Source: Pedobacter namyangjuensis (GTDB lineage: Bacteria; Bacteroidota; Bacteroidia; Sphingobacteriales; Sphingobacteriaceae). From it: DNA of 64,000 nt. Position 1 is the first letter of the stretch. The number at the start of each line of letters is the position of its first letter. The position numbers were made by a program, and so were the translations under genes. Below, one piece after another: positions 1 through 64,000 of the stretch. Where the stretch lies: assembly GCF_003313325.1 (NCBI RefSeq), contig NZ_QMHQ01000001.1, forward strand, positions 1,302,001 through 1,366,000. The letters are read 5' to 3'. The notes under the pieces were generated by a model. It saw only the letters and a program-made list of their open reading frames with translations. It ran no database searches and was not told the origin of the DNA.

Positions 1-1
1 T

Positions 2-349
2 TATACTTACGAAAATAGATGGCAGAAACCTGGTGATGTTACCTTACAACCTAAAATTGTTTACTTGGGTACACAATCGGGCGCTTCAAGTCAGCAGTCA
101 ACCAGATTTTTATACGATGGAGACTATGTTCGTTTAAGAGAGGTAACCTTGGCTTATCAATTGCCAAACAAATGGTTAAAGTCTACTAAAATATCGAGTG
201 CTAGTTTGTATTTCAGAGCAAACAACTTATTCACCTATATCAAAGATGATAGGGTGACTTTCGATCCAGAAGTTGGCATAGATGGGTTTGCCGATAAAAA
301 CATACCGGTTTACAGAACAGCTTTGTTAGGGTTAGATGTTAAATTTTAA
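2..349 (+). CDS. SusC/RagA-type TonB-linked outer-membrane protein, C-terminal part
   Basis: This is the last 115 codons of a gene that begins before the window. The reading frame is open from base 2 and ends at a TAA. The text contains the conserved closing block of SusC-family beta-barrels: YVRLREVTLAYQLP, then a strand with RANNLFTY, and a final strand ending in an aromatic residue (VKF), as expected for an outer-membrane barrel. SusC proteins import oligosaccharides or peptides through the outer membrane with TonB energy, together with a SusD lipoprotein lid. The next gene is a SusD homologue starting 13 bp downstream, which supports the call. The substrate cannot be judged from this fragment. 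Confidence 0.93.
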   Translation, partial: YTYENRWQKPGDVTLQPKIVYLGTQSGASSQQSTRFLYDGDYVRLREVTLAYQLPNKWLKSTKISSASLYFRANNLFTYIKDDRVTFDPEVGIDGFADKNIPVYRTALLGLDVKF

Positions 350-362
350 GCTAAATAATCAC

Positions 363-1817
363 ATGAAAAAATTATATAAAATAGTTTGTGCATCAATGAT
401 TGCTTTATCATTAAGCGCATGTAGCAAAGATTTTCTGGAAATTAATCCAGAACAGCAAATGGCGGTAGATGTAGTGGTAATAGATTTGCCTACCACAAAA
501 GCAGCGGTAATGGGAACTTACACTATGTTGCAAAGCGCCGCATATTACGGACGTAGCATTGTTGTTTTGCCAGATTTAATGGCAGATAATATGTATATCA
601 GTCGTAAAAACTCTAATAGGTACACCAGTTACGATTTGTACACCACTAACACCAATGATGGTACGGCTTCTGGTTCGTGGAATATTATGTATCGCACCAT
701 TGTAAATGCAAATATTATTATTGCCAAAGGCGAAAAACTAACTGTTGCAACGAGCGAGCAAGCTGAAGTTAACCATTTAGTGGGCGAAGCTTATGCTTTA
801 AGAGCCTTGGCGCATTTTGATTTGTTAAGATTATATGCTTTGCCTTATAACGCAACTGCTGGTGCAACACATTTAGGTGTTCCGGTACTAATAAAAAGCG
901 GCACCAGTAAGGAAGATATCATCAATCCTAAAAGAAATACGGTTAAAGAAGGCTATACTCAAATTGTTGATGATTTGAAAAAAGCGATTGCTTTAATGCC
1001 TACAACACCAGTTGGATTTAGCGCTTCAAACAAAGGGCATATTAGCCACTATGCTGCAAAAGCATTATTGGCCAGGGTTTATTTATATATGGAAGATTAT
1101 CCAAATGCAGAATTAATGGCAAATGATGTAATTACTGCTAATAAATTTACCTTGTTAACTAATGCCAATTTGGTGAGCGGTTCAACCAATTTTAGAACGC
1201 AAAATAATGCTGAAGCAATTTTCGAAGTAGTTTACAACAGTACCAGCAATTTAGGTACCGATCGCTTGGCAGCTTTTCTTTTTCAAGGCTCTAGTTATGG
1301 CGATGGTTTAGCAACTGATGATTTGTATAATGCTTATACTGCTACAGATGTTCGTCGTGGTTTTATGACAAAAAGCAGTCGAAGCGGTGGAGAGAACCCC
1401 GCAAACTTGATTACAAAGTATAATAACATTACTACATTTGAAGAAGGTGTGAAGGTCATTCGTTTATCGGAGGTTTATTTGATACGTGCCGAAGCTAGAG
1501 CAAAACAAACCGGTAAAGATGCATTAGCAGCGGCCGATTTAGATGTAATCGCTAAGCGTGCCGATGCTTCTAAACCAACTACAACCGCTACAGGTGCTGC
1601 ATTGCAAACCTTAATCTTAGAAGAAAACCGCAAAGAGTTTGCTTTTGAAGGCCACCGTTTGTTTGATCTTACGCGTAACAAATTGGCATTTACAAAACAT
1701 CGTACCGGAGGTTTAACAATTGCCATTCCAGCAAATTCTAATAAAACAGTGTTGCCAATTCCTTTAGCAGAAATGAATGCTAACCCCAATATGCAACAAA
1801 ATGAAGCTTATAAATAG
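363..1817 (+). CDS. SusD/RagB family nutrient-binding lipoprotein
   Basis: A 484-residue protein with a lipoprotein signal (hydrophobic stretch then LSLSAC, Cys at about residue 20), so it is probably anchored at the outer-membrane surface. SusD hallmarks are visible: an N-terminal TPR-like region with GEAYALRALAHFDLLRLY near residues 140-160, AAKALLARVYLYMEDY near 230, and the C-terminal ENRKEFAFEGHRLFDLTR block. SusD proteins bind glycans or other ligands and close the SusC channel. The ATG at 363 is preferred to an upstream in-frame codon at 336, because 336 overlaps the SusC end and would put nine polar residues before the signal peptide. It forms an operon with the SusC fragment. Confidence 0.95.
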   Translation: MKKLYKIVCASMIALSLSACSKDFLEINPEQQMAVDVVVIDLPTTKAAVMGTYTMLQSAAYYGRSIVVLPDLMADNMYISRKNSNRYTSYDLYTTNTNDGTASGSWNIMYRTIVNANIIIAKGEKLTVATSEQAEVNHLVGEAYALRALAHFDLLRLYALPYNATAGATHLGVPVLIKSGTSKEDIINPKRNTVKEGYTQIVDDLKKAIALMPTTPVGFSASNKGHISHYAAKALLARVYLYMEDYPNAELMANDVITANKFTLLTNANLVSGSTNFRTQNNAEAIFEVVYNSTSNLGTDRLAAFLFQGSSYGDGLATDDLYNAYTATDVRRGFMTKSSRSGGENPANLITKYNNITTFEEGVKVIRLSEVYLIRAEARAKQTGKDALAAADLDVIAKRADASKPTTTATGAALQTLILEENRKEFAFEGHRLFDLTRNKLAFTKHRTGGLTIAIPANSNKTVLPIPLAEMNANPNMQQNEAYK

Positions 1818-1839
1818 TACCTTCATTAAAAAAGAATAA

Positions 1840-2940
1840 ATGAAAGCAATAATAGTTGCAATTTTATTACTAGTGCCAAGTTTTGTTGGCGCTAGTAATG
1901 TTGTAGAAAATCAAAATGATGGCCCATATATCAGCTACAAAAACGACAAAATTATAGTTAGAACTATTGTAGAAAAGGGTGGAAAGCAAGAAGCTGTTGT
2001 GAGGGAATTTGAGTTGGCAGAGATGCAAAATTTGCCTGTTGAAGTAAAATTCTCTAATCATCCGGAGTGGAATTTTTCTGTGAAGTTGCAAAAGACTATA
2101 AAAAACGAACCTGTTTCTTTTAAACAACCTGATAAACTAATTGCAATTTCTGATATTGAGGGCGAATTTGAAGCGTTAAGAAAATTGCTGCTGGCTAACA
2201 AGGTGATAGATGAGCAGTATAACTGGATATTTGGCAAAGGTCATTTGGTTATTTGTGGCGATTTGTTTGACAGAGGAAGCCAAGTAGCAGAAACCATATG
2301 GCTACTTTACAAATTAGAGCAAGACGCAAAGGCTAAAGGCGGTTATTTGCATACTATTTTAGGCAACCATGATATTATGAACTTAAGTGGCGATTTGAGG
2401 TACTTGGAAAAAAAGTACTTGGAAAATGCTAAATTAATGGGCATAGATTATATGGAGTTATACAGCGTTGATACGGAACTTGGACGTTGGTTAAGAAGCA
2501 AAAATCTTGTCGAAAAAATAGGGGATAACCTTTGTTTACACGCTGGCGTAGCGCCAGAAATAAACAAACTACAACTAAGCCTGAAACAAATTAACGATGG
2601 TAGTAGACCTTTTTATGATAAAGCAAAAAACAAGAGTCAAATAACCGACGAGAAAATTTATAAGCTATTTGATGGTACTAAATCTTCTGTTTTTTGGTAC
2701 CGAGGCTATTTTGCTGAGCCGAAAGCTACCGAAGCTGAGGTAAACGAAACGCTAGCAATTTATAAAGTAAAACGGATTATAGTTGGGCATACCATTACTG
2801 CTACTAATGTTGGCTTTTACTACAACGGCAAAGTTTTAGGTATAGATGTTAACCAACATAAGGGCAAACACGAAGGTGCATTGTTTGAAAGTGGTAAATG
2901 GTATAAGATAGGTATAGACGGAACTAAAAAGCTGTTGTAG
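1840..2940 (+). CDS. exported metallophosphoesterase (calcineurin-like, Shewanella PPP-type)
   Basis: A 366-residue protein with a signal peptide (hydrophobic residues 3-18, cleavage near VGAS). It carries the ordered metal-binding motifs of calcineurin-like phosphoesterases: AISDIEGE (about 105-112), CGDLFDRG (about 138-145), LGNHDIMN (about 173-180), CLHAGVAPE and IIVGHT near the end. These bind a dinuclear metal centre and hydrolyse phosphate esters; the physiological substrate is unknown. It lies 22 bp after susD on the same strand and may be cotranscribed. Length and motif spacing resemble the serine/threonine phosphatase-like branch rather than nucleotidases. Confidence 0.88.
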   Translation: MKAIIVAILLLVPSFVGASNVVENQNDGPYISYKNDKIIVRTIVEKGGKQEAVVREFELAEMQNLPVEVKFSNHPEWNFSVKLQKTIKNEPVSFKQPDKLIAISDIEGEFEALRKLLLANKVIDEQYNWIFGKGHLVICGDLFDRGSQVAETIWLLYKLEQDAKAKGGYLHTILGNHDIMNLSGDLRYLEKKYLENAKLMGIDYMELYSVDTELGRWLRSKNLVEKIGDNLCLHAGVAPEINKLQLSLKQINDGSRPFYDKAKNKSQITDEKIYKLFDGTKSSVFWYRGYFAEPKATEAEVNETLAIYKVKRIIVGHTITATNVGFYYNGKVLGIDVNQHKGKHEGALFESGKWYKIGIDGTKKLL

Positions 2941-2968
2941 CTTAGTCTTTTCGCTAGCTATTTCTTCT

Positions 2969-3001
2969 AGACCTCGCAGGTTTTTAAAACCTACGAGGTC
3001 T
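2969..3001. terminator. 33-bp palindrome, terminator-like, copy 1
   Basis: Arms AGACCTCG-AGGTTTT and AAAACCT-CGAGGTCT form a nearly perfect hairpin just after the metallophosphoesterase gene. An identical 33-bp copy lies at 3858-3890, after the next gene, so this is probably a mobile or conserved transcription-end palindrome. Its termination role is inferred from position and shape. Confidence 0.6.
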
Positions 3002-3123
3002 TACTTTTACAGCACAAGATGTTACTGCGTGGTTTTTCGGTAACGAATTTGATGTTAACTCCTAAAAGATACAATCCTTGCTAAAGATTTCGTTAATTGT
3101 ATAATTACCCAATTACTCATTTT

Positions 3124-3825
3124 ATGATGAAAAACAGCTTTCTTTTATTTACGTTTTTATTGTCTTCTTTTGCGCTTAATGCTCAGATAGTTAAGTTGTC
3201 ATCCGCGAATGAAGATAAAAACCAGCATCTCGTTATTCAAAAGGATGCAAAGCGTGCATTGTTAGATTTAAAAGGGACCTTACAAAATAAGGTGCAGGTT
3301 ACTTCTGGAAGCAATGCAAATAGCGCTACGCATGTTGATTACGACCTAAGCGGTAGGGTACGGGAACTATATGGCATGCGGGTAGATTATGACCTGAGCG
3401 GAAGGGTTAGGCAAATTGGCGATACTCGAGTAGATTACGATTTGAACGACCGCGTTAGGCAGGTTGGAGACCAGCGGGTAGACTATGATTTGAGCGGTAG
3501 GGTTAGGCAGATTGGTGATAAAAGAGTTGACTACGATTTAAACCATCGGGTTAGGCAAATTGGTGATGTAAGGGTAGATTACGACTTGAATGGGAGGGTT
3601 CGTCAATTTGGCGACCTGCGGGTGGATTATGATCTCAATAACCGAATCCGTCAAATCGGTGATGACAGGGTGGATTACGACCTAAATGGACGAGTAAGGC
3701 AGATAGGAGATTTACGCGTAGACTACAACCTAAACGGCCAGATTAGACAGCTAAGTGGAACAGCGGATCGTCTTTTGATCCTCTATAACACCATAGAAAA
3801 ATTTAACAGCAAAAAGGCGAATTGA
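3124..3825 (+). CDS. secreted protein of nine 16-residue tandem repeats
   Basis: A 233-residue protein. It has a signal peptide (MMKNSFLLFTFLL then LNAQ), a non-repetitive stretch of about 45 residues, then nine consecutive 16-residue repeats of the type RVDYDLNGRVRQIGD plus one variable residue, encoded by 48-bp units from 3331 to 3762. A short tail ends in KKAN. The repeats keep D-Y-D-L and R-V-R-Q almost invariant while residues 8, 9, 13 and 16 vary. The pattern resembles YD/RHS-like or beta-repeat proteins, but I do not recognise a named family. The start is placed at the double ATG 3124/3127, because upstream in-frame codons would spoil the signal peptide. Identical 33-bp palindromes flank the gene. 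Function unknown; probably extracellular or periplasmic. Confidence 0.8.
   Translation: MMKNSFLLFTFLLSSFALNAQIVKLSSANEDKNQHLVIQKDAKRALLDLKGTLQNKVQVTSGSNANSATHVDYDLSGRVRELYGMRVDYDLSGRVRQIGDTRVDYDLNDRVRQVGDQRVDYDLSGRVRQIGDKRVDYDLNHRVRQIGDVRVDYDLNGRVRQFGDLRVDYDLNNRIRQIGDDRVDYDLNGRVRQIGDLRVDYNLNGQIRQLSGTADRLLILYNTIEKFNSKKAN
3331..3762 (+). repeat. nine 48-bp coding tandem repeats
   Basis: In-frame 48-bp units encode VDYDL-x-x-RVRQ-x-G-x-x-R. The units differ at many third positions (gattacgac, gattatgac, gactatgat and similar), so the protein motif is better conserved than the DNA. This argues for selection on the protein rather than very recent slippage. Confidence 0.9.
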
Positions 3826-3857
3826 TATACGTTGCATTACCATATTTTTTTATCGCT

Positions 3858-3890
3858 AGACCTCGCAGGTTTTTAAAACCTACGAGGTCT
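3858..3890. terminator. 33-bp palindrome, terminator-like, copy 2
   Basis: Base-for-base the same palindrome as at 2969-3001, placed 33 bp after the repeat-protein gene. The loop is T/A-rich and a TATTATTTG stretch follows. It is likely a transcription end or a dispersed palindromic element. Confidence 0.6.
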
Positions 3891-4341
3891 TATTATTTGT
3901 AGCCCAGATTGGTTCAAACGCTAAGCTCTACATAAAAAGATTAGGTAGTTGGTAACCGCTACATTAATAAAAGTCGGATAGGGTTTGCCTAATCGGCAAG
4001 TATAACAACCACTTAACAGCTACCACGTAAGCAGGGGACAGGTATTGGACTGCTTCGATAAAACCGCAAAAAACCTGCTACAGCATACCTGTAAAAAACG
4101 GTTTTTATAGGATTTCATCCTACAAATGCGCTAAAAACAAGCATTTTGAATAATTAGGAAGCGCAAATTTGCCTGCTCATTTAAGCAATCCATTTTTGAA
4201 ATATGCAGAGATCTCTCGTCGTTAAACTCGCTCGAGTTGAAGGCACAAAGAATCGTACTTGCGAAATGAGGTATTATTGATAAATATGACAGTCGAGAAC
4301 ATCAACCCTGAATGGATTTCAATACAAACCTGTTATTGATA
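3891..4341. other. gene-free stretch with possible structured RNA
   Basis: I see no convincing ORF here. Three complementary pairs lie in interleaved order between 4031 and 4104: GCAGG (4031) with CCTGC (4074), CAGGTAT (4039) with ATACCTG (4085), and AAACCG (4061) with CGGTTT (4099). Crossing pairs of this kind could form a pseudoknot, but I recognise no known RNA family. The rest is unstructured AT-rich sequence. Confidence 0.3.
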
Positions 4342-5157
4342 TTAATCGTTGCCAAAAGTCCAAATTAACGCTCTTTTTTTACTTGCTCTAAATATGGTGT
4401 CGTGTTTTGTATTACGGTAATGATGGTAAGCCCATTTTAGGTTAGAGATTTTGGTCGAGTTTAATATTTTAGAGAGCTTTTTAGTAAAGGTGTAAATCTC
4501 TTTAGTGTTAGAGCTAGCAAACCAAAAACGTTTATTTTCTGTCGGGAATTTAGCCATGACAGAATTACCCGTTTTTACCAATTGGTGATCGTTCCACCAT
4601 AAAGACGGATCGAAAGCAATGTAATTATCAAACATGCTGGGATCTGTAAGTAAAGTTTCTACAATGAATAATCCTGCTAGAGATTCTCCGATAATCGATT
4701 TATCTTCGCTAACGCGATATTTCTGTTCAACCGCCGGGAAAAGCTCTTCTTTAATAAACGCCCTAAATTTTGCCGAACCACCAACAATAGGCGCAATCTT
4801 TTTATCTTCCTCCACAGCTGTGTAACCTGTTAAATCTCTTCGGCGTTGGGTATTTTCTATGCCAACCAGCATAATAGGTGGTATCACTTTTTTACTTACT
4901 AATTCTGATAACGTATTGGCAAGGTGCGGGAAATCTTCTTTAACACCACCATCTAACATGTACAAAACCGGTAGTTTTATACTGCCGTTACTATATTCAG
5001 CTGGTTTCCAAACGTTAATAACTCTTGTTTCAGCCAAATTTGTTGAAGCAAGGGTAAAAGTTTCATGAACGGGTATAGTATCTTCTTGTTGTACTGCTTT
5101 TATATTGGTTGTACTAAATATCAGCAAAGAAAATAAAAATAGAAAAGTGGATTTCAT
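4342..5157 (-). CDS. secreted alpha/beta-hydrolase, esterase (Fes/IroE-like)
   Basis: A 271-residue protein with a signal peptide (hydrophobic residues 4-18). It fits the esterase-D / enterochelin-esterase-like family: KLPVLYMLDGG near 61-71, the nucleophile elbow IIGESLAG with Ser about 159, FDNYIAFDPSLWW near 176-188, and a C-terminal KHDTIF segment that supplies the likely catalytic His. Members cleave ester bonds in siderophores, S-acyl compounds or sugar esters; the substrate here is not determinable. It reads in the same direction as DUF1801 and map downstream of the 5.1-kb point, with short gaps. Confidence 0.85.
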   Translation of the reverse strand: MKSTFLFLFSLLIFSTTNIKAVQQEDTIPVHETFTLASTNLAETRVINVWKPAEYSNGSIKLPVLYMLDGGVKEDFPHLANTLSELVSKKVIPPIMLVGIENTQRRRDLTGYTAVEEDKKIAPIVGGSAKFRAFIKEELFPAVEQKYRVSEDKSIIGESLAGLFIVETLLTDPSMFDNYIAFDPSLWWNDHQLVKTGNSVMAKFPTENKRFWFASSNTKEIYTFTKKLSKILNSTKISNLKWAYHHYRNTKHDTIFRASKKRALIWTFGND

Positions 5158-5184
5158 TTAAATAAGGATGGAATAGTTTGCGGT

Positions 5185-5598
5185 TTATTTCTCTTTCAAT
5201 GCAACATTTATTAAATCGGCTAGAACTTTCAAATCCACGTCGTTAAGTTTATTAATATAAAGGCAACCAACGCCCGTTTTATGTTTGCCGAGCGACTTTA
5301 ATTGCGCTTCGTGCTTTTGCAACGTTAGCACCAGATGTAAAGAAAAATCCGCTTTGCGAGGAGAGAAACCAATTTTAAACCAGTCTACTTCGCGACCACT
5401 AGCCGGGCTTTTGTAGCGTTTGTTGCCAAAGCCAATCATTTTAGCACCCCACATTTTCGGTTGTTCTCCACTTGCATTTTGCATCAATTCTATAATTGTT
5501 CGAATGTCATCACGTTTTTGCTCATTATCAAAACTATCTATAAAAGCGTCTACGCTTAAATCGTTTTCTTTGGTTTTAATCTCTGCTACTTTCGCCAT
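5185..5598 (-). CDS. DUF1801 domain-containing protein
   Basis: A 137-residue protein with the DUF1801 (YdhG-like) pattern: an acidic N-terminal helix (FIDSFDNEQKRDDIRTIIELM), WGAKMIGFGNKRY, SGREVDWFKIGFSPRK, and a C-terminal CLYINKLNDVDLKVLADLI. The fold is small and soluble; biochemical role unknown. It lies between the esterase and map on the same strand, with gaps of 27 and 21 bp, so cotranscription is likely. Confidence 0.85.
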   Translation of the reverse strand: MAKVAEIKTKENDLSVDAFIDSFDNEQKRDDIRTIIELMQNASGEQPKMWGAKMIGFGNKRYKSPASGREVDWFKIGFSPRKADFSLHLVLTLQKHEAQLKSLGKHKTGVGCLYINKLNDVDLKVLADLINVALKEK

Positions 5599-5619
5599 GG
5601 TAAAAAGCTGTAACTTATT

Positions 5620-6384
5620 TTAAATTAATACGTCGTTCATTTCCGTTAAAATAATTGGATTTCCATCCGTTACGACTATGGTGTGCTCATGTTGTGCCAT
5701 ATAGCCACCTTTATTGCCAACCATTGTCCAACCATCATTAAGTTCTATGGCATAAGTAGAGTTTGTAGATATGAAAGTTTCTATGGCTACAACCGAATTT
5801 TTCTTAAAACGTCGCGAATCGTATTTGTTTTGGTAATTAAAAAGTTCATCCGGTTGTTCATGCAAACTCCGTCCGATGCCGTGCCCTGCAAGATTCTTAA
5901 TCACGGTAAAACCTCTTTTCTTAGCTTCGGTTTCCATCAAAAAACCAATGTCTGCTATTTTAACACCACCTTTTATGTTGCTAATTGCTTTTCTCAAAAT
6001 TTCTTTAGAGGCATCTACTAATTTTTGGTGTTGGTTAACATCTTCGCCTAGTATAAACGAGCCACCATTATCGGCCCAAAAGCCATTAAGCTCTGCCGAA
6101 ACATCAATATTTATTAAATCGCCGGTTTTTAAAATTCTTTTTTCTGATGGAATGCCGTGGCAAAATTCGTTATCGACACTTATGCAAGCACATCCCGGAA
6201 ACCCGTAAGTTAAAAATGGAGCCGATTGAGCGCCAAAAGCAGAAAGTATTTTAGCACCAAAGTTATCCAATTCCTTAGTGCTCATTCCCGGTTCGGCATA
6301 TTTTATCATTTCTTTTAGCGTAACTGCAACAGCTTCGCTTGCTTTCTGCATTCCCTTTAATTCTGCTTCTGAAGTAATAGACAT
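5620..6384 (-). CDS. map: type I methionine aminopeptidase
   Basis: A 254-residue cytosolic enzyme that removes the initiator Met from nascent proteins. The metal ligands of the pita-bread fold are in place: Asp94 (INIDV), Asp105 (WADNGG), His168 (LAGHGIG), Glu202 (IETFIS) and Glu233 (QHEHTI). The substrate-contacting His76 sits in FCHGIPS. Length matches type I bacterial MAPs (about 250-265). It is not in the usual secY/infA ribosomal context, so it may be a second, accessory copy. Confidence 0.95.
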   Translation of the reverse strand: MSITSEAELKGMQKASEAVAVTLKEMIKYAEPGMSTKELDNFGAKILSAFGAQSAPFLTYGFPGCACISVDNEFCHGIPSEKRILKTGDLINIDVSAELNGFWADNGGSFILGEDVNQHQKLVDASKEILRKAISNIKGGVKIADIGFLMETEAKKRGFTVIKNLAGHGIGRSLHEQPDELFNYQNKYDSRRFKKNSVVAIETFISTNSTYAIELNDGWTMVGNKGGYMAQHEHTIVVTDGNPIILTEMNDVLI

Positions 6385-6429
6385 ATAATTTTTAATTGTT
6401 TAGGAACTTAGCAAAAGTGCCATAATTTT

Positions 6430-7086
6430 TTAAGATAAGCCGTATTTTTCAATTATTGCTTGGCTCTTTTCTGGATAATAGGTCAGTCCGAATTTTTTGT
6501 CGAGTTCGGCAACTCGTTTAGCAATTGCCGGGTCTTCGAAAGAGATTTTTCGTTCAATTACTTCTGGAATGATTTTATAGTACAGTTCTTCTAGATAATC
6601 TTCAAAATTTTGATTAAAATACATGTCTATAAGGCGTAGATTCTCGTTTTCTGCGTTCCAAATTACATGTACAATTCCTCTTGGTCTTAAATGCCAACTA
6701 CCAGCTGTTACTTTTACAACCTCGTCGCCCATTAAAACCGATGCCGTTCCTTCTAAAACATACATCAACTCATCTAAATTGTTGTGTTTATGTGGTGCAC
6801 CGGCGATTTTTTTAGCACCTAACACCGCTTCTACGCAAGAGAACTGCTTATTAGTTTGGGCGCTACGGATTAAGGTTCTCATATTGCTACCAAGCGGACC
6901 AACAGCTAGCTCATCTTTTGGCGGAATTAAAAATGGTAATGGAGCATTTACATTTGTTGAGGCGGATTGGTTGTTGTCATCGCTTTGCGCATTATTGCAA
7001 GAAAACATTGGCAAAAAACACAGTGCAGAAGAGAAGAGGCCAATCTGTTGAATGGCCTCACGTCTGGATGTTGTTTTGGCTTTCAT
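6430..7086 (-). CDS. exported cupin-domain protein with Tat-like signal
   Basis: A 218-residue protein. Its N-terminus SRREAIQQIGLF followed by a hydrophobic stretch and MFSC resembles a twin-arginine lipoprotein signal. The cupin barrel has GAPHKHNNLDELMYVLEG (metal-binding His/Glu) and PRGIVHVIWN. A C-terminal stretch with AKRVAELDKKFGLTYYPE follows. Exported cupins of this type are often dioxygenase- or isomerase-like; no specific reaction can be assigned. The ATG at 7086 is chosen over a GTG at 7107 because it puts the RR motif close to the N-terminus. Confidence 0.8.
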   Translation of the reverse strand: MKAKTTSRREAIQQIGLFSSALCFLPMFSCNNAQSDDNNQSASTNVNAPLPFLIPPKDELAVGPLGSNMRTLIRSAQTNKQFSCVEAVLGAKKIAGAPHKHNNLDELMYVLEGTASVLMGDEVVKVTAGSWHLRPRGIVHVIWNAENENLRLIDMYFNQNFEDYLEELYYKIIPEVIERKISFEDPAIAKRVAELDKKFGLTYYPEKSQAIIEKYGLS

Positions 7087-7149
7087 AAAATCATCGTTAA
7101 TTGACACCTCAATTTACTAAAAGATTTTATTATTAAAGCCAAGCGGGTT

Positions 7150-7473
7150 TTACAAATAATCTTGTCTTATCGGACTGAAAACATCTACAACTTCGCCCGC
7201 TTCAATAATTTCAATCGAATGTTCTATGTTGGCCGGAATAGAATAACTATCGCCAGTTGTTAATACATATTCATTTCCCTCAAATTTCAAATTGTATTTA
7301 CCAGAAATAACGTATCCGCTTTGCTCATTTGGGTGTTTATGAAACGGAACATTATCTGTTGTTTTGTAGAGCATTTTAGTAACCATAGTATCGTTACCTA
7401 TGGAAAGAACTACAAAATCTACTCCTAGAAATTGTCTAAAAACGGCATTTTCTTTTTTAACAATATTTTTCAT
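7150..7473 (-). CDS. small cupin-domain protein
   Basis: A 107-residue single-cupin protein: VPFHKHPNEQSGYVISGKY (motif 1, His-x-His...Glu) and IPANIEHSIEI (motif 2 His). It starts 3 bp downstream of the MarR-GNAT stop, so it is probably translated from the same message. Such small cupins bind metal and small ligands; the substrate is unknown. Confidence 0.85.
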   Translation of the reverse strand: MKNIVKKENAVFRQFLGVDFVVLSIGNDTMVTKMLYKTTDNVPFHKHPNEQSGYVISGKYNLKFEGNEYVLTTGDSYSIPANIEHSIEIIEAGEVVDVFSPIRQDYL

Positions 7474-7476
7474 TTT

Positions 7477-8442
7477 CTATTTAACATTTAGATTTAATTC
7501 CATTTGAATATTTGCTCGTTTGTATGGCGTTGGGCGTCCGCTTATTTTCTGAAATCCTAGTTTATAATATAAGTTAATTGCAGGTTTCAAAATAGTGTTG
7601 CTTTCTAGGTAAATTTTCGAAGCTCCTAAATCTTTAGCTGTGTTTATTATCGCTTGACCCAATAACCAACCAATATTTTTGCCTTGTGCTTTTGGCGAAA
7701 CCGCCATTTTAGCCATTTCATAATCATAATCTGGGTCGTCCATTTTTATTAGAGCGCAAACTCCCAACGGTTCGCCTTTATAAAGCGCTACAAGTATTTT
7801 TCCGCCTCTGCTTATAATATATTCTTCAGGATTGTCCAGCGCTTTATAATCGGATTCTTCCATTTCGAAATAGTTTGAAATCCATTCCTCATTAAGCGAT
7901 TTAAAAGCTGATTGATATTTCGTATCATAATGCACAATCTCTACAGCTTTGCTTTCTCTAAGCTTTTTTTGTTCTTGCACCCGCTTAAATAGTGACTTTT
8001 GTTCCAACAAAAATTCCCATTCTGCAATAGCTTCCCATAAATTGTGCGTGGCTTCGTTGATCATGTTTTCTACAGAAATTTCTATATCTGGCCACTGCTC
8101 TTTTATAATTTTATCCGCAAGCGCAATACCTTTTTCTGTAAGTCCGACAACATTTCTCCGCTTATCATCAGATTTAATTTTATCTAAAACCAAACCCGCT
8201 TTAGCCATTTCTTTGATAATATTTGTTACGGATGGTTGAGAATGACCAATTTCGTTAGCGATCTCTGTAATAGTTTTGGCTTCATTTTCTGAAAGGACAA
8301 AGAATACTGGAAACCACTTGGGCGAAAAATCTGCTATATCATACAGCTCGTAAATTTTTGTAGCATCTTCGGTTACTTTTGCTGTTAATAAGCGTAATCG
8401 GCTTCCAATCGCCATTTTACCTGTTCGTTCGAATAAATTCAT
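7477..8442 (-). CDS. fused MarR-type regulator and GNAT acetyltransferase
   Basis: A 321-residue two-domain protein. Residues 1-150 form a MarR winged helix (ITEIANEIGHSQPSVTNIIKEMAKAGLV recognition helix, then DDKRRNVVGLTEKG wing). Residues 165-321 form a GNAT domain with the acetyl-CoA loop VSPKAQGKNIGWLLG and YKLGFQK near the end. This arrangement is a known family in Bacteroidota and Proteobacteria. It probably senses a small molecule and may acetylate it. A near-palindrome at 8452-8465, just before the start codon, is a candidate autoregulatory operator. The small cupin is likely in the same operon. Confidence 0.9.
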   Translation of the reverse strand: MNLFERTGKMAIGSRLRLLTAKVTEDATKIYELYDIADFSPKWFPVFFVLSENEAKTITEIANEIGHSQPSVTNIIKEMAKAGLVLDKIKSDDKRRNVVGLTEKGIALADKIIKEQWPDIEISVENMINEATHNLWEAIAEWEFLLEQKSLFKRVQEQKKLRESKAVEIVHYDTKYQSAFKSLNEEWISNYFEMEESDYKALDNPEEYIISRGGKILVALYKGEPLGVCALIKMDDPDYDYEMAKMAVSPKAQGKNIGWLLGQAIINTAKDLGASKIYLESNTILKPAINLYYKLGFQKISGRPTPYKRANIQMELNLNVK

Positions 8443-8451
8443 AATTAATTA

Positions 8452-8465
8452 CATAATTGATTATG
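8452..8465. promoter_or_regulatory. candidate MarR operator
   Basis: CATAAT-TG-ATTATG is a palindrome with perfect 6-bp arms, 10 bp upstream of the MarR-GNAT start codon. A related half (CATAATTAATT) overlaps the start itself. MarR proteins commonly bind such AT-rich palindromes at their own promoter. Binding is inferred. Confidence 0.5.
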
Positions 8466-8552
8466 CAAATATACACGTAAAATTTGTTTCTGCAAGTTTT
8501 GCTAGGATATTGATAAGTAAACTGATGCTGGTAATGCTAGCCTTTTAAAATT

Positions 8553-8792
8553 TTATTGCCTTTTTTCTACCCATTTCTTTTCATTTTCAGTTAATATTTC
8601 TACGTTGGGTTCGTAATTTGGATTTGTGATATAACATTCCATTTGTTTATAATAACTATTTAAGTTTTCGTCTTCAAACACATTTCCACGTCTGGCAAAA
8701 GGTAAATTTTTTAAAATTTTACGTTCTAAATCGTTTGCTGGTTTATTTATTTTATCCTCCTGGAAATAAGAAAAGGCAATATATTGTTGATT
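8553..8792 (-). pseudogene. remnant of a YARHG-domain protein gene
   Basis: The minus strand is open from a stop at 8793-8795 to a TAA at 8553 (79 codons) but has no plausible start codon. It encodes PFARRGNVFEDENLNSYYKQ and ILTENEKKWVEKRQ, which match the YARHG domain (YARHG-x-VF...L..YF....WY; ...L...E..N). The 5' part of the gene is missing. It lies immediately beyond the distal end of cassette array 1 and may be the residue of an older insertion target or an eroded cassette. Confidence 0.6.
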
Positions 8793-8870
8793 TTAGCTTT
8801 AAACCATGTATTGTTAGATGCAAGGGTAGTATAAGAGGTAATTTACGGAATTTAAGTATGATTTTAGCTT

Positions 8871-8934
8871 AGGATTTTGCAATAAGTCCACCTGACGCAA
8901 ACTGCGTAGCCCTCACCGAAGGTAAGCCCTTGTT
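8871..8934. repeat. array repeat 1 (3' half only)
   Basis: Only the right half of the palindromic repeat is present (GTCCACCTGACGCAAAC ... ACCGAAGGTAAGCCCTTGTT). The matching left stem is missing, so this is the decayed distal end of array 1. It shares the extra ACCGAAGGTAA segment with repeats 2, 6 and 7. Confidence 0.65.
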
Positions 8935-8946
8935 GTGCGTTCGGCA

Positions 8947-9981
8947 TTATTGTTTCATTAGTTCTTTAACTCCATTTTTTAAAATTTTAGCATTTATTCG
9001 TTTTATACAATAGTTTATTTCAGATTTAAATTCTTGTATATTATTTTCTATTAGGCTTTCTGCAATAGAAGTCCATAAATTATCTTTTAAACTGAAATCT
9101 GAAATTCCATACCTTACTTTTGCGGGAATTTTTTCAAGTAAATTCAACAAGTAGTTAAAGTTTTCTTTATTTTGATTAGTTAGGTTTAGTTCAAATGCTC
9201 TTGTAAGGATTATTTCTTTCAGATAAAGTTTCGGAACTTCAAATTTAGGGTCGTTTAAGGATGTGATTATTTCGTCAAAACTATTGATTTTGGCGATTGG
9301 TAAAAATGCTGGGATAAGATATTTACTTCCAAATTCTTTTCTATCAACAAGCTCAAATGTGCTTTCCAATGAATTTTGTGATGAATATGTTTCAATAAAA
9401 ATTTCTTTTATCCATTCGAGGTCATAAACATCTTTCCTTGCATTACATTTTTTTAGAATTTTTAGGAAATTATTTTTGTCTCCTAGTTTCCCGTAATAAT
9501 TTGCAATTAATCTATAACTTGAATATTGATAGGCTTTATCAGAAATTTTCGAAATTAATTCAAGAGAAATTGTTACATCATTTTGAAGCAACAGTTTTTG
9601 GATTATAAATTCAGTAAAATGGGATTGTAAAATTATATATTCTGCTTTTGATAGATAATTGATTAATTCATTGGTTGTCAATTCTAAATTTTCACAAGTT
9701 TGTATAAGTCTGCTTTCAATGGAAAGGTAGGAGCATCTATACCTTTGATTGTGAACAGATAGGCTTTCATCAGCATTTTTAAGAACATCTTCAATATTTT
9801 CGATAATCTTAGTCAATGATAATGCAGGTGCTTTGTCAACCCTTTGTTTGTCTAATGTTTCAGCTTTTCTTAAATAGTCATTCGTTTTAATTAATGAAAG
9901 GATTTCATCATTTGAAATTTCATCATTTTCAATCCAGTTGATTAAGTTGATACAAATGTCTATCTCGTTTTCTTGTTTCAT
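8947..9981 (-). CDS. hypothetical helical cassette protein
   Basis: A 344-residue soluble protein. It is leucine- and asparagine-rich, predicted mostly helical, with repeating LLxNxxxxxLELISKI-type segments that may be an armadillo/TPR-like solenoid. I do not recognise the family. Start chosen at the ATG of MKQENEI; a GTG at 10011 lies inside the inverted arm and is less likely. Left arm GTTGTGCG (8932) and right arm CTCACAAC (10007-10014) pair at seven of eight positions. Last unit of array 1 in transcription order. Confidence 0.6.
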   Translation of the reverse strand: MKQENEIDICINLINWIENDEISNDEILSLIKTNDYLRKAETLDKQRVDKAPALSLTKIIENIEDVLKNADESLSVHNQRYRCSYLSIESRLIQTCENLELTTNELINYLSKAEYIILQSHFTEFIIQKLLLQNDVTISLELISKISDKAYQYSSYRLIANYYGKLGDKNNFLKILKKCNARKDVYDLEWIKEIFIETYSSQNSLESTFELVDRKEFGSKYLIPAFLPIAKINSFDEIITSLNDPKFEVPKLYLKEIILTRAFELNLTNQNKENFNYLLNLLEKIPAKVRYGISDFSLKDNLWTSIAESLIENNIQEFKSEINYCIKRINAKILKNGVKELMKQ

Positions 9982-10011
9982 TTTATGCAGAATTTTGGTC
10001 TCATATCTCAC

Positions 10012-10180
10012 AACGTTTTGCAGATTTGCGATGTGCGGGAAATCGGAGCACGACCTGTCCCGACACTTCGGGACACGTTGATATTATTACTAAAGTTCAA
10101 TTGAAAAACTTTAGTCCAGATTTCGCAATCAGCCCGCCTGACGCAAACGGCGAAGCTCTCACCGAAGGTAAACACTTGTT
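10012..10180. repeat. array repeat 2 (169 bp, atypical)
   Basis: Longer than the standard 124 bp. The left half (GATTTGCGATGTGCGGG) and right half (CCCGCCTGACGCAAAC) come from different stem types and pair poorly; the right end has the extra ACCGAAGGTAA segment. An inner palindrome TGTCCCGACACTTCGGGACA (10056-10075) sits in the loop. It looks like a recombinant between two repeats. Confidence 0.7.
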
Positions 10181-10206
10181 AGCGGTAGTTTTTTATTTTT
10201 ACATTC

Positions 10207-10800
10207 TCAAAAGTCATCAGAAAACCATTCTTCCTCTAAATCATCCTCGTCAGATATTTCATTTTTATCATTTTTTAGATTTTCCTCGCTAACAAGTCCA
10301 CGAATAAATGTTTCAAAGTCTTTCGCTAAAAGAGTTTTTTTATAATCCCATTCTTGGTCAACGTGTACAACTTCTGGTTCTCCGTATTTACCACATTTTT
10401 CATAGTCTAACATTATCATATCGTGTCCTGCTGAAGGACAATCACAAATGAAAATGCCGGTATTCGGATATCCCCATTCATCAATCATAAATTGGCTTCC
10501 TAAACTACCGCATAATGAAGATGCTTTTTTTCTTCCAATTCCCATAATTCCTGTTATCGCACAATGGTCTTCCGCCCATGAAGTACTTTCTCTTGTAGGA
10601 AAACAGCAGTTTTTTGGCGTTCCGCCATTGTGAAGTTTCATAAGTTCTATGTACGAGGCTGGAAGTTTGTAATCCAATTCCTTTTCTACCGAAATAATAA
10701 GCTCGTCTGTCGGAAATTCTCCAACATATTCATTTATTGAATATTCGCTGTCATCCCAAAAGTCTGAAAAGTCAAAGTCGTGAAATATTTTTTGTTCCAT
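10207..10800 (-). CDS. SMI1/KNR4 (SUKH) family protein
   Basis: A 197-residue protein. SUKH features: VEKELDYKLPASYIELMKLHNGG near 38-60, then a Cys-rich strand (NCCFPTRES), GIGRKKAS, WGYPNTGIFICDCPSAGHDMIMLDY near 110-135, and PEVVHVDQEWDYKK. The tail is very acidic (DEDDLEEEW). SUKH proteins are common immunity proteins against nuclease and other polymorphic toxins; no cognate toxin is beside it. Arms GTTAGCGGTA (10178) and TACCGCTAAC (10829) are a perfect 10-bp inverted pair that delimits the cassette. Confidence 0.88.
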   Translation of the reverse strand: MEQKIFHDFDFSDFWDDSEYSINEYVGEFPTDELIISVEKELDYKLPASYIELMKLHNGGTPKNCCFPTRESTSWAEDHCAITGIMGIGRKKASSLCGSLGSQFMIDEWGYPNTGIFICDCPSAGHDMIMLDYEKCGKYGEPEVVHVDQEWDYKKTLLAKDFETFIRGLVSEENLKNDKNEISDEDDLEEEWFSDDF

Positions 10801-10835
10801 TTCTTTTAGTGAAGTTTCTTTTTAAAATTACCGCT

Positions 10836-10958
10836 AACGTTTTGGGGCTTTGCGATGGTGGGGCAATCGAAGTACAAAAGCTGATATTATTACTAAAGTT
10901 CAATTGAAAAACTACCGTTGAATTTTGCAATCAGCCCGCCTGACGCAAAACCCTTGTT
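10836..10958. repeat. array repeat 3 (chimeric stem)
   Basis: 123 bp. The left stem is type A (GGGGCTTTGCGATGGTGGGGC) but the right is type B (GCCCGCCTGACGCAAAACCC). The outer TTTTG/GGG...CCC pairs remain but the middle does not pair well. This suggests exchange between different repeats through the loop. Confidence 0.8.
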
Positions 10959-10973
10959 GTGCGATTGTGCTTT

Positions 10974-11576
10974 TTATTTACTTTCGTTTATCATTTTGTC
11001 AAGTAAATCGTCAAATTCGTTTCGTTCGTCTGATAAAAATACAGTGTCATCGTTTGGAAAATCTTCTGTCCAGATAATGCTGTCAGCTTTTACATTTGGA
11101 TTTTCAGATTGCGAAAAAAGCTCGACTATGAAGTTAATTTTATTTTCAGCTTCATATTCATAATCTTCTGGATTGAAAAGTTGTTTAACAACGACTTTAT
11201 AAAAACCATTTTCTATGTCAAATTTTAGGTCCTTATTGATTTCATCAGGTAGTTTTGTATCTTTAAATTGTAGAGACGTAGTTAAGTCAGTCCAATTTAT
11301 CAGATATAATTTTTGGTCTGTAACTTCTATGCTTTGTCCAAACTTTCTGAAATATGCTTTGTCTGTTTCGATATTAATTAAAAATTCAACAGTCCATTCA
11401 TTTTCCCAAGAAGTATCGAATACAATTAAGTTGTCTTTATTTGTTTCAAGTATAAAATTATTTAACTGCCTCCAAGTCCAGTTTGTTTGGTTGGCTAATG
11501 TTTCATTATACTTTTTTGTGTTTGCAATCGCAATTATTGAACCGTCTGTAATAATCTTTAATTTTTGTGTATTCAT
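10974..11576 (-). CDS. hypothetical cassette protein
   Basis: A 200-residue acidic soluble protein with several Trp residues (NQTNWTWRQLNNF, TSWENEW, LINWTDL) and an acidic C-terminus. No signal peptide or membrane segment. I do not recognise the family. Its size, acidity and company resemble immunity proteins, which is only an inference. Arms GTTGTGCGAT (10956) and ATCGCACAAC (11617) are perfect inverted copies. Confidence 0.7.
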   Translation of the reverse strand: MNTQKLKIITDGSIIAIANTKKYNETLANQTNWTWRQLNNFILETNKDNLIVFDTSWENEWTVEFLINIETDKAYFRKFGQSIEVTDQKLYLINWTDLTTSLQFKDTKLPDEINKDLKFDIENGFYKVVVKQLFNPEDYEYEAENKINFIVELFSQSENPNVKADSIIWTEDFPNDDTVFLSDERNEFDDLLDKMINESK

Positions 11577-11623
11577 TTTTGTCAGTTTCTTTGTTTTACG
11601 ATTGTTGTTTTAGCATATCGCAC

Positions 11624-11747
11624 AACGTTTTGGGGCTTTGCGATGGTGGGGCAATCGAAGCACAAAACTTCAATTTTGCACAAAGGCTGAACCGAAGAAC
11701 AACCGTTGAACTTTGCAGTTTCGCCCCACTATTGCAAAACCCTTGTT
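11624..11747. repeat. array repeat 4 (124 bp, type A)
   Basis: Runs from AAC to GTT. Left stem GGGGCTTTGCGATGGTGGGGC and right stem GCCCCACTATTGCAAAACCC pair with G-T and C-A mismatches. The loop holds CACAAAACTTCAATTTTGC and TTGAACTTTGCAG. Nearly identical to repeats 5, 9, 10, 11 and 14. Confidence 0.9.
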
Positions 11748-11758
11748 ACCTGCCGTTT

Positions 11759-12697
11759 TTATTTCCATCCATCTTTATTTGAATAAGTTTCATAATCACA
11801 ACCCGTTAAATAATCTAATTCTTTTTTAGTCTTAAGTTCGTAAGAAGTGTCAGAAATACTCAATAAAACTTCAAAGTCTTCATCTTTTGGCATTTTCGTT
11901 GGGTCTTTTAAAACTTCTTCATAAAATAGTTGTCCGTTAGCAACTGCTTTACATCTTGCGTAAAGAAAAAAGTCAACAGAAACATAATCATCTGTTTCAT
12001 TATAAGAACCGTCTCCAATATTTTTGGCGTGTTCTTTTGTGTCAAGGCAATAAAGTTTATATGTCAGGTTTTCTTGAAATTGTTTTATGTCAGAAACTTT
12101 GAGTTTTGATAAATGCTTAATTGCTGGTTCAACTATTTTGTCATCATCTACTTCGTTCCAATTAAATAAAGAAATAATGTCCCAAAATCGGTTGTCAACC
12201 ATCATTGCTTTAGGTTTCATAACTACATTTCGTCTTAACTCTTCGGCTCTTTTCTTTTGTTCTTCGTGTTCAGCTAATACAATCTCATTTTCATTTTCCC
12301 ATCTCCATTCCAAAAATGCCTGAAAACCAAAGTCTTTTTGTACAGCTCCACAAAGTTGAAATCCTCCGTCAGTTCCGTCCCCAATTTTTATTTTTAATTT
12401 TTCTTCTTTTTCAGTCAGTGGAATGTTTCCTAAATACTCAAAATTTTTCTCAATTATTTTTCCAGAATAGATATTAATACTTGGTGTGTTTTTGAAAAAA
12501 AATCTCTTTTCGATAAGAGTTTGTGTTAGTCGAATGTCATTGATTTCTGGTTTTTTGGTGTCAATGAAATTAGTTATTGAAATTAGAAAAAACTCATAGT
12601 CTGAAAAATCAAATTTTCCTTTCGTTTTAATTATACGAAAAGCTCCGAAAAAATTCCTGTCGAGCTTTGTTATGAAAATGTCTCCGTTGTTTATCAT
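11759..12697 (-). CDS. Imm26-like / DUF4240 fusion protein
   Basis: A 312-residue two-domain protein. Residues 1-105 start with NGDIFITKLDRNFFGAFRII, as in the Imm26 immunity family. After a basic/acidic helical linker (about 145-165), residues 170-300 match DUF4240: FWDIISLFNWN, a helix ending KLYCLDTKEHA, DDYVSVDFFLYARCKAVANG, FYEEVLKDPTKMPKDEDFEVLL and SYELKT. Both domains are typical of toxin-immunity neighbourhoods. Arms GTTACCTGCC (11745) and GGCAGGTAAC (12717) are a perfect pair. The Imm26 assignment is less certain than DUF4240. Confidence 0.8.
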   Translation of the reverse strand: MINNGDIFITKLDRNFFGAFRIIKTKGKFDFSDYEFFLISITNFIDTKKPEINDIRLTQTLIEKRFFFKNTPSINIYSGKIIEKNFEYLGNIPLTEKEEKLKIKIGDGTDGGFQLCGAVQKDFGFQAFLEWRWENENEIVLAEHEEQKKRAEELRRNVVMKPKAMMVDNRFWDIISLFNWNEVDDDKIVEPAIKHLSKLKVSDIKQFQENLTYKLYCLDTKEHAKNIGDGSYNETDDYVSVDFFLYARCKAVANGQLFYEEVLKDPTKMPKDEDFEVLLSISDTSYELKTKKELDYLTGCDYETYSNKDGWK

Positions 12698-12723
12698 AGT
12701 CGTGTCGTTCTAAAATGGCAGGT

Positions 12724-12847
12724 AACGTTTTGGGGCTTTGCGATGGTGGGGCAATCGAAGCATAAAACTTAAATTTTGCACAAAAGTTGAACCGAAGAAC
12801 AACTGTTGAAATTTGCAGTTTCGCCCCACTATTGCAAAACCCTTGTT
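12724..12847. repeat. array repeat 5 (124 bp, type A)
   Basis: Same stem and loop as repeat 4 with a few substitutions (CATAAAACTTAAATTTTGC). It is bounded on both sides by the same arm sequence (GGCAGGTAAC on the left and GTTACCTGCC on the right), because the two neighbouring cassettes have identical arms. Confidence 0.9.
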
Positions 12848-12868
12848 ACCTGCCGTTTTTTTAATTTG

Positions 12869-13474
12869 TTAATAACGCCATTTTTCAACAGTTTCTTCGC
12901 CTATAATTTCAGACACAATTTCCTCTGTCCATTCTTCAACGTCTTCTTGTTCAGCATCTCCAAATAGGTCAGATTGGGCAAATATTAAACAACCTTTTAA
13001 ATATTCGTCAACCGTGTTGAACATTTTTGTTATATATGGTTTATTATCGTGGTCGAAATAATAAATTTCTTTTGTTTCGCTGTGAAAGCAAAACATATTC
13101 CCATTTCCTAAATAATCGCTGAATGAAACTAAAAATGGTAAATGTATTTTGTCCTCTTCGGTAAAATCTGGTCCATATTGAGGTTGTTCAGCCCAAATAT
13201 TTTTTATCCAACCAATTTCCTTTAAGTCTTGTAATTGTTCTCCAATGTCTGCAAGTCCAAATTTTTGATAGAATATTTTTAAGCTGTTAGGCAAAGTAGT
13301 TCCCAAAAGATTTTCAAGTTCTTGTATTTCTTCAATTGAAATTGGTTCTTTTAATTCGTCATTCCAGTTTTCGGCGATAGATTGAATAATTAATTGTGTT
13401 TTACTTTCCCAATTGTCTTCTCCAATCTTGTCAAATGGAATTATAATGTCTTCTTTACTGTTAATTTCAAGCAT
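12869..13474 (-). CDS. SMI1/KNR4 (SUKH) family protein
   Basis: A 201-residue acidic protein with the SUKH core: ISIEEIQELENLLGTTLPNSLKIFYQKFG near 44-72, WIKNIWAEQPQYG, HLPFLVSFSDYLGNGNMFCFHSETKEIYYFDHDN near 115-150 and VDEYLKGCLIFA. The ATG at 13474 is preferred; an upstream GTG-type extension would run through the inverted arm. Probable immunity protein. First gene of array 1 in transcription order. Arms GTTACCTGCC (12845) and GGCAGGTAAC (13507) are perfect. Confidence 0.85.
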   Translation of the reverse strand: MLEINSKEDIIIPFDKIGEDNWESKTQLIIQSIAENWNDELKEPISIEEIQELENLLGTTLPNSLKIFYQKFGLADIGEQLQDLKEIGWIKNIWAEQPQYGPDFTEEDKIHLPFLVSFSDYLGNGNMFCFHSETKEIYYFDHDNKPYITKMFNTVDEYLKGCLIFAQSDLFGDAEQEDVEEWTEEIVSEIIGEETVEKWRY

Positions 13475-13513
13475 TGTGTTTGTTTTTAAGCGTTGTGTTT
13501 TAAAATGGCAGGT

Positions 13514-13527
13514 AACTTGCGTATTAG
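13514..13527. promoter_or_regulatory. array-1 leader junction (attI-like)
   Basis: AACTTGCGTATTAG at the promoter-proximal array end. It agrees with the array-2 end (42897-42910, AACTTGTGTATAAG) at 12 of 14 positions although the flanks are otherwise unrelated. Beyond AAC there is no array repeat, so this is where the first cassette meets non-cassette DNA. Confidence 0.6.
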
Positions 13528-13537
13528 AGCAACATAG

Positions 13538-13565
13538 CCGTATATACACGTTTTTACACGGATAA
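13538..13565. repeat. CCGTATATACACG element
   Basis: CCGTATATACACG, then TTTTTACACG, then GATAA. The reverse complement at 43566-43583 has the same outer blocks without the 10-bp middle (CCGTATATACACGGATAA). It lies 22 bp outside the array-1 leader. Role unknown. Confidence 0.55.
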
Positions 13566-13595
13566 AATCGCTTTGCTCTTTAAATATGGCTCAAT

Positions 13596-14193
13596 TTATT
13601 TCGTTATTTTAGCCTCTTTCAGTTTTTTCTCTACTAGCGTTATCGTCTCTTTGCCATCAGGCATTGCGCCAAAAAAGCCGGCCGATCGCCAAGTTCTGGC
13701 TTCCCAGATTAGAGATTTAGTATCGACATTATATAGGCTAAATAAGTAGGTAACACTTTTTAAATCGCTTCCTCTAGAACTTACATTTGTAATGGTAGTT
13801 TTAAAAATATAAGGCTTACCGCTTTGTTTGGCAATTTCCCAAACATTGGGTTCTGTTCCTCTATAGGCATTTAATTCAATCATCTTTTTTGTAGCATCGT
13901 CAGACATGGTTTTAATTTCTTCAGTTACCAAGCCACTTGTTTTCAAAGTATTATACAAAGGTTCTATAAAATCAGTTCTTTCCAAACCTAGCTTTGCGCC
14001 AACTATTACGTACGAGGTTTTTTCTAATTCTTCTTCGTGCCAGAAAAGGGCGTTTTTTATTGGAGAAGAAATTTCTGTGGAAATAGCTTAAGGCAAAAAC
14101 ATTAAATAAGGTTTGGTTGCTAATATCCCAACGTTTGTCGCTCGTTACCTGATTAAACAATTGCTCGCTTTTTTGTTCAAATAATTCTACCAT
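13596..14193 (-). pseudogene. hypothetical protein gene split by a one-base frameshift
   Basis: Two overlapping minus frames join into one protein if one A is removed from the A6 run (T6 at 14053-14058 on the plus strand). The 5' part starts MVELFEQKSEQLF at 14193 and continues to RNFFSNK. The 3' part then reads NALFWHEEELEKTSYVIVGA and runs through LYNTLKTSGLV, TTITNVSSRGSDLKS and SLIWEARTWRSAGFFG to 13596. The restored product is about 198 residues. The family is not recognised; it lies 12 bp after the DUF6882 gene. Either a sequencing error, a true pseudogene or A-run slippage. Confidence 0.65.
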
Positions 14194-14205
14194 TTTGAGA
14201 AGGTT

Positions 14206-14940
14206 TTAACCGTTAAGTTTTGTAAGTCGCGACAGTTCATCAAACTCCGCTGTAATCGTTTGCCCGTTTTTTGAGGCAACTAGTTTAGCTCCGTTTTCTG
14301 AAATATGATAACCTTTTGCCGTTAAATAATTTGTTAGGCCTAGGTTATGGTTCATTTCAAACTGCGAAATAAGTTGCGGAAAAACCGTTAGAATTCTGTG
14401 GTGGTCGTCTTTTGGGATGTTTTCTATTTGCTCAATTTGTAAGGTTACCAGCATAGCGCCTTCGCCATAATCGGCAATGTAATAACCGCTGGTGTTAAAC
14501 ATTCCAGAAGCTACCGAACCAATAAGGTGTAAATCGGCATTGGTTGCATCAAACCGATTAATACTTAAAAGATCGATGTCGTTTTCTACGCCGTATTTTT
14601 TTAGTTGTTTTGCTTGTTTTAGGATGTTTTCGGGTAAGCCAGACGATGTGTTTGCCCAGGCCCAAAGCCAAGTTTGAGAAGAATGCGAGAATGTTCCTAA
14701 AACTTGTATGGGGAAAACTAAATGGGCTCCAAAGCTGATTTCTCCTTTTCCCATGTCAACATTCCAATCTTTGTCGCCAATTATTTCGCCTAAGGCAATT
14801 TGCTTGTCAAATGCATAACCACCGAACTGTTCAATAAGATCTTGTTCTGTTTTGCAAGTTGGTACACTAGGTAAATGTGCCGTTTCTTTTGGCTGTTCGA
14901 TCTTCTCGTTTTGTCCAAATATCTTATCAAAAAATCCCAT
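14206..14940 (-). CDS. DUF6882 domain-containing protein
   Basis: A 244-residue soluble protein with the DUF6882 pattern: FGGYAFDKQIALGEIIGDKDWNVDM, FPIQVLGTFSHSSQTWLWAWANTSSGLP, an Ile-rich helix, FDATNADLHLIGSVASGMF and YYIADYGEGAMLVTL. Function unknown. It heads a likely two-gene transcript with the frameshifted gene at 13596-14193. The extra C-terminal segment (ENGAKLVASKNGQTITAEF) may fold as a small beta domain. Confidence 0.8.
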   Translation of the reverse strand: MGFFDKIFGQNEKIEQPKETAHLPSVPTCKTEQDLIEQFGGYAFDKQIALGEIIGDKDWNVDMGKGEISFGAHLVFPIQVLGTFSHSSQTWLWAWANTSSGLPENILKQAKQLKKYGVENDIDLLSINRFDATNADLHLIGSVASGMFNTSGYYIADYGEGAMLVTLQIEQIENIPKDDHHRILTVFPQLISQFEMNHNLGLTNYLTAKGYHISENGAKLVASKNGQTITAEFDELSRLTKLNG

Positions 14941-15081
14941 AAGAAAATATTTTTAACCTGTGGTAAATGTTTGTCAATTGTAATCGTTATTTAAACTCGA
15001 TAGCAAGCCGCCGGCTACGTTATTGGTTGTAAAAACTACGCTTCAAAATCAAAAAAAATTACCACAGGTGTTTAGATTGGA

Positions 15082-15582
15082 TTAATTAGCTTTATCTATC
15101 CTGGTTTCGCTTGGTCCACCATAATAAACAGATTTATCGCCCATGGTTGTTTTGCCTCTATCAACTTGCAAATCCAAGGTAAAAGAGACTTCCATTTTAT
15201 CAGTATGTTTTAAAGGCTTTCCGTCGTTATCATAAAATACAACTTGGTCCATGGTAAAAGTACTTGGTGCGTCAAATTCGTTTTTGCCTTTTCCATTTTC
15301 CATAGGTAGCGTTGCAAGCATCTTCCCTTTGCCTTCAGGCTGTTCGTAAAAAGAAATTTGTGGCAATTGGCTTTCGTTAGTTGCGTTACCACGTACGGTA
15401 ATATCGCCACCAATAAAAGGGTAGCCAACAATGGCAAATCGCTTGCCGTTATTTTCTTCGTTTTGGTTTAATGTATGGTATTGCTCAAAGGTTACCACTT
15501 GTCCTTTTTCTTTTTTGCTGCATGAAACAAGCATAGCTGATGCGAGTGCGATAAATAGCGTTTTCTTCATTTTGTTTTTCAT
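15082..15582 (-). CDS. hypothetical lipoprotein
   Basis: A 166-residue lipoprotein: signal MKKTLFIALASAMLVSC with Cys near residue 21. The mature part (VTFEQYHTLNQNEENNGKRFAIVGY, ITVRGN, ISFYEQPEGKGKMLATL) looks like a small beta-rich domain, perhaps OB-like. Not recognised. The four genes between 15.1 and 18.1 kb share strand and exported character and may form one locus. Confidence 0.7.
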   Translation of the reverse strand: MKNKMKKTLFIALASAMLVSCSKKEKGQVVTFEQYHTLNQNEENNGKRFAIVGYPFIGGDITVRGNATNESQLPQISFYEQPEGKGKMLATLPMENGKGKNEFDAPSTFTMDQVVFYDNDGKPLKHTDKMEVSFTLDLQVDRGKTTMGDKSVYYGGPSETRIDKAN

Positions 15583-15691
15583 TAGATGGTGTTTATTATT
15601 TTTTATAGATGTTTAGTGTTTATATGTTTGAGAAGTAATTTATCAATGGTAAATCGATATGAATCGTATTAATTTTTAGCTATCTATTATC

Positions 15692-16408
15692 TTAATAAGC
15701 CAATAAGCCGGATACTTTTAAATTTGGATAACGTTCGCCCAATTTTTTAAGAAAATCGTTAGCAATTACAATTTCTTCAATGTTTTTTTGAACGTTTAAA
15801 GAAAAAGTACTAACGCCAACATTTGCGTAGGTAAACAACAAGGCAGAGAAGATAATCAATTCAATATAACTGTCGTCTGTAGCAAGCGAAATTCTATAAG
15901 CTTTAACATTATCGCCTTTTTGTTTGGCAAATGCCTTTATCATGCCTTCTAGCGGAATTTCGGCAATTGTTGAAGCCTGTAAGCGAGCAGCATCAAAAAC
16001 CAAATGTGCAGAAATTTCTCCGTCGGTATCAGTATCTAGCAAATGTAAATCGGCACCGCTTAAAATTAAATATTTAGGTGTTTGTACGGTGTGATACCTT
16101 ACCGTGCCCAAGGTTGCCATGCCTTTTAAACTATCCTTTAAGCCATCTTTTATAGAATCTTTTGTGGTATAATTAATGTTTGCGTAGTTAAAAGCATCAA
16201 TAGATTTGCCTTCCATCTGTTTTGGAATAAAAGAAAGCTCGCCATTTAAAAAGTTGTTTTTGTAGGTGCCTGCATTATTCATTTCAGATCTGAAATCTGT
16301 ATTTAAAAACATTTCTGCTTGTTTCTTTTTTTTCAGCTGCATAAAATAAAATATGCCTCCATAAATGGCAACCATGCCAACAATAACCATAATAACTGTA
16401 CTGCTCAT
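15692..16408 (-). CDS. hypothetical membrane-anchored protein
   Basis: A 238-residue protein with one N-terminal membrane segment (residues 3-23), then a basic stretch KKKKQ. The cytoplasmic-type domain has KDSIKDGLKDSLKGMATLGTVRYHTVQTPKYLILSGADLHLLD. I do not recognise it. The C-terminal third (YIELIIFSALLFTYANVGVSTFSLNVQKNIEEIV) is hydrophobic enough to pack in a barrel or sheet. Confidence 0.65.
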   Translation of the reverse strand: MSSTVIMVIVGMVAIYGGIFYFMQLKKKKQAEMFLNTDFRSEMNNAGTYKNNFLNGELSFIPKQMEGKSIDAFNYANINYTTKDSIKDGLKDSLKGMATLGTVRYHTVQTPKYLILSGADLHLLDTDTDGEISAHLVFDAARLQASTIAEIPLEGMIKAFAKQKGDNVKAYRISLATDDSYIELIIFSALLFTYANVGVSTFSLNVQKNIEEIVIANDFLKKLGERYPNLKVSGLLAY

Positions 16409-16452
16409 CTTTTCTGTTTTTTAGGTAAATATTAATTAAATTTTTGTGGGTA

Positions 16453-16881
16453 TTACTTTAGTTTTTTTGATGGAAGATTTCCCCAAATTAAAAACGCAAC
16501 GAAAACTATTACGATAAGTTTAGCACCATATCTGGTGTAAAATGGCAATCTATTAAGTTTGTCTTCACTTAGTTTTTCAGCTGCCAGAAAGGCTTTTAGC
16601 TCACTTTCTGGAATATCAAAATATCTTTCCGTCTTCTCGTCATAAGCAACCAGTTTGGGCTCTTGCGTAATGTATAATGGGAGAATGTAGGCAATGTTAA
16701 ATTCTTGATGTACCGTTGCCAAATCTAGATAGTTGCCATTGTCTAATTTAAATTCTTCGGTATTTGGCAAATCGTAAACTTTATTTAAAACCTGTCTTTC
16801 GCCAATAGGAATTTTTGCCTTTGAAGAAGCTAGGAGACAAGTATTTAGCAGTATTGCTAATGTTAAAATAAGTTGTTTCAC
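16453..16881 (-). CDS. hypothetical exported protein with C-terminal anchor
   Basis: A 142-residue protein with a signal peptide (residues 3-20) and a single membrane segment near the end (LIVIVFVAFLIWG) followed by a basic tail, so the middle domain (residues 25-115) is periplasmic. No family recognised. It lies 44 bp before the membrane-anchored gene at 16408 on the same strand. A perfect 14-bp palindrome (TATTTGATCAAATA, 17025-17038) lies 144 bp upstream. Confidence 0.65.
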   Translation of the reverse strand: MKQLILTLAILLNTCLLASSKAKIPIGERQVLNKVYDLPNTEEFKLDNGNYLDLATVHQEFNIAYILPLYITQEPKLVAYDEKTERYFDIPESELKAFLAAEKLSEDKLNRLPFYTRYGAKLIVIVFVAFLIWGNLPSKKLK

Positions 16882-17024
16882 GAGATCAATTTTAATTTAA
16901 GTAATAGTTTACAGCATGCCAGTGGGCGATAATAACATTATAAAAATAATCGTTGATGTGGATACAATTTTGGTAGATTTATTATTCGTAGGGATTATTC
17001 AAAAATTCGCTTAGATCGAATTAC

Positions 17025-17038
17025 TATTTGATCAAATA
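17025..17038. promoter_or_regulatory. 14-bp perfect palindrome, possible operator
   Basis: TATTTGATCAAATA is a perfect palindrome between the stop of the gene at 17068-18060 and the start at 16881. It could bind a dimeric regulator of the downstream genes. No direct evidence. Confidence 0.3.
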
Positions 17039-17067
17039 AATCAGCAAAAAAGGCGAAAAAATATCAG

Positions 17068-18060
17068 TTAATGCCTATTGTCGCAATTAATTGGGATGTT
17101 GTTGTGTGTTTTGCCGACAAGTATTAAAGACGGACAACCAAAAGAGTGGTATTCAAAACCAAAAATAACGGGCGGTTTGTTTTTAAATAAGTTACCGGCC
17201 CACTGATTTTCTAAATCATTTTCTTCTATAAAGTTTAAGGGAGCTAAAGATATGCCCTCGCTAGTTGAAAATTCTTTTTCGACCATTATTTTGTTGCTGG
17301 AAGAATCGACAGCAATCAAGCGCCTTTTTTCAGTTCTCCCATTAAATAATATATCCTGTACGTAATAAATTATATTGGCACTTTTAAATTTATAATGTTT
17401 GCCAATAGTGTAATTGCCTTTTTTAACACCTTTTGTAGAAAACGTTTTTGGAAACTCCTTTGCGTTTATTTGTTGCCATCTAACCAATTGCATTTTTTCT
17501 TGGGTAAAGGGATTTTTATTGCCCAGGTAAACAAATACATTGTCGTAATAATTAGCCAGCGATTGCTGCAATACATTTTTATCCAGCTCAAAACCTATCC
17601 TATAATCGGAGTAAGAAAATGTTTGGTCTTTATGTGCGTAAGGTGTAAGATAGGCAACTGCTTTAAGCTGTTTTACGGGTATTTTTGCCAACTTGTTGTA
17701 CTTGTAATCGTACAAAAACATAGTGTCGGTTTCGCTGATTTTGGTTTCGCTCGTTAATTTTGCACGGTAGCTATTATCCAATTCCACATGTTTCAAGTCT
17801 TTAAACGCTATGTTTTTTTGATTTGCAATATATTTTGCTGGTACGGGCAAAGTATCGTGATAGATATCTGAAAGGGAAACAAAGGCTTTCTGGTCGCTAT
17901 CGCCCACGAGCACAACCTTGAATATGTCGATATCGTTTTTTTTAAATATTTGTGCTTTTTTACCTCGCTCTGCTTTAGTTGCATATCCATCGCAAGGAAA
18001 ATCGCAAAAGGATAATGCCATTAATACTAATGCCGAAAAAATAGACAATTTGTATAGCAT
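17068..18060 (-). CDS. hypothetical exported protein
   Basis: A 330-residue protein with a signal peptide (residues 5-18, then FCDFPCDGYA). The mature part is rich in beta-forming and Tyr/Lys residues, with DTMFLYDYKYNKLAKIPVKQLKA and a C-terminal pair of Cys (SFGCPSLILV, INCDNRH) that could form a disulphide. I do not recognise a family. Same strand as the preceding exported genes. Confidence 0.65.
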   Translation of the reverse strand: MLYKLSIFSALVLMALSFCDFPCDGYATKAERGKKAQIFKKNDIDIFKVVLVGDSDQKAFVSLSDIYHDTLPVPAKYIANQKNIAFKDLKHVELDNSYRAKLTSETKISETDTMFLYDYKYNKLAKIPVKQLKAVAYLTPYAHKDQTFSYSDYRIGFELDKNVLQQSLANYYDNVFVYLGNKNPFTQEKMQLVRWQQINAKEFPKTFSTKGVKKGNYTIGKHYKFKSANIIYYVQDILFNGRTEKRRLIAVDSSSNKIMVEKEFSTSEGISLAPLNFIEENDLENQWAGNLFKNKPPVIFGFEYHSFGCPSLILVGKTHNNIPINCDNRH

Positions 18061-18236
18061 AATAATACGGTTAATTACACAGCTGGGAACTAAACCTAAA
18101 CTGTATCGTTATACTAAAATAATAAGCTTGCTAATAGGAATTTGAGCAGTTTATAATTCGTTAGGTTTAATTGCTTATTTGCTAGGAAATAGTTGTTATT
18201 CGACTGGAAGTAGCCGTTAGCAGTAGATCGGGATTT

Positions 18237-18869
18237 TTAAAAGCTGTAGGTATAACCGATTTCATCTAAATCAGTTTTAAGGAGTTGCCAGTCATCAAGT
18301 TGGTTAACTACTGATAAAACCATTGCTTTGTTAAGCGTTTGCCCCGCGTAAATAGCTGTTGCAAGCTTTAGTAGGGCAGAAGGGTCTATGGTATTTTCAT
18401 CAAAGTAGGTTACGGCCCAATCTGTGTACGTTTGCGGATTTCCGTCGAAAACAGTCAGAAATTCTTCGGCATTATTATCATGGTTTTCGATTTCGCCAGT
18501 TTGCCAATTTCTTTGCTCGGTTGTCCATAAACAAAAGGTTGTACCCACAGAATTCACCGGTTCTCCGAAAATAAATTCTTCGAAAATTGCGGGTAAATTA
18601 TTAGTTAATTGCGCTTTGTCTGGTTGTTCAAATTCGTGTGCGTATCCATTTATTACGCATCCATCTGGCCTAAATAAAACTAACATTTGGTCGCCGTCGC
18701 CATCTCTCATCTCAAAAAATTCTTCGTCTTCTGCCCAGTCTTTGTTATAAGAATAATAGCGATATTCCCAATCTTGCGAAAGAATTGCGTCTAATACTGA
18801 AATTGCCTTACAAACGGATTTTAGTTTGTCGCGTTCGGGTAGTAAGCTGTAATCTTTAGTGGAAATCAT
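18237..18869 (-). CDS. hypothetical cytosolic protein
   Basis: A 210-residue acidic, Trp-rich protein (AISVLDAILSQDWEYRYYSYNKDWAEDEEFFEMRDGDGDQ). It also has LFRPDGCVINGYAHE and SALLKLATAIYAGQTLNKAMVLSVVNQL. It resembles a family of bacterial proteins often found near SUKH-type or DUF4253-type genes, but I cannot name it firmly. No signal or membrane segment. Confidence 0.65.
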   Translation of the reverse strand: MISTKDYSLLPERDKLKSVCKAISVLDAILSQDWEYRYYSYNKDWAEDEEFFEMRDGDGDQMLVLFRPDGCVINGYAHEFEQPDKAQLTNNLPAIFEEFIFGEPVNSVGTTFCLWTTEQRNWQTGEIENHDNNAEEFLTVFDGNPQTYTDWAVTYFDENTIDPSALLKLATAIYAGQTLNKAMVLSVVNQLDDWQLLKTDLDEIGYTYSF

Positions 18870-18930
18870 TAGTTATGATTGGGTAAGGTTAGATAAGGAT
18901 GGTGTTGGCGTTTACTTCTTTGTTGCGAGC

Positions 18931-19356
18931 TTAATTGTTCGGATTAAACTCTATCATCCATTCAATACCAAATTTATCTCTAAACATTCCAAAAAATGAT
19001 CCCCATGGGCTATCTCCCATCGGAAACTCAATATTTCCACCTGCAGAAAGCCCATTAAATAAGTGGCTTGCTTCTTCTTTATCTTTTGCGCTAACAGAAA
19101 TCTTCGAACGATTTTCATTCTCATTTACGCTGCCCATTATTTCTGGAACGTCGTTTCCAATTAGCAGATTTTGACCAATAGGCAAAGCAATGTGCATAAT
19201 CTTTTCTGCTTCCTTTTCGGCTACAGGAAATTCGTCATTTGCCAAATCCTTAAAGCGGACAATTTTTGAAAAATCTCCGCCGAATACCGACTTGTAAAAA
19301 GTAAATGCTTCTTCGGCATTACCGTTGAAGTTAACATGTGGATTGATAAGTGCCAT
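18931..19356 (-). CDS. VOC family protein (PhnB-like)
   Basis: A 141-residue protein of the vicinal-oxygen-chelate fold. HVNFNGNAEEAFTFYKSVFGG at the start and SPWGSFFGMFRDKFGIEWMIEF at the end are characteristic of the PhnB/YjdN-like glyoxalase branch. Such proteins usually act on or bind small organic or metal ligands; the substrate is unknown. It lies 35 bp downstream of a second VOC gene on the same strand. Confidence 0.9.
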   Translation of the reverse strand: MALINPHVNFNGNAEEAFTFYKSVFGGDFSKIVRFKDLANDEFPVAEKEAEKIMHIALPIGQNLLIGNDVPEIMGSVNENENRSKISVSAKDKEEASHLFNGLSAGGNIEFPMGDSPWGSFFGMFRDKFGIEWMIEFNPNN

Positions 19357-19391
19357 AATTTTTAGGTTGAAATAAATTGCTTAGCCGATTA

Positions 19392-19799
19392 CTATTGTGC
19401 AGGGAACTTAGACATATCCATAAAGAAAATTTCCCAAGTGTGACCGTCAAAATCTTCTAACGTTCGTTGTTGCATAAAGCCGTAATCTTTCATTTCTGTA
19501 GGCTCAATACCGCCTGCCTGCAGTCCAGCTTCCATAAGTTGATTAACTTCTTCAACGCTGTTTAACGCTAAAGAAAAAAGGCCAGCCAAACTAGATTTCG
19601 TATCTGCAATGGGCTTAGTGGCAAAAGATTCGAATTTTTCGTGAGTTAAGAGCATTACGAAAATGCTTTCGCTCCATACCATACATTTTGCGGTATCATC
19701 AGAAAACTGTGGGTTGTTTGCAAACCCCATAGCAGTATACAGATCCATAGATTTTTGAAGATCTTTTACGGCTAAATTGATGAAAATTTGTTTTGTCAT
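19392..19799 (-). CDS. VOC family (glyoxalase/bleomycin-resistance) protein
   Basis: A 135-residue VOC protein: FINLAVKDLQKSMDLYTAMGF at the start, MVWSESIFVMLLTHEKF, and TLEDFDGHTWEIFFMDMSKFP at the end, the last carrying the conserved Glu metal ligand. Members of this branch are common in soil Bacteroidota with unknown substrates. It is paired with the PhnB-like gene. Confidence 0.9.
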   Translation of the reverse strand: MTKQIFINLAVKDLQKSMDLYTAMGFANNPQFSDDTAKCMVWSESIFVMLLTHEKFESFATKPIADTKSSLAGLFSLALNSVEEVNQLMEAGLQAGGIEPTEMKDYGFMQQRTLEDFDGHTWEIFFMDMSKFPAQ

Positions 19800-19842
19800 G
19801 AGGTTATAGTTGTTTTTGTATTACAATGTTAGCAAATATTTT

Positions 19843-20271
19843 TTATCGATTTGTAGTTCTTGATTTTAGTTTTGCGTGGCTGTTGTTATAGATTTTACCC
19901 TTTTTGGGATGGGTGAATTTAATGGCAGACCAAGTGCTATTTATGCTCAAACAAGTGCTTTCTACCAAGCCAAATTCATAACCAATTTTAATTACTTTCG
20001 GTAAGGATAAATCTGTATTTAGCTGTCCGCCTTTAGGCCAAGATACCCAAAGCATCCCGTTTAACTTAAGGTGATCTTTTAATTTCGGGAAGAGATCCAA
20101 TTGTTCATCGCTTTGCTTTACAAATAGGTGGATGTAATCAAACTCTCCAGCTAATGTTTTAACTTGTTCAACATCTGGAAGCGTTATTGCATTAATTGCT
20201 TCGTTGCTGGCGTTAACAAAGTAAGTTCTTGCATTTTCCTTTATTCCCATTTTTTGTGCTACTGTTTTCAT
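19843..20271 (-). CDS. DUF3052 domain protein
   Basis: A 142-residue protein with the DUF3052 pattern. MGIKENARTYFVNASNEA corresponds to the methyltransferase-like loop, FDYIHLFVKQSDEQLDLFPKLKDHLKLNGMLWVSWPKGG to the central block and STWSAIKFTH to the final strand. The ATG at 20271 is preferred to an upstream TTG. Probably a degenerate Rossmann fold; function unknown. The C-terminal basic tail (HAKLKSRTTNR) is unusual. Confidence 0.82.
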   Translation of the reverse strand: MKTVAQKMGIKENARTYFVNASNEAINAITLPDVEQVKTLAGEFDYIHLFVKQSDEQLDLFPKLKDHLKLNGMLWVSWPKGGQLNTDLSLPKVIKIGYEFGLVESTCLSINSTWSAIKFTHPKKGKIYNNSHAKLKSRTTNR

Positions 20272-20400
20272 TGTAATGGGTAAAATTGCCAAATGATTAG
20301 ATTTTTTTTTATGCTCTATTAAGCTTTCTCTAAATTAACAAAATTGTATTAAAAAATAAGCGTCGAATGCCAATATTTAACGCTTATTTTATGCGCTATT

Positions 20401-20802
20401 TTAGGTAGATGCATGGTTCCAAAAACTGTCTTCATCTTTAATGTTTTCAGAGAATAACCAAACTTCACTAATTTTTCCGTTTTCTATTCTCAATAAATCC
20501 ACCCCATCCATATCAAGTTTTTTGCCTGCTTTTTCTGCTTTAAAATGTATTGTTGCAGTAACCAAATCTCCATTGTTGGCAATATATTCAATATCATCTA
20601 TGGCAAAACTTCCATCGCTCCACTTCATGAAATTCCCTAGATGTGCAAAAACATCGGCTTTGCCACTATAAGTTCCGGATTGAATGCCTTCTCCAGGTTG
20701 ATGCCAAACGATATCTTCTGCAAATAAACTTCCTACGGTATCGAAATCGCCTTTAGCCACTGCTTCAAAATACGATCGAACAATTGTTATATTTTCTGAC
20801 AT
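20401..20802 (-). CDS. NTF2/SnoaL-like protein
   Basis: A 133-residue NTF2-fold protein: VRSYFEAVAKGDFDTVGSLFAEDIVWHQPGEG, then DVFAHLGNFMKWSDGSF, DLVTATIHFKAEKAGKKLDMDGVDLLRIENGKISEVWLF. It is a SnoaL-like cyclase/isomerase or ligand-binding domain of unknown substrate. It is divergently arranged with an HxlR regulator whose probable operator lies in the shared upstream region, so it is likely the controlled gene. Confidence 0.88.
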   Translation of the reverse strand: MSENITIVRSYFEAVAKGDFDTVGSLFAEDIVWHQPGEGIQSGTYSGKADVFAHLGNFMKWSDGSFAIDDIEYIANNGDLVTATIHFKAEKAGKKLDMDGVDLLRIENGKISEVWLFSENIKDEDSFWNHAST

Positions 20803-20858
20803 AATTTTTTGATTATTTAATTCTTTACAAATTTCTACCTTTACTTTATATTACACAA

Positions 20859-20881
20859 GTACCTACTAAAAAGTAGGGTAC
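20859..20881. promoter_or_regulatory. candidate HxlR operator between divergent genes
   Basis: GTACCTACT and AGTAGGGTAC form an interrupted near-palindrome separated by AAAA. It sits between the NTF2-like gene (start 20802) and the HxlR gene (start 20922). TACT...AGTA inverted sites are typical of the YodB/HxlR group, so this is probably where the regulator binds. Confidence 0.6.
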
Positions 20882-20921
20882 ATACTTTGAGTTTAAAATT
20901 GCTGATAATCAATATTATAAA

Positions 20922-21239
20922 ATGGAAATAAATATTTCTGACGAGAACTGCCCTCTAAGAAAAACGCTTGAAATAATAGGCGGTAAATGGACTATGCTGA
21001 TTATTTTCCAGATAAACGAACGCACCATTAGATACGGCGAACTGAAAAGGTGTGTGGTAGGAATTAGCGAAAAAATGCTGATTGGCCAATTAAAGTTTTT
21101 GTGCGAAAAAGGGATAGTAAGCAAAAAATCTTTTCCCGAAATACCGCCGAAAGTAGAATATACCTTAACAGATTTGGGAAAAGAGTTATTACCGGTGATC
21201 AACCAAATTATTCAGTTTGGCTTGCAACATCAGTTTTAA
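20922..21239 (+). CDS. HxlR-family winged-helix regulator
   Basis: A 105-residue HxlR protein: CPLRKTLEIIGGKWTMLIIFQINERTIRYGELKR (a Cys near the N-terminus, common for redox-sensing members), GISEKMLIGQLKFLCEKGIVSKKSF and PPKVEYTLTDLGKELLPVI. It probably controls the divergent NTF2-like gene and itself through the site at 20859-20881. It converges with the next gene: its stop ends at 21239 and that gene ends at 21240. Confidence 0.93.
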   Translation: MEINISDENCPLRKTLEIIGGKWTMLIIFQINERTIRYGELKRCVVGISEKMLIGQLKFLCEKGIVSKKSFPEIPPKVEYTLTDLGKELLPVINQIIQFGLQHQF

Positions 21240-21557
21240 TTATCCGGTAATTTTTAGAGATTGTATCAAATCATCTTTTATTACTAGATGATAAGCTAAA
21301 ACAATTGGGCTTCCAGGAAAATTCCCCGAAACTTCCGCTTTCAAAATTTCTTCTGCCGGTAAATATTCAATTGGTTCCATTACCGTCTGGTATTCCTCGT
21401 TAGCTTTTTTAATCCATTGTTCAATTTCTGTTTTTCCTTGATGTGTTTTTCCTTCATCAAAAACTACGGCTGTTTCTGCAAAACAATTGGCGTAAGCATG
21501 GCTGTCGAAATTGTTTTGTGCTTGTGTTAAATCTGCGATTACTTTTGGTAAGTTCAT
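21240..21557 (-). CDS. NTF2/SnoaL-like protein
   Basis: A 105-residue NTF2-like domain: VIADLTQAQNNFDSHAYANCFAETAVVFDEGKTHQGKTEIEQWI and LAYHLVIKDDLIQSLKITG. It starts 11 bp downstream of the SDR gene on the same strand, so the two are very likely translated from one message, possibly as an enzyme plus a ligand-handling partner. Confidence 0.88.
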   Translation of the reverse strand: MNLPKVIADLTQAQNNFDSHAYANCFAETAVVFDEGKTHQGKTEIEQWIKKANEEYQTVMEPIEYLPAEEILKAEVSGNFPGSPIVLAYHLVIKDDLIQSLKITG

Positions 21558-21568
21558 TTTTAGTTTGA

Positions 21569-22363
21569 TTAAATTGTTGGCACTGTGCCACCGTCGATTA
21601 CAAAATTTGTTCCTGTTAAATAATTAGCCCTTGGCGAAACCAAAAAGCCAACCAATTCCGCTACTTCTTCTGGCTCTGCCGGTCTGCCAAAAGGTATTCC
21701 GCCCAAGGCATCCATTACACCTTGTTGCGCTTCCTCTACGCTACTGTTTGCATTTCTTGCAAGCTCATTAAGCCATGCTTTTGATGCTGTAGTATTTATC
21801 CATCCTGGCGAAACAGTGAGTATGCGAACTCCTTTTGGCGTTACTTCATTTGATAAGCTTTTACTATAATTTATCAATGCTGCTTTTGAAGCTGCATAAG
21901 GCAATGTAGAATCGTATAGCGGTAATTTACCTTGAATAGAGGCAATGTGAATTATAACTCCACTTTTTCGTTCAATCATTTGCGATAAAAATCCTCTGTC
22001 CAATCGTACAGGGGCAAGCAAATTTGCCTGTAGGGTTGATACCCAGTCTTCATCCGTTAATGCGGCGAAACCACCCGCAGGAGTTACTGAAGAACCGAGA
22101 TTATTTACTAAAATGTCCAGCCTTCCATAGGTCGAAAGTACGTCGCTAACCAATTTTTGTGCATCTTCTGCCTTGCTTAAATCTGCAATGGCAAAGTGCT
22201 GTCCCGTAACTGCTACCTCCGGCGCATTTCTAGCAGTGATTATCACCGTTGCTCCTGCTTTCTGAAGTCGTTCGGCAATGGCTTTTCCAGCACCTTTAGT
22301 GCCACCGGTTACTAAAGCTATTTTTCCAGATAACTCATTATTAAAATTAAATTGCTGTTCCAT
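21569..22363 (-). CDS. short-chain dehydrogenase/reductase
   Basis: A 264-residue classical SDR: cofactor loop TGGTKGAGKA (about 19-28), NNLGSS, catalytic Ser in IIHIASIQG (about 142), Tyr-x-x-x-Lys as YAASKAAL (about 157-161) and a C-terminal YLTGTNFVIDGG. NAD(P)-dependent oxidoreductase of unknown substrate. It is divergent from an HxlR regulator, with palindromes in the shared upstream region. Confidence 0.92.
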   Translation of the reverse strand: MEQQFNFNNELSGKIALVTGGTKGAGKAIAERLQKAGATVIITARNAPEVAVTGQHFAIADLSKAEDAQKLVSDVLSTYGRLDILVNNLGSSVTPAGGFAALTDEDWVSTLQANLLAPVRLDRGFLSQMIERKSGVIIHIASIQGKLPLYDSTLPYAASKAALINYSKSLSNEVTPKGVRILTVSPGWINTTASKAWLNELARNANSSVEEAQQGVMDALGGIPFGRPAEPEEVAELVGFLVSPRANYLTGTNFVIDGGTVPTI

Positions 22364-22430
22364 ATCTATCGTTGTTTAGTACAAAATTGAAGCATATAAC
22401 GGGTTTGCGCAAGTACGGAAAACCGAATTG

Positions 22431-22462
22431 CATAGGGATAAATTTTTCCCCTATTGTACAAT
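22431..22462. promoter_or_regulatory. candidate operators between SDR and HxlR genes
   Basis: ATAGGG (22433) and CCCTAT (22450) are inverted around an A/T-rich spacer. A perfect 10-bp palindrome ATTGTACAAT follows at 22453-22462. Both lie between the divergent SDR and HxlR genes and could bind that regulator. Confidence 0.45.
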
Positions 22463-22484
22463 TTGGAACATAGGTGTACTTTTG
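22454..22484 (+). promoter_or_regulatory. Bacteroidota-type promoter of the HxlR gene
   Basis: TTG at 22454-22456, then 20 bp, then TACTTTTG at 22477-22484, matching the TTG/TAnnTTTG promoter of Bacteroidota. The -7 box ends only 3 bp before the ATG at 22488, so the message would be leaderless or nearly so, unless another promoter is used. Confidence 0.45.
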
Positions 22485-22487
22485 AAT

Positions 22488-22847
22488 ATGAAGGATAGAA
22501 AAATTCCATTAAACTTAAATTGTGGACTCGATCTGATAGGAGAGGTGCTTTACGGCAAATGGAAAATTCGTTTGCTGTGGTTTATTAACCAAGGCCATCA
22601 AAGGCCTAGTGAACTGCAAAGGAAAATTCCAGATGCTTCCCGTAGGGTTTTAAATATTCAGCTCAAAGAATTGGAAGAGCATGATTTGGTTGCCAAGAAG
22701 ATTTACCCTGTTGTGCCTCCGAAAGTAGAGTACAGCTTAACGGCGTTCGGAAAAACGGTAATTCCTGTAATCGCTGTATTAGGGAATTGGGGCAACGAAA
22801 ACGAAGAGCGATTGAGAAGTCTAATTTTAAATGCACCGAATCGGTAA
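22488..22847 (+). CDS. HxlR-family winged-helix regulator
   Basis: A 119-residue HxlR protein: CGLDLIGEVLYGKWKIRLLWFINQGHQRPSELQRKIPDASRRVLNIQLKELEEHDLVAKKIYP, then PPKVEYSLTAFGKTVIPVI. The start is placed at the ATG of MKDRKIPLNLN, since the upstream extension (from 22428) runs through the operator region and has no HxlR-like content. Probably controls the divergent SDR/NTF2 pair. Confidence 0.92.
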   Translation: MKDRKIPLNLNCGLDLIGEVLYGKWKIRLLWFINQGHQRPSELQRKIPDASRRVLNIQLKELEEHDLVAKKIYPVVPPKVEYSLTAFGKTVIPVIAVLGNWGNENEERLRSLILNAPNR

Positions 22848-22885
22848 TCTTAAATAGAGGTTATTTACAGAAAATGTTAAAGTTT

Positions 22886-23785
22886 TTAGTTAAAACTTGA
22901 TCGAAACGCCAAAGGCGAAAAATTTGTTTTGCTTTTAAACAATTTGCTAAAACTTTGAGAATGCTCGAAACCCAGTTGGTAAGCAATTTCAGAAACTGAT
23001 AATTCGGTGGTAGAGAGTTTTTCTTTCGCTTTCGCGATAAGCTTATCGTGTAGGTGTTGTTGAGTAGATTGCCCGGTTAATTGTTTGAGCAAGCTTCCTA
23101 AATACTTGCTGGAGATATTTAATTTATCTGCCACAAATTGTACCGTTGGTAAACCTTTCGAAACCAAATCTTCTTTGTTAAAATAGTTTTCTAAAACATC
23201 TTCTAACTTGCCTAAAATCTGGTGATTTGTTATTTTTCGGGTAATAAATTGTCGCTCGTAAAATCGTTGGGCATAGGTAAATAAAAGTTCCAATTGGGCG
23301 ATTATCACATCCTGACTAAACTTATCAATATTAGCGTTATACTCGTTTCTGATATTTTCAATAATTCCGTTCACTATTGTTTCTTCCCTGTCTGATAGAA
23401 ACAAGGCTTCGTTGGTGGCGTAACCAAAATATTCGTATTGTTTAATTTTTTTGGATAAAGGTGCATTCCATAAAAAGTCTGGATGTATAAAAAGCATCCA
23501 ACCTTCTAATTTGGGAGGTGAGCCATTTGCATCACCACGTAAAATTTGTCCGGGTGCCATAAAAGCCATCAAACCTTCGTCAAAATCATATTTCTGCTGG
23601 CCGTACAATAAATTGTTGCAACCACGTTTTAAGGATACCGCATAAAAATCAAAAATTACAGCATTAACTTCAGTTTTGTTGCTAAACTTAGAAACATCTA
23701 CAACGCTGATAAGAGGATGGTTTGGTTTTTCTAGTCCAGCCAAACGATGAATTTCTGTGATGGATTTAACGTTATAAGGTTTCAT
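22886..23785 (-). CDS. AraC-family regulator
   Basis: A 299-residue protein with a cupin-like N-terminal sensor region (DFYAVSLKRGCNNLLYGQQKYDFDEGLMAFMAPGQ). It ends in a C-terminal pair of helix-turn-helix units: LPTVQFVADKLNISSKYLGSLLKQLTGQ and LSVSEIAYQLGFEHSQSFSKLFKSKTNFSPLAFR. Its ATG overlaps the stop of the upstream DoxX-like gene by one base, indicating translational coupling. It likely regulates this SDR/DoxX/AraC operon. Confidence 0.92.
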   Translation of the reverse strand: MKPYNVKSITEIHRLAGLEKPNHPLISVVDVSKFSNKTEVNAVIFDFYAVSLKRGCNNLLYGQQKYDFDEGLMAFMAPGQILRGDANGSPPKLEGWMLFIHPDFLWNAPLSKKIKQYEYFGYATNEALFLSDREETIVNGIIENIRNEYNANIDKFSQDVIIAQLELLFTYAQRFYERQFITRKITNHQILGKLEDVLENYFNKEDLVSKGLPTVQFVADKLNISSKYLGSLLKQLTGQSTQQHLHDKLIAKAKEKLSTTELSVSEIAYQLGFEHSQSFSKLFKSKTNFSPLAFRSSFN

Positions 23786-24144
23786 TAAACAGTTTTGATA
23801 AACGGATATTTCAGCCAGATTAATACTAATGGAATGATTAAAAACGGAATTTCCATTAAAACCATTTTGAAATTGCCTACTCTCATTGCCAAAGCCATTA
23901 TTACAACAATTGATATTGCATTTAGCATATTGCCTAGGAAAAATGTTTTCGGAATCAGTAATAAAACACCAATCAACAAGGTCAGTCCTCCAAATAGTGG
24001 AATCATTGCTTCGCTGATGCCTAGCTCATTCATCATTTTTAAAGATTCGGGATGTTTTTTATAATTCAAGGTGTCCCAACCGTGTTTGAAAGCCAAGAAT
24101 ACTGATGCCAACAGCAGCGCTAACGAGATTATACTTTTTATCAT
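23785..24144 (-). CDS. DoxX-like membrane protein
   Basis: A 119-residue protein with four hydrophobic segments (about 4-20, 48-65, 73-88, 96-112) and an internal FLAFKHGWDTLNYKKHPESLKMMNELGI loop, as in small DoxX/DUF4345-like membrane proteins. Role unknown. It lies between an SDR gene (36 bp upstream) and an AraC gene (1-bp overlap). Confidence 0.75.
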   Translation of the reverse strand: MIKSIISLALLLASVFLAFKHGWDTLNYKKHPESLKMMNELGISEAMIPLFGGLTLLIGVLLLIPKTFFLGNMLNAISIVVIMALAMRVGNFKMVLMEIPFLIIPLVLIWLKYPFIKTV

Positions 24145-24180
24145 GTTCTAAAAATTTTTGATACCAATTTATCGAATTTC

Positions 24181-24963
24181 CTATTTATTTTTTTGTAGTT
24201 TTTTAATTGCCTTAAATTCTTTATGTCCAAAGTTCAACAGTACATTAGGCATTAATCTAGTGGCTAATTTTATTATCCTAATTGGAAATGGTTTCAATTC
24301 CTTTTTGCCTTTTAAAATTCCTTCAATGGCTATTTTCACCATTTTATCTGCGCTCATCATCATGGCCGAGTTAGGCTGTTTTATCCAATCGTTTTGAAGA
24401 TTGGTTTTTACCCCAGGGGGAATCATTTCGAAAACCTTTACATTAGTATCTTCCAATTGCAAGCGTAAAGCTTGGGTATATGCACGTAAGCCTGCTTTTG
24501 TAGCGCTATAGATAGGTGCGGGAGAATAACTCATAAAAGCAATTCCGGAAGTAACGTTTACAATGCCTGCTGATTTTTGATTAAGCAAATGTGGTAGAAA
24601 CTGGTGTGTCAATTGAATGGTTCCAGTAAGGTTGGTGGCAATCTCCTGGTTGATGTTTTCTAAATCCAACGACTGATCTTGCAAGTCTATTAAACGCATC
24701 ATACCAGCATTATTGATGATGATATTTAAATCTGGAAAGAGCTTGGTAACCGCATTGTACAAATCTTTAATATCATTTGGCTTGCTTACATCACTTTTAA
24801 TCGTATGCACTTTGGGAAACTGTTTTTTGGTCTCATCTAACGCATGCTGTTTACGCCCCGTTACAATTACGTTAGCTCCAATTTCTGTAAGTTGTTTTAC
24901 AAATTCTAATCCCATTCCGCTGGTTCCGCCAGTGATGAGGATGGTACTATTTTTTAGCTCCAT
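24181..24963 (-). CDS. short-chain dehydrogenase (DltE-like)
   Basis: A 260-residue SDR: TGGTSGMGLE cofactor loop, NNAGMM, VNVTSGIAFM (catalytic Ser) and YSATKAGLRAYTQALRLQL (Tyr and Lys). The LFPDLNIIINNAGMMR and VFEMIPPGVKTNLQ features place it in the DltE-like group. Substrate unknown. First gene of a three-gene unit with the DoxX-like and AraC genes. Confidence 0.9.
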   Translation of the reverse strand: MELKNSTILITGGTSGMGLEFVKQLTEIGANVIVTGRKQHALDETKKQFPKVHTIKSDVSKPNDIKDLYNAVTKLFPDLNIIINNAGMMRLIDLQDQSLDLENINQEIATNLTGTIQLTHQFLPHLLNQKSAGIVNVTSGIAFMSYSPAPIYSATKAGLRAYTQALRLQLEDTNVKVFEMIPPGVKTNLQNDWIKQPNSAMMMSADKMVKIAIEGILKGKKELKPFPIRIIKLATRLMPNVLLNFGHKEFKAIKKLQKNK

Positions 24964-25108
24964 TTTCTGATCTTTTTGTTAAAGCAAAGTTCTGTAGAAT
25001 GCAGGAGGCGGATGTAGCCAAAAGTCGTATTGTTGTAGTTAAAAGTAATAGTTGCGCATTTCCAGACCAATCTAGAAAAAGATAATTGGATGGTGATAAA
25101 GCCAAGTC

Positions 25109-26143
25109 TTACATCAAAAATCCATCAACAGGTTTTATAGGTTCTGGTAAATCGGTTTCACCAAGCATTTGCAACAAGTCTATTTCAATAGTTCGGCAAA
25201 TACTGTTCATCGGTACATCATTACTTAAACCTTCAAACGGATTTTCCGTATAGTCGCCTACTAATTCCATCATTACGAAAATCCAGCCGGTTAATGCAAC
25301 AAACGGAACGGAAAGCCAAATGCCGAAAGAACCAATTTTTGCAAACTCTGATACCATGCTAAAAGGAAACAAAACGATAAATATGCACACAAAAATAAAA
25401 CCTACTGCGGCGTATTGACGCGGTAAAGGCGTTTTTTTGATACGTTCGGCTTTGCCTTGGTGGTCGTAGAAATCATTCAGTATTTTTTGCATTTCTACTT
25501 GCCTAAAATTATCTACCAATCCGTTTTTATTTAACTCGGCGAGTTTTTTTGCTTGTGCGTGGTTAATTTGCGTTGCCCCGTTTTTAAAATTTGCTAATTG
25601 ATTAAACTCAGATTCAGCTATATATTTTTTTTGCTGTTTTGCAGTAATTCCATGTTCCACCAAACCAATTCCAGCTTTTTCGGCTCTACCTCGGTTTAAA
25701 TTGCCAACGTGGTTTGCCAGGCCTTGATGTTCCCAAGAAGTTACCTGTAAGAGTTGATCTCTCAACGTGTAGGTCCAGGCGATATGGCGGTAAATGAGAT
25801 CTCTTTTAAATTGATGAACGGCAGTGGCTGAATGTTTTTCATCTTGCCAGTTTTGGATATAAGCTTCTACCATGCTTCCCCACATGCGACTGCTGTTAAT
25901 AATGCCTCCCCAAATTTTTCTGGCTTCCCAATATCTATCGTAAGCCTGGTTGTTTTTAAAACCCACATAAAAGGCAACCGAGGTACCTATTACAGAAATT
26001 GGTAACCAAGGAACATTAAATTCTCTGATGGGTGTAAATTGGTATAATGAAGCGACGATAATTGCCCACAACGTGAGCCAAAATAGGTGAAAGCCCGAAA
26101 ATTGCAAAAGCCCTTTAACGGTGTAGTTTTTGTAGATGTACAT
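25109..26143 (-). CDS. bestrophin-family (UPF0187) membrane protein
   Basis: A 344-residue protein with four membrane segments (about 15-33, 44-60, 235-255, 262-280). The bestrophin motif GFKNNQAYDRYWEARKIWGGIINSSR is near 60-85, and the C-terminal block PFEGLSNDVPMNSICRTIEIDLLQMLGE is typical. Bacterial bestrophins are pentameric anion (or cation) channels of the inner membrane. No obvious operon partner. Confidence 0.92.
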   Translation of the reverse strand: MYIYKNYTVKGLLQFSGFHLFWLTLWAIIVASLYQFTPIREFNVPWLPISVIGTSVAFYVGFKNNQAYDRYWEARKIWGGIINSSRMWGSMVEAYIQNWQDEKHSATAVHQFKRDLIYRHIAWTYTLRDQLLQVTSWEHQGLANHVGNLNRGRAEKAGIGLVEHGITAKQQKKYIAESEFNQLANFKNGATQINHAQAKKLAELNKNGLVDNFRQVEMQKILNDFYDHQGKAERIKKTPLPRQYAAVGFIFVCIFIVLFPFSMVSEFAKIGSFGIWLSVPFVALTGWIFVMMELVGDYTENPFEGLSNDVPMNSICRTIEIDLLQMLGETDLPEPIKPVDGFLM

Positions 26144-26236
26144 TAGATTTTGTTTTTCGAAACTAATATATAAAAAGTAACGAGCAAAAACTGCGAGCTT
26201 TGTGTGCTAATTGGAAAATTCTATCTGCTAAAAACA

Positions 26237-27340
26237 CTATTTTTTCCTAATAACGTAAAGTCCTTTCTTGCCATTTTCGTGAAAATTGGTGCCATAATCG
26301 TAGGCTAGAAAACCAACATCACTTTTATTGGCAAAATTTAGAGGCAAGCCGAAAAGGTAAATATCGCTTTGCGTAATTTCGCCTATGCCATTGTGTTTGT
26401 ACGCAACGGTTTTAAAATTAAATACTTCATTGTGTACATTTAATTCGTAATAAGCAGTGCCGTAAAAGGTATTAGGAATACCGGGATTATAATATCCTTC
26501 GGTAGTATAGGTTTCCTTAGAAAAAGCCAGGGTTTTTAATGTGCCTAAAGCTTCATATTTTAGTGCTTGGTCTGGAAAAAAAGAAAAGTCTGAATTGTAC
26601 GGCGTAATGTAATCGTCGGTATGACGAAGTTCATTAGAATAAGTTGCCCTTGCTGGGTCTTTAAGAAAATGCTCTTCGTGCCATTTATGAGGAATTTTTC
26701 TGCCTTTTATTTTACACTCTATTTTCGAACCTTCTGCATAAACGTACATAGGGCCAGCGTTTAAAAAAGTGTAAAGTTTTGTCCATTTACCATCGTTTCG
26801 GAAGTACACGCACTGTGCGTTTTCCAAATCGGTATGCCAACCGTAAAGCACAATGTCGGCAGTTGAATACTTCTGTTCGAATATTTGTTCCCATACTTTT
26901 GGCGCTAGGTTTTTATCGCGATTAAGCACTTCGCTAAAAGGTAGGGAAAGCGGCTTAACAGCAGAAAAATCATAAATACCATCAGCGCCGATAACAAAAC
27001 AATTAATAGATTCAACAAATCTAAAGGCGTCTTTTTCATCAAACTTAAGTTCAAATACGTTTTCTCCATTGCTATCTATTTTGATGATATGAAAGTATCC
27101 ATTGGTTTGGAAGTTGCTTAAGAGAAAGAAATTGTTTTGCGGAAAGTAGCGTATGTTAACATTGGCTGTTTCTGTAGCTCTGTAAATTGCATATTTGTCT
27201 GATTTTAACCCATCGTTTAATTCAGGAAACTTTTTGTAGTTAGTAAAGAGCAATTTAGGGGATAGGTTGATTACCGTGCACCTATCTATCACTAAAATGA
27301 TGATGATAAGAATAAATATGAAGAGATACATTTTTTTCAT
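26237..27340 (-). CDS. hypothetical membrane-anchored protein
   Basis: A 367-residue protein with one N-terminal membrane segment (residues 4-22) and a Cys right after it (DRCTV). The rest is a beta-rich extracytoplasmic region with many aromatic residues. No family recognised. It is followed 42 bp upstream by two lipoprotein genes on the same strand. Confidence 0.65.
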   Translation of the reverse strand: MKKMYLFIFILIIIILVIDRCTVINLSPKLLFTNYKKFPELNDGLKSDKYAIYRATETANVNIRYFPQNNFFLLSNFQTNGYFHIIKIDSNGENVFELKFDEKDAFRFVESINCFVIGADGIYDFSAVKPLSLPFSEVLNRDKNLAPKVWEQIFEQKYSTADIVLYGWHTDLENAQCVYFRNDGKWTKLYTFLNAGPMYVYAEGSKIECKIKGRKIPHKWHEEHFLKDPARATYSNELRHTDDYITPYNSDFSFFPDQALKYEALGTLKTLAFSKETYTTEGYYNPGIPNTFYGTAYYELNVHNEVFNFKTVAYKHNGIGEITQSDIYLFGLPLNFANKSDVGFLAYDYGTNFHENGKKGLYVIRKK

Positions 27341-27382
27341 TTTATGAGGTGGAGGTTTAATTTCTTTGGATTTTATGAAGTT

Positions 27383-27943
27383 TTAATAAACCTTGCTTCC
27401 GGCAATGGTAAGTGCATGTGTAGTTTTTATAGATGGGCAACATCTGCCATCAGTTTCTGCATAGGCTAGTTTTTCGACGTAGATTTTGCCTTTGTTTATT
27501 TTAAGGAAGCTAAACATATAGTCGGGCTCATATCCGGCAATTACGTTAACGGCTGATCCGGTATTTTTGTAAAGTGTTAAACCTTGGGCAACGATGGTAT
27601 TTCCACCTTCGTTTGGCGCAAGAGAAAAATAAATGGCGATATCCTCCAAGCCATCTCCGGTAAAATCTCCAGTAAAGGTGTCCTGGCTATCCAAATAGGC
27701 ATTGTGCGCATTTAACATCGTTGGTAAATACTTCGCAAATTGTGCTTCTGCGAGTTTTACGGCATCTTTTAGCGGAATTTTTTTCTGGTTCGATTCAGCT
27801 GTTCTTAATTCAAGATCCTTTTCTTTCAATGCCAATTCTTTTTCTTTTAGTTCTAGTTCCTTTTGCTTATCATCGGTGGCATTGTTACAGCCAAGTGCAG
27901 TGAGCATAATTACTAAAACGAGAAGTCTATATTCTAATTTCAT
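27383..27943 (-). CDS. hypothetical lipoprotein with coiled coil
   Basis: A 186-residue lipoprotein: signal then MLTALGC (Cys at 19). Residues 27-56 form a charged heptad repeat (QKELELKEKELALKEKDLEL), a likely coiled coil. The C-terminal domain (FTGDFTGDGLEDIAIYFSL) resembles FG-GAP/VCBS-like DxDxDG motifs that bind calcium. Function unknown. Confidence 0.7.
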   Translation of the reverse strand: MKLEYRLLVLVIMLTALGCNNATDDKQKELELKEKELALKEKDLELRTAESNQKKIPLKDAVKLAEAQFAKYLPTMLNAHNAYLDSQDTFTGDFTGDGLEDIAIYFSLAPNEGGNTIVAQGLTLYKNTGSAVNVIAGYEPDYMFSFLKINKGKIYVEKLAYAETDGRCCPSIKTTHALTIAGSKVY

Positions 27944-27963
27944 ATCGTTAACAATCTAAAAAA

Positions 27964-28842
27964 TTAATAATACGTAAACGTCATCGATTTAACCATTGTA
28001 CCCTGCTTTGGATCTACAACTATATAAGTGGTACAATTTTTTTGCTGGTCAAATTTTTTATAAACCTTTACACTTTTATCGTATTTACGTTTGTAAACAA
28101 CGTCTTCATCGCCATTTTTTGAATGCCATGTCTCTTTGCTCACATCGCCCAAATGGTCATATTCAAATTGCACACGGTTTTTTAAACTTCCGTCCTCGTC
28201 ATAGCTTTGGGTTTCTATTTTTTGTCCGTATTCGTTATACGTGTATTTGTTGTCGAACCTAAATTCATTGTCTTCGTTATGCTGTATTCTCACCTGATTT
28301 TTATCTGCAGCATAGCTATACAGCCAAATTTGCTTATGGTACTGTTGCTTAACCAGGTAACCGTTCTTATTATACTCAAATTTCATATCTCCAGCGAAGT
28401 CAAAATCATCGCCTTCTAAACGGCTTCGTATGATATTTAGCTCGCCGTTTTTATCGTAGATTAAAGAATCTATATTTGTGCTTTCGCTACCAAATCGTTT
28501 ACCAAATGATTTTCTATTAATTACCCTTCCATTTTTGTCAAAAATAACCGTACAATCATTATCCATTTCGGCCAAAGGCGGATAATCGGCTTCTTCATTT
28601 CTATCAAATACTTCATAGTTGCTGACATCAATAACGGAATCCTTGGGCAGATAAACGGTTTTTTGCGATACCGATTTCAGTTTTCCTTTTAGGCCATATT
28701 TTTCAACCGTTTGATTAATTTCTTCTTTAGTAGCCTGATAAATACTTTTGGGCTGTAAATTGATTTTCTCCACCTGGTTTTGAGCGCAACTTTGCAGACA
28801 AACAAAAACTAAGATAATGGGGATGATATTTCTAGCTTTCAT
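27964..28842 (-). CDS. lipoprotein with YD/RHS-like repeats
   Basis: A 292-residue lipoprotein (Cys in LQSCAQNQ). The mature part has repeated YDKNGELNIIRS, YNKNGYLVKQQYH, YNEYGQKIETQSYDEDGSLKN and YDHLGDVSKETWH units, the pattern of YD-repeat proteins related to MORN/RHS shells. It is probably a surface or periplasmic protein of unknown role. It is adjacent (20 bp) to the coiled-coil lipoprotein. Confidence 0.75.
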   Translation of the reverse strand: MKARNIIPIILVFVCLQSCAQNQVEKINLQPKSIYQATKEEINQTVEKYGLKGKLKSVSQKTVYLPKDSVIDVSNYEVFDRNEEADYPPLAEMDNDCTVIFDKNGRVINRKSFGKRFGSESTNIDSLIYDKNGELNIIRSRLEGDDFDFAGDMKFEYNKNGYLVKQQYHKQIWLYSYAADKNQVRIQHNEDNEFRFDNKYTYNEYGQKIETQSYDEDGSLKNRVQFEYDHLGDVSKETWHSKNGDEDVVYKRKYDKSVKVYKKFDQQKNCTTYIVVDPKQGTMVKSMTFTYY

Positions 28843-29117
28843 ATTTTTATTAAATGATTTCTAGCGCTTTTTCTAATAGGTTACGCTATTAACAACTGAA
28901 CATTATAAAAATAGAATAAGAATAGTAAATAAATATCTCCGATTACAATTCGCTGGGCTTTATTAACAATTCGTTGGATTTTGATTGTTATTTGTAATTG
29001 GCTTGAGGGAGTTAGTAGGGATTGTTACCTGCATGACTAGTAAAGTCGCTTGCCTGTTATGTTTAATGGCTATCAACCTGTTAATTTTTTGCGTTCTTTT
29101 TATAACGAGAAATTGGT

Positions 29118-29441
29118 TTATTTTTTCTTCCTGGCTTTTGTTGGTGGCAATTCTGTAAGCGAAATTCTAATTAATTCGCTCAGCCAATCGCTATCTTCGA
29201 TTTTTTCTTCAATCAGGAAGCTTGGCTTTGCACCTTCGTATGGTGATGCTTCAACAACGTCTCCAATAAATGCTCTTCCGGAAATAGTTGGCTTAACGAA
29301 TAACTTGTTGTCGCAAACCAAGGCGAACAATATTTCGTCGGCATAAATCCCATACTCGCCAAACATTTTTTTAGCGGTTATTTTTCCTGCATTTTTGATT
29401 TGTTCTACAACAAAATCCACGAAATTTTGGTCGGAAGCCAT
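29118..29441 (-). CDS. TfoX N-terminal domain protein
   Basis: A 107-residue protein: FVDFVVEQIKNAGKITAKKMFGEYGIYADEILFALVCDNKLFVKPT is the TfoX/Sxy N-terminal domain. The C-terminal Lys-rich tail is typical of stand-alone forms. In Proteobacteria Sxy controls competence; in Bacteroidota the role of these short proteins is unknown. Confidence 0.9.
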   Translation of the reverse strand: MASDQNFVDFVVEQIKNAGKITAKKMFGEYGIYADEILFALVCDNKLFVKPTISGRAFIGDVVEASPYEGAKPSFLIEEKIEDSDWLSELIRISLTELPPTKARKKK

Positions 29442-29479
29442 TGTTTAATATTTTATTTTAAGATTAGCCATGCATCAAA

Positions 29480-30364
29480 CTACTGATTCCAATTCGTAAT
29501 TGCTTTTTGTAAAGCAGCATCGGTATTTAATAGTTTTGACAGCTCATCATCGATTAATTTTTGTTTTTGCGATAACAGAATGCTCCATATTTGTTTCATC
29601 GAAGATGCTCCGCCCGCATCATAAATATCGCCCGCTGTAACATGGAAACGACATTGATACCAGCCGTAATTATCGGGAAAATTTTTAGCTATTTCGTTAT
29701 AATTGGCTTCAAAATCTTCCAGTTTTGTAAATTTTAATCGCTGAGTAGGGAAGGACGAAACAGCCGTTTTTGTAAACACAGTGATGTACGGTAGTTGTTT
29801 CGGGTCGTTATCAGCTAGATAAGTGTGTAATAATACATTGCACAATAATTCGTTTAGCCAGTTACGTTGACTAAGCATTTTGGCTGCACTCTGAAAAGCA
29901 TGTCCTAATTCGTGTATCGCTAATAAATCGAAGGCATTGGTTAAATTTATTTCACCATTCTTGTCGGTATAAGTTGCTTTCATTTTCTCGGCAAGCTCTT
30001 TAGGCAATTTGTCGACCGGAGGTGCATTACGTTTCCAAAAATCATTATTTTCTGATGCTACCACCAATCTTCCGTCGGGTAAATAATGTGGAATACCATA
30101 AATAGCTTGAGGGTGGGCATATTTTTTCCAATCAGTAGGAGACAAAACTAATAAGGTATAGTTAGGTTTTACATCGAATTGTTTTTGAAAGTAGATTTCA
30201 GCTTTAGCAACGTCAGTTGATATTTTTACGGCTCTTTCTTTTGCGTTCTCGCTAAAGTAAACGTTTTGGCTAATGTTGCCCAGCTTTTGAAGGCCATAGT
30301 AGGTTTGGGCAAAACTTACGTTGGTAAATGCTAAAAATAGCACGATGATAATGTTGGATTTCAT
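29480..30364 (-). CDS. exported zincin-like protein (HELGH)
   Basis: A 294-residue secreted protein (signal MKSNIIIVLFLAFTNVSFA). LLAIHELGHAFQSAAKM at about 150-166 is an HExxH zinc motif (His-Glu-Leu-Gly-His). A Glu-rich region downstream may give the third ligand. It resembles peptidase-MA-like or DUF4157-like secreted metallopeptidases. Catalytic activity is inferred from the motif only. Confidence 0.72.
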   Translation of the reverse strand: MKSNIIIVLFLAFTNVSFAQTYYGLQKLGNISQNVYFSENAKERAVKISTDVAKAEIYFQKQFDVKPNYTLLVLSPTDWKKYAHPQAIYGIPHYLPDGRLVVASENNDFWKRNAPPVDKLPKELAEKMKATYTDKNGEINLTNAFDLLAIHELGHAFQSAAKMLSQRNWLNELLCNVLLHTYLADNDPKQLPYITVFTKTAVSSFPTQRLKFTKLEDFEANYNEIAKNFPDNYGWYQCRFHVTAGDIYDAGGASSMKQIWSILLSQKQKLIDDELSKLLNTDAALQKAITNWNQ

Positions 30365-30465
30365 GCCTTAAGAGTTTTGATTAAAATTATTGTGAGGCTT
30401 TTCGCTAATGGGGAACTGCTTGGAAAAGAGGGGGGTAGGTGCGTAATTTAACTAAAATACAAATT

Positions 30466-30584
30466 TTAATCGAAGTATAAAAGCCAATATTATTAAAAGG
30501 TTCAATTGAAAAACCGCTGTTGTATTTTGCTGTTTCGCATCAAATTGCAACCGACTAAGCCCTTACCGAAGCCAAACCATTGTT
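30466..30584. repeat. array repeat 6 (degenerate)
   Basis: Right part of an array repeat: AATCGAAGTATAAAAGCC and TTCAATTGAAAAACCGCTGTTG match the loop of repeats 3 and 18, and ACCGAAGCCAAACCATTGTT is the closing half. The opening stem is missing. It is the decayed distal end of array 2. Confidence 0.6.
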
Positions 30585-30727
30585 AGTCGCAATTTTCTTA
30601 AATTCCTGTATCTCATTGTAGTCGGTTATCCCTAAAAGCTCTATTCCTCTCAAAAAGTTAATTTTACCTTTCTGAATGCAGACGGAGCCTTTCAGCTAGC
30701 TTTTGGCAACACCTGCCTGCTGTGTTT

Positions 30728-31354
30728 TTATTTTTTCAGATTTTTCAATGCTAATTCTATGTCAATTGGCTGTCCTACGAAGGCATTATTCGCAAAAAGC
30801 AATTTAAGTTCTTCTGGTGAAAATTGTTTGCTCATTTGCGCTTCATTCATGTATCCATTGTGACAAAAAACGTCATAGAATTTTTCTAGTTCTGTTGATA
30901 TTGGTTGATGGATTGTTAAGAGTTCTCCTGGATTGTCCTTGATATGATTTGCAAAAGTGTGCTTAGTTCCTCTTGGTATAAAAACGGTATCACCTTTTTT
31001 GATAAGGGATATTTCGTCTTCTATTTGTATAAGGAATTCACCCGATACCACATAAAATATTTCGTCGTCTTTGTAATGAATATGCAATGCTGGCCCACCA
31101 ATTTCCTTATTTGATAAATTAGAACCAGCACTTATGTACAATTGATTATCTGTGTCTACTGAAGATACCATGCAGCGACCATAAGTGTCTTTGGCTGAGG
31201 TTTTTTTTGCGAAAAATCTACTTTCGTCGGCTTTTACTACAAAGCCTTTTTTCGGATTTTTAGTCGCATCAGCTTGCCCAAAAAGATTGAATTTTGCAAA
31301 GGCTGTAAATGGCATTGCAAGAATTGTCGCTAAAAGAAATTTTCGTCTTTCCAT
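30728..31354 (-). CDS. exported cupin-domain protein
   Basis: A 208-residue protein: N-terminal MERRKFLLATILAMPFTAFA is a Tat-like or Sec signal with RR. A cupin core follows (PALHIHYKDDEIFYVVSGEFLIQIEDE with His/Glu ligands; IPRGTKHTFAN). It sits between degenerate array repeats 6 and 7 but without matching arms, so it could be a decayed cassette or a chromosomal gene. Substrate unknown. Confidence 0.85.
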   Translation of the reverse strand: MERRKFLLATILAMPFTAFAKFNLFGQADATKNPKKGFVVKADESRFFAKKTSAKDTYGRCMVSSVDTDNQLYISAGSNLSNKEIGGPALHIHYKDDEIFYVVSGEFLIQIEDEISLIKKGDTVFIPRGTKHTFANHIKDNPGELLTIHQPISTELEKFYDVFCHNGYMNEAQMSKQFSPEELKLLFANNAFVGQPIDIELALKNLKK

Positions 31355-31394
31355 AATATGTTTTTTTAGGTGTATTAGCCTAATTTATAACAAA

Positions 31395-31463
31395 TTATTG
31401 AATTTTTCACATCACACCGCCTACCGCAAACGGCGAAGCGATTACCGATGGTAAATCCTTGTT
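31395..31463. repeat. array repeat 7 (3' half only)
   Basis: Only the closing half: TTATTGAATTTTTCAC, CACCGCCTACCGCAAACGGCG and ATTACCGATGGTAAATCCTTGTT. The extra ACCGATGGTAA segment is shared with repeats 1 and 2. The missing opening half marks the distal limit of intact array 2. Confidence 0.65.
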
Positions 31464-31475
31464 AGCAACAGTTTT

Positions 31476-32003
31476 TTATTTGTAGTTTCCTTTATTCCAG
31501 ATTTTTTCGACTATTTCATCTTGACTATATTCAAAGTAGTTGCCTTGTTTGTCTTTATTTCTTTGAAATAACTTATAATCGTAAGTGTTAAAATTCTTTT
31601 CTAGGAATTTACCAAAATAGCCATTTCCAAAAGTGGTATGATTATAAAAGATAGATTTGAAGCTTTTATCCTCTTCGTCTGGAATTTCGTAAGTCTTAAT
31701 TCGCCTAACAATTTCGCTTAGTTCAGCTTGGGTTATCTTACTTACTTGTTTTGCGTCAGGTAAACTAATGTCAAATGCTAAATTTTCGGCTCCGTCTTCT
31801 TCCCACCATTCCCAAAGATTAAATTGTGACATATCTTTTCCTGTCATCTTGTGAAGCGTATTTTCTAATCTTTGATATTCAGCGTTGTCATCGTCTCCAT
31901 TTTCGTCACTATAGTCGGTGTATGTCAAAATAAGTTTTAATACTTCAGGATAAATTTTCTCTGCAGTTTCAAAATCGGGTTCTATTTCTTGTCTTAATTC
32001 CAT
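31476..32003 (-). CDS. hypothetical cassette protein
   Basis: A 175-residue acidic protein. The N-terminal helix (FETAEKIYPEVLKLILTYTDY) leads to DMSQFNLWEWWEEDGAENLAFDISLP and a C-terminal segment with FGNGYFGKFLEKNFNTYDYKLFQRN. No family recognised. Left arm GTTAGCAACA; the right boundary (TTGCTGGTAATG) matches it only in part, so the unit border has drifted. Confidence 0.65.
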   Translation of the reverse strand: MELRQEIEPDFETAEKIYPEVLKLILTYTDYSDENGDDDNAEYQRLENTLHKMTGKDMSQFNLWEWWEEDGAENLAFDISLPDAKQVSKITQAELSEIVRRIKTYEIPDEEDKSFKSIFYNHTTFGNGYFGKFLEKNFNTYDYKLFQRNKDKQGNYFEYSQDEIVEKIWNKGNYK

Positions 32004-32045
32004 TGTTTCGATTTAGTCAGACGGTCGGATTTTAAAATTGCTGGT

Positions 32046-32187
32046 AATGTTTCGGGGCTTTGCGATGGTGGGGCAATAGAAGCACAAATCTTTAATTTTG
32101 CACAAAAGCTTAATCGGAGAACGGATGTTGGACTTTGCGCTTTGGTCCAATCGAAGCACGTCAGCCCGCCTATGCCAACCTGATGTT
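32046..32187. repeat. array repeat 8 (142 bp, chimeric)
   Basis: Opening half is type A (CTTTGCGATGGTGGGGC, here starting AATG instead of AACG). The closing half (GCCCGCCTATGCCAACCTGATGTT) is a different type. The stem cannot pair along its full length. One of three repeats that look recombinant. Confidence 0.75.
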
Positions 32188-32920
32188 ATAGCCAGTTTTT
32201 ATTTCTTTTCATTATTAATGATGTCAAAATTAATGAAATTATTGTCGCTGAAATGCTTGTTACAATTACATTTCCGTATTTTCTGATGTCAAGCCCGTAT
32301 AAAAGTCGTGTCCCAATAATTGTCAAAGTCAAACCTGCGAAAATCGTCCAGTATTTCAAATTTATGTTTTCATTCTCAGTCTTGTTTGTCGGTAGTTTAT
32401 AAATGGCAAAAGCAATTACAAGTCCACCGAGTAAAGTCGAAGAATGTTGCAATATTTTCAAGATTGGAATTTGTCTGCCTAAAAAGGCAACCGAGTTTTG
32501 TAATGCTGGAATTGTCTGAACAAAATAACCGTGGTCGTGAGTAAAACTGTCCCAAAAAATGTGAGAAGCGGCTCCTATTAAAATTGATATTGTCACCACT
32601 AACCAATTTTGTTTGAAGTGTCTGTTCCAATCAAAATTCTTAAAAGTCGAAAATCGTGATTTTAAAAATATCGGCAAGTTGTCGGATAGTCTGTCACGAA
32701 CTATGTTATGAAACAAAAATGCAAGTAAAAGTCCAAGTGGTAAGTCAAACCAAAAAAGTCCGTCAATTGTATGGCTGTAATTACTCTTAATTCTCATTCT
32801 TAAAAAATATTCAAAGTCTGGTGTCAAACTACCAATTACAAGTCCAGTCAGCGAAAACCATTTTTTCGGCAGGTATGTCAGAGGTAAAACGATTGCTGGA
32901 TGTGAGAATGTAAATGGCAT
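32186..32920 (-). CDS. DUF4184 family membrane protein
   Basis: A 244-residue membrane protein. MPFTFSHPAIVLPL, then LTGLVIGSLTPDFEYFLRMRI and LIGAASHIFWDSFTHDHGYFV with His/Asp pairs (SHIFWDSFTHD) identify DUF4184, relatives of metal-dependent membrane hydrolases. Six or so membrane segments. The ATG at 32920 gives the family's usual start. The stop codon overlaps the left arm GTTATAGCCA. The right arm is a different sequence (TGACCGCCAAC), the only clear mismatch between the arms of one unit. Confidence 0.85.
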   Translation of the reverse strand: MPFTFSHPAIVLPLTYLPKKWFSLTGLVIGSLTPDFEYFLRMRIKSNYSHTIDGLFWFDLPLGLLLAFLFHNIVRDRLSDNLPIFLKSRFSTFKNFDWNRHFKQNWLVVTISILIGAASHIFWDSFTHDHGYFVQTIPALQNSVAFLGRQIPILKILQHSSTLLGGLVIAFAIYKLPTNKTENENINLKYWTIFAGLTLTIIGTRLLYGLDIRKYGNVIVTSISATIISLILTSLIMKRNKNWL

Positions 32921-32975
32921 TTTTTCTTTGTCTGTTCGTTTATTTGTTTCGGTGTCGTCTTTTACAATGACCGCC

Positions 32976-33099
32976 AACGTTTCGGGGCTTTGCGATGGTG
33001 GGGCAATCGAAGCACAAATCTTCAATTTTGCACAAAAGTTGAACCGAAGAACAACTGTTGAACTTTGCAGTTTCGCCCCACTATTGCAAAACCCTTGTT
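32976..33099. repeat. array repeat 9 (124 bp, type A)
   Basis: GGGGCTTTGCGATGGTGGGGC and GCCCCACTATTGCAAAACCC as stem, loop as in repeat 4 with ATCTTCAATTTTGC. Preceded by CCGCC-AAC and followed by GTTATAGCCA. Confidence 0.9.
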
Positions 33100-33112
33100 A
33101 TAGCCAGTGCTT

Positions 33113-33475
33113 TTATTTTTCGTTATTGTAAATACGTCCTTCATACCATTTGGGTTTACTTTCTGGTTGTCCATAATAGCCCCAGTCTGTCAATGTTTCA
33201 ATATAATTTTCTTTATCGTATTTGTTGTAATGAAATGGATTTAATGCAGAACAATAAAAGCCAAATTTTTCTCCTTTATCAAAATCACTCATATCGTCCG
33301 TTGTAATTATCAGCGTTCCGAATTTACTGCCGAAACTTTTGATAAGTAAATCATATTTTATTTCTTTATTGTCTATTTTCAACAAAAAAGGTGTTTCAAT
33401 TTGAATTTCAAGGTCTTTTGACGCTTCTTTCCAAGCCTGTATTAGTTTTTTATTTTCTTGATAGTTGTCAGCCAT
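33113..33475 (-). CDS. hypothetical cassette protein (second of a pair)
   Basis: A 120-residue protein: a helical N-terminus (ENKKLIQAWKEASKDLEIQIETPFLLKIDNKEI) then a beta-rich part with FGSKFGTLIITTDDMSDFDKGEKFGFYCSALNPFHYNKYD. No family recognised. It starts 3 bp after the stop of the gene at 33823 and shares its cassette, so the two are probably translated together. Confidence 0.65.
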   Translation of the reverse strand: MADNYQENKKLIQAWKEASKDLEIQIETPFLLKIDNKEIKYDLLIKSFGSKFGTLIITTDDMSDFDKGEKFGFYCSALNPFHYNKYDKENYIETLTDWGYYGQPESKPKWYEGRIYNNEK

Positions 33476-33478
33476 TGT

Positions 33479-33823
33479 CTAATGATATTTTTCTAAGAGT
33501 ATAATTGGTGTTTCAATTTCTCCTGTCCACTCACTTGCAACATAAGCGTAATTGTCAAGAAATTTATCAAGCTTGATATCGTTAATGTCGTCAGCCAAGT
33601 GTGCTTTTAGCTCCGTTTTCCAAAAGTCAAAAGATTTATCGTAGCTAATCCATTCTAATTTTTTTCCTACGTCCGCAATGACGAACTCAACAGGATATTT
33701 TTTTAAGGTTTCTTGGACATTGTCTACCGTTAAGTATTTTTCTCGTTTTGCGAAAACACTTTCATTGTCTGTCCAAAGCTGTATCAGCGGAAATTGAGTT
33801 ACTATTTTCTTGGTATTGTCCAT
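33479..33823 (-). CDS. hypothetical cassette protein (first of a pair)
   Basis: A 114-residue protein with KIVTQFPLIQLWTDNESVFAKREKYLTVDNVQETLKKYPVEFVIADVGKKLEW and a short tail. No family recognised. Arms GTTATAGCCA (33097) and TGGCTATAAC (33845) are perfect inverted copies and enclose both genes of the pair. Confidence 0.65.
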   Translation of the reverse strand: MDNTKKIVTQFPLIQLWTDNESVFAKREKYLTVDNVQETLKKYPVEFVIADVGKKLEWISYDKSFDFWKTELKAHLADDINDIKLDKFLDNYAYVASEWTGEIETPIILLEKYH

Positions 33824-33851
33824 TGATGTAGTGTTTTTTAGTATTGGCTAT

Positions 33852-33975
33852 AACGTTTTGGGGCTTTGCGATGGTGGGGCAATAGAAGCACAAAACTTCA
33901 ATTTTGTACAAAAGTTAAATCGAAGAACTACCCTTGAACTTTGCAGTTTCGCCCCACTATTGCAAAACCCTTGTT
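33852..33975. repeat. array repeat 10 (124 bp, type A)
   Basis: Standard type A stem with loop AATAGAAGCACAAAACTTC and TTGAACTTTGCAG. Left arm TATAAC, right arm GTTAGCCGTA. Confidence 0.9.
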
Positions 33976-34001
33976 AGCCGTAGTATTTTTTCGGGTTCAT
34001 T

Positions 34002-34757
34002 TTAACAGCAGTCCCAATTAAACCACGCTTGGTCAAAATCTCTTTCTTTTAGACTTTTGGGATTAATGAATAAATTTCCGACACCAGAGTCGCCAAACAT
34101 AATTTCTTCGTCGGTGTCAATCTGTAAAAGAAGAATTTCGTCTTTTTGACTGTTATTATAATCTCTTGGGTCTGATTGTGTGAAATAAGCATATCCACCA
34201 ATTTTATGTCCAGCTCCTTCTAAGATTTTGTCCATTTCAGCTTTTTGTTCGTCAGTTAATTTTTCTTGATATTCATAATAACTTTCTCCATTGAAGTCCA
34301 TATCAAATCTAAAATCTTCATATCCTCCGTATTCAACAGCTTTTTCAAAAGCCAATTTATGTTCTCTATAAACTGGGCTTTCTTCATACAGTTTCTCAGT
34401 TAAAAATGAGAAATCTGTTTGATATTCGTTTTCGACATATGGATGAAAAAGAATTTTATAATCGTCCATATCATACCATTCAGTAGATGAAATAAAAAAC
34501 TGTAAAATCCCGTCAGTTGGATAATTTTTGAGATGTGGTGTTTCTGCAAAGTTGATTTGTGCCAAAAGTATCATTGGATTACCTAATTTGTCCTTTGGGT
34601 AGTCAATTGTGTTTGGTAAATATGGTTTTCCTAAAAATTTACTTTGCGTAAAAGTTAATTTTTCTTCTTCACTAATTGGCGTTGCTTTTATCTTTATACT
34701 TTCAAGTCTGAACTTTTCAAGTTTGTCTTTAAATTCCTCTAAAAATTTTGGTATCAT
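34002..34757 (-). CDS. YwqG/DUF1963 family protein
   Basis: A 251-residue protein: TPISEEEKLTFTQSKFLGKPYLPNTIDYPKDKLGNPMILLAQINFAETPHLKNYPTDGILQFFIS, then KIGGYAYFTQSDPR and LLLQIDTDEEIMFGDSGVGNLFINPKSL are the DUF1963 (YwqG) hallmarks. YwqG proteins are often encoded with polymorphic toxins and are thought to be immunity or regulatory factors. Arms GTTAGCCGTA (33973) and TACGGCTAAC (34790) are perfect. Confidence 0.9.
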   Translation of the reverse strand: MIPKFLEEFKDKLEKFRLESIKIKATPISEEEKLTFTQSKFLGKPYLPNTIDYPKDKLGNPMILLAQINFAETPHLKNYPTDGILQFFISSTEWYDMDDYKILFHPYVENEYQTDFSFLTEKLYEESPVYREHKLAFEKAVEYGGYEDFRFDMDFNGESYYEYQEKLTDEQKAEMDKILEGAGHKIGGYAYFTQSDPRDYNNSQKDEILLLQIDTDEEIMFGDSGVGNLFINPKSLKERDFDQAWFNWDCC

Positions 34758-34796
34758 TCTCTTTTATCAGTTGGTTGGTTTGTTAATATTACGGCT

Positions 34797-34920
34797 AACG
34801 TTTCGGGGCTTTGCGATGGTGGGGCAATCGAAGCACAAAACTTCAATTTTGCACAAAAGTTGAACCGAAGAACAATCGTTGAACTTTGCAGTTTCGCCCC
34901 ACTATTGCAAAACCCTTGTT
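34797..34920. repeat. array repeat 11 (124 bp, type A)
   Basis: Standard type A stem and loop, bounded by CGGCT-AAC and GTT-ACCTGC. Confidence 0.9.
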
Positions 34921-34952
34921 ACCTGCTGTTATATTTTTCATTTTGTGTTTCG

Positions 34953-35801
34953 TTAATTTTTTTTAGACCGCAAGTTCGAAAGCAAACGTCTTAAATCAAA
35001 GTTTATAATGTTGCTATTGTCTTTTAAGTTTAATGGTGGATTGAAGTGATTTATTAATTCTACTTCAATGTTGCTAAAGTCTGATGTTGGCAAAAAATAC
35101 ATCATCAGATTGTTAAGCATCCATTCTGATAATTTCTGTTCGTCTTCAATACTGAATTTCGTCTTACCTGTTGTTGGGTCGCTGTCTCTTGGAATTTGCT
35201 TGTAGCCAAATAATACACCTAAACTTTTACGAAGTGTAGAGCGTCCTGCATTGTTACCTTTAAAATGTTGTCTAAAATCTCTTGTCCGTAAACTGCCACC
35301 TGCAATTCCTGTATAAATTACTTGTAGTCCGTCAAAACTTGTCAGAACGGGTTTGATTGAAACTGTAGATAGATTTGAATTTTTCTTTAAACACAAAATA
35401 TAGTTGCCCGAACTATTTGCAATAATTGTTTCGCTGTCTGTTTTAGGGTCGAAGCGATTTAATTTAAAAATATCAAGATTTGATTTTAAACCTTTTGATT
35501 TTTGAATTACATGAATTTTGTTCTCAACTATTATTGGTTTTTCAATAATTTTAGCCGTTGTATTTACTTCGTGTTTGTAACTTCCGCCACTAATTTTAAT
35601 TTGCCCTGAAAGAATAAGTTCTTCAAAGTCTGCAACCGTGTAGCCATCTTTTTTTGAACTAAAGTCGGAATAATGAAAACCAATTTTTCGGATTTTTCCT
35701 CGAATTCCTTTTTGTTTGCCGGGTGTAGATATAACTTTTTCTGCAATAAGTTTTTTGATTATCAGGATTTGAGAACTAGTAAATGTATTTTGTCCTTTCA
35801 T
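34953..35801 (-). CDS. GIY-YIG nuclease-like protein
   Basis: A 282-residue protein. The N-terminal 60 residues look like a helical DNA-binding region (IIKKLIAEKVI ... KGIRGKIRKIGFHYSDF). The second half fits a GIY-YIG nuclease: SGNYILCLKK (132-140, GNY for GIY), VIYTGIAGG (161-169, YTG for YIG), an Arg shortly after (LRTRDFRQHF), GRSTLRKSLGVLFGY and NHFNPPLNLKDNSN near the end. Such nucleases act in restriction, repair or homing. The target is unknown. Arms GTTACCTGCTGTTA and TAATAGCAGGTAAC pair at 13 of 14 positions. Confidence 0.75.
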   Translation of the reverse strand: MKGQNTFTSSQILIIKKLIAEKVISTPGKQKGIRGKIRKIGFHYSDFSSKKDGYTVADFEELILSGQIKISGGSYKHEVNTTAKIIEKPIIVENKIHVIQKSKGLKSNLDIFKLNRFDPKTDSETIIANSSGNYILCLKKNSNLSTVSIKPVLTSFDGLQVIYTGIAGGSLRTRDFRQHFKGNNAGRSTLRKSLGVLFGYKQIPRDSDPTTGKTKFSIEDEQKLSEWMLNNLMMYFLPTSDFSNIEVELINHFNPPLNLKDNSNIINFDLRRLLSNLRSKKN

Positions 35802-35844
35802 TACTTGTCAGTGTTAGTTGTATCGTTCTGCAATAATAGCAGGT

Positions 35845-35968
35845 AACGGTTTTCGTATTGGCGATGGGCGGGATTTTTATCACTAAGGCTGATACGAAGA
35901 ACGAAAGTTGAATTTTGCACTTCCGTTGATACGAAGCCGTTCAGCCCGCCTATTGCCAATACGATGTT
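35845..35968. repeat. array repeat 12 (124 bp, type C)
   Basis: Stem CGTATTGGCGATGGGCGGG with CCCGCCTATTGCCAATACG. This sequence is quite different from type A but pairs just as well and keeps the same total length of 124 bp. Loop CACTAAGGCTGATACGAAG differs too. Confidence 0.88.
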
Positions 35969-35987
35969 GGCAGCCGTAATTTTTTGT

Positions 35988-37535
35988 CTATTCGTTTTCA
36001 CTTTGTCGTTTTAATGTTGGGTATAAAATTAGTCCAACTATAAATCCGCTCAAAAGTCCGCCTATATGAGCCGCATTGTCAATACCACCTGTCAGTCCCA
36101 TAAGCAAGTTAAAACCAACGAAAATAGCTGTGCTTATTAGAAACGATTTTGCAAAGTCAGGATGAAATACTTTTGTCAGAAGTAATGCAAGGAAAATTCC
36201 GTAAAGACCAAATATAGCTCCCGAAGCTCCAACACTAATTGTTGCGTCATACCACCAAAGGCTTGCTACACTTGCTAAAATTCCTGTCAGTAAATATGCG
36301 ATTAAATATTTTGTCCGTCCAAGTAGTGGTTCTAAGAAAATACCGACAAACAAAAGTCCATACATATTGGCTAATAAGTGCATTAGTCCACCGTGTAAAA
36401 ATGTGCTTGTAAGCAAACGCCACCATTGCCTTTCTGTTGTTAACGGTCTGAAATTAGCTCCCCAATTCAATAAGTCTTGTCCTTTGAAAGAGATAAAACC
36501 TAAGCCCATTACTGTCATTAAAAGAAAAATTCCGATGTTGATGTAAATAAGTATAGGTGTAATAAAGTAACCTTCTTTGGGTTTAAGGAAGTCAAGAAAT
36601 TCTTGCATTTCTTTTTGTGCTGCCTTGTCTGGTTTACCTGCTTTTATTCTTTCAAGTTGTTTTTGGTCAATTTTTGGAATGAGCAACATAATTAACCAAA
36701 CTAATGAACCAATAAGAGCCGAACCAAAAATCCATTGTAATTTTTTTCCGTTCCTTGCTTCAAATGGTTCATTAACTCCAACTAAAATTATTTTGCTAGG
36801 TTTGTAATTTGGATTTTGTTTGATTGCTTCAATATATCCGTCCTTGTCGTCAGAATTGCCAATTCTGTCTAAATACACAAACTCTGAAACATTTTTGTTG
36901 TCAAAGTCTTTTTGACTTTCATTCGCAAACTCCTGATATTTTTCTTCTTTCTCATTTTGTTCAAGTCGGTTACTGATTGACTTGTAATATTCTACACCTA
37001 ACCAACCTAATGGCTCTTTTGTTAAAGTATCATTTTTGCTTTCAAAAATTGGCATTGCAACATAAATGTGCATATTAAAACGGTCATTGTGTTTTCCACT
37101 TACGTCAAATGCTGAATGAACCCCAATAGCTCGCTTGTCAATGTAGTATGTTTTTAAAGAGTAGTATTTTGTCGATGCTGAGTTGTTGATTTCTTTAATG
37201 GAATTTAGTTCGGTAAGTTTTCCTGTCGCTGTTACGATATACTCTTGTGCAATTATCAACGGAATTGTCAGAGCAATCCAAGCGATAAAACTGTAAAAGT
37301 CCCGCCAATTTCCACGTTTTGCTTCAAGGTTTAGAATTTTGAATTTAGGTCGTAAGAAAAACCAAGCTGCTAAACCTGTCAGCACGATAGGGATACCAAA
37401 ATTTGTGATAATCTCTTTTAGCGAAAAGAGGTTCAGTTCAATAAAAAGTGTCCAATGGATTAATGTGTAACCAACAGTCAGTCCGACAAGTGTTAGGATG
37501 AATGGTTTGAAAATGATGTTCAGTTTATCTCTCAT
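35988..37535 (-). CDS. rhomboid family intramembrane serine protease
   Basis: A 515-residue membrane protein. A long N-terminal half (about 300 residues, with extracytoplasmic DNRFNMHIYVAMPIF segment and two to three membrane spans) precedes the rhomboid domain. Rhomboid motifs: TFLHGGLMHLLANMYGLL, ISVGASGAIFGLYG (catalytic Ser in GASGA) and DNAAHIGGLLSGF (catalytic His in AAHIGG). It cleaves membrane proteins within the bilayer. This is the largest single-gene cassette. Arms GTTGGCAGCC (35966) and GGCTGCCAAC (37560) are perfect. Confidence 0.92.
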   Translation of the reverse strand: MRDKLNIIFKPFILTLVGLTVGYTLIHWTLFIELNLFSLKEIITNFGIPIVLTGLAAWFFLRPKFKILNLEAKRGNWRDFYSFIAWIALTIPLIIAQEYIVTATGKLTELNSIKEINNSASTKYYSLKTYYIDKRAIGVHSAFDVSGKHNDRFNMHIYVAMPIFESKNDTLTKEPLGWLGVEYYKSISNRLEQNEKEEKYQEFANESQKDFDNKNVSEFVYLDRIGNSDDKDGYIEAIKQNPNYKPSKIILVGVNEPFEARNGKKLQWIFGSALIGSLVWLIMLLIPKIDQKQLERIKAGKPDKAAQKEMQEFLDFLKPKEGYFITPILIYINIGIFLLMTVMGLGFISFKGQDLLNWGANFRPLTTERQWWRLLTSTFLHGGLMHLLANMYGLLFVGIFLEPLLGRTKYLIAYLLTGILASVASLWWYDATISVGASGAIFGLYGIFLALLLTKVFHPDFAKSFLISTAIFVGFNLLMGLTGGIDNAAHIGGLLSGFIVGLILYPTLKRQSENE

Positions 37536-37566
37536 TGTTTACGCTGTGTCCGTTATTATGGCTGCC

Positions 37567-37690
37567 AACGGTTTGCAGCTTGGCGAAGTGGCGGAAATCT
37601 AAGCACAAATGTTCAGTTTTGCACAAAAGTTCAATCGAAAAGCTGCTGTTGAATTTAGCACTGAACCCGCCATTTTGCCAAACTGCTGTT
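37567..37690. repeat. array repeat 13 (124 bp, type D)
   Basis: Stem GCAGCTTGGCGAAGTGGCGG with CCGCCATTTTGCCAAACTGC, pairing in all but three positions (C-A, G-T, G-T). Another stem variant of the same length. Confidence 0.88.
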
Positions 37691-37701
37691 ATGCACCGTT
37701 T

Positions 37702-37977
37702 TTATTCTAATGGGTTCCAATTTTCGTCTCGTTGCTCGTCCTTTGTTGGTTGTCTCACATTTCTAATCATCTCTCGTTCGCAAGCACCAAATTCAATAAA
37801 ATTCCTTTGTCCTTGTCTTAGTGAAACTCGGTTTGCACCACCTTCATAATTAGGGTCGTTAAGTTGAATTGGGTCGTCTTCCCAAAAACAAACTTGACAA
37901 ATGTCATATGAGCCATTAGGTTGTTCTCTAAATGTCTTGTAGCCACAACAAGGGCAAGCAAACTTTTCTGTTACCAT
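37702..37977 (-). CDS. CPCC-family cysteine-rich protein
   Basis: A 91-residue protein with two Cys pairs, FACPCCGYKTF and YDICQVCFWEDDPIQL, then the CPCC-family signature GGANRVSLRQGQRNFIEFGACE. The family is usually found beside polymorphic toxin or immunity genes and may bind zinc. The ATG at 37977 overlaps the end of the upstream gene by 7 bp; a TTG at 37989 is less likely. Shares its cassette with that gene. Confidence 0.88.
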   Translation of the reverse strand: MVTEKFACPCCGYKTFREQPNGSYDICQVCFWEDDPIQLNDPNYEGGANRVSLRQGQRNFIEFGACEREMIRNVRQPTKDEQRDENWNPLE

Positions 37978-38540
37978 ATTTTCCACCAAGGTTTTTTGTT
38001 CTCAAATGAATAGTAACTCCCACCTGTCAAAATTTTGGCGTCAAGGTTATATTTAAACTCAACCCATTCGTCTGCATCGTGCATTGGGTTATACGCAAGT
38101 CCTGACACCAAATTATTTTCAACTTTAATTTCAGCCAATCCGTCCCACGAAATTCTTTCCGTGTTCCAACGTGTTCCGTCAGGCTCAATAATAGTCAAGT
38201 CTGTTTGGTCTTGCAATAAAAGTCTGTCTTTATTTGCTTTAAAAATATTTGAAAAACCAACTCCAAAAACTTGAATTGGTTTTGTGTCGTTTGGGTTCAT
38301 TATATAACAAGTTCCACAGGCTATAACCAACAAGTTTTGGGTTTTCTCAAACTCTAATACTTGTTTTAAGTCTGTCCAACCAGGTTGAAAGTTGGCAATC
38401 CATTCAGTTCCGTCTGTCTTGTAAAAGCGAACAGGAAATCCCTCGGAATAAAAAGGCTCTCCGTTGTCTGTCACGGGAATGTACATTGGTCCGTATGTCG
38501 GCAATGAACTTAATATTTCGTATCGTTTTTCTGTCGTCAC
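37971..38540 (-). CDS. hypothetical cassette protein
   Basis: A 189-residue protein: LSSLPTYGPMYIPVTDNGEPFYSEGFPVRFYKTDGTEWIANFQPGWTDLKQVLEF, LLVIACGTCYIMNPNDTKPI and a mostly beta C-terminus. I do not recognise the family, though WIANFQPG... occurs in proteins near toxin loci. Arms GTTATGCACC (37688) and GGTGCATAAC (38569) enclose this gene and the CPCC gene as one unit. Confidence 0.68.
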   Translation of the reverse strand: MTTEKRYEILSSLPTYGPMYIPVTDNGEPFYSEGFPVRFYKTDGTEWIANFQPGWTDLKQVLEFEKTQNLLVIACGTCYIMNPNDTKPIQVFGVGFSNIFKANKDRLLLQDQTDLTIIEPDGTRWNTERISWDGLAEIKVENNLVSGLAYNPMHDADEWVEFKYNLDAKILTGGSYYSFENKKPWWKIW

Positions 38541-38575
38541 TTTGTCTTGTGTAGGGTCGTTCTAAAATGGTGCAT

Positions 38576-38699
38576 AACGTTTCGGGGCTTTGCGATGGTT
38601 GAGCAATCGAAGCACAAATCTTCAATTTTGCACAAAAATTGAACCGAAGAACTACCCTTGGACTTTGCAGTTTCGCCCCACTATTGCAAAACCCTTGTT
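38576..38699. repeat. array repeat 14 (124 bp, type A)
   Basis: Type A stem with one substitution (GATGGTTGAGC instead of GATGGTGGGGC), so the top of the stem has lost pairs. Loop as in repeat 9. Confidence 0.88.
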
Positions 38700-38714
38700 G
38701 TACGCAGTTTTTTT

Positions 38715-39221
38715 TCACATTAAGTCTATTATTCTACCATTTTCAAGTTTAAACGGTCCTTGCAAATTGTTATTCTCTTCAATAGCTTCGTCCATTGCTG
38801 TAAAAAAATTGTCCCAATGTTCTTTTAATAAGATCTCATTTTTTGTTTCACAATAATCGCCTTCATCAAAAATTTCAAGATTTGAAAAATAATTTTCAAT
38901 AACATTTAATAAATCTATAATTTTAATATGAGTTTCAATATTAGAAAATTGAGTTTTACAATATTCTTGAATGTACAAATCTTTATCAAACTCAAAAATT
39001 AATGGTTCGGAATTTTCGTGTGGTTGTACTTGAATGCCTTTTGTTGTGCCTACATAATCCCAATCTTCTTCGTTTTTTACCCTTTCTAATTTTTTAAATT
39101 CATTTTGGAATTCAAAAAAAGTCCAATTGTGAAACTCAGAATATTCAACCACTCTTTTTATAAGCAAATTGTAATGTTCCTCATCTTTAAGTTTTCCTTC
39201 AAAGTGAATTGTTATTCCCAT
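38715..39221 (-). CDS. hypothetical cassette protein
   Basis: A 168-residue acidic protein: MGITIHFEGKLKDEEHYNLLIKRVVEYSEFHNWTFFEF then a helical region and IEENNNLQGPFKLENGRIIDLM. MGITIHFEG openings occur in a small conserved family of unknown function. Arms GTTGTACGCA (38697) and TGCGGACAAC (39244) match at nine of ten positions. Confidence 0.68.
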   Translation of the reverse strand: MGITIHFEGKLKDEEHYNLLIKRVVEYSEFHNWTFFEFQNEFKKLERVKNEEDWDYVGTTKGIQVQPHENSEPLIFEFDKDLYIQEYCKTQFSNIETHIKIIDLLNVIENYFSNLEIFDEGDYCETKNEILLKEHWDNFFTAMDEAIEENNNLQGPFKLENGRIIDLM

Positions 39222-39250
39222 ATTTGGCGTGATTTTTTAAAATTGCGGAC

Positions 39251-39374
39251 AACGTTTTTCGGCTTGGCAATGTGGCGGATTTTTAGCACAAAAGTTCAAT
39301 AGAATTACTGCCGTTGAACCTTGCACAAATGTTTCATAGAAGCACTTCAGTCGCCATATTGCCAAACCGATGTT
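39251..39374. repeat. array repeat 15 (124 bp, type E)
   Basis: Stem TCGGCTTGGCAATGTGGCGG with TCGCCATATTGCCAAACCGA, pairing with one G-T and one end mismatch. Loop CACAAAAGTTCAATAG and TTGAACCTTGCAC. Confidence 0.88.
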
Positions 39375-39388
39375 AGCGGTTCGGGCTT

Positions 39389-40150
39389 TCATTGTCCGTA
39401 TATTTTTGTTTTTAAGTTAAAACTATATTCTGTCAAAATACCTTCAAGTTTTTGTCTGTTGTTACTACTTTCAGGTGCTTTGTTTTCAAGTCGTCTTGTA
39501 AAGTCGTTAATTGCTTTAAGTATTTTTTGCTTGTCGCTTTCTAAAACTTCTTCTTTTTCTGTTTGTTGTTTTTTTCTTTCCAAACTGTCTTTTGCAATCT
39601 TTAAAACTTCATTGTCGTTGTCGAACTGATTAAAAAGGTTGTCAATTAAAAGCTCTGGAATGATTTGTTTTGTTGCAAGCTCAGCCGATAAAAGTCCACG
39701 AATACAATAAAACGCAGTCTTGTAAGTAAATTTTTTTCCTGTTTCCATTAAGTTGATGTTTCCTTTCGCAAGCGAAACGTAATGATGAAACAATGCTTTA
39801 AAATCAAAATTCTTAATTATGTCTTGCTGAAAGGTTGTCCATTCGGGAAGTTCGTTGAAATAAACAATATTTGCTCTTATCCATTCAAAAACTGTAGGGT
39901 TACTTTTCACTAAAAGTCCAAACATTTTGTCAATGTCGTAGGAAACAAAGTCGAAATCACCGTCCATAACTTCAATAATGTCACGGTGTTTTTTGAAGTC
40001 GAAATATTGTTTCTTTGATTGAAGATGAAAACCACGAACATCATAATCACTATCAGGACTTGCTATGCCCCAAAGTCGGCTTCCACTCTCAATGTAGAAA
40101 AGTGGTTTTTCGTCTACGTTGTTAAATAAATTGTCTATTTGTTCTCTCAT
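39389..40150 (-). CDS. nucleotidyltransferase (YcgL/Pol-beta type)
   Basis: A 253-residue protein: FYIESGSRLWGIASPDSDYDVRG (about 18-40) is the Gly-Ser plus Asp-x-Asp active-site block of the YcgL-like nucleotidyltransferase family. The rest (FDFVSYDIDKMFGLLVKSNPTVFEWI, YCIRGLLSAELATKQIIP) matches that group. It probably transfers a nucleotide to a protein or RNA, as in MNT-type systems. No HEPN partner is adjacent. Arms GTTAGCGGTT and ACCGCTAAC match over nine bases. Confidence 0.9.
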   Translation of the reverse strand: MREQIDNLFNNVDEKPLFYIESGSRLWGIASPDSDYDVRGFHLQSKKQYFDFKKHRDIIEVMDGDFDFVSYDIDKMFGLLVKSNPTVFEWIRANIVYFNELPEWTTFQQDIIKNFDFKALFHHYVSLAKGNINLMETGKKFTYKTAFYCIRGLLSAELATKQIIPELLIDNLFNQFDNDNEVLKIAKDSLERKKQQTEKEEVLESDKQKILKAINDFTRRLENKAPESSNNRQKLEGILTEYSFNLKTKIYGQ

Positions 40151-40188
40151 TCTGTCTGTTGATGATTGGTTGTTATAGCCTGACCGCT

Positions 40189-40312
40189 AACGTTTTTGGG
40201 CTTTGCGTTCGGGCGGGTTTCGGAGCACAAAGTTTCAAATTATTACTAAAGTTCAATAGAGGCACTAAACTACAAGTTTGCACGTCAGTCCGCCTGACGC
40301 AAAACCCGTGTT
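40189..40312. repeat. array repeat 16 (124 bp, type B)
   Basis: Stem GGGCTTTGCGTTCGGGCGGG with GTCCGCCTGACGCAAAACCC, pairing with a bulge in TTCGGG. Loop with TATTACTAAAGTTCAATAG. Confidence 0.88.
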
Positions 40313-40323
40313 AGTGGTTGCCA

Positions 40324-40998
40324 TTATTTTTGTCTGCATTGGTTTACGATTGCTGTTGTCAATGAGTCAAATTTTTGTTGGCTCTTAAAATCATTTCTGT
40401 CAACGGTGTCATTGTTGTAAATATAAAAGTCCGAAAAGGTTATTTCTTTTTCTACGTAATTTGTTGAATTGGCTTCTATCGTCTGTCCAATTGTGCCCGA
40501 ACCACCAACTAAAACACACGGTCGTTTTTGAATTCTGTCTTTAAAGTTAAGTATTTGCGATATTTTAGTTCGGTTGCCTAATTCGTCAACCAAATAATAG
40601 TCGTAATTAACGTGTCTGTCGAAGTCTTCGTTTAGGATCAATATTCCATTGTCGGGGAAAGTCAATGTGTTTATGCCATCCGTTTTGTCATAATTGCGCC
40701 CACAATTTTTTTCATATACAACTCGTAAATTTCCTTCAAAGTTTTTTGGAATTAAAATTGTCTTTGGTGTCGAATAATTGTGAGCATACAAGAATAATAA
40801 AGTTGATGGAACGTATAAAATTAATGGGGTTAATGTCGAAAGCAATTTTATGTTAATATTCTGCTTGGAAAGAAAAATAAATATTGTTCCAGCTAAGAAT
40901 GTCGGTATTCCAAAAGCTAAAAGATAGAAGCTTACAACACAAGCAATAAAGCTAATTGCAACTAAAGTCAGTCCGATATAAAATGCTGTTTGTTTCAA
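40324..40998 (-). CDS. membrane protein (DUF6843-like) cassette product
   Basis: A 224-residue protein with three N-terminal hydrophobic segments (about 5-27, 30-45, 52-72). A soluble domain with ILIPKNFEGNLRVVYEKNCGRNYDKTDGINTLTFPDNGILILNEDFD follows, resembling DUF6843, then RPCVLVGGSGTIGQ. Function unknown. Arms GTTAGTGGTT and GCCACTAAC share eight matching bases next to AAC but differ beyond. Confidence 0.68.
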   Translation of the reverse strand: MKQTAFYIGLTLVAISFIACVVSFYLLAFGIPTFLAGTIFIFLSKQNINIKLLSTLTPLILYVPSTLLFLYAHNYSTPKTILIPKNFEGNLRVVYEKNCGRNYDKTDGINTLTFPDNGILILNEDFDRHVNYDYYLVDELGNRTKISQILNFKDRIQKRPCVLVGGSGTIGQTIEANSTNYVEKEITFSDFYIYNNDTVDRNDFKSQQKFDSLTTAIVNQCRQK

Positions 40999-41039
40999 CT
41001 TGTGTCTATTCGTTGGTATGTCGTTTTATGGTTGCCACT

Positions 41040-41163
41040 AACGGTTCGGGTATTGCCGCGGTGGGGGAATTTGGAAACCGTCAGCCGAATTTAGTACTAG
41101 AGTTTCATAGTAGCACAACTGTTGAAGTCTGCTCGTCAGCCCCCATTGCAGCAATACCTTGTT
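41040..41163. repeat. array repeat 17 (124 bp, type F)
   Basis: Stem GGTATTGCCGCGGTGGGGG with CCCCCATTGCAGCAATACC, pairing except for G-T wobbles. The sequence has little in common with types A-E, yet the length is again 124 bp. Confidence 0.88.
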
Positions 41164-41174
41164 AGCCGTAGTTT

Positions 41175-42030
41175 TTATTCGGTTCGTATTTTTCTTATGT
41201 ACTCCAATGAATTTTTGGCTTCTTCCGAGTTGATTTCTAAGTTTAATCCTTTAGCTAATTTCTCTTGTTGTTTCGTAAATATTTTAGCCATAAGTTCTAA
41301 AGAGTTCCAATTGTTTTCGATGTTAGAATCGGAATAAGTTTTTAAAATATTTTCATAAAGAAATTCGGGTATAAACTTTTCAGCAAACTTTCCAGATTTA
41401 CCAGCAGAAACTTTGAAATTATTTTCATTCCCGATATTCCATTCGATAATTTGCCAAAACATTGGTCTTACTACATTTTCCAACATATCTTTTGCATAAA
41501 TTAATTCTTCTCGTTTCAAGCCTTTTGCAACATTTGTTATACACCACCAAAATTCATTGCATACTTCAGAAAACTCTCGTTGAGTTGGTTTTGCAATATG
41601 ATAATGTTTATCAGATGGTTGGGGAATATTTTTAAACAGGTTGTCTTTGTCTAGCAAAACAATGGTTAAACTGTCAATTTTAAAGTTTGTTTGAATCTTT
41701 TCATACGGAAACAAGGTTAGGTCAATTCTGTTTTGGTCTTCAAAAATCATTAGAAATCCAAAAGAAAAATGTTCATCATTTACTTCTTTTTCCCAATTCC
41801 ATTTCATCAGGAAGTTGTTGTAAAATAGGCTTTCCGAATATATTAATCCAGTTTCTGTTAGTTAAAAAATAGTCGAAATCTTTAACGATAAAAACAATGT
41901 CAAAGTCTTGATATTTGTCCGGAGTTACGTTAGGATTTGCTCTTGAACCGTTAAGAAGAACAGCTCTGATTCTTTCGTCAGTTTTTGCAAAATTTAGGGT
42001 TTTATCTTGGATGTCGTTTTGATTAAGCAT
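41175..42030 (-). pseudogene. frameshifted aminoglycoside 6-adenylyltransferase (AadE/ANT(6)-like)
   Basis: Two overlapping minus frames. 42030-41776 carries AVLLNGSRANPN...KYQDFDIVFIVKDF and ...FGKPILQQLPDEMEL. 41807-41175 carries FLMIFEDQNRIDLTLFP, EFSEVCNEFWWCITNVAKGLKREELIYAKDML and KSGKFAEKFIPEFLY. Removing one A from the A5 run (T5 at 41787-41791) joins them to about 285 residues, the size of streptomycin 6-adenylyltransferases. All key motifs (GSR, DFDIVF, RIDLTL) are present across the join. As sequenced it is inactive; a sequencing error is possible. Arms GTTAGCCGTA and TACGGCTAAC are perfect. Confidence 0.85.
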
Positions 42031-42051
42031 TTTTGGTCAAAAATTACGGCT

Positions 42052-42175
42052 AACGTTTTGGGGCTTTGCGTTCGGGCGGGTTTCGGAGCACAAAAGCCGA
42101 TATTATTACTAATGTTTAATTGAAAAACTGCTGTTGAATTTTGCACTTCAGCCCGCCTGACGCAAAGCCCTTGTT
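42052..42175. repeat. array repeat 18 (124 bp, type B)
   Basis: Stem GGGCTTTGCGTTCGGGCGGG with GCCCGCCTGACGCAAAGCCC, the best-paired of the type B copies (GGGCTTTGCG against CGCAAAGCCC is perfect over ten bases). Nearest repeat to the array-2 leader. Confidence 0.9.
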
Positions 42176-42188
42176 GGTAGCAGTGCTT

Positions 42189-42884
42189 TTATGTCGCCCA
42201 ACTAAATTTATCATTTCTTGTCAAATATGCCTTGTCTATGTCAAGGTCATTGCTAAAAGTGTCAACGATAATGGCTAAAATTTCTTGTCTGTTGATTGTT
42301 CCTTTTCTTCGTCTAACAGCAACGTAATTTTCTGTGACGAGTTTTTCTGTCAACTGTCGTACTGTATTAATCTCAAACTCTTTTGCAAAGAATTTATATG
42401 CTGTCCAACCAATAGTAATAAAGAACAATAAACCTGTTATAGCAAATTGCCACTTAAAGAAGAAGGTAATAAGCGAAGCCACAATGCCAATAAATATTGT
42501 CCAACCAAACCAAGATTTAATGTCCAAGATTTTTAGGGTTATATTTAATTCGTCCTGAAATTCTTTGATTTTTTGTATACGATTATCTTTTGGAAAGATG
42601 TCTTGCAATTTGGTGTCTAAGGTTATTGTTTTTGCGTCTATAAGTTGGGTAGATGCAATTGCATTGCGAACTTTATAAAATGCTTGTTGGGTTGTGCAGT
42701 CGTCTGAATTGTCTCCTTGAAGTTTGGTTGTAAAAATGTCGCATAGGTCGCCAAATGTTTGGACATTGTAGAAAGCATCTTTCTCAAACTTTAAGCCAAA
42801 TGACTTTTCAAGTTTTAGAACTACGTCAAAGATGACTTCGTCTTCGTAGTTGTCAAGTTTAGTTATGTCGTTAAGTACTGTCAT
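42189..42884 (-). CDS. hypothetical cassette protein, ACP-like N-terminus and two membrane segments
   Basis: A 231-residue protein. Residues 12-55 (EDEVIFDVVLKLEKSFGLKFEKDAFYNVQTFGDLCDIFTTKL) resemble the helical acyl-carrier-like DUF1493 fold but lack a phosphopantetheine Ser. Residues about 125-165 contain two membrane segments. The C-terminal part (RQEILAIIVDTFSNDLDIDKAYLTRNDKFSW) is a second ACP-like helix set. First gene of array 2. Arms GTTGGTAGCA (42173) and TGCTACCAAC (42890) are perfect. Confidence 0.7.
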   Translation of the reverse strand: MTVLNDITKLDNYEDEVIFDVVLKLEKSFGLKFEKDAFYNVQTFGDLCDIFTTKLQGDNSDDCTTQQAFYKVRNAIASTQLIDAKTITLDTKLQDIFPKDNRIQKIKEFQDELNITLKILDIKSWFGWTIFIGIVASLITFFFKWQFAITGLLFFITIGWTAYKFFAKEFEINTVRQLTEKLVTENYVAVRRRKGTINRQEILAIIVDTFSNDLDIDKAYLTRNDKFSWAT

Positions 42885-42896
42885 TGCATTGCTACC

Positions 42897-42926
42897 AACT
42901 TGTGTATAAGTCTGACATTTTCAGAC
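42897..42926. promoter_or_regulatory. array-2 leader junction (attI-like) with hairpin
   Basis: AACTTGTGTATAAG (42897-42910) follows the right arm of the first cassette. It is immediately followed by GTCTGA-CATTT-TCAGAC (42910-42926), a 6-bp inverted pair. The first 14 bases match the array-1 end at 12 positions. Such a site would be the docking point for new cassettes. Confidence 0.6.
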
Positions 42927-42992
42927 ATATCCTTCTTGTTTACTACGGATAGGTCTGGTATCAGTCATCCTAAATATAAATGTATTTAAAAA

Positions 42993-43124
42993 TTATAGAT
43001 CATCAAAAGGACTTTTAATTTGTACTCTGTTTATTAAATCTACATCCTTTTTAAAATAAATTGCAATTCTGCGCTTACCGTTATGCAATACTGCGGATGC
43101 ACTCCAAATCTTATTTTCATCCAT
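42993..43124 (-). pseudogene. N-terminal remnant of a tyrosine recombinase
   Basis: A 43-codon ORF whose ATG overlaps the stop of the upstream Zn-ribbon gene (TGATG). The text MDENKIWSASAVLHNGKR, then RIAIYFKKDVDLINRVQ resembles the opening of Bacteroidota tyrosine-type recombinases (a K..W...VLH.GK.RIA.YF..DA.LI.R.K pattern preceding RWS...K.WH). The ORF stops where the RWS...WH block should begin, so only the first ~40 residues remain. It lies about 90 bp outside the array-2 leader, in the same direction as the cassettes. The match is from memory of the family and needs a search. Confidence 0.5.
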
Positions 43125-43477
43125 CACTTTTCCTCCCTTTTTACCAATAAAACATCCTCATTTTCTAATAGAAGATAACCATATTCATAACAAAAAATGT
43201 AAGTTGTTCCTTTTTGGGTTTCGTAAGTGTGCGTATGATAGTTGAAATTGAAACCCTTATCTGTTAAAGCGCTCCTCTTAACTTTAGTTTTTCCTGTTGG
43301 ATTTTTCGACGCTAAAATTTTTCTGTTTCGCTTAAGGATTTGGTCAATTTCTTTAACTACAGCTTGGTCTTTGCCTTTGAGCTTGTTATTGTAATTACTT
43401 CTGCACTGGTCGTCACAGAATTTTTTATCTACTCTGCCTCTAAGCAAAGTATTGCAGTCTAAACAGAAATTTTCCAT
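43124..43477 (-). CDS. Zn-ribbon (DUF2116-like) protein conserved in Bacteroidota
   Basis: A 117-residue protein: FCLDCNTLLRGRVDKKFCDDQCRSNYNNKLKG is a Cys4 zinc ribbon. It is followed by DQILKRNRKILASKNPTGKTKVKRSALTDKGFNFNYHTHTYETQKGTTYIFCYEYGYLLLEN. This combination is a recurrent short Bacteroidota protein of unknown role. Its stop overlaps the start of the recombinase-like remnant. Confidence 0.85.
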   Translation of the reverse strand: MENFCLDCNTLLRGRVDKKFCDDQCRSNYNNKLKGKDQAVVKEIDQILKRNRKILASKNPTGKTKVKRSALTDKGFNFNYHTHTYETQKGTTYIFCYEYGYLLLENEDVLLVKREEK

Positions 43478-43565
43478 AGCTTACCTCGGTAATTTACGGG
43501 ATGATTACCTAAACTTACTAAAAATATCGAATAAAAAACGTTAACCAAGTCAGCTGTAGGGTGTA

Positions 43566-43583
43566 TTATCCGTGTATATACGG
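43566..43583. repeat. CCGTATATACACG element, inverted copy
   Basis: Reverse complement of CCGTATATACACGGATAA; the arms ATCCGT and ACGGAT form a near-palindrome. The related copy at 13538-13565 carries a 10-bp insertion. It lies upstream of ssb. Confidence 0.55.
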
Positions 43584-43693
43584 ATATAAGCGTGTAACCT
43601 CCGAATAATTTTTTGCCATGTTTGCAACTTTGTCCTGTCGGTAGTCGTGGTGGCTACTGTTCGTTAAAAATTAGAAACTTAAATTTAAAGATC

Positions 43694-44038
43694 ATGGAAA
43701 GTGCAATTAACAAAGTAGTATTAAGCGGCTGTGCAGGTGCTGATGCAGAAATTAGAACATTGGCAAACAACCAAAAACTAGCCCGCGTAAGTATGGCCGT
43801 TAACGAATATTTTAAAAATGCCATGGGCGAGGAAGTGAAAAAAACGCAATGGTTTTCGTTAACTTTTTGGAACGCAAAGGCGGATGAAGCAATTGAACAG
43901 ATTAAAAAGGGAACCAGGTTTTCTATTGAAGGTAGATTGCAAACCAACCATTACGAAGCTAAGGATGGTACCAGGCGTTTTAGTACCGAGATTGTTGTTA
44001 ACGAGTTAAACGTGCCAACCTTAGAAGTTGCAAATTAA
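43694..44038 (+). CDS. ssb: single-stranded DNA-binding protein
   Basis: A 114-residue OB-fold protein: MESAINKVVLSGCAGADAEIRTL, ARVSMAVNEYFKN, TQWFSLTFWNAKADEAIEQIKKGTRFSIEGRLQ and YEAKDGTRRFSTEIVVNEL. It binds ssDNA in replication and repair. It is short (lacks the acidic C-terminal tail of the main SSB), so it may be a secondary copy. The ATG at 43694 is chosen over an upstream codon at 43613 because the extension has no SSB content. Confidence 0.93.
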   Translation: MESAINKVVLSGCAGADAEIRTLANNQKLARVSMAVNEYFKNAMGEEVKKTQWFSLTFWNAKADEAIEQIKKGTRFSIEGRLQTNHYEAKDGTRRFSTEIVVNELNVPTLEVAN

Positions 44039-44073
44039 ATTATGAAAAGCTGTAGCAGAATAAACGAGTTCTG

Positions 44074-46122
44074 TTACAGCTTTACACTTATCCCGGTGTA
44101 GAAATTACGCTTTGCAGCAGGATTAAAATATCGGTTGCCAACGGCGTTTAAGTCGTTGCCTAGGCTGTAACTTTCGTTAAGTAGGTTGTTGATTCCAACG
44201 TTAAAACCCAATTGAGTTTTGCCAAGTTTTATCTGGGTAATTCCGGCTTTTAATTCTAACAAATGATATCGCTCTGCAAAAGCCGTATTGGCATCATTAA
44301 GCGGAAGCGCCGCAGTAAAATAGTGTTGAGCGTAAAAGTAGATGTTCATTTTAAAGTCTAGATTTATGCCACTGGTTAGCACATGTGCTGGTACGCCACT
44401 TAATTTGTTATTGGCAAAATCGCCTTCGGTGCCGTTGAAGTTGCTAAACTTGAAATTGCTGTAGGTATAACTGTTACGTAGCTGAATACCACTTAAAATT
44501 CCGGTCGCATCATTGTTTTTTAAGAGCCATAATGCAGTTTGTAATTCTGCACCAAATTGTTTTGTGCCACCTGCATTAATAAAATATTCATTATCGTTAA
44601 CGTTAAGCCTGCGGACGATGGTTTCTTCCAATCCGAAATAGAAAAGATTTGCATCAACGTAAAATCTTTTATCAGTTGATTCAAATCTCAAACCACCCTC
44701 GTAATTCCAGCCAGCTTCTGCATTAAGTTCCGTGTTAATGATATTGTCTGATGGGCGAACCTCGGCAAGGGTAGGAGGAGAGTAACCTTTGGCCACCGAT
44801 GCTCTGGCAGAGAAATTCTTAGTGATTAAATAGGAAGTTGCCAGTTTGGGCATAAGTTTGGTTTTGAAAGCTCGCTTTTGCTCGGCAATTGCTATAGGGA
44901 AATGAGATTGATAACGATAATTATAAAAGTTTAAGCTTGTGCTAATTTCAACTAACCAACGATTGCTGATATCAAAATTTACCTGTAAAAATGCGAATGT
45001 TTGGTTTGCCCTCAGGTCATCATCCACCCTTAAAGCAGTTGGTGAACCGCCATTATTTCCAAAATTTTTAAAATCTGTAGCAGTGCTGGCTGTTTCAACT
45101 CCTGCTTGCAGCTTACTTTTAAAATCTTCGTTACCTATGGTATAGTCGAAAAAGCTTCTTAGGCCTAAGGTGTTTTCCAAACGTTTTTCGTAGTTGGTAA
45201 TAAACGGGTTTTTAAAATCTGTATAAGATCCAAAAACCGAAACTACATGTTTTAGTTGTTCATTTAGCTTGTACTGATGGCTTATTCCAGCAAATATGGT
45301 TTTGTTATAAATGCCGGCTTGCTGACTAACCGCTCCTGGCAAAGTTGCAGTAGCTGGTCGGGCCGATTTTGGATTTTCGGCAAATTGTTGCGCCGTTAAA
45401 CCACCAGGGGTTTGATAACCTAAATCGCTATAGAAAACAAAAGCATTTAAGCTACCTCGTTCATTATAATCCCATTGATGTTTGGTTTGAAAGTACATTC
45501 TTTCAAGCGCACTATTTTCACGGTAGCCATCACTTCTTTGATAACCTTGCGTTACCGAAAATTTATAGTTTTTATACGCTTGTTGCACCTTTGCCGTTTG
45601 GTGAAAAAGACCGTAGCTACCAGCATTTAAGTTTATCTCAGCAAAATTTGTAGCGTTTAACCCAGTGTTTATTAGAATCGCACCGCCGGTATTGGCGCCG
45701 AAACTGCTTGCCTGTGGACCCTTATAAATTTCTATATCGCCTATGGCTGCAACGTCTAAAAGATTTGAGTAGGTGTTGCCTCCTGCATCCGTTAAGGGAA
45801 ACTCATCTATATAAATCTTAACATTTCTAATCCCAAACGGCGATCTTAACAAACTGCCACGTAACGATAAGCGGTAACTTCCAGGCGAACGTTCTTCCAT
45901 TCTAACGCCCGCAATGTTGTTTATTAAACTTACCATAGAAGCGCTGGGCTGACGAGCAATTAAACTGCTGTCTAAAACGCCAACACTATTTGCCGAACGC
46001 AACAATTGTTGCGGATTGTTGTAGCCTTTAACTACAACTTCGTTAAGTTTTTTAACGGTATCTACTTGGGCGTTTGCATAAATTGAAGTAAGCGTTGCTA
46101 ATAGGGTAAAAAGATATCTCAA
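44074..46122 (-). CDS. TonB-dependent outer-membrane receptor
   Basis: A 682-residue protein with signal peptide (MRYLFTLLATLTSIYANA). The plug domain has LNEVVVKGY, NIAGVRMEERSPGSYRLSLRGS, IYIDEFPLTDAGGNTYSN and IEIYKGPQASSFGANTGGAILI. The barrel ends RNFYTGISVKL with a terminal hydrophobic residue. It imports a siderophore, cobalamin or similar ligand; the substrate is not evident and I see no riboswitch upstream. It converges with ssb across 35 bp. Confidence 0.93.
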   Translation of the reverse strand: MRYLFTLLATLTSIYANAQVDTVKKLNEVVVKGYNNPQQLLRSANSVGVLDSSLIARQPSASMVSLINNIAGVRMEERSPGSYRLSLRGSLLRSPFGIRNVKIYIDEFPLTDAGGNTYSNLLDVAAIGDIEIYKGPQASSFGANTGGAILINTGLNATNFAEINLNAGSYGLFHQTAKVQQAYKNYKFSVTQGYQRSDGYRENSALERMYFQTKHQWDYNERGSLNAFVFYSDLGYQTPGGLTAQQFAENPKSARPATATLPGAVSQQAGIYNKTIFAGISHQYKLNEQLKHVVSVFGSYTDFKNPFITNYEKRLENTLGLRSFFDYTIGNEDFKSKLQAGVETASTATDFKNFGNNGGSPTALRVDDDLRANQTFAFLQVNFDISNRWLVEISTSLNFYNYRYQSHFPIAIAEQKRAFKTKLMPKLATSYLITKNFSARASVAKGYSPPTLAEVRPSDNIINTELNAEAGWNYEGGLRFESTDKRFYVDANLFYFGLEETIVRRLNVNDNEYFINAGGTKQFGAELQTALWLLKNNDATGILSGIQLRNSYTYSNFKFSNFNGTEGDFANNKLSGVPAHVLTSGINLDFKMNIYFYAQHYFTAALPLNDANTAFAERYHLLELKAGITQIKLGKTQLGFNVGINNLLNESYSLGNDLNAVGNRYFNPAAKRNFYTGISVKL

Positions 46123-46572
46123 GCGTTTATATTTTTAAATGATAAAGGATTTTGGCAAAGGTATTGATTGTTGTTTAACAGTAATAACATATCGTCTTGT
46201 TTTCGCTCTTTGCCGCGGGGCGGGGCAAGGTAATTTGTCTTGATGCCAAAGTACCCAAAACATCAAGCTTTTAGTTAGCTCATTAATACTAATAGGAACA
46301 GATTAATATCATAAGTAGGAACGATTTTTACTCCCGCCGTTCTTTCTGCCCTGCGCTTTTGAGTAGGAAAACCCCTCCTTTTGTTAGAGAGGAGGGGCTG
46401 GCCAACTTATTTTCTTAAGCAATAAATTGTTGTTAAGCGTTATGCTAGCGGATTATGCCCGCCTTGATCTCTGGTTACCTATTCGTCAAGGAAAAGGTTA
46501 GAGCCATTTGGCGGTGGCGAGCTAATAGTTTGCAGATCCCTCTAAACTAGGGATGAAAGAATGAAAATCACT
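46123..46572. other. gene-free stretch with two hairpins
   Basis: No ORF supported. CTTGATG and CATCAAG (46239-46267) form a perfect 7-bp stem. CCCCTCC and GGAGGGG (46372-46397) form another. The first motif (TCTTGATGCCAAAGTACCC) resembles a dispersed Sphingobacteriaceae palindrome known to me from memory. The rest is unremarkable. Confidence 0.5.
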
Positions 46573-47895
46573 CTACTTCGCTGCAACCCTCCAAATCACA
46601 CCACTAACGTCATCTGCTACTAATAAAGCACCGTCTTGGGTAAGGGCAACACCAACTGGTCGGCCATACACCAAACTCTTATCAGGGTTAGCAATAAAGC
46701 CAGTTAAAAAATCTTCTACCTTTCCAGTTGGCTTTCCATCTTTAAAAGGAACAAAAGCAACTTTGTATCCTACCAACTTAGAGCTGTTCCAAGAACCGTG
46801 CTGACCGATAAATGCACCGCCTTGATACTTTGCAGGAAATTTGTTAGCCGTGTAAAAAGCCAAACCTAACGAAGCGGTGTGCGAGCCAAGAGGCACATCT
46901 GGTACAATAGCTTTTTTAACCAATTCTGGACTTTTACCCGCCATACGCGGATCTTCGTTTTGGCCAAAATAAGAATATGGCCATCCGTAAAAACCACCTT
47001 GTTTAACACTTGTAATATAATCCGGAACTAATCCATCTCCCAAACCATCGCGTTCGTTAACGGCTGTCCATAATGCATTGGTTCCTGGCGCCCAAGCCAT
47101 GCCCACTGGGTTACGTAAACCACTACCATAAATTTTTTCGCCTGTTCCATCCGGATTAACCTCTAAAATGGCAGCTCTTCTAACTTCGTGCTCCATACCG
47201 TTTTCGCCAACATTGCTTCCAGAACCTACAGAAATATAGATTTTAGATTTATCAGCATTAACCAGTAAATTTCTAGTCCAATGGTTGTTGTAACCACCGG
47301 CCGGAAGTTCTACAATTTTTTTACCCGGTTTGGTAATTTCCGTATCGCCTGGTTGATAAGGGAATTGCCATAAACCGTCGGTATTAGCTACATAAAACGA
47401 GTTATTGATAAAAGCAACGCCATAAGGCTGATTTAAACCTGCCAAAAACGTGGTGATTAATTCTGGTTTACCATCTTTATCTGCATCGCGAAGCAATAAA
47501 ATCGTATTTACGCTTTTGCCAGAAACCTCAGACTTTGCTTTACCGGAAATGGCGTTTGCCGCTTGTTCGGCAACGCTACGCTCTGAGTTAGAGAGCACTA
47601 CAATTATGTCGCCATTAGGTGCTACAACAATATTTCTCGGGCTTTTCATTTGATCGGCAAACTTGCTAACCACAAAGCCCTCTGGCGCAGTTGGCATCTT
47701 GTCTGCTGGCCAAGCAATAACTTTACTAAAATTGTTTTTAGACGATTTTTCGTCTGGCGCTGGTAAATTCAGCTCTTTGCCTGTTGCAGTTTGTACAGTA
47801 TCGCTCTGCGCCGTTTGCTGGCTGTTTGAGTTGCTGTTGCAGGCAAATAAGAACGCTGAGGCTATAGGAAGGATGAATAGGGAATGTTTTTTCAT
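46573..47895 (-). CDS. lipoprotein PQQ-type sugar (sorbosone) dehydrogenase
   Basis: A 440-residue lipoprotein (Cys in AFLFACNSN). The six-bladed beta-propeller repeats of the soluble glucose/sorbosone dehydrogenase family are visible: FADQMKSPRNIVVAPNGDIIVVLSN, GLNQPYGVAFINNSFYVANT, GGYNNHWTRNLLVNADKSKIYISVGSGSN, YGSGLRNPVGMAWAPGTNALW, and GFYGWPYSYFGQNEDPRM. It probably oxidises aldose sugars with PQQ in the periplasm. Substrate unknown; no PQQ-synthesis genes are in the window. Confidence 0.9.
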   Translation of the reverse strand: MKKHSLFILPIASAFLFACNSNSNSQQTAQSDTVQTATGKELNLPAPDEKSSKNNFSKVIAWPADKMPTAPEGFVVSKFADQMKSPRNIVVAPNGDIIVVLSNSERSVAEQAANAISGKAKSEVSGKSVNTILLLRDADKDGKPELITTFLAGLNQPYGVAFINNSFYVANTDGLWQFPYQPGDTEITKPGKKIVELPAGGYNNHWTRNLLVNADKSKIYISVGSGSNVGENGMEHEVRRAAILEVNPDGTGEKIYGSGLRNPVGMAWAPGTNALWTAVNERDGLGDGLVPDYITSVKQGGFYGWPYSYFGQNEDPRMAGKSPELVKKAIVPDVPLGSHTASLGLAFYTANKFPAKYQGGAFIGQHGSWNSSKLVGYKVAFVPFKDGKPTGKVEDFLTGFIANPDKSLVYGRPVGVALTQDGALLVADDVSGVIWRVAAK

Positions 47896-47958
47896 GATTA
47901 CTGTTTAAATTAATACATTTTAAACATCAAAAATGATAAGTTGTTTTTGGCTAAGGAC

Positions 47959-48462
47959 TTAAAAAATCAACCTCCAATTATAAAGCTCGTCGTCTTCGCC
48001 AACTTTAACAAAATTGTTTTTCTCTAAAATTTTGTAAGAAGCCGGGTTAGATTTCGCCGTTTGCGCAAAAACAGATTTTACAAACTCTTGTCGCTTTGCC
48101 CAATCTAAAATGCATGCAATGGCCTCAGTCATATAACCCTTGCCTCTGTAAGCCTCATAGGTTAGGTAGCCTAATTCCACTTCTCCATCAACATCTGGCT
48201 CGCCAACGAAACAAATATCGCCTACCATTCGGCTTTCAGACTTTAAAATTATGGCCCACAAGGTAGAGAATAGATGGTTTTTACCGCTGTCGCTGAGGTT
48301 TGGTAAGATTGTTTCTTCAATAGATGCTATAATTGCTTGCGTAATGGTTTTTGGTGTTGGGTTTAATTTTAGTTCTCGCTCTAAAGAATTGTCATTCGCC
48401 ATATATTTAAACAATTGACTGGCAGATAGCGGCTTTAAAATTAGGTTTTTGCTCGAGATCAT
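47959..48462 (-). CDS. GNAT N-acetyltransferase (RimJ/RimL-like)
   Basis: A 167-residue protein: an N-terminal LILKPLSASQLFKYMANDN, VGDICFVGEPDVDGEVELGYLTYEAYRGKGYMTEAIACILDWA (acetyl-CoA site) and SYKILEKNNFVKVGED. It belongs to the ribosomal-protein-Ala acetyltransferase-like group. The acyl acceptor is unknown. Confidence 0.9.
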   Translation of the reverse strand: MISSKNLILKPLSASQLFKYMANDNSLERELKLNPTPKTITQAIIASIEETILPNLSDSGKNHLFSTLWAIILKSESRMVGDICFVGEPDVDGEVELGYLTYEAYRGKGYMTEAIACILDWAKRQEFVKSVFAQTAKSNPASYKILEKNNFVKVGEDDELYNWRLIF

Positions 48463-51369
<2,907 letters not shown>

Positions 51370-51409
51370 TATCAATTCCTTTATTGGCGTCCTCGCCAAC
51401 AAAGGTAAG

Positions 51410-51440
51410 GCCGTCCCGAAAATATCGGGATGGCTTTTTT
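51410..51440 (+). terminator. rho-independent terminator of icd
   Basis: GCC-TCCCGA and TCGGGA-GGC form a stem around AAATA, followed by six T. It ends 71 bp after the icd stop. Confidence 0.85.
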
Positions 51441-51668
51441 ATTGAATCAATCTGTAGGGTGGTATCACACCCAATCGATTTGATAATTGATGCTAGTTGC
51501 GAAACCACCCAGTAGGCGAAATTGAGCGTATAATTCCCCTCTTTTAGGAGGGTGGTCGCAAACCACGCTACGCCCAACCTCTTGAATAGTTTATGCGCAA
51601 TACATGTCACCATTTGGAGGGGGTAAAGGGGAGGATTAACATGTCGATTGATTTAGGTAAACACCGTT

Positions 51669-52223
51669 TTAAAACATAGACTTTGCTTGTGGTAACAAAA
51701 AGTGTAGGATGAAAAAGGCAATGGATGCTAAAAGTAAGATGAAGAATAGCGTAAAAGACTTATTCGGCTCTTGGTCTTGATTATATGCATTAAATCTGTC
51801 TGCATCTAGTTTGTATACACGTGCAACATCTTCTCCAATTTCCGATTTCTTTATCCATACCGTTATCTCATCTGCACGCTTAAGCAGGAGGTTTATTTTT
51901 TCCATGGAATTGTCGTTATTGTGAATTAATTCTATTGGTTGCCATAACTCAAATTTTTGACTATTTCCTATCAACCTAAATCTTAGGATAGCTCTCTTTG
52001 AAATATATTCTTGAGAATAACGACTTTTTATTTTTATATCTTCAATAGATACATCAGATATTTCTAGTTTACCATTAAATTTTGACAATGCATTTTCTGG
52101 AAATAATAGATTGGTAAATAGTATGTACGCTGCAAACGCTAAAGAAAAAATTCCAAAAATAAATAATCTTGTAATTGCCAAGTTGCATTGTGTTAAGACC
52201 TCTAAAATACTGTTTTTAGTCAA
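51669..52223 (-). CDS. hypothetical membrane protein, paralogue 1
   Basis: A 184-residue protein with an N-terminal membrane segment (about 16-37) and a C-terminal one (about 160-177), enclosing an extracytoplasmic domain with FRLIGNSQKFELWQPIELIHN and DEITVWIKKSEIGEDVARVYKL. The 52285-52773 gene has the same layout and FRLMGNKKFF...SEVTVSIRKGEANEDLPKVYKV, so the two are tandem paralogues. Family unknown. Confidence 0.72.
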   Translation of the reverse strand: MTKNSILEVLTQCNLAITRLFIFGIFSLAFAAYILFTNLLFPENALSKFNGKLEISDVSIEDIKIKSRYSQEYISKRAILRFRLIGNSQKFELWQPIELIHNNDNSMEKINLLLKRADEITVWIKKSEIGEDVARVYKLDADRFNAYNQDQEPNKSFTLFFILLLASIAFFILHFLLPQAKSMF

Positions 52224-52284
52224 GCGACCAAAATTGACGTTAGCAATCTTCAGGCAATCCGTTGGTTACTCACCAACCGAAACC

Positions 52285-52773
52285 TTAGATCAGTTTCCGG
52301 TTTACCAACAAGTAGAAAACAAATCCGCCTACGCCTATTAAGACTAGCATAATAAATGTTTCAGCATTGTCACCAGGTTTCTTTTTAATCTCATAAACAA
52401 TTTCTCCATCTGCTACAACCTTATAAACCTTGGGTAAGTCTTCATTAGCTTCGCCTTTTCTTATCGATACAGTCACTTCGCTAGCGTCACTCAACGCCTT
52501 ATTCACGCCGCCAAAAACGTTAAATCCTTGGTGCACTTTATCTATGTCCATTTTAAGATTAAAGAACTTTTTATTTCCCATCAATCTAAATGTAAACACA
52601 GCAGTTTCAATAGAATCCTGACTGCTGCTCAACTCTTTTTTTATAATGATGTTTCTATAGTAGGCTTTGCCCGTTATTGCCACCAAATTATCGTTGCCAA
52701 ATAAAAAGTTGGTAAGTAGCAGATAGCCACCATAAATAACAGCGAATAGAAAAACATTAAAGAGATGTTTCAA
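52285..52773 (-). CDS. hypothetical membrane protein, paralogue 2
   Basis: A 162-residue protein with N- and C-terminal membrane segments (about 5-23 and 140-157) and a middle domain sharing TFRLMGNKKFF, EVTVSIRKGEANEDLPKVYKV with the neighbouring paralogue. Probably arose by local duplication. Function unknown. Confidence 0.72.
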   Translation of the reverse strand: MKHLFNVFLFAVIYGGYLLLTNFLFGNDNLVAITGKAYYRNIIIKKELSSSQDSIETAVFTFRLMGNKKFFNLKMDIDKVHQGFNVFGGVNKALSDASEVTVSIRKGEANEDLPKVYKVVADGEIVYEIKKKPGDNAETFIMLVLIGVGGFVFYLLVNRKLI

Positions 52774-52865
52774 TTTAAACTAATCTTTTAGTTAAATGTA
52801 AATAGAATTTGGTTAAAAACAAATTTTGTAGCCAATGGTTATTCATACTATAAAACGATAAGGCT

Positions 52866-53288
52866 ATGAGTACTGAACCAAACCAAAAACCGCAAGGAGC
52901 ACACGACAAGCTTCACCCAAGTGATCTTGGCGAAACTAAAGATTTTAACGATTTATCATTTGATAAGGACAAGCAGAGTTACGAGTTCGACGTAAAAGGA
53001 GACGATAAGGATTATGATCATCCTATGCCGTACGAAACCGTACCGACTGGTGCAATTGACGACGATTCGACCTACGACGAAGCAAACCCTTACGTAGGCG
53101 ACGAGTATGCAAGCAATGAAGACAAGGCAAAAGACAAGTTAGAAGAATTGGGTATGCATGTAGATACCACTGGCGAAAGCGTTTTGCTGAGTGCAGAAGA
53201 CGAAATATTAGCAAGAACAGAAGAAGACGATAGGGACGACCTGGATGAAGAGGGTTATCCGAAAAACGATGCACCTAATGCCGTTTAG
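52866..53288 (+). CDS. hypothetical acidic protein
   Basis: A 140-residue very acidic, hydrophilic protein (PSDLGETKDFNDLSFDKDK, DDKDYDHPMPYETVPTGAIDDDSTYDE, EDDRDDLDEEGYPKND) with no hydrophobic core to speak of; likely disordered. I know no function. A good start ATG and strong open frame in the expected spacing support it as a gene. Confidence 0.75.
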   Translation: MSTEPNQKPQGAHDKLHPSDLGETKDFNDLSFDKDKQSYEFDVKGDDKDYDHPMPYETVPTGAIDDDSTYDEANPYVGDEYASNEDKAKDKLEELGMHVDTTGESVLLSAEDEILARTEEDDRDDLDEEGYPKNDAPNAV

Positions 53289-53371
53289 GCGTTAGGTGTT
53301 TAAAGTTATCGTTTATTAGTTGCCGGTTATCGGTTTTTATCTAAAACCGAAAAGCGATCAATGAAAAACGT

Positions 53372-55222
53372 CTACGGACTGACGTCTAAATTAAACCTAC
53401 GTCGCATTTCGTCCAATTGCGGATTTTTATCAAGCAGGTAAGCATATTTATCTGGATTGGTATAAATCCGTTTTTTGTGGGTACTGGTTGTCCGTTTAGA
53501 TACAATGTCAACTTCGAAATTCCTTAACTCAGATCTAATAAAATTTAATAAGTCAATTTTCTCGGTCTGCAAAGTGCTTTCGAGCGCAAGGTTTTCAACC
53601 AAAACGGTAATCTCGTTGCCGTTTAGTATCGGTTCGTGAGAAGTAAGTAAGGTATATAGGTGAATTTTATCGTTGCTATTTGCTTTTTGCGAACAAACAG
53701 CCCAAACCTCCAATAATCTTTCTAAAGTAAAAGGTTCTTTTGCATCTCCCGTAATATATTTTGGCTCATCCTCTTCGTTGCCGCTAACAGCACTCTTTAA
53801 ATCTGTTAAAGATGGAATTAATGATGCAACGTTGTTTTGGCCAAGTGGTTGAATCTTGATAGAGCCAGTGGTAGGTACAGAACCTGGAATGCTTGTAACA
53901 GTTGGCGCTTGCGTAGGCAGTGGAATATTTAGCCTATCTGGTAATTCTTCAACTTTAGCTTTTTCGGTGATAGTGGGAGCTTTAACCTCTTTGTTCTGCT
54001 CCGCAGATTTTAAACTTTCAACTTCTGTATTTTCAGTTTTTGCAACTGCCGAACCAGTATTAATTAAAGTTTTTTTTTTATCCTGATCTACGTCAGTTGC
54101 TGTATTTTGTTGGCTTGCAAGATTAATAACCGAAGGCACATGGCACATTTTTATCAGTGCCAATTCAACTTGTAACCGTTGGTTTTTACTGTTTTTGTAA
54201 ACTAAATCGCATTGGTTAGCCAAATTTAACGCAGTTAAGATAAAACCTAAATCTGCCACCTTGCTCTGCAATAAGTACTTTTGCTTAATGTTTTCGCTCA
54301 CTTCCAGCAGTTGCACGGTTTGAGCGTCCTTAGCAACCAATAAATTTCTAAAGTGGCTAGCTAAGCCGTTAATGAAGTTGTTACCATCAAAACCATTATT
54401 TAAAATTTCGTTAAACAACAATAAGGTATTGCTAACATCTCCAGCCGTTAAATAATCGGTAAGTTTAAAGTAATAATCGTAATCTAAAATGTTTAAATTA
54501 TCAATTACAGCTTTATAGGTAACATTCCTATTGGTGTAACTAACAATCTGGTCGAACATAGATAAAGCATCACGCAAACCTCCATCAGCTTTTTGCGCAA
54601 TAATATGTAAGCCGTCATCTTCAACTGCAATATTTTCTCTAACTGCAATTTTGGTCAAATGGCTCGCTATATCTTCAACCTGTATTCTGTTGAAATCAAA
54701 AATCTGACAACGAGAAAGAATGGTTGGTAGAATCTTATGTTTTTCAGTAGTTGCTAAAATAAAAATAGCATAACTAGGCGGTTCCTCTAGCGTTTTTAAA
54801 AATGCATTAAATGCACTTTGCGACAACATGTGAACCTCATCTATGATATAGATTTTGTATTTACCAGCTTGTGGCGGGATCCTAACCTGCTCAATTAAAC
54901 TTCTAATATCGTCAACAGAATTATTCGATGCTGCATCTAATTCGTGGAAGTTAAAAGAGTGGCCAGTTTGGAAAGAAACGCAACTCTCGCAAGTTCCACA
55001 GGCTTCCTGTTCTGGTGTTAGGTTGGTACAGTTTATAGTTTTTGCCAAAATACGTGCACAGGTAGTTTTACCCACACCACGCGGTCCGCAAAATAAAAAA
55101 GCCTGCGCCAGCTGGTTATTTTTAATGGCATTTTGTAAAGTGCCCGTAATATGCTGTTGCCCAACTACGGTTTCAAACGTAGCCGGACGATATTTACGAG
55201 CCGAAACAATAAAATTTTCCAT
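53372..55222 (-). CDS. dnaX: DNA polymerase III subunit gamma/tau
   Basis: A 616-residue clamp-loader ATPase. AAA+ domain: FVFCGPRGVGKTTCARILAK-type P-loop (residues about 44-55, read as LFCGPRGVGKTTCA), a zinc finger with CTNLTPEQEACGTCESC (about 71-85), YIIDEVHMLSQSAFNAFLKTLEEPP (Walker B) and ILSRCQIFDFNR. The C-terminal third (after about 360) is low-complexity, then a tau-like domain (FTLERLLEVWAVCSQKANSND). The ATG at 55222 is chosen over an upstream GTG. Core replication gene. Confidence 0.95.
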   Translation of the reverse strand: MENFIVSARKYRPATFETVVGQQHITGTLQNAIKNNQLAQAFLFCGPRGVGKTTCARILAKTINCTNLTPEQEACGTCESCVSFQTGHSFNFHELDAASNNSVDDIRSLIEQVRIPPQAGKYKIYIIDEVHMLSQSAFNAFLKTLEEPPSYAIFILATTEKHKILPTILSRCQIFDFNRIQVEDIASHLTKIAVRENIAVEDDGLHIIAQKADGGLRDALSMFDQIVSYTNRNVTYKAVIDNLNILDYDYYFKLTDYLTAGDVSNTLLLFNEILNNGFDGNNFINGLASHFRNLLVAKDAQTVQLLEVSENIKQKYLLQSKVADLGFILTALNLANQCDLVYKNSKNQRLQVELALIKMCHVPSVINLASQQNTATDVDQDKKKTLINTGSAVAKTENTEVESLKSAEQNKEVKAPTITEKAKVEELPDRLNIPLPTQAPTVTSIPGSVPTTGSIKIQPLGQNNVASLIPSLTDLKSAVSGNEEDEPKYITGDAKEPFTLERLLEVWAVCSQKANSNDKIHLYTLLTSHEPILNGNEITVLVENLALESTLQTEKIDLLNFIRSELRNFEVDIVSKRTTSTHKKRIYTNPDKYAYLLDKNPQLDEMRRRFNLDVSP

Positions 55223-55492
55223 TGGCACGAAAATAGGAAAATTTGTTGAGCTTGGAATGTCGAAAAAAAGGAATGTTGAAAAATTGCCTCTTGGCTATAA
55301 AACTTGATTTGTGTTTTTTCGAAAATGTTAGGTTGGCGTTAATCGGCAACTGTAGTCCTGCTGTTCGCTTCAATCTTTTTTGTTGTCTGCCAGAGCTCAG
55401 CCTAAAAAACAAAAAAGGATTTTCACTTCCATCAGGTTTATTCAACAAAATTCTGTGCTTGTAGCAAAGTAAATAAACAACTTACAACCAAA

Positions 55493-56365
55493 TTATTTAA
55501 CAATCGACTTTAATTCCTTTCTGTATTGCAAGGCGCTTTTGCCTGTAAAATCTTTAAACTGTTTATTAAAATGGCTAAAATTTCTAAAGCCACTTTCGTA
55601 ACTAACGTTTGCAATACTAATTTGCTTCTCGGCTAAAAGCTTAGAAGCATGCACAATTCTGTATTCGTTTACAAAACGCGTAAAGGTTTTTTTGGTAATT
55701 TTTTTAAAGTAGCGGCAAAAAGACGGTACGGTCATGCTGGCCATTTCTGCAACATGCTGTAAGTTTATCTCTTCTAAAAAATGGTCCTTTATATAGTTAA
55801 AAACCATGTTTATCCTGTCGTTATCCTGTACCTGCATTTCCATAGAAAAACTTTGTGCATTAAGTAAACTATAGTCTGGAGCCTGTTCAAGTTCTTTTAG
55901 CACACTTAAAAGCGCCAACAATTTTTCGAAAGACCATAGGTTATTCATTTTTTCTAAGATAGGACCAACAAGTTTCATGGTGTCTTTGCCAAAGGCAATG
56001 CCGTATTTTGCTTTTTCAAAGAGGTTAGATATTCCTTGAGTTTCTTTAAGTGATAAAAAATCAGCACCCAAAAAATCAGGTTTCATTTGTATAACTACTT
56101 CGTTTTTATTCCCTGTACTACCATCAGTAAAACCGCAATGAGGTAAATTACTGCCAATTAAAATTAAATCGCCATTGGTGTAATAAGAAATGTGGCTACC
56201 TATCTGCCTTTTGCCACTGCCACCATTTACAAAAACTAACTCAATTTCTGGGTGGTAGTGCCATAAATGTGCTTTGTTGTTGCTGTTCTCTTGATATTTT
56301 GAATAGTAAAATGAACTTCCAAAAGAAGGCTCAACAATTTCAAAGCTGGGTTTAACGTTTTTCAT
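55493..56365 (-). CDS. AraC-family regulator with cupin sensor
   Basis: A 290-residue protein. The N-terminal cupin has HLWHYHPEIELVFVNGGSGKRQIGSHISYYTNGDLILIGSNLPHCG (HxH and E motif). The C-terminal double HTH has INLQHVAEMASMTVPSFCRYFKKITKKTFTRFVNEYR and QISIANVSYESGFRNFSHFNKQFKDFTGKSALQYRK. It probably responds to a sugar or similar ligand. Stand-alone gene. Confidence 0.92.
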   Translation of the reverse strand: MKNVKPSFEIVEPSFGSSFYYSKYQENSNNKAHLWHYHPEIELVFVNGGSGKRQIGSHISYYTNGDLILIGSNLPHCGFTDGSTGNKNEVVIQMKPDFLGADFLSLKETQGISNLFEKAKYGIAFGKDTMKLVGPILEKMNNLWSFEKLLALLSVLKELEQAPDYSLLNAQSFSMEMQVQDNDRINMVFNYIKDHFLEEINLQHVAEMASMTVPSFCRYFKKITKKTFTRFVNEYRIVHASKLLAEKQISIANVSYESGFRNFSHFNKQFKDFTGKSALQYRKELKSIVK

Positions 56366-56540
56366 ATTTCCTTAACAACAAATTAGCTATATTTTATGCT
56401 TAATTAAATATACATGTCTTTAAATTTAAATATACAGGTAATATTGCATAGAAATTAGAAAATATACAATAAAAATCCCTTGGTGGTGATAAGTACTTTT
56501 GTGGTGTAAAACAATTTTAATCCTTTCATAAAAATTGGCC

Positions 56541-57134
56541 ATGAAAAATCTTTTTAAAATCACCCTAATTGCTTCATTATTATTAACTAGTGTTTTTGCA
56601 CAAGCTGCAGAAGTTAACTTTCTACTTAAAGTTAAAGCGGGCAGAGAAAAATCTGTTGTATTTGTTAATGAGAAAACGCAAAGATTAAGTTTAACGGTTT
56701 CTGGTGCTAATGAAGGTATTTTGTATCAAAATAGCATGGATGTTTATGCCGGAGCATCAACAACATACGATTTAACTGCTTTTCCTAACGGCGAATATTC
56801 TTTTAAATTGGAAACTGCTACAGATTTGACTACTTACAATGTGGTTATTGCAAATGGCAAAGTACAGTTGGGTGAGCCAGTTATAAAAACATTTTTTAAG
56901 CCGACCTTGCTTAGCAAAGATGGCTTGGTTACATTAAGTTTAGATGATAAAAACTATGGTGATTTAGCTTTAGAAATTTATAACAGCAATAACGAAAAGC
57001 TTTATGAAGATGTTTTTGAAGGAAAAGCTAAGCTGAAAAAGACTTTTAGCATCGATAAAGCAAATGGTAGGGAATTAACTTTTATCGTTAAGTCTGCTGA
57101 TCAACATTTTACGCAAAAGGTTTCAATATATTAG
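56541..57134 (+). CDS. hypothetical secreted protein
   Basis: A 197-residue protein with signal peptide (KNLFKITLIASLLLTSVFAQA, cleaved near AEVN). The mature part is beta-rich (YDLTAFPNGEYSFKLETATDLTTYNVVIANGKV) and ends HFTQKVSIY, resembling Bacteroidota secreted immunoglobulin-like proteins of the DUF3244 type. ATG at 56541 preferred over TTG at 56535. A terminator follows. Confidence 0.78.
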   Translation: MKNLFKITLIASLLLTSVFAQAAEVNFLLKVKAGREKSVVFVNEKTQRLSLTVSGANEGILYQNSMDVYAGASTTYDLTAFPNGEYSFKLETATDLTTYNVVIANGKVQLGEPVIKTFFKPTLLSKDGLVTLSLDDKNYGDLALEIYNSNNEKLYEDVFEGKAKLKKTFSIDKANGRELTFIVKSADQHFTQKVSIY

Positions 57135-57153
57135 TTTTAAGCCAATTTTGGTT

Positions 57154-57183
57154 AAGCCTATCTGTTCCGGATAGGCTTTTTTT
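57154..57183 (+). terminator. rho-independent terminator
   Basis: AAGCCTATC and GATAGGCTT form a 9-bp stem around TGTTCCG, followed by a T run. Follows the secreted-protein gene by 20 bp. Confidence 0.85.
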
Positions 57184-57731
57184 ATACCTGATTTTTTTTG
57201 GCTACCTACTTTTTATACTACCTACTTTTAGGTATTTTTCTTATTGGTTAAAATATTGTTGGGTAGATTAATTAATTTAGTTGCAATATGTTGCTGTTTG
57301 TAGATAAAATTAAAGAATTTTTACAACTGATGGCCGGTTTTATGGTATATCTGTATAGATTGTGTAAATAAGAATTTGTTTTAATAATAGGTGTGTTAAG
57401 ATTAGCTCGTGTTCCCAAAGCATGGGCTTTTTTTTTGGTTTCCCAGTAATCGAGATTTAGGAGAACTTACCGATGGTTTGTGCTTGCTGTAAATTAAACC
57501 CGACATACGCGGAAATCCTTTTACCATTCCCCTTTAGGGGATTTAAGGGTAAAAGATTGCAGCATTGGCGGGGCTGGTATTGCCGATTAAAATTGCCACA
57601 TGTTTTCAAATCACTTGTTTATTAATCAATAACTTATGCAGTTTTTTCTTTCCGACTAATCAACTTTCCGACTTACGGACTACGATTTTATCTTTTTCTT
57701 ATTAACCCTTTGATTTTAAGAATAATCTCGC
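57184..57731. other. intergenic region with dispersed repeat and rpsF promoter
   Basis: No ORF supported. Holds the second copy of the CCCGACATACGCGG element (57500-57575), a palindrome CCCCTTTAGGGG near 57528, and the promoter of the ribosomal operon (57710-57739). The left part is AT-rich without a recognisable signal. Confidence 0.5.
57500..57575. repeat. dispersed element, copy 2
   Basis: CCCGACATACGCGGAAAT at the left and TTGCAGCATTGGCGGG at the right match copy 1 (48863-48971); the middle (CCCCTTTAGGGGATTTAAGGG) is a palindrome absent from copy 1. Confidence 0.6.
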
Positions 57732-57739
57732 TACATTTG
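57710..57739 (+). promoter_or_regulatory. Bacteroidota-type promoter of rpsF
   Basis: TTG at 57710-57712, 19 bp spacer, TACATTTG at 57732-57739. A good match to the TTG/TAnnTTTG consensus, 49 bp before the rpsF ATG. Confidence 0.75.
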
Positions 57740-57788
57740 CAACCCGTTTTAAACGGATTAATAAATTTAAAAACATTAAATAACAAAG

Positions 57789-58151
57789 ATGAATCAGTAC
57801 GAAACTGTTATCGTTCTTACCCCGTTGTTATCAGAAGATGTTGCGAAAGAGGCTATTGCTAAATTCACAAGCATTATTACTGATAGCGGAGCCGAAATTA
57901 TCGCTGAAGATAATTGGGGTTTGAGAAAATTAGCGTATCCGATTGAAAAGAAAGCAAACGGATTTTTCTACCTTACAGAATACAAAGCTGAAGGAGAATT
58001 AATTAACAAGTTAGAACTAGCATTAAAACGCGACGAGCGTGTGTTACGTTTCTTAACTGTAAGATTAGATCGCCACGCGATTGCTTACAGCGAGAAAAAA
58101 CGCAGCGGAGCTTTTAATAAAAAACCTAAGAAAGAGGAGGCTGGAGCATAA
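57789..58151 (+). CDS. rpsF: 30S ribosomal protein S6
   Basis: A 120-residue protein: [54 protein letters not shown] and [23 protein letters not shown] are the S6 core. Lys/Glu-rich tail. First gene of the S6-S18-L9 operon; its stop overlaps the S18 start by one base (TAATG). Confidence 0.97.
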
Positions 58152-58414
58152 TGGCAAGAGATCAAATACAATATGTTACTGCTCCAAAAGTGGACGATAA
58201 CAGAAAAAAATACTGCCGTTTTAGAAAAAATGGTATCAAGTATATCGATTATAAAGACGCGAACTTCTTGTTAAAATTCATCAATGATCAAGGTAAAATT
58301 TTACCTCGCCGTTTAACTGGTACTTCATTGAAATTTCAACGTAAAGTTGCTCAAGCAGTAAAACGTGCTCGTCATATCGGTTTATTACCTTTCGTTACTG
58401 ACCAATTAAAATAA
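58151..58414 (+). CDS. rpsR: 30S ribosomal protein S18
   Basis: An 87-residue protein: [63 protein letters not shown] is the S18 pattern. Translationally coupled to rpsF. It binds S6 in the platform of the small subunit. Confidence 0.97.
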
Positions 58415-58423
58415 GCGCAGAGA

Positions 58424-58867
58424 ATGGAAATTATTTTAAAACAAGACATCAAATCACTAGGTGAGAAAGATGATATCGTTACGGTAAAGCCAGGTTACGG
58501 TCGTAATTACTTAATCCCTCAAGGATTTGGTATTTTGGCTACTACTTCTGCTAAAAAAGTATTGGCAGAAAACTTAAAGCAAGCTGCTTTTAAACAAGAT
58601 AAAATTAAGAAAGATGCAGAAGGTATTGCTGAGCGTTTAACTGATGTGAAATTAAGCATTGGTGCTAAAGCTGGCGAAACTGGAAAAATCTTTGGAGCTG
58701 TAAATACAATTATGATTGCTGATGCTTTAAAAGCTAAAGGCTTTGAAGTTGATCGTCGTCGTATTACTTTCGAAACTGAACCTAAAATGGTTGGCGAATA
58801 TGTAGCTAACTTAAACTTGCACAAAGAAGTGAAAGTTAAAGTTCCTTTCGAAGTTGTAGCTGAGTAA
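58424..58867 (+). CDS. rplI: 50S ribosomal protein L9
   Basis: A 147-residue protein: EIILKQDIKSLGEKDDIVTVKPGYGRNYLIPQG is the N-terminal L9 domain, a long helix follows (AFKQDKIKKDAEGIAERL), and GKIFGAVNTIMIADALKAKGFEVDRRRI is the C-terminal domain. Starts 9 bp after rpsR. Last gene of the operon. Confidence 0.97.
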   Translation: MEIILKQDIKSLGEKDDIVTVKPGYGRNYLIPQGFGILATTSAKKVLAENLKQAAFKQDKIKKDAEGIAERLTDVKLSIGAKAGETGKIFGAVNTIMIADALKAKGFEVDRRRITFETEPKMVGEYVANLNLHKEVKVKVPFEVVAE

Positions 58868-58886
58868 TCAGTTCTTTTAAAAAATA

Positions 58887-58919
58887 AAAGCCCTTTATGT
58901 TTTCATAAAGGGCTTTTTT
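58887..58919 (+). terminator. rho-independent terminator of rpsF-rpsR-rplI
   Basis: AAAGCCCTTTATG and CATAAAGGGCTTT form a 13-bp stem around TTTT, followed by a T run. 20 bp after the rplI stop. Confidence 0.93.
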
Positions 58920-59122
58920 ATTGGTATATAATCTCCAATTCCTGCCTGTCCAACTCATTAACCTAAATCAGTTTTTTTTAATTTGAAGCGCTAGGCAAAT
59001 GCTACTATTATCGTTCGTCCAGCTTTCCGCTATATCCCCGATAAATCGGGGGATGCCGCTACAATCTGGGCTATTAATCAAAGGCCTGCAAATATTAGCT
59101 TCAAAATGCCAACTTAAAATTG

Positions 59123-59824
59123 CTAACTTCCCGCCGGTGTAGTCGGTCTAATCTCAACCTTACTTGGTAAGGTTCTGGCTGGCATTCTAAGCATATCAAC
59201 AACAAGCTGACCTAAATCCTCTGGCTGTATTTTCCAGCTATCTTTGTCCTGATCTGGTTCGTGATGGTTAAAATAAGTAGATACAGAACCGGGCATGATG
59301 GTACTTACTTTAATGCCATGTTTTCTTAAATCCAACATCACTGCCTGGGTAAAACCAGTTAAGCCAAACTTACTGGCATTATAGGCAGATCCACCCTCGA
59401 AAAAGTTGGTTCCTGCTAAACTAGAGATGGTAAAAATATATCCTTTAGATTGTTTTATGGCATTAAGAGAAGCTTTGATACTGTAAAAAACACCTGTTAA
59501 ATTTGTATCTATGGTTTCGTGCCAAGCATCTAATGTTAGCTCTTCGATACTAGCAAAGCTACCTATGCCGGCATTAGCGATAAGAACATCTATGCGTCCC
59601 CATTTTTCGAGCACTAAGTTAATGGCTTCCTCCTGCGACTGATAGTTTTTTACATCAGCTTCAATTGCTAAAACATCGCCGAAGGCAACTAATTTAGATG
59701 CCGCCTCATTTGCGCTAGCTATATTTCTACTGGTAATGGCTACACTGTAACCTTCTTTTAATAACGATGCTGCAACGGCATATCCAATACCCTTGCTTCC
59801 ACCTGTGATAACGGCAACTTTCAT
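59123..59824 (-). CDS. short-chain dehydrogenase/reductase
   Basis: A 233-residue SDR: ITGGSKGIGYAVAASL (cofactor loop), IANAGIG, IFTISSLAGTN (catalytic Ser) and YNASKFGLTGFTQAVMLDLRKHGI (Tyr/Lys), then IMPGSVSTYF. It resembles FabG/YciK-like reductases. Substrate unknown. Stand-alone. Confidence 0.92.
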   Translation of the reverse strand: MKVAVITGGSKGIGYAVAASLLKEGYSVAITSRNIASANEAASKLVAFGDVLAIEADVKNYQSQEEAINLVLEKWGRIDVLIANAGIGSFASIEELTLDAWHETIDTNLTGVFYSIKASLNAIKQSKGYIFTISSLAGTNFFEGGSAYNASKFGLTGFTQAVMLDLRKHGIKVSTIMPGSVSTYFNHHEPDQDKDSWKIQPEDLGQLVVDMLRMPARTLPSKVEIRPTTPAGS

Positions 59825-59880
59825 ATGTATTATTGTTTACATAAAAACGTAGATAGTTAAAAAAAGTTCTCTAAAATTTG

Positions 59881-60699
59881 CTATCTCCTTTTTAGGTTGC
59901 CTTTTTTGTCATATTGGCTAGATAAGTCTTTTATTACAATATTTTTAAAATCTACCGGCTGGCCTTCACTTTGCAAAGCGATAAAACCACTCTTTAGCAT
60001 TTTGCCGTCAATTTTCATTTTTGGGTCGTAACGGTTGGCAACATCTCCACCGATTTGTGGTTTGCTATATTTTAGCACCGTATCACCGTTAATGATATGC
60101 GTGATCAAAGAATCGCCCAAAACGATTAATTCTGCCGTAACCCATTGATCACCATTGTAAGTTTTAGAGTTAGAATTTATACAATGATCTGCCGCAATTT
60201 TACCTTGATAAACCACATTAGTGCCCGGCGAACACATATTTCCAGTAGGCCTGCTTTTTCCGTTGCCTAAGCCACCTAAAAACTGCATTTCTATAGATAA
60301 TGGCCAGTCTTGCTCAACAGGCATGGTTTTAGGATCCTGCGAATGGAACATTACGCCACTGTTGCGTAAGGTATAACTAGGTGCTCCTTTATGTAAATCT
60401 CCAACAAAACGGTAATCTAATTTTAAATGATAGTACGAGTAAGGCGTTTTGTAATAGAGATGTCCAAATTGATCGTTAAAATCTCCATATTGGTCGTATC
60501 TTACCTTTATAATGCTATCCTCAACCCTAAAAGTATTGCCAAAGTTTACATTGTACGCATGGCGATGAATTTTAACATTCCAGTTTTTTATATCCTTACC
60601 ATTAAAAAGCGGTTTCCATTCTGGCGCTTTGGTTTTAGGAATTGATGCGCCTAAAATGATAATTGTTGCTGTGGCAAATAAGTAGGGGATGAATCTCAT
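59881..60699 (-). CDS. DUF1080 (3-keto-disaccharide hydrolase) domain protein
   Basis: A 272-residue secreted protein. Signal MRFIPYLFATATIIILG, then the DUF1080 concanavalin-like domain: WKPLFNGKDIKNWNVKIHRHAYNVNFGNTFRVEDSIIKVRYD, FGHLYYKTPYSYYHLKLDYRF, GAPSYTLRNSGVMFHSQDP, WPLSIEMQFLGG and GFIALQSEGQPVDFKNIVIKDL. Members cleave 3-keto-glucosides. The ATG at 60699 is preferred to 60762, which would add 21 residues before the signal. Confidence 0.9.
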   Translation of the reverse strand: MRFIPYLFATATIIILGASIPKTKAPEWKPLFNGKDIKNWNVKIHRHAYNVNFGNTFRVEDSIIKVRYDQYGDFNDQFGHLYYKTPYSYYHLKLDYRFVGDLHKGAPSYTLRNSGVMFHSQDPKTMPVEQDWPLSIEMQFLGGLGNGKSRPTGNMCSPGTNVVYQGKIAADHCINSNSKTYNGDQWVTAELIVLGDSLITHIINGDTVLKYSKPQIGGDVANRYDPKMKIDGKMLKSGFIALQSEGQPVDFKNIVIKDLSSQYDKKGNLKRR

Positions 60700-60770
60700 A
60701 TAATGCTTTGATTTGAATAATGCAAAATAGAAATTTAAAGCCAATTGGGCAACTAACAGCACTCAATTAG

Positions 60771-61247
60771 CTATTGCTTCGGCGCATATGTTACCATGTC
60801 AATTCCAATTCCGTTTGGATCTACAATAGCAAAATGTCTGTCGCCCCAAGGCTCGTCTCTTAAATCTATAGCAATCGGTATTTTTAGCTTTTTAATTTTT
60901 CCATACCAGGCATCAACATCATCAACTTCGATCGTTAAATAGGCACCTTTGTTAGCAAATGCCTCGTGGAATAGTGCTTGTTGACTAGGATGGTTGGGCA
61001 ATAAAAAACTGATTTCTGCTTTTTCTCCTGGCGTATGCATTAGCAGATAAAATTCATTTTCGAAGCTAACACCGAAGTTTAGTACGTTTACATAAAATTC
61101 TTTTGTTTCTTTAATTTTAGCGGTAACAAAGCCTGCGTTTAATTTCATTTCCATTTTAGGTTGATTTGTGTTTACAGCTGATTTGTTTTGCGCATTTAAA
61201 TTTACATTGATAAATACAGCTACAAACAAGATTAATAAAAATTTCAT
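60771..61247 (-). CDS. secreted VOC-family protein
   Basis: A 158-residue protein with signal MKFLLILFVAVFINVNLNA. A VOC fold follows (LNAGFVTAKIKETKEFYVNVLNFGVSFENEFYLLMHTP, AYLTIEVDDVDAWYGKIKKLKIP, WGDRHFAIVDPNGIGIDMVTY with the terminal Asp/Glu-like metal site). Export of a VOC protein is unusual but seen in Bacteroidota. It lies 71 bp upstream of the DUF1080 gene on the same strand. Confidence 0.87.
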   Translation of the reverse strand: MKFLLILFVAVFINVNLNAQNKSAVNTNQPKMEMKLNAGFVTAKIKETKEFYVNVLNFGVSFENEFYLLMHTPGEKAEISFLLPNHPSQQALFHEAFANKGAYLTIEVDDVDAWYGKIKKLKIPIAIDLRDEPWGDRHFAIVDPNGIGIDMVTYAPKQ

Positions 61248-61312
61248 ATAGATTAATTAACAACACAAAATTTCAAAATTGTTGGCTTTCTGTATTGTAA
61301 AAATCGGACAAG

Positions 61313-62167
61313 CTATCTGCCAAAAGCCTTTGCTGGCGTAACGCCATAAAAATTCTTAAAATCTTTTATAAAATGCGCTTGATCGTAATAGCCATTTTCG
61401 AAAAATAGTTTGTTTTTTTTTAAGCTTTGGCTAGATGGTTTTGCCTTCAGAATGTTTTGAAAGCGCACTACTTTACTAAACGTTTTTGGCGTATCGCCGA
61501 TGTAAAATTCAAAAAGTCGGCGTAATTGCCTTGCACTAATTCCCGTGTCTATATCTTTTTCTATGTTTAAAACACCGAAGTTTTTCAAGATGATATCAAT
61601 TGCATTGTAAAGTCTGGCATCAATATTTAGAGGTTTGTTATTTACTTGTAAAGTGAAAAAATCATCTAACAATAACTTAATTTCTTGAATATTTTGGCTC
61701 TTGTTAAAACGCATCTCAATAAATTCCGCCACTGCGGGAATAATATTTATTAACGGCTCTGACTTGTTGCTTAGTTCGGTAGCGCTAATTTGAAATAGCT
61801 GCGGAAACATAGTGGGCAAAAAGCGGATGCCGATATAGTGAAAGTTATTTTCCAGATCGAACGAAGTGTATCGTTTGCAAAAACCCACCACAAAACTTTC
61901 CTGTGGATTGTCTAACTCAAAAAAAATGTCAATGCAGCCATCTGCAACTACTTTATAACTAAATGGCACTACCAGCTGATGTTTTGTTTTGAGCTCCCAA
62001 TAGCAGTAAATGTAAGGTTGAAGATTTAAAGATGGTAAAAACTCGTGGTAAAGTACTTCCGCACCTGTTTGCCTAACTGTAGGTTGCATCGGCGTAAATA
62101 GTGCTCTTATTGATGTTTTAAGTTCCAAGTTTTTTCGGTTGTTACAACTAAGATATAAAATCCACAT
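61313..62167 (-). CDS. AraC-family regulator
   Basis: A 284-residue protein (or 258 if the internal ATG at 62089 is used). The N-terminal DUF6597-like domain has YHEFLPSLNLQPYIYCYWELKTKH and VVADGCIDIFFELDNPQESFVVGFC. The C-terminal HTH has IDTGISARQLRRLFEFYIGDTPKTFSKVVRFQNIL and FFENGYYDQAHFIKDFKNFYGVTPAKAF. The inducer is unknown. The extra N-terminus of the longer form (MWILYLSCNNRKN) is atypical, so 62089 may be the true start. Confidence 0.88.
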   Translation of the reverse strand: MWILYLSCNNRKNLELKTSIRALFTPMQPTVRQTGAEVLYHEFLPSLNLQPYIYCYWELKTKHQLVVPFSYKVVADGCIDIFFELDNPQESFVVGFCKRYTSFDLENNFHYIGIRFLPTMFPQLFQISATELSNKSEPLINIIPAVAEFIEMRFNKSQNIQEIKLLLDDFFTLQVNNKPLNIDARLYNAIDIILKNFGVLNIEKDIDTGISARQLRRLFEFYIGDTPKTFSKVVRFQNILKAKPSSQSLKKNKLFFENGYYDQAHFIKDFKNFYGVTPAKAFGR

Positions 62168-62204
62168 TTAAAAATAATTAGGCTTTTTCTTTACCTTTGC
62201 AGCA

Positions 62205-62924
62205 ATGGCCAAAAGAAAATCTCCATCCCCAAAAAAACAACCCCTTTTTAAAAAGATTGCTATCATCACCGGAAAGGTAATTTTATGGTTCGTTTTGGTT
62301 ACAGTGCTGTGGGTTTTAGCTTATCGGTTTATCAATCCGCCAATAACTTGGCTAATGGTGCAACGCAATTCAGAACGTAAGGCCGAAGGTAAGGAAGGTA
62401 AAATTGAGAAAAAGTGGGTTAAGTTTGAGGATATTTCTGATAATATGAAACGTGCTGCGGTATCTGCAGAAGACCAACTTTTTTTAAAGCACATGGGCTT
62501 TGATATTAAGGCAATTGAAAAAGCTTATGCCAGCAACGCAAAAGGAAAGAAGATAAAGGGAGGTAGTACCATTTCTCAACAAACGGCAAAAAATGTATTT
62601 CTTTGGCCAGGTAGATCGTATATAAGAAAAGGTTTTGAAGCTTATTTTACACTTTTAATAGAAGTGCTTTGGAGCAAGGAACGTATTTTAGAAGTATACT
62701 TAAACGTAATTGAAATGGGCGATGGCATTTATGGTGCCGAGGCAGCAGCTCAAGCTTATTACGGTAAATCGTGTACCAATCTTAAAAGGGGAGAGGCGGC
62801 CTTAATTGCTGCTTGTTTCCCCAATCCAAGGCGCTGGACACCGAAGAAGCCTACCGGATACATTAGGCACAAGCAATACCTAATTATGCGTAATATGCGC
62901 AGGCTTGGACCACTTGATTTTTAG
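62205..62924 (+). CDS. mtgA: monofunctional peptidoglycan transglycosylase
   Basis: A 239-residue inner-membrane protein: basic N-terminus, one membrane segment (about 18-40), then the GT51 domain. MKRAAVSAEDQLFLKHMGFDIKAIEKAY holds the catalytic Glu, followed by GGSTISQQTAKNVFLWPGRSYIRKGFEAYFTLLIEVLWSKERILEVYLNVIEMGDGIYGAEAAAQAYYGKS. It polymerises lipid II into glycan strands. A TACCTTTG box lies at 62192-62199, only 5 bp before the ATG, so the message may be almost leaderless. Confidence 0.96.
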   Translation: MAKRKSPSPKKQPLFKKIAIITGKVILWFVLVTVLWVLAYRFINPPITWLMVQRNSERKAEGKEGKIEKKWVKFEDISDNMKRAAVSAEDQLFLKHMGFDIKAIEKAYASNAKGKKIKGGSTISQQTAKNVFLWPGRSYIRKGFEAYFTLLIEVLWSKERILEVYLNVIEMGDGIYGAEAAAQAYYGKSCTNLKRGEAALIAACFPNPRRWTPKKPTGYIRHKQYLIMRNMRRLGPLDF

Positions 62925-62999
62925 CATTCGTCTTTCGTCTCTCGTTTTTGGCGTGCAGTTTTTAAAACGACCAACGACCAACGACCAACCAACAGCAAT

Positions 63000-64000
63000 T
63001 TAGTCATGATCACTATTCCATCTAACTTTTATACCGCCTTTTCCATCGTCAATAGCTTTTAGGTGTAAAACGATCCCCTTCATTCTAGCTAATTTTCTTT
63101 CTTCCTTATCGGTAATTTTTTCGTCTTTTTTAGGATTTCTAAGCGGAATGTCCATCTCGATGTTAGTTCCGGTAGTAATACCATAAATACCCTTAACGTT
63201 GAAGTTGAGTACGCTCGAGTTTACCATCATCGGACTTATGTTTACCTTATCTCCGTTTAGCGTTAAGGTACCATCCAAATTATCAATCATAATATTAGAA
63301 AAATCTCTATTAGCAAAGGCATATTTCTGTACAACTTGCAAGGGTTCAAATTTAACTAATGCAGCTTTGCTTAGGTTAAATATAACTTTGCCGTACATAG
63401 ATCTTTTTACAATACTGCCTTTATCCGTAATGCTGCCAGATGCGTTTACTTTAGCAGAAAGGTATCCCTTAATGTTGTTATGTGTAATAGAATTTTGCCC
63501 AAAATTTTCGAAGGCATAGAAAAAGTCTTTAACGTTTACCCGGCTAATAGTAGAGTTAATGGTAAATTTGTTTACCGCACCGGCAGGTTTAATATTGCCG
63601 GTTAAATTTAAGGTTCCGCCAGAGTTGCTTACACTAACACGATTTAGATAAATACCATCGCCCAACATGGCAACTTCTGCATTTAGGTTTTGCGCCACAA
63701 AACGCTCGTATATAGCCTTATTTACCTTAAGTTTGATGTTTACCTTCGATGCTTCCATTACTGCGCTCAGTTGGTCGGTAACTTCTTTAACTGCATTTTT
63801 TGATACAGGTTTACGCTTAACTGCTTTTCGCGTACTTAGCAAGGGCATTAATTCTCCTAAATTCATTTGCGGACTGCTCAGATTTAGGTTAACTAATATT
63901 TTTTCAGGATCGGTATAATAGAAATTTAAAAAATTCTCGATAGAACAGTTCATGTTTAATATGCTTTTGCCTAGTTGGAATCTGCTGTTGGATATATTTA
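63000..64000 (-). CDS. AsmA-family-like protein, C-terminal part
   Basis: The open frame reaches the right window edge, so the gene is incomplete at its 5' end. The visible 333 residues have the C-terminal AsmA pattern: LGDGIYLNRVSVSNSGGTLNLTGNIKPAG, FTINSTISRVNVKDFFYAFENFGQNSITHNNIKGYLSAKVNASGS, NIMIDNLDGTLTLNGDKVNISPMMVNSSVLNFNVKGIYG and GTNIEMDIPLRNPKKDEKITDKEE. AsmA-like proteins work at the envelope in lipid or outer-membrane protein handling. An internal ATG at 63953 is not the likely start. Confidence 0.85.
   Translation of the reverse strand, partial: NISNSRFQLGKSILNMNCSIENFLNFYYTDPEKILVNLNLSSPQMNLGELMPLLSTRKAVKRKPVSKNAVKEVTDQLSAVMEASKVNIKLKVNKAIYERFVAQNLNAEVAMLGDGIYLNRVSVSNSGGTLNLTGNIKPAGAVNKFTINSTISRVNVKDFFYAFENFGQNSITHNNIKGYLSAKVNASGSITDKGSIVKRSMYGKVIFNLSKAALVKFEPLQVVQKYAFANRDFSNIMIDNLDGTLTLNGDKVNISPMMVNSSVLNFNVKGIYGITTGTNIEMDIPLRNPKKDEKITDKEERKLARMKGIVLHLKAIDDGKGGIKVRWNSDHD

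What the first reader, a model, noticed from the sequence alone, without database searches (positions are those of the whole stretch)
8871..42910. Two minus-strand gene-cassette arrays with palindromic separators
Seventeen units, each holding one or two unrelated genes in the same direction, are separated by a repeat that looks like a folded recombination site. This is integron-like organisation, but the separators do not fit the attC core consensus (GTTRRRY / RYYYAAC) and no integron integrase gene is in the window. I am not aware of a named system with these features. If confirmed it would be a distinct cassette-capture system in Bacteroidota.
Basis: partly seen in the sequence, partly recalled or inferred. 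Interest (0 to 1): 0.95.

Follow-up and report, generated by a model that had tools for sequence, protein, structure and literature searches.

The report
Overlooked second integron lineage of Bacteroidota
This bacterial chromosome carries two arrays of 17 gene units built like integron cassettes, headed in one case by the deleted remnant of an integrase from a family found next to such arrays in many Bacteroidota; that integrase likely captures and shuffles the units, as a little-studied counterpart of the integrons that spread antibiotic resistance elsewhere.

Summary
In detail: 17 minus-strand units in two arrays, with 15 complete AAC...GTT repeats (12 of exactly 124 bp) and two truncated ones. 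In most units the start arm (GTT+7) pairs with the same unit's end arm (7+AAC), the signature of a circular cassette. Window 42993-43124(-) is an internally deleted integrase gene directly upstream of the array leader. In 80 named loci, nearly all Bacteroidota, the integrase lies upstream of the same repeats: 124 of 126 plus-strand repeat matches are downstream and co-oriented. A structured attI lies about 100 bp after the stop. Close relatives share integrase and attI but diverge at or near its GTT, and one window cassette recurs in another species behind a different neighbour. The integrase has an extra N-terminal domain, lacks the insert that defines IntI, and falls outside the IntI clade. 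The repeats nevertheless share the attC plan with canonical integrons. So it works like an integron but fails the IntI test: a new, widespread variant. The window's own arrays look orphaned (no intact integrase found in a 97%-complete genome). Recombination itself is inferred, not shown.

The parts
42993..43124 (-). integrase pseudogene: about 34 N-terminal codons joined to the last 9 codons (43 aa + stop); about 920 bp of the gene missing relative to G037
   Evidence: (62% id over integrase residues 3-36)
42897..42992 (-). attI of array A2; insertion GTT at 42897-42899
   Evidence: same layout as the attI of 72 loci
42052..42896 (-). cassette 1: ORF 42189-42884 (no Pfam) + repeat 42052-42175
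41040..42051 (-). cassette 2: adenylyltransferase-like gene split into ORFs 41776-42030 and 41175-41807 + repeat 41040-41163
   Evidence: PF04439 in the second ORF; the first was not scanned
40189..41039 (-). cassette 3: ORF 40324-40998 (DUF6843) + repeat 40189-40312
39251..40188 (-). cassette 4: ORF 39389-40150 (RlaP nucleotidyltransferase) + repeat 39251-39374
38576..39250 (-). cassette 5: ORF 38715-39221 + repeat 38576-38699
37567..38575 (-). cassette 6: ORFs 37971-38540 and 37702-37989 (CPCC) + repeat 37567-37690
35845..37566 (-). cassette 7: ORF 35988-37535 (rhomboid) + repeat 35845-35968
34797..35844 (-). cassette 8: ORF 34953-35801 (GIY-YIG) + repeat 34797-34920
33852..34796 (-). cassette 9: ORF 34002-34757 (DUF1963) + repeat 33852-33975; homologous cassette in G044 behind a different repeat
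32976..33851 (-). cassette 10: ORFs 33479-33823 and 33113-33475 + repeat 32976-33099
32046..32975 (-). unit 11: ORF 32186-33025 (DUF4184) + 142-bp repeat 32046-32187; arms do not match
31396..32045 (-). unit 12: ORF 31476-32003 + truncated repeat about 31396-31475; arms 6 of 9
13514..13600 (-). leader of array A1 (other leader type, no integrase); insertion GTT 13514-13516
12724..13513 (-). A1 cassette 1: SUKH-family ORF (listed 12869-13549) + repeat 12724-12847
11624..12723 (-). A1 cassette 2: ORF 11759-12697 (DUF4240) + repeat 11624-11747
10836..11623 (-). A1 cassette 3: ORF 10974-11576 + repeat 10836-10958
10012..10835 (-). A1 cassette 4: ORF 10207-10800 (SUKH) + 169-bp repeat 10012-10180
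8871..10011 (-). A1 unit 5: ORF 8947-10011 + truncated repeat about 8871-8940; arms 5 of 9

Best explanation
The 17 units are gene cassettes of an integron-like system of Bacteroidota, likely moved by a dedicated tyrosine recombinase that is not a canonical IntI and whose gene here survives only as a deleted remnant at the head of array A2. Proposed working: the integrase (N-terminal domain + SAM-like domain + catalytic domain) recombines the AAC/GTT ends of a cassette; the cassette leaves as a circle in which its GTT+7 start arm abuts its own 7+AAC end arm, so that the repeat can fold into a hairpin with a 10-bp R stem, a 9-bp L stem and inner stems; the circle re-enters at the GTT of attI, about 100 bp downstream of the integrase stop, beside a long inverted repeat, and would be transcribed from a promoter-like TAnnTTTG near the integrase stop. 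SHOWN by calls: arrays, arm pairing, integrase-attI-array order and orientation, divergence of relatives at or near the attI GTT, recurrence of one cassette, the broken integrase here. INFERRED: that this integrase does the recombination, that the substrate is a folded single strand, which strand is used, and that the promoter works. The window's arrays are probably orphaned now.
For: Circle-arm signature in the window and independently in 79 adjacent units of the 80 integrase loci: mean 5.65 of 7, 59 of 79 at 6 or more, against 2.88 +/- 0.14 shuffled (maximum 3.35); arms of the same repeat 3.15. Integrase-array linkage: 124 of 126 plus-strand repeat matches lie downstream of the integrase on its strand; by script 121 in 310 kb downstream, 2 in 681 kb upstream. 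attI: 72 of 80 loci have AGTT[AG] within 125 nt of the stop; its inverted repeat covaries (score 0.458 against 0.172 +/- 0.015 shuffled, 0.11-0.15 slid). Relatives with 80% or more identity over integrase + attI: 94% identity in the 20 nt before, 44% after the GTT in 11 pairs; in two Chryseobacterium plasmids, 95.8-96.7% identical there, homology stops at the GTT. Window cassette 9 recurs in G044 at 88.7% identity, starting exactly at the GTT, behind a different repeat. Syntenic integrase intact in G037, with one stop in G030, deleted in the window, with no cassettes found in common.
Against: No excision, circle or insertion was observed; everything is comparative. In the own genome I found no intact integrase yet 34 repeats, so current mobility here is unsupported. 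9 of 45 loci with 1.2 kb or more downstream have no repeat match. Unit 11 fails the arm test and the two array-end units match only partly. In 2 of the 13 close pairs homology runs 14 and 53 nt past the GTT, in 4 it runs 8-10 nt, one of the exact cases is due to a contig end, and the pairs share members. Most array-bearing relatives lack a strong integrase match (26 of 118 with integrase at E<=1e-30, 73 of 118 with repeats, own genome included). The repeats also occur in some genomes that carry canonical IntI, for example G123, G131 and G141. The TAnnTTTG motif is absent from the window's own A2 leader.
Confidence: 0.85

Rival explanations
1. The arrays are ordinary CALINs, clusters of canonical attC sites mobilised by a standard IntI encoded elsewhere or lost.
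For: The attC plan (AAC/GTT, L stem, complementary arms, in some loci 2- and 6-nt spacers) is shared with canonical IntI loci of the phylum; 105 of 395 sampled phylum genomes carry an IntI above cut-off, and some of these genomes also hold the repeats, for example G123, G131, G141.
Against: By the printed rows only one of those genomes (G152) is in the window's class. The repeat model finds nothing at E<=0.05 beside canonical IntI genes in 37 sources from 33 genomes, one match at E 0.089 (30 of the sources reach only about 1.5 kb from the gene, so power is limited). The same repeats sit downstream of the divergent integrase in 40 of 80 loci.
Confidence: 0.07
2. The housekeeping XerC/XerD pair recombines the repeats, and the neighbouring integrase is incidental.
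For: Own genome has XerC- and XerD-like genes (298 and 305 aa open frames) and no intact array integrase was found; the array integrase is itself Xer-like.
Against: Fixed integrase-attI-array order with about 100-bp spacing in many genera; relatives share integrase and attI but lose homology at or near the GTT.
Confidence: 0.06
3. Passive repeats: a REP-like palindrome spread between genes, and arrays vary only by homologous recombination.
For: Repeats are similar (up to 89% to the reference copy in the window) and common in genomes without a strong integrase match.
Against: Unit-specific arm pairing lies outside the repeat and follows the unit, not the repeat; breakpoints lie at or near the GTT; attI and integrase sit at the array head.
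Confidence: 0.03

Closest known systems
Canonical integrons (IntI / attI / attC), including sedentary chromosomal integrons and CALINs
   Same: Co-oriented one- or two-gene cassettes, each with a folding 3' site; AAC/GTT ends; cassette-specific complementary arms; attI beside the integrase gene with the insertion point in GTT; spacers of 2 and 6 nt as at some canonical loci of the same phylum; shared SPxD C-terminal motif.
   Different: Integrase lacks the IntI insert (IntI4 has 60 residues where this family's profile has 18) and has an extra N-terminal domain; it lies outside the IntI clade; the gene points the same way as the cassettes; start box GTTR(N6)A with A at +8 (149 of 151) and 7-nt arms instead of GTTRRRY (9 of 151); attI holds a covarying inverted repeat.
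XerA / Xer tyrosine recombinases (NCBIfam NF040815, PDB 5hxy, 4a8e)
   Same: Closest solved relatives by sequence profile and among the top structural matches, together with IntI4 (2a3v).
   Different: Extra N-terminal domain; linked to cassette arrays and an attI, whereas Xer proteins act on dif (recalled).
Group IIC-attC introns in integrons (PMC7923331, passages read)
   Same: In plasmid NZ_CP041688.1 a group II intron lies antisense inside the array, with its 5' end apparently at the AAC end of a repeat, the position and orientation described for attC.
   Different: One case only; exact intron ends not determined; not a member of the system itself.

Membership tests
canonical integron | tyrosine recombinase with the IntI-specific additional domain near patch III | tested here: not met
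   IntI4 has 60 residues (between 180 and 241) where the family profile has 18 (between 258 and 277); the insert seen in 3 IntI is absent in the 5 array integrases aligned with them and in the 19; TIGR02249 206-225 bits in 4 proteins, cut-off 265
canonical integron | integrase falls in the IntI clade | tested here: not met
   56-row quick tree: 14 IntI one clade (SH-aLRT 99); 26 array integrases plus one relative in another (96) (26 of 78 and 14 of 29 available rows used; long branches present)
canonical integron | attI adjacent to the integrase, insertion at GTT | tested here: met
   72 of 80 loci; divergence at or near the GTT in close pairs
canonical integron | cassettes = ORF + imperfect inverted-repeat site with complementary R boxes belonging to the cassette circle | tested here: met
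canonical integron | R box consensus GTTRRRY / RYYYAAC | tested here: not met
   9 of 151 starts; but cassette starts at canonical loci of the phylum also depart from it, so weak as a criterion
canonical integron | integrase gene divergent from the cassettes (usual; recalled) | tested here: not met
   124 of 126 plus-strand repeat matches co-oriented and downstream
canonical integron | integrase-dependent recombination of folded attC | not testable with these tools
   needs an experiment
CALIN (attC cluster without integrase) | two or more attC sites and no integrase gene | tested here: met
   in form: the window's arrays have only an integrase pseudogene, though the sites belong to the divergent lineage
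XerA/Xer recombinase | NCBIfam NF040815 equivalog score | tested here: inconclusive
   217.5-223.8 bits against cut-off 220 in 4 proteins (2 above, 2 below)
HARP domain (PF07443) | profile and fold match of the integrase N-terminal domain | tested here: inconclusive
   HARP matched by 2 of 19 members, best E 0.0016, while DUF5710 is matched by 4 of 19, best E 0.00061; Foldseek top hit 4o66 HARP but E 0.5; model pLDDT 69

The most novel reading that the evidence does not exclude
Bacteroidota have a separate class of integron: an integrase that never acquired the IntI insert and uses a HARP-like N-terminal domain instead to bind folded or single-stranded cassette sites, with its own end code (GTT+7 and a fixed mismatch at position 8) and a structured attI. 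It spans much of the phylum and has been missed because integron searches require the IntI domain.
Probability: 0.5. Interest if true: 0.92.

Novelty: new variant of a known kind. Interest (0 to 1): 0.82.

Why it matters
Few integrons are on record for Bacteroidetes: IntegronFinder 2.0 reports that only In0 had been detected there before and names one complete integron, in Salinibacter, besides Chlorobi and Ignavibacteriae (PMC9024848, passages). My own sample finds canonical IntI in 105 of 395 genomes of the phylum but, by the printed rows, in only one of the window's class. Repeats of the lineage described here occur in 73 of 118 relatives (34 of 48 genera) and 89 of 198 genomes across the phylum, own genome included. 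If the integrase is the recombinase, cassette capture is common in a dominant class of soil, water and animal bacteria, the IntI insert is not required for cassette recombination, and there is a ready comparison for how folded-site recombination evolved. Two Chryseobacterium plasmids carry integrase + attI, one of them with five repeats (none matched in the other), so it is also on plasmids. Assemblies break at it: 39 of 80 contigs end within 1.5 kb downstream of the integrase, 3 of 80 within 1.5 kb upstream, which may help to explain why it was overlooked.

Tried and rejected
Tried without result: Rfam found no family at gathering score in window 8000-44000; PADLOC found no defence family in 10 of the window's cassette proteins; phage records gave only distant integrases, best listed 39.8% identity; a search for the leader motif in the window gave only array A2.

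Rejected: that arm length beyond GTT is unique to this system. Canonical IntI loci of the phylum show arms of 7-12 nt, so I use only the sharp limit at 7 (40 pairs with a run of at least 7, 4 with at least 8, in six loci) and the conserved A(+8) (149 of 151) and C(-8) (121 of 154). Rejected: calling the repeats unlike attC. Not settled: whether loss or absence of the IntI insert is ancestral. The tree is a quick one with long branches and a weak backbone.

Fold search of the full integrase says little about its N-terminal domain (notes that the rows mainly span residues 72-339). The domain predicted alone gave no match at E<=0.001.

Full report
1. The observation. On the minus strand two arrays of co-oriented genes are separated by a repeat that begins AAC and ends GTT. 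A2 (leader about 42900, tail about 31400) has 12 units and A1 (leader about 13514, tail about 8871) has 5. Fifteen repeats are complete, 12 of them exactly 124 bp; each array closes with a truncated one. The genome (4.33 Mb, 29 contigs, 97% complete) holds 34 matches at E<=0.001 to a covariance model of the repeat, on contigs C1, C12, C23, C25, C26 and C27. The genus is probably Pedobacter: a same-genus genome (G033) has an integrase match on a contig of the same length, 167,646 bases, as one titled Pedobacter sp. UBA4863; this is inference.

2. Units are circles. In most units the seven bases after GTT at the start pair with the seven bases before AAC at the end of the same unit. Over nine positions, 109 of 135 match in the 15 units with complete repeats, against 58.3 +/- 6.0 (maximum 91) when ends are shuffled among units; the two arms of one repeat match only 52 of 135. 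One unit, ending at repeat 32046-32187, does not fit (2 of 9); the two array-end units with truncated repeats fit partly (6 and 5 of 9). In the 80 integrase loci described below, 59 of 79 adjacent units match at 6 or 7 of 7. Over 151 starts the ends read GTTRNNNNNNA in 144, with A at +8 in 149; over 154 ends the base at -8 is C in 121, so a conserved A/C mismatch bounds the arms. Inside the repeat a 9-bp helix and an inner helix are supported by paired changes: 9 of 14 pairs show both sides changed in at least one sequence. Single-strand folds beat shuffles on both strands to a similar degree, z -1.0 to -2.9 in six folds of three repeats, so the active strand cannot be told.

3. The recombinase. 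Within the window, 42993-43124(-) encodes 43 residues: the first 34 or so of an integrase joined to its last 9. Aligned to the syntenic locus of G037, the window lacks about 920 bp inside the gene, while the attI and upstream genes (117-aa protein 69%, a 114-aa ORF 68%, 620- and 440-aa proteins 62-75%) are conserved; G030 shares the same upstream genes. The G037 gene is intact (352 aa), G030 has one stop, the window a deletion. I found no intact copy elsewhere in the own genome: its tyrosine recombinases are a XerC- and a XerD-like protein and three more distant ones.

4. The integrase family. Members have an N-terminal domain of about 70 residues that reaches no Pfam cut-off in the four members, then PF13495 and PF00589. 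NCBIfam scores four members at 217-224 bits on NF040815 (cut-off 220) and 206-225 on TIGR02249 (cut-off 265). Against IntI4 (2a3v) the family profile has 18 residues where IntI4 has 60: the IntI insert is missing. In a 56-row quick tree, 14 IntI form one clade (99) and 26 array integrases plus one relative another (96); the backbone is weak and some branches are long. The N-terminal domain, predicted as two strands, helix, two strands, helix, has the SMARCAL1 HARP domain as its best but non-significant fold match (E 0.5); as marginal Pfam matches, DUF5710 is found in 4 and HARP in 2 of 19 members. A role in binding folded or single-stranded sites is a guess.

5. Linkage. Of 129 repeat matches, 126 are on the integrase strand and 124 of these lie downstream of it. 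By script, 121 fall in 310 kb downstream and 2 in 681 kb upstream; 36 of 45 loci with at least 1.2 kb downstream have a repeat, 9 do not. Contigs stop within 1.5 kb downstream in 39 of 80 and upstream in 3 of 80. Two contigs (L157, L170) stop exactly at the attI GTT.

6. attI. In 72 of 80 loci an AGTT[AG] lies within 125 nt of the stop, 95-107 nt from it in 60 of the 72, mostly preceded by TATAWAC. Upstream are two boxes that are largely reverse complements of each other and vary between species. On 36 sequences the pairing shows covariation 0.458 against 0.172 +/- 0.015 shuffled and 0.11-0.15 slid. A TAnnTTTG motif, the Bacteroidota -7 element (recalled), lies near the stop in 47 of 72, with 3.0 expected; it is absent from the window's A2 leader, which otherwise has the attI layout. 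A1 has another leader type, shared by eye with the array on C26. The array on C12 has a full attI without any integrase frame.

7. Insertion point and exchange. Among 84 loci, 13 pairs have at least 80% identity over integrase + attI. Homology ends within 1 nt of the GTT in 7 (one of these because a contig ends there), at 8-10 nt in 4, and at 14 and 53 nt in 2; pairs share members. In 11 pairs the 20 nt before are 94% and the 20 nt after 44% identical. Two Chryseobacterium plasmids, NZ_CP041688.1 and NZ_CP094530.1, share backbone genes and a 95.8-96.7% identical integrase + attI and then carry different genes; the first has five repeat matches, the second none. G036 and G037 do the same at 94-95%. 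Window cassette 9 (DUF1963) recurs in G044 at 88.7% nucleotide identity: homology starts at the GTT behind a repeat of a different subtype and runs to AACAAGG, where the other assembly has a gap. At the orthologous Pedobacter locus no cassette shared by the window, G037 and G030 was found at E<=1e-12; the G030 array is cut by its contig end.

8. Distribution and relation to canonical integrons. The repeat occurs in 73 of 118 relatives and 89 of 198 phylum genomes, own genome included. Canonical IntI above cut-off occurs in 105 of 395 phylum genomes, by the printed rows only one of them (G152) in the window's class. The repeat model finds no match at E<=0.05 beside canonical IntI in 37 sources from 33 genomes, and one at 0.089; 30 of these sources reach only about 1.5 kb from the gene. 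Some genomes hold both a canonical IntI and the repeats at other places (for example G123, G131, G141). Cassettes at some canonical loci show AAC-AA-L'' ... L'-6 nt-GTT (L252) and arms of 7-12 nt, while spacers differ at others (L251, L253) (by eye). So the site plan is shared while the integrase, the end code and the gene orientation differ. In NZ_CP041688.1 a group II intron (Rfam) lies antisense in the array with its 5' end apparently at the AAC end of a repeat, as reported for attC (PMC7923331, passages); its exact ends were not determined.

9. Cargo. Pfam gives unrelated accessory genes: an adenylyltransferase-like gene split in two, DUF6843, RlaP, rhomboid, GIY-YIG, DUF1963, DUF4184, two SUKH proteins, DUF4240 and a CPCC protein; 8 of the 19 cassette ORFs scanned have no family. 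PADLOC is negative for the 10 scanned.

10. Literature. Ten searches of the held library listed no paper whose title or abstract start describes this lineage. I read passages of PMC9024848, PMC9668308, PMC8618304, PMC2426708, PMC7923331 and PMC12901181. Preprints and most subscription papers are not held, so an existing description is possible.

11. Verdict. An integron-like cassette system with its own integrase lineage, very likely a new variant of the integron kind; in this window it is a decayed, orphaned instance. The linkage, attI, breakpoints and cassette signature are shown by sequence. The reaction, its strand and the domain roles are inferred.

Noticed in passing
L208:18700-20590 (plasmid NZ_CP041688.1): A group II intron lies antisense inside the cassette array with its 5' end apparently at the AAC end of a repeat, like group IIC-attC introns; an IS110-family element also lies in this array.
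   Followed up: partly
L039:11840-11920 (own genome C12) and L041:8080-8150 (C26): Other arrays of the same genome start at an attI or leader without any integrase; the C26 array and window array A1 share, by eye, a second leader type (GTATAnACGG...AGTT).
   Followed up: partly
L042:2725-2849, L039:13334-13457, L198 about 2434-2566: A second repeat subtype (AACAACAGGTTTAAGTTAAG...CTCAACTTAAACCTGCAAAACGTT) is interspersed with the main one, also in another species.
   Followed up: no
window 41175-42030: Adenylyltransferase-like cassette gene is split into two overlapping reading frames; described only.
   Followed up: no
L157 and L170 contig ends: Two metagenome contigs end exactly at the attI GTT, as expected if different cassettes follow attI within one population.
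   Followed up: no
plasmid hits H13-H37: A recombinase about 52% identical over residues 116-352 of the query is common on Acinetobacter plasmids; its context was not examined.
   Followed up: no
window 43127-43477: A 117-aa protein of no Pfam family directly precedes the integrase remnant and is conserved upstream of the integrase in G037 and G030.
   Followed up: partly
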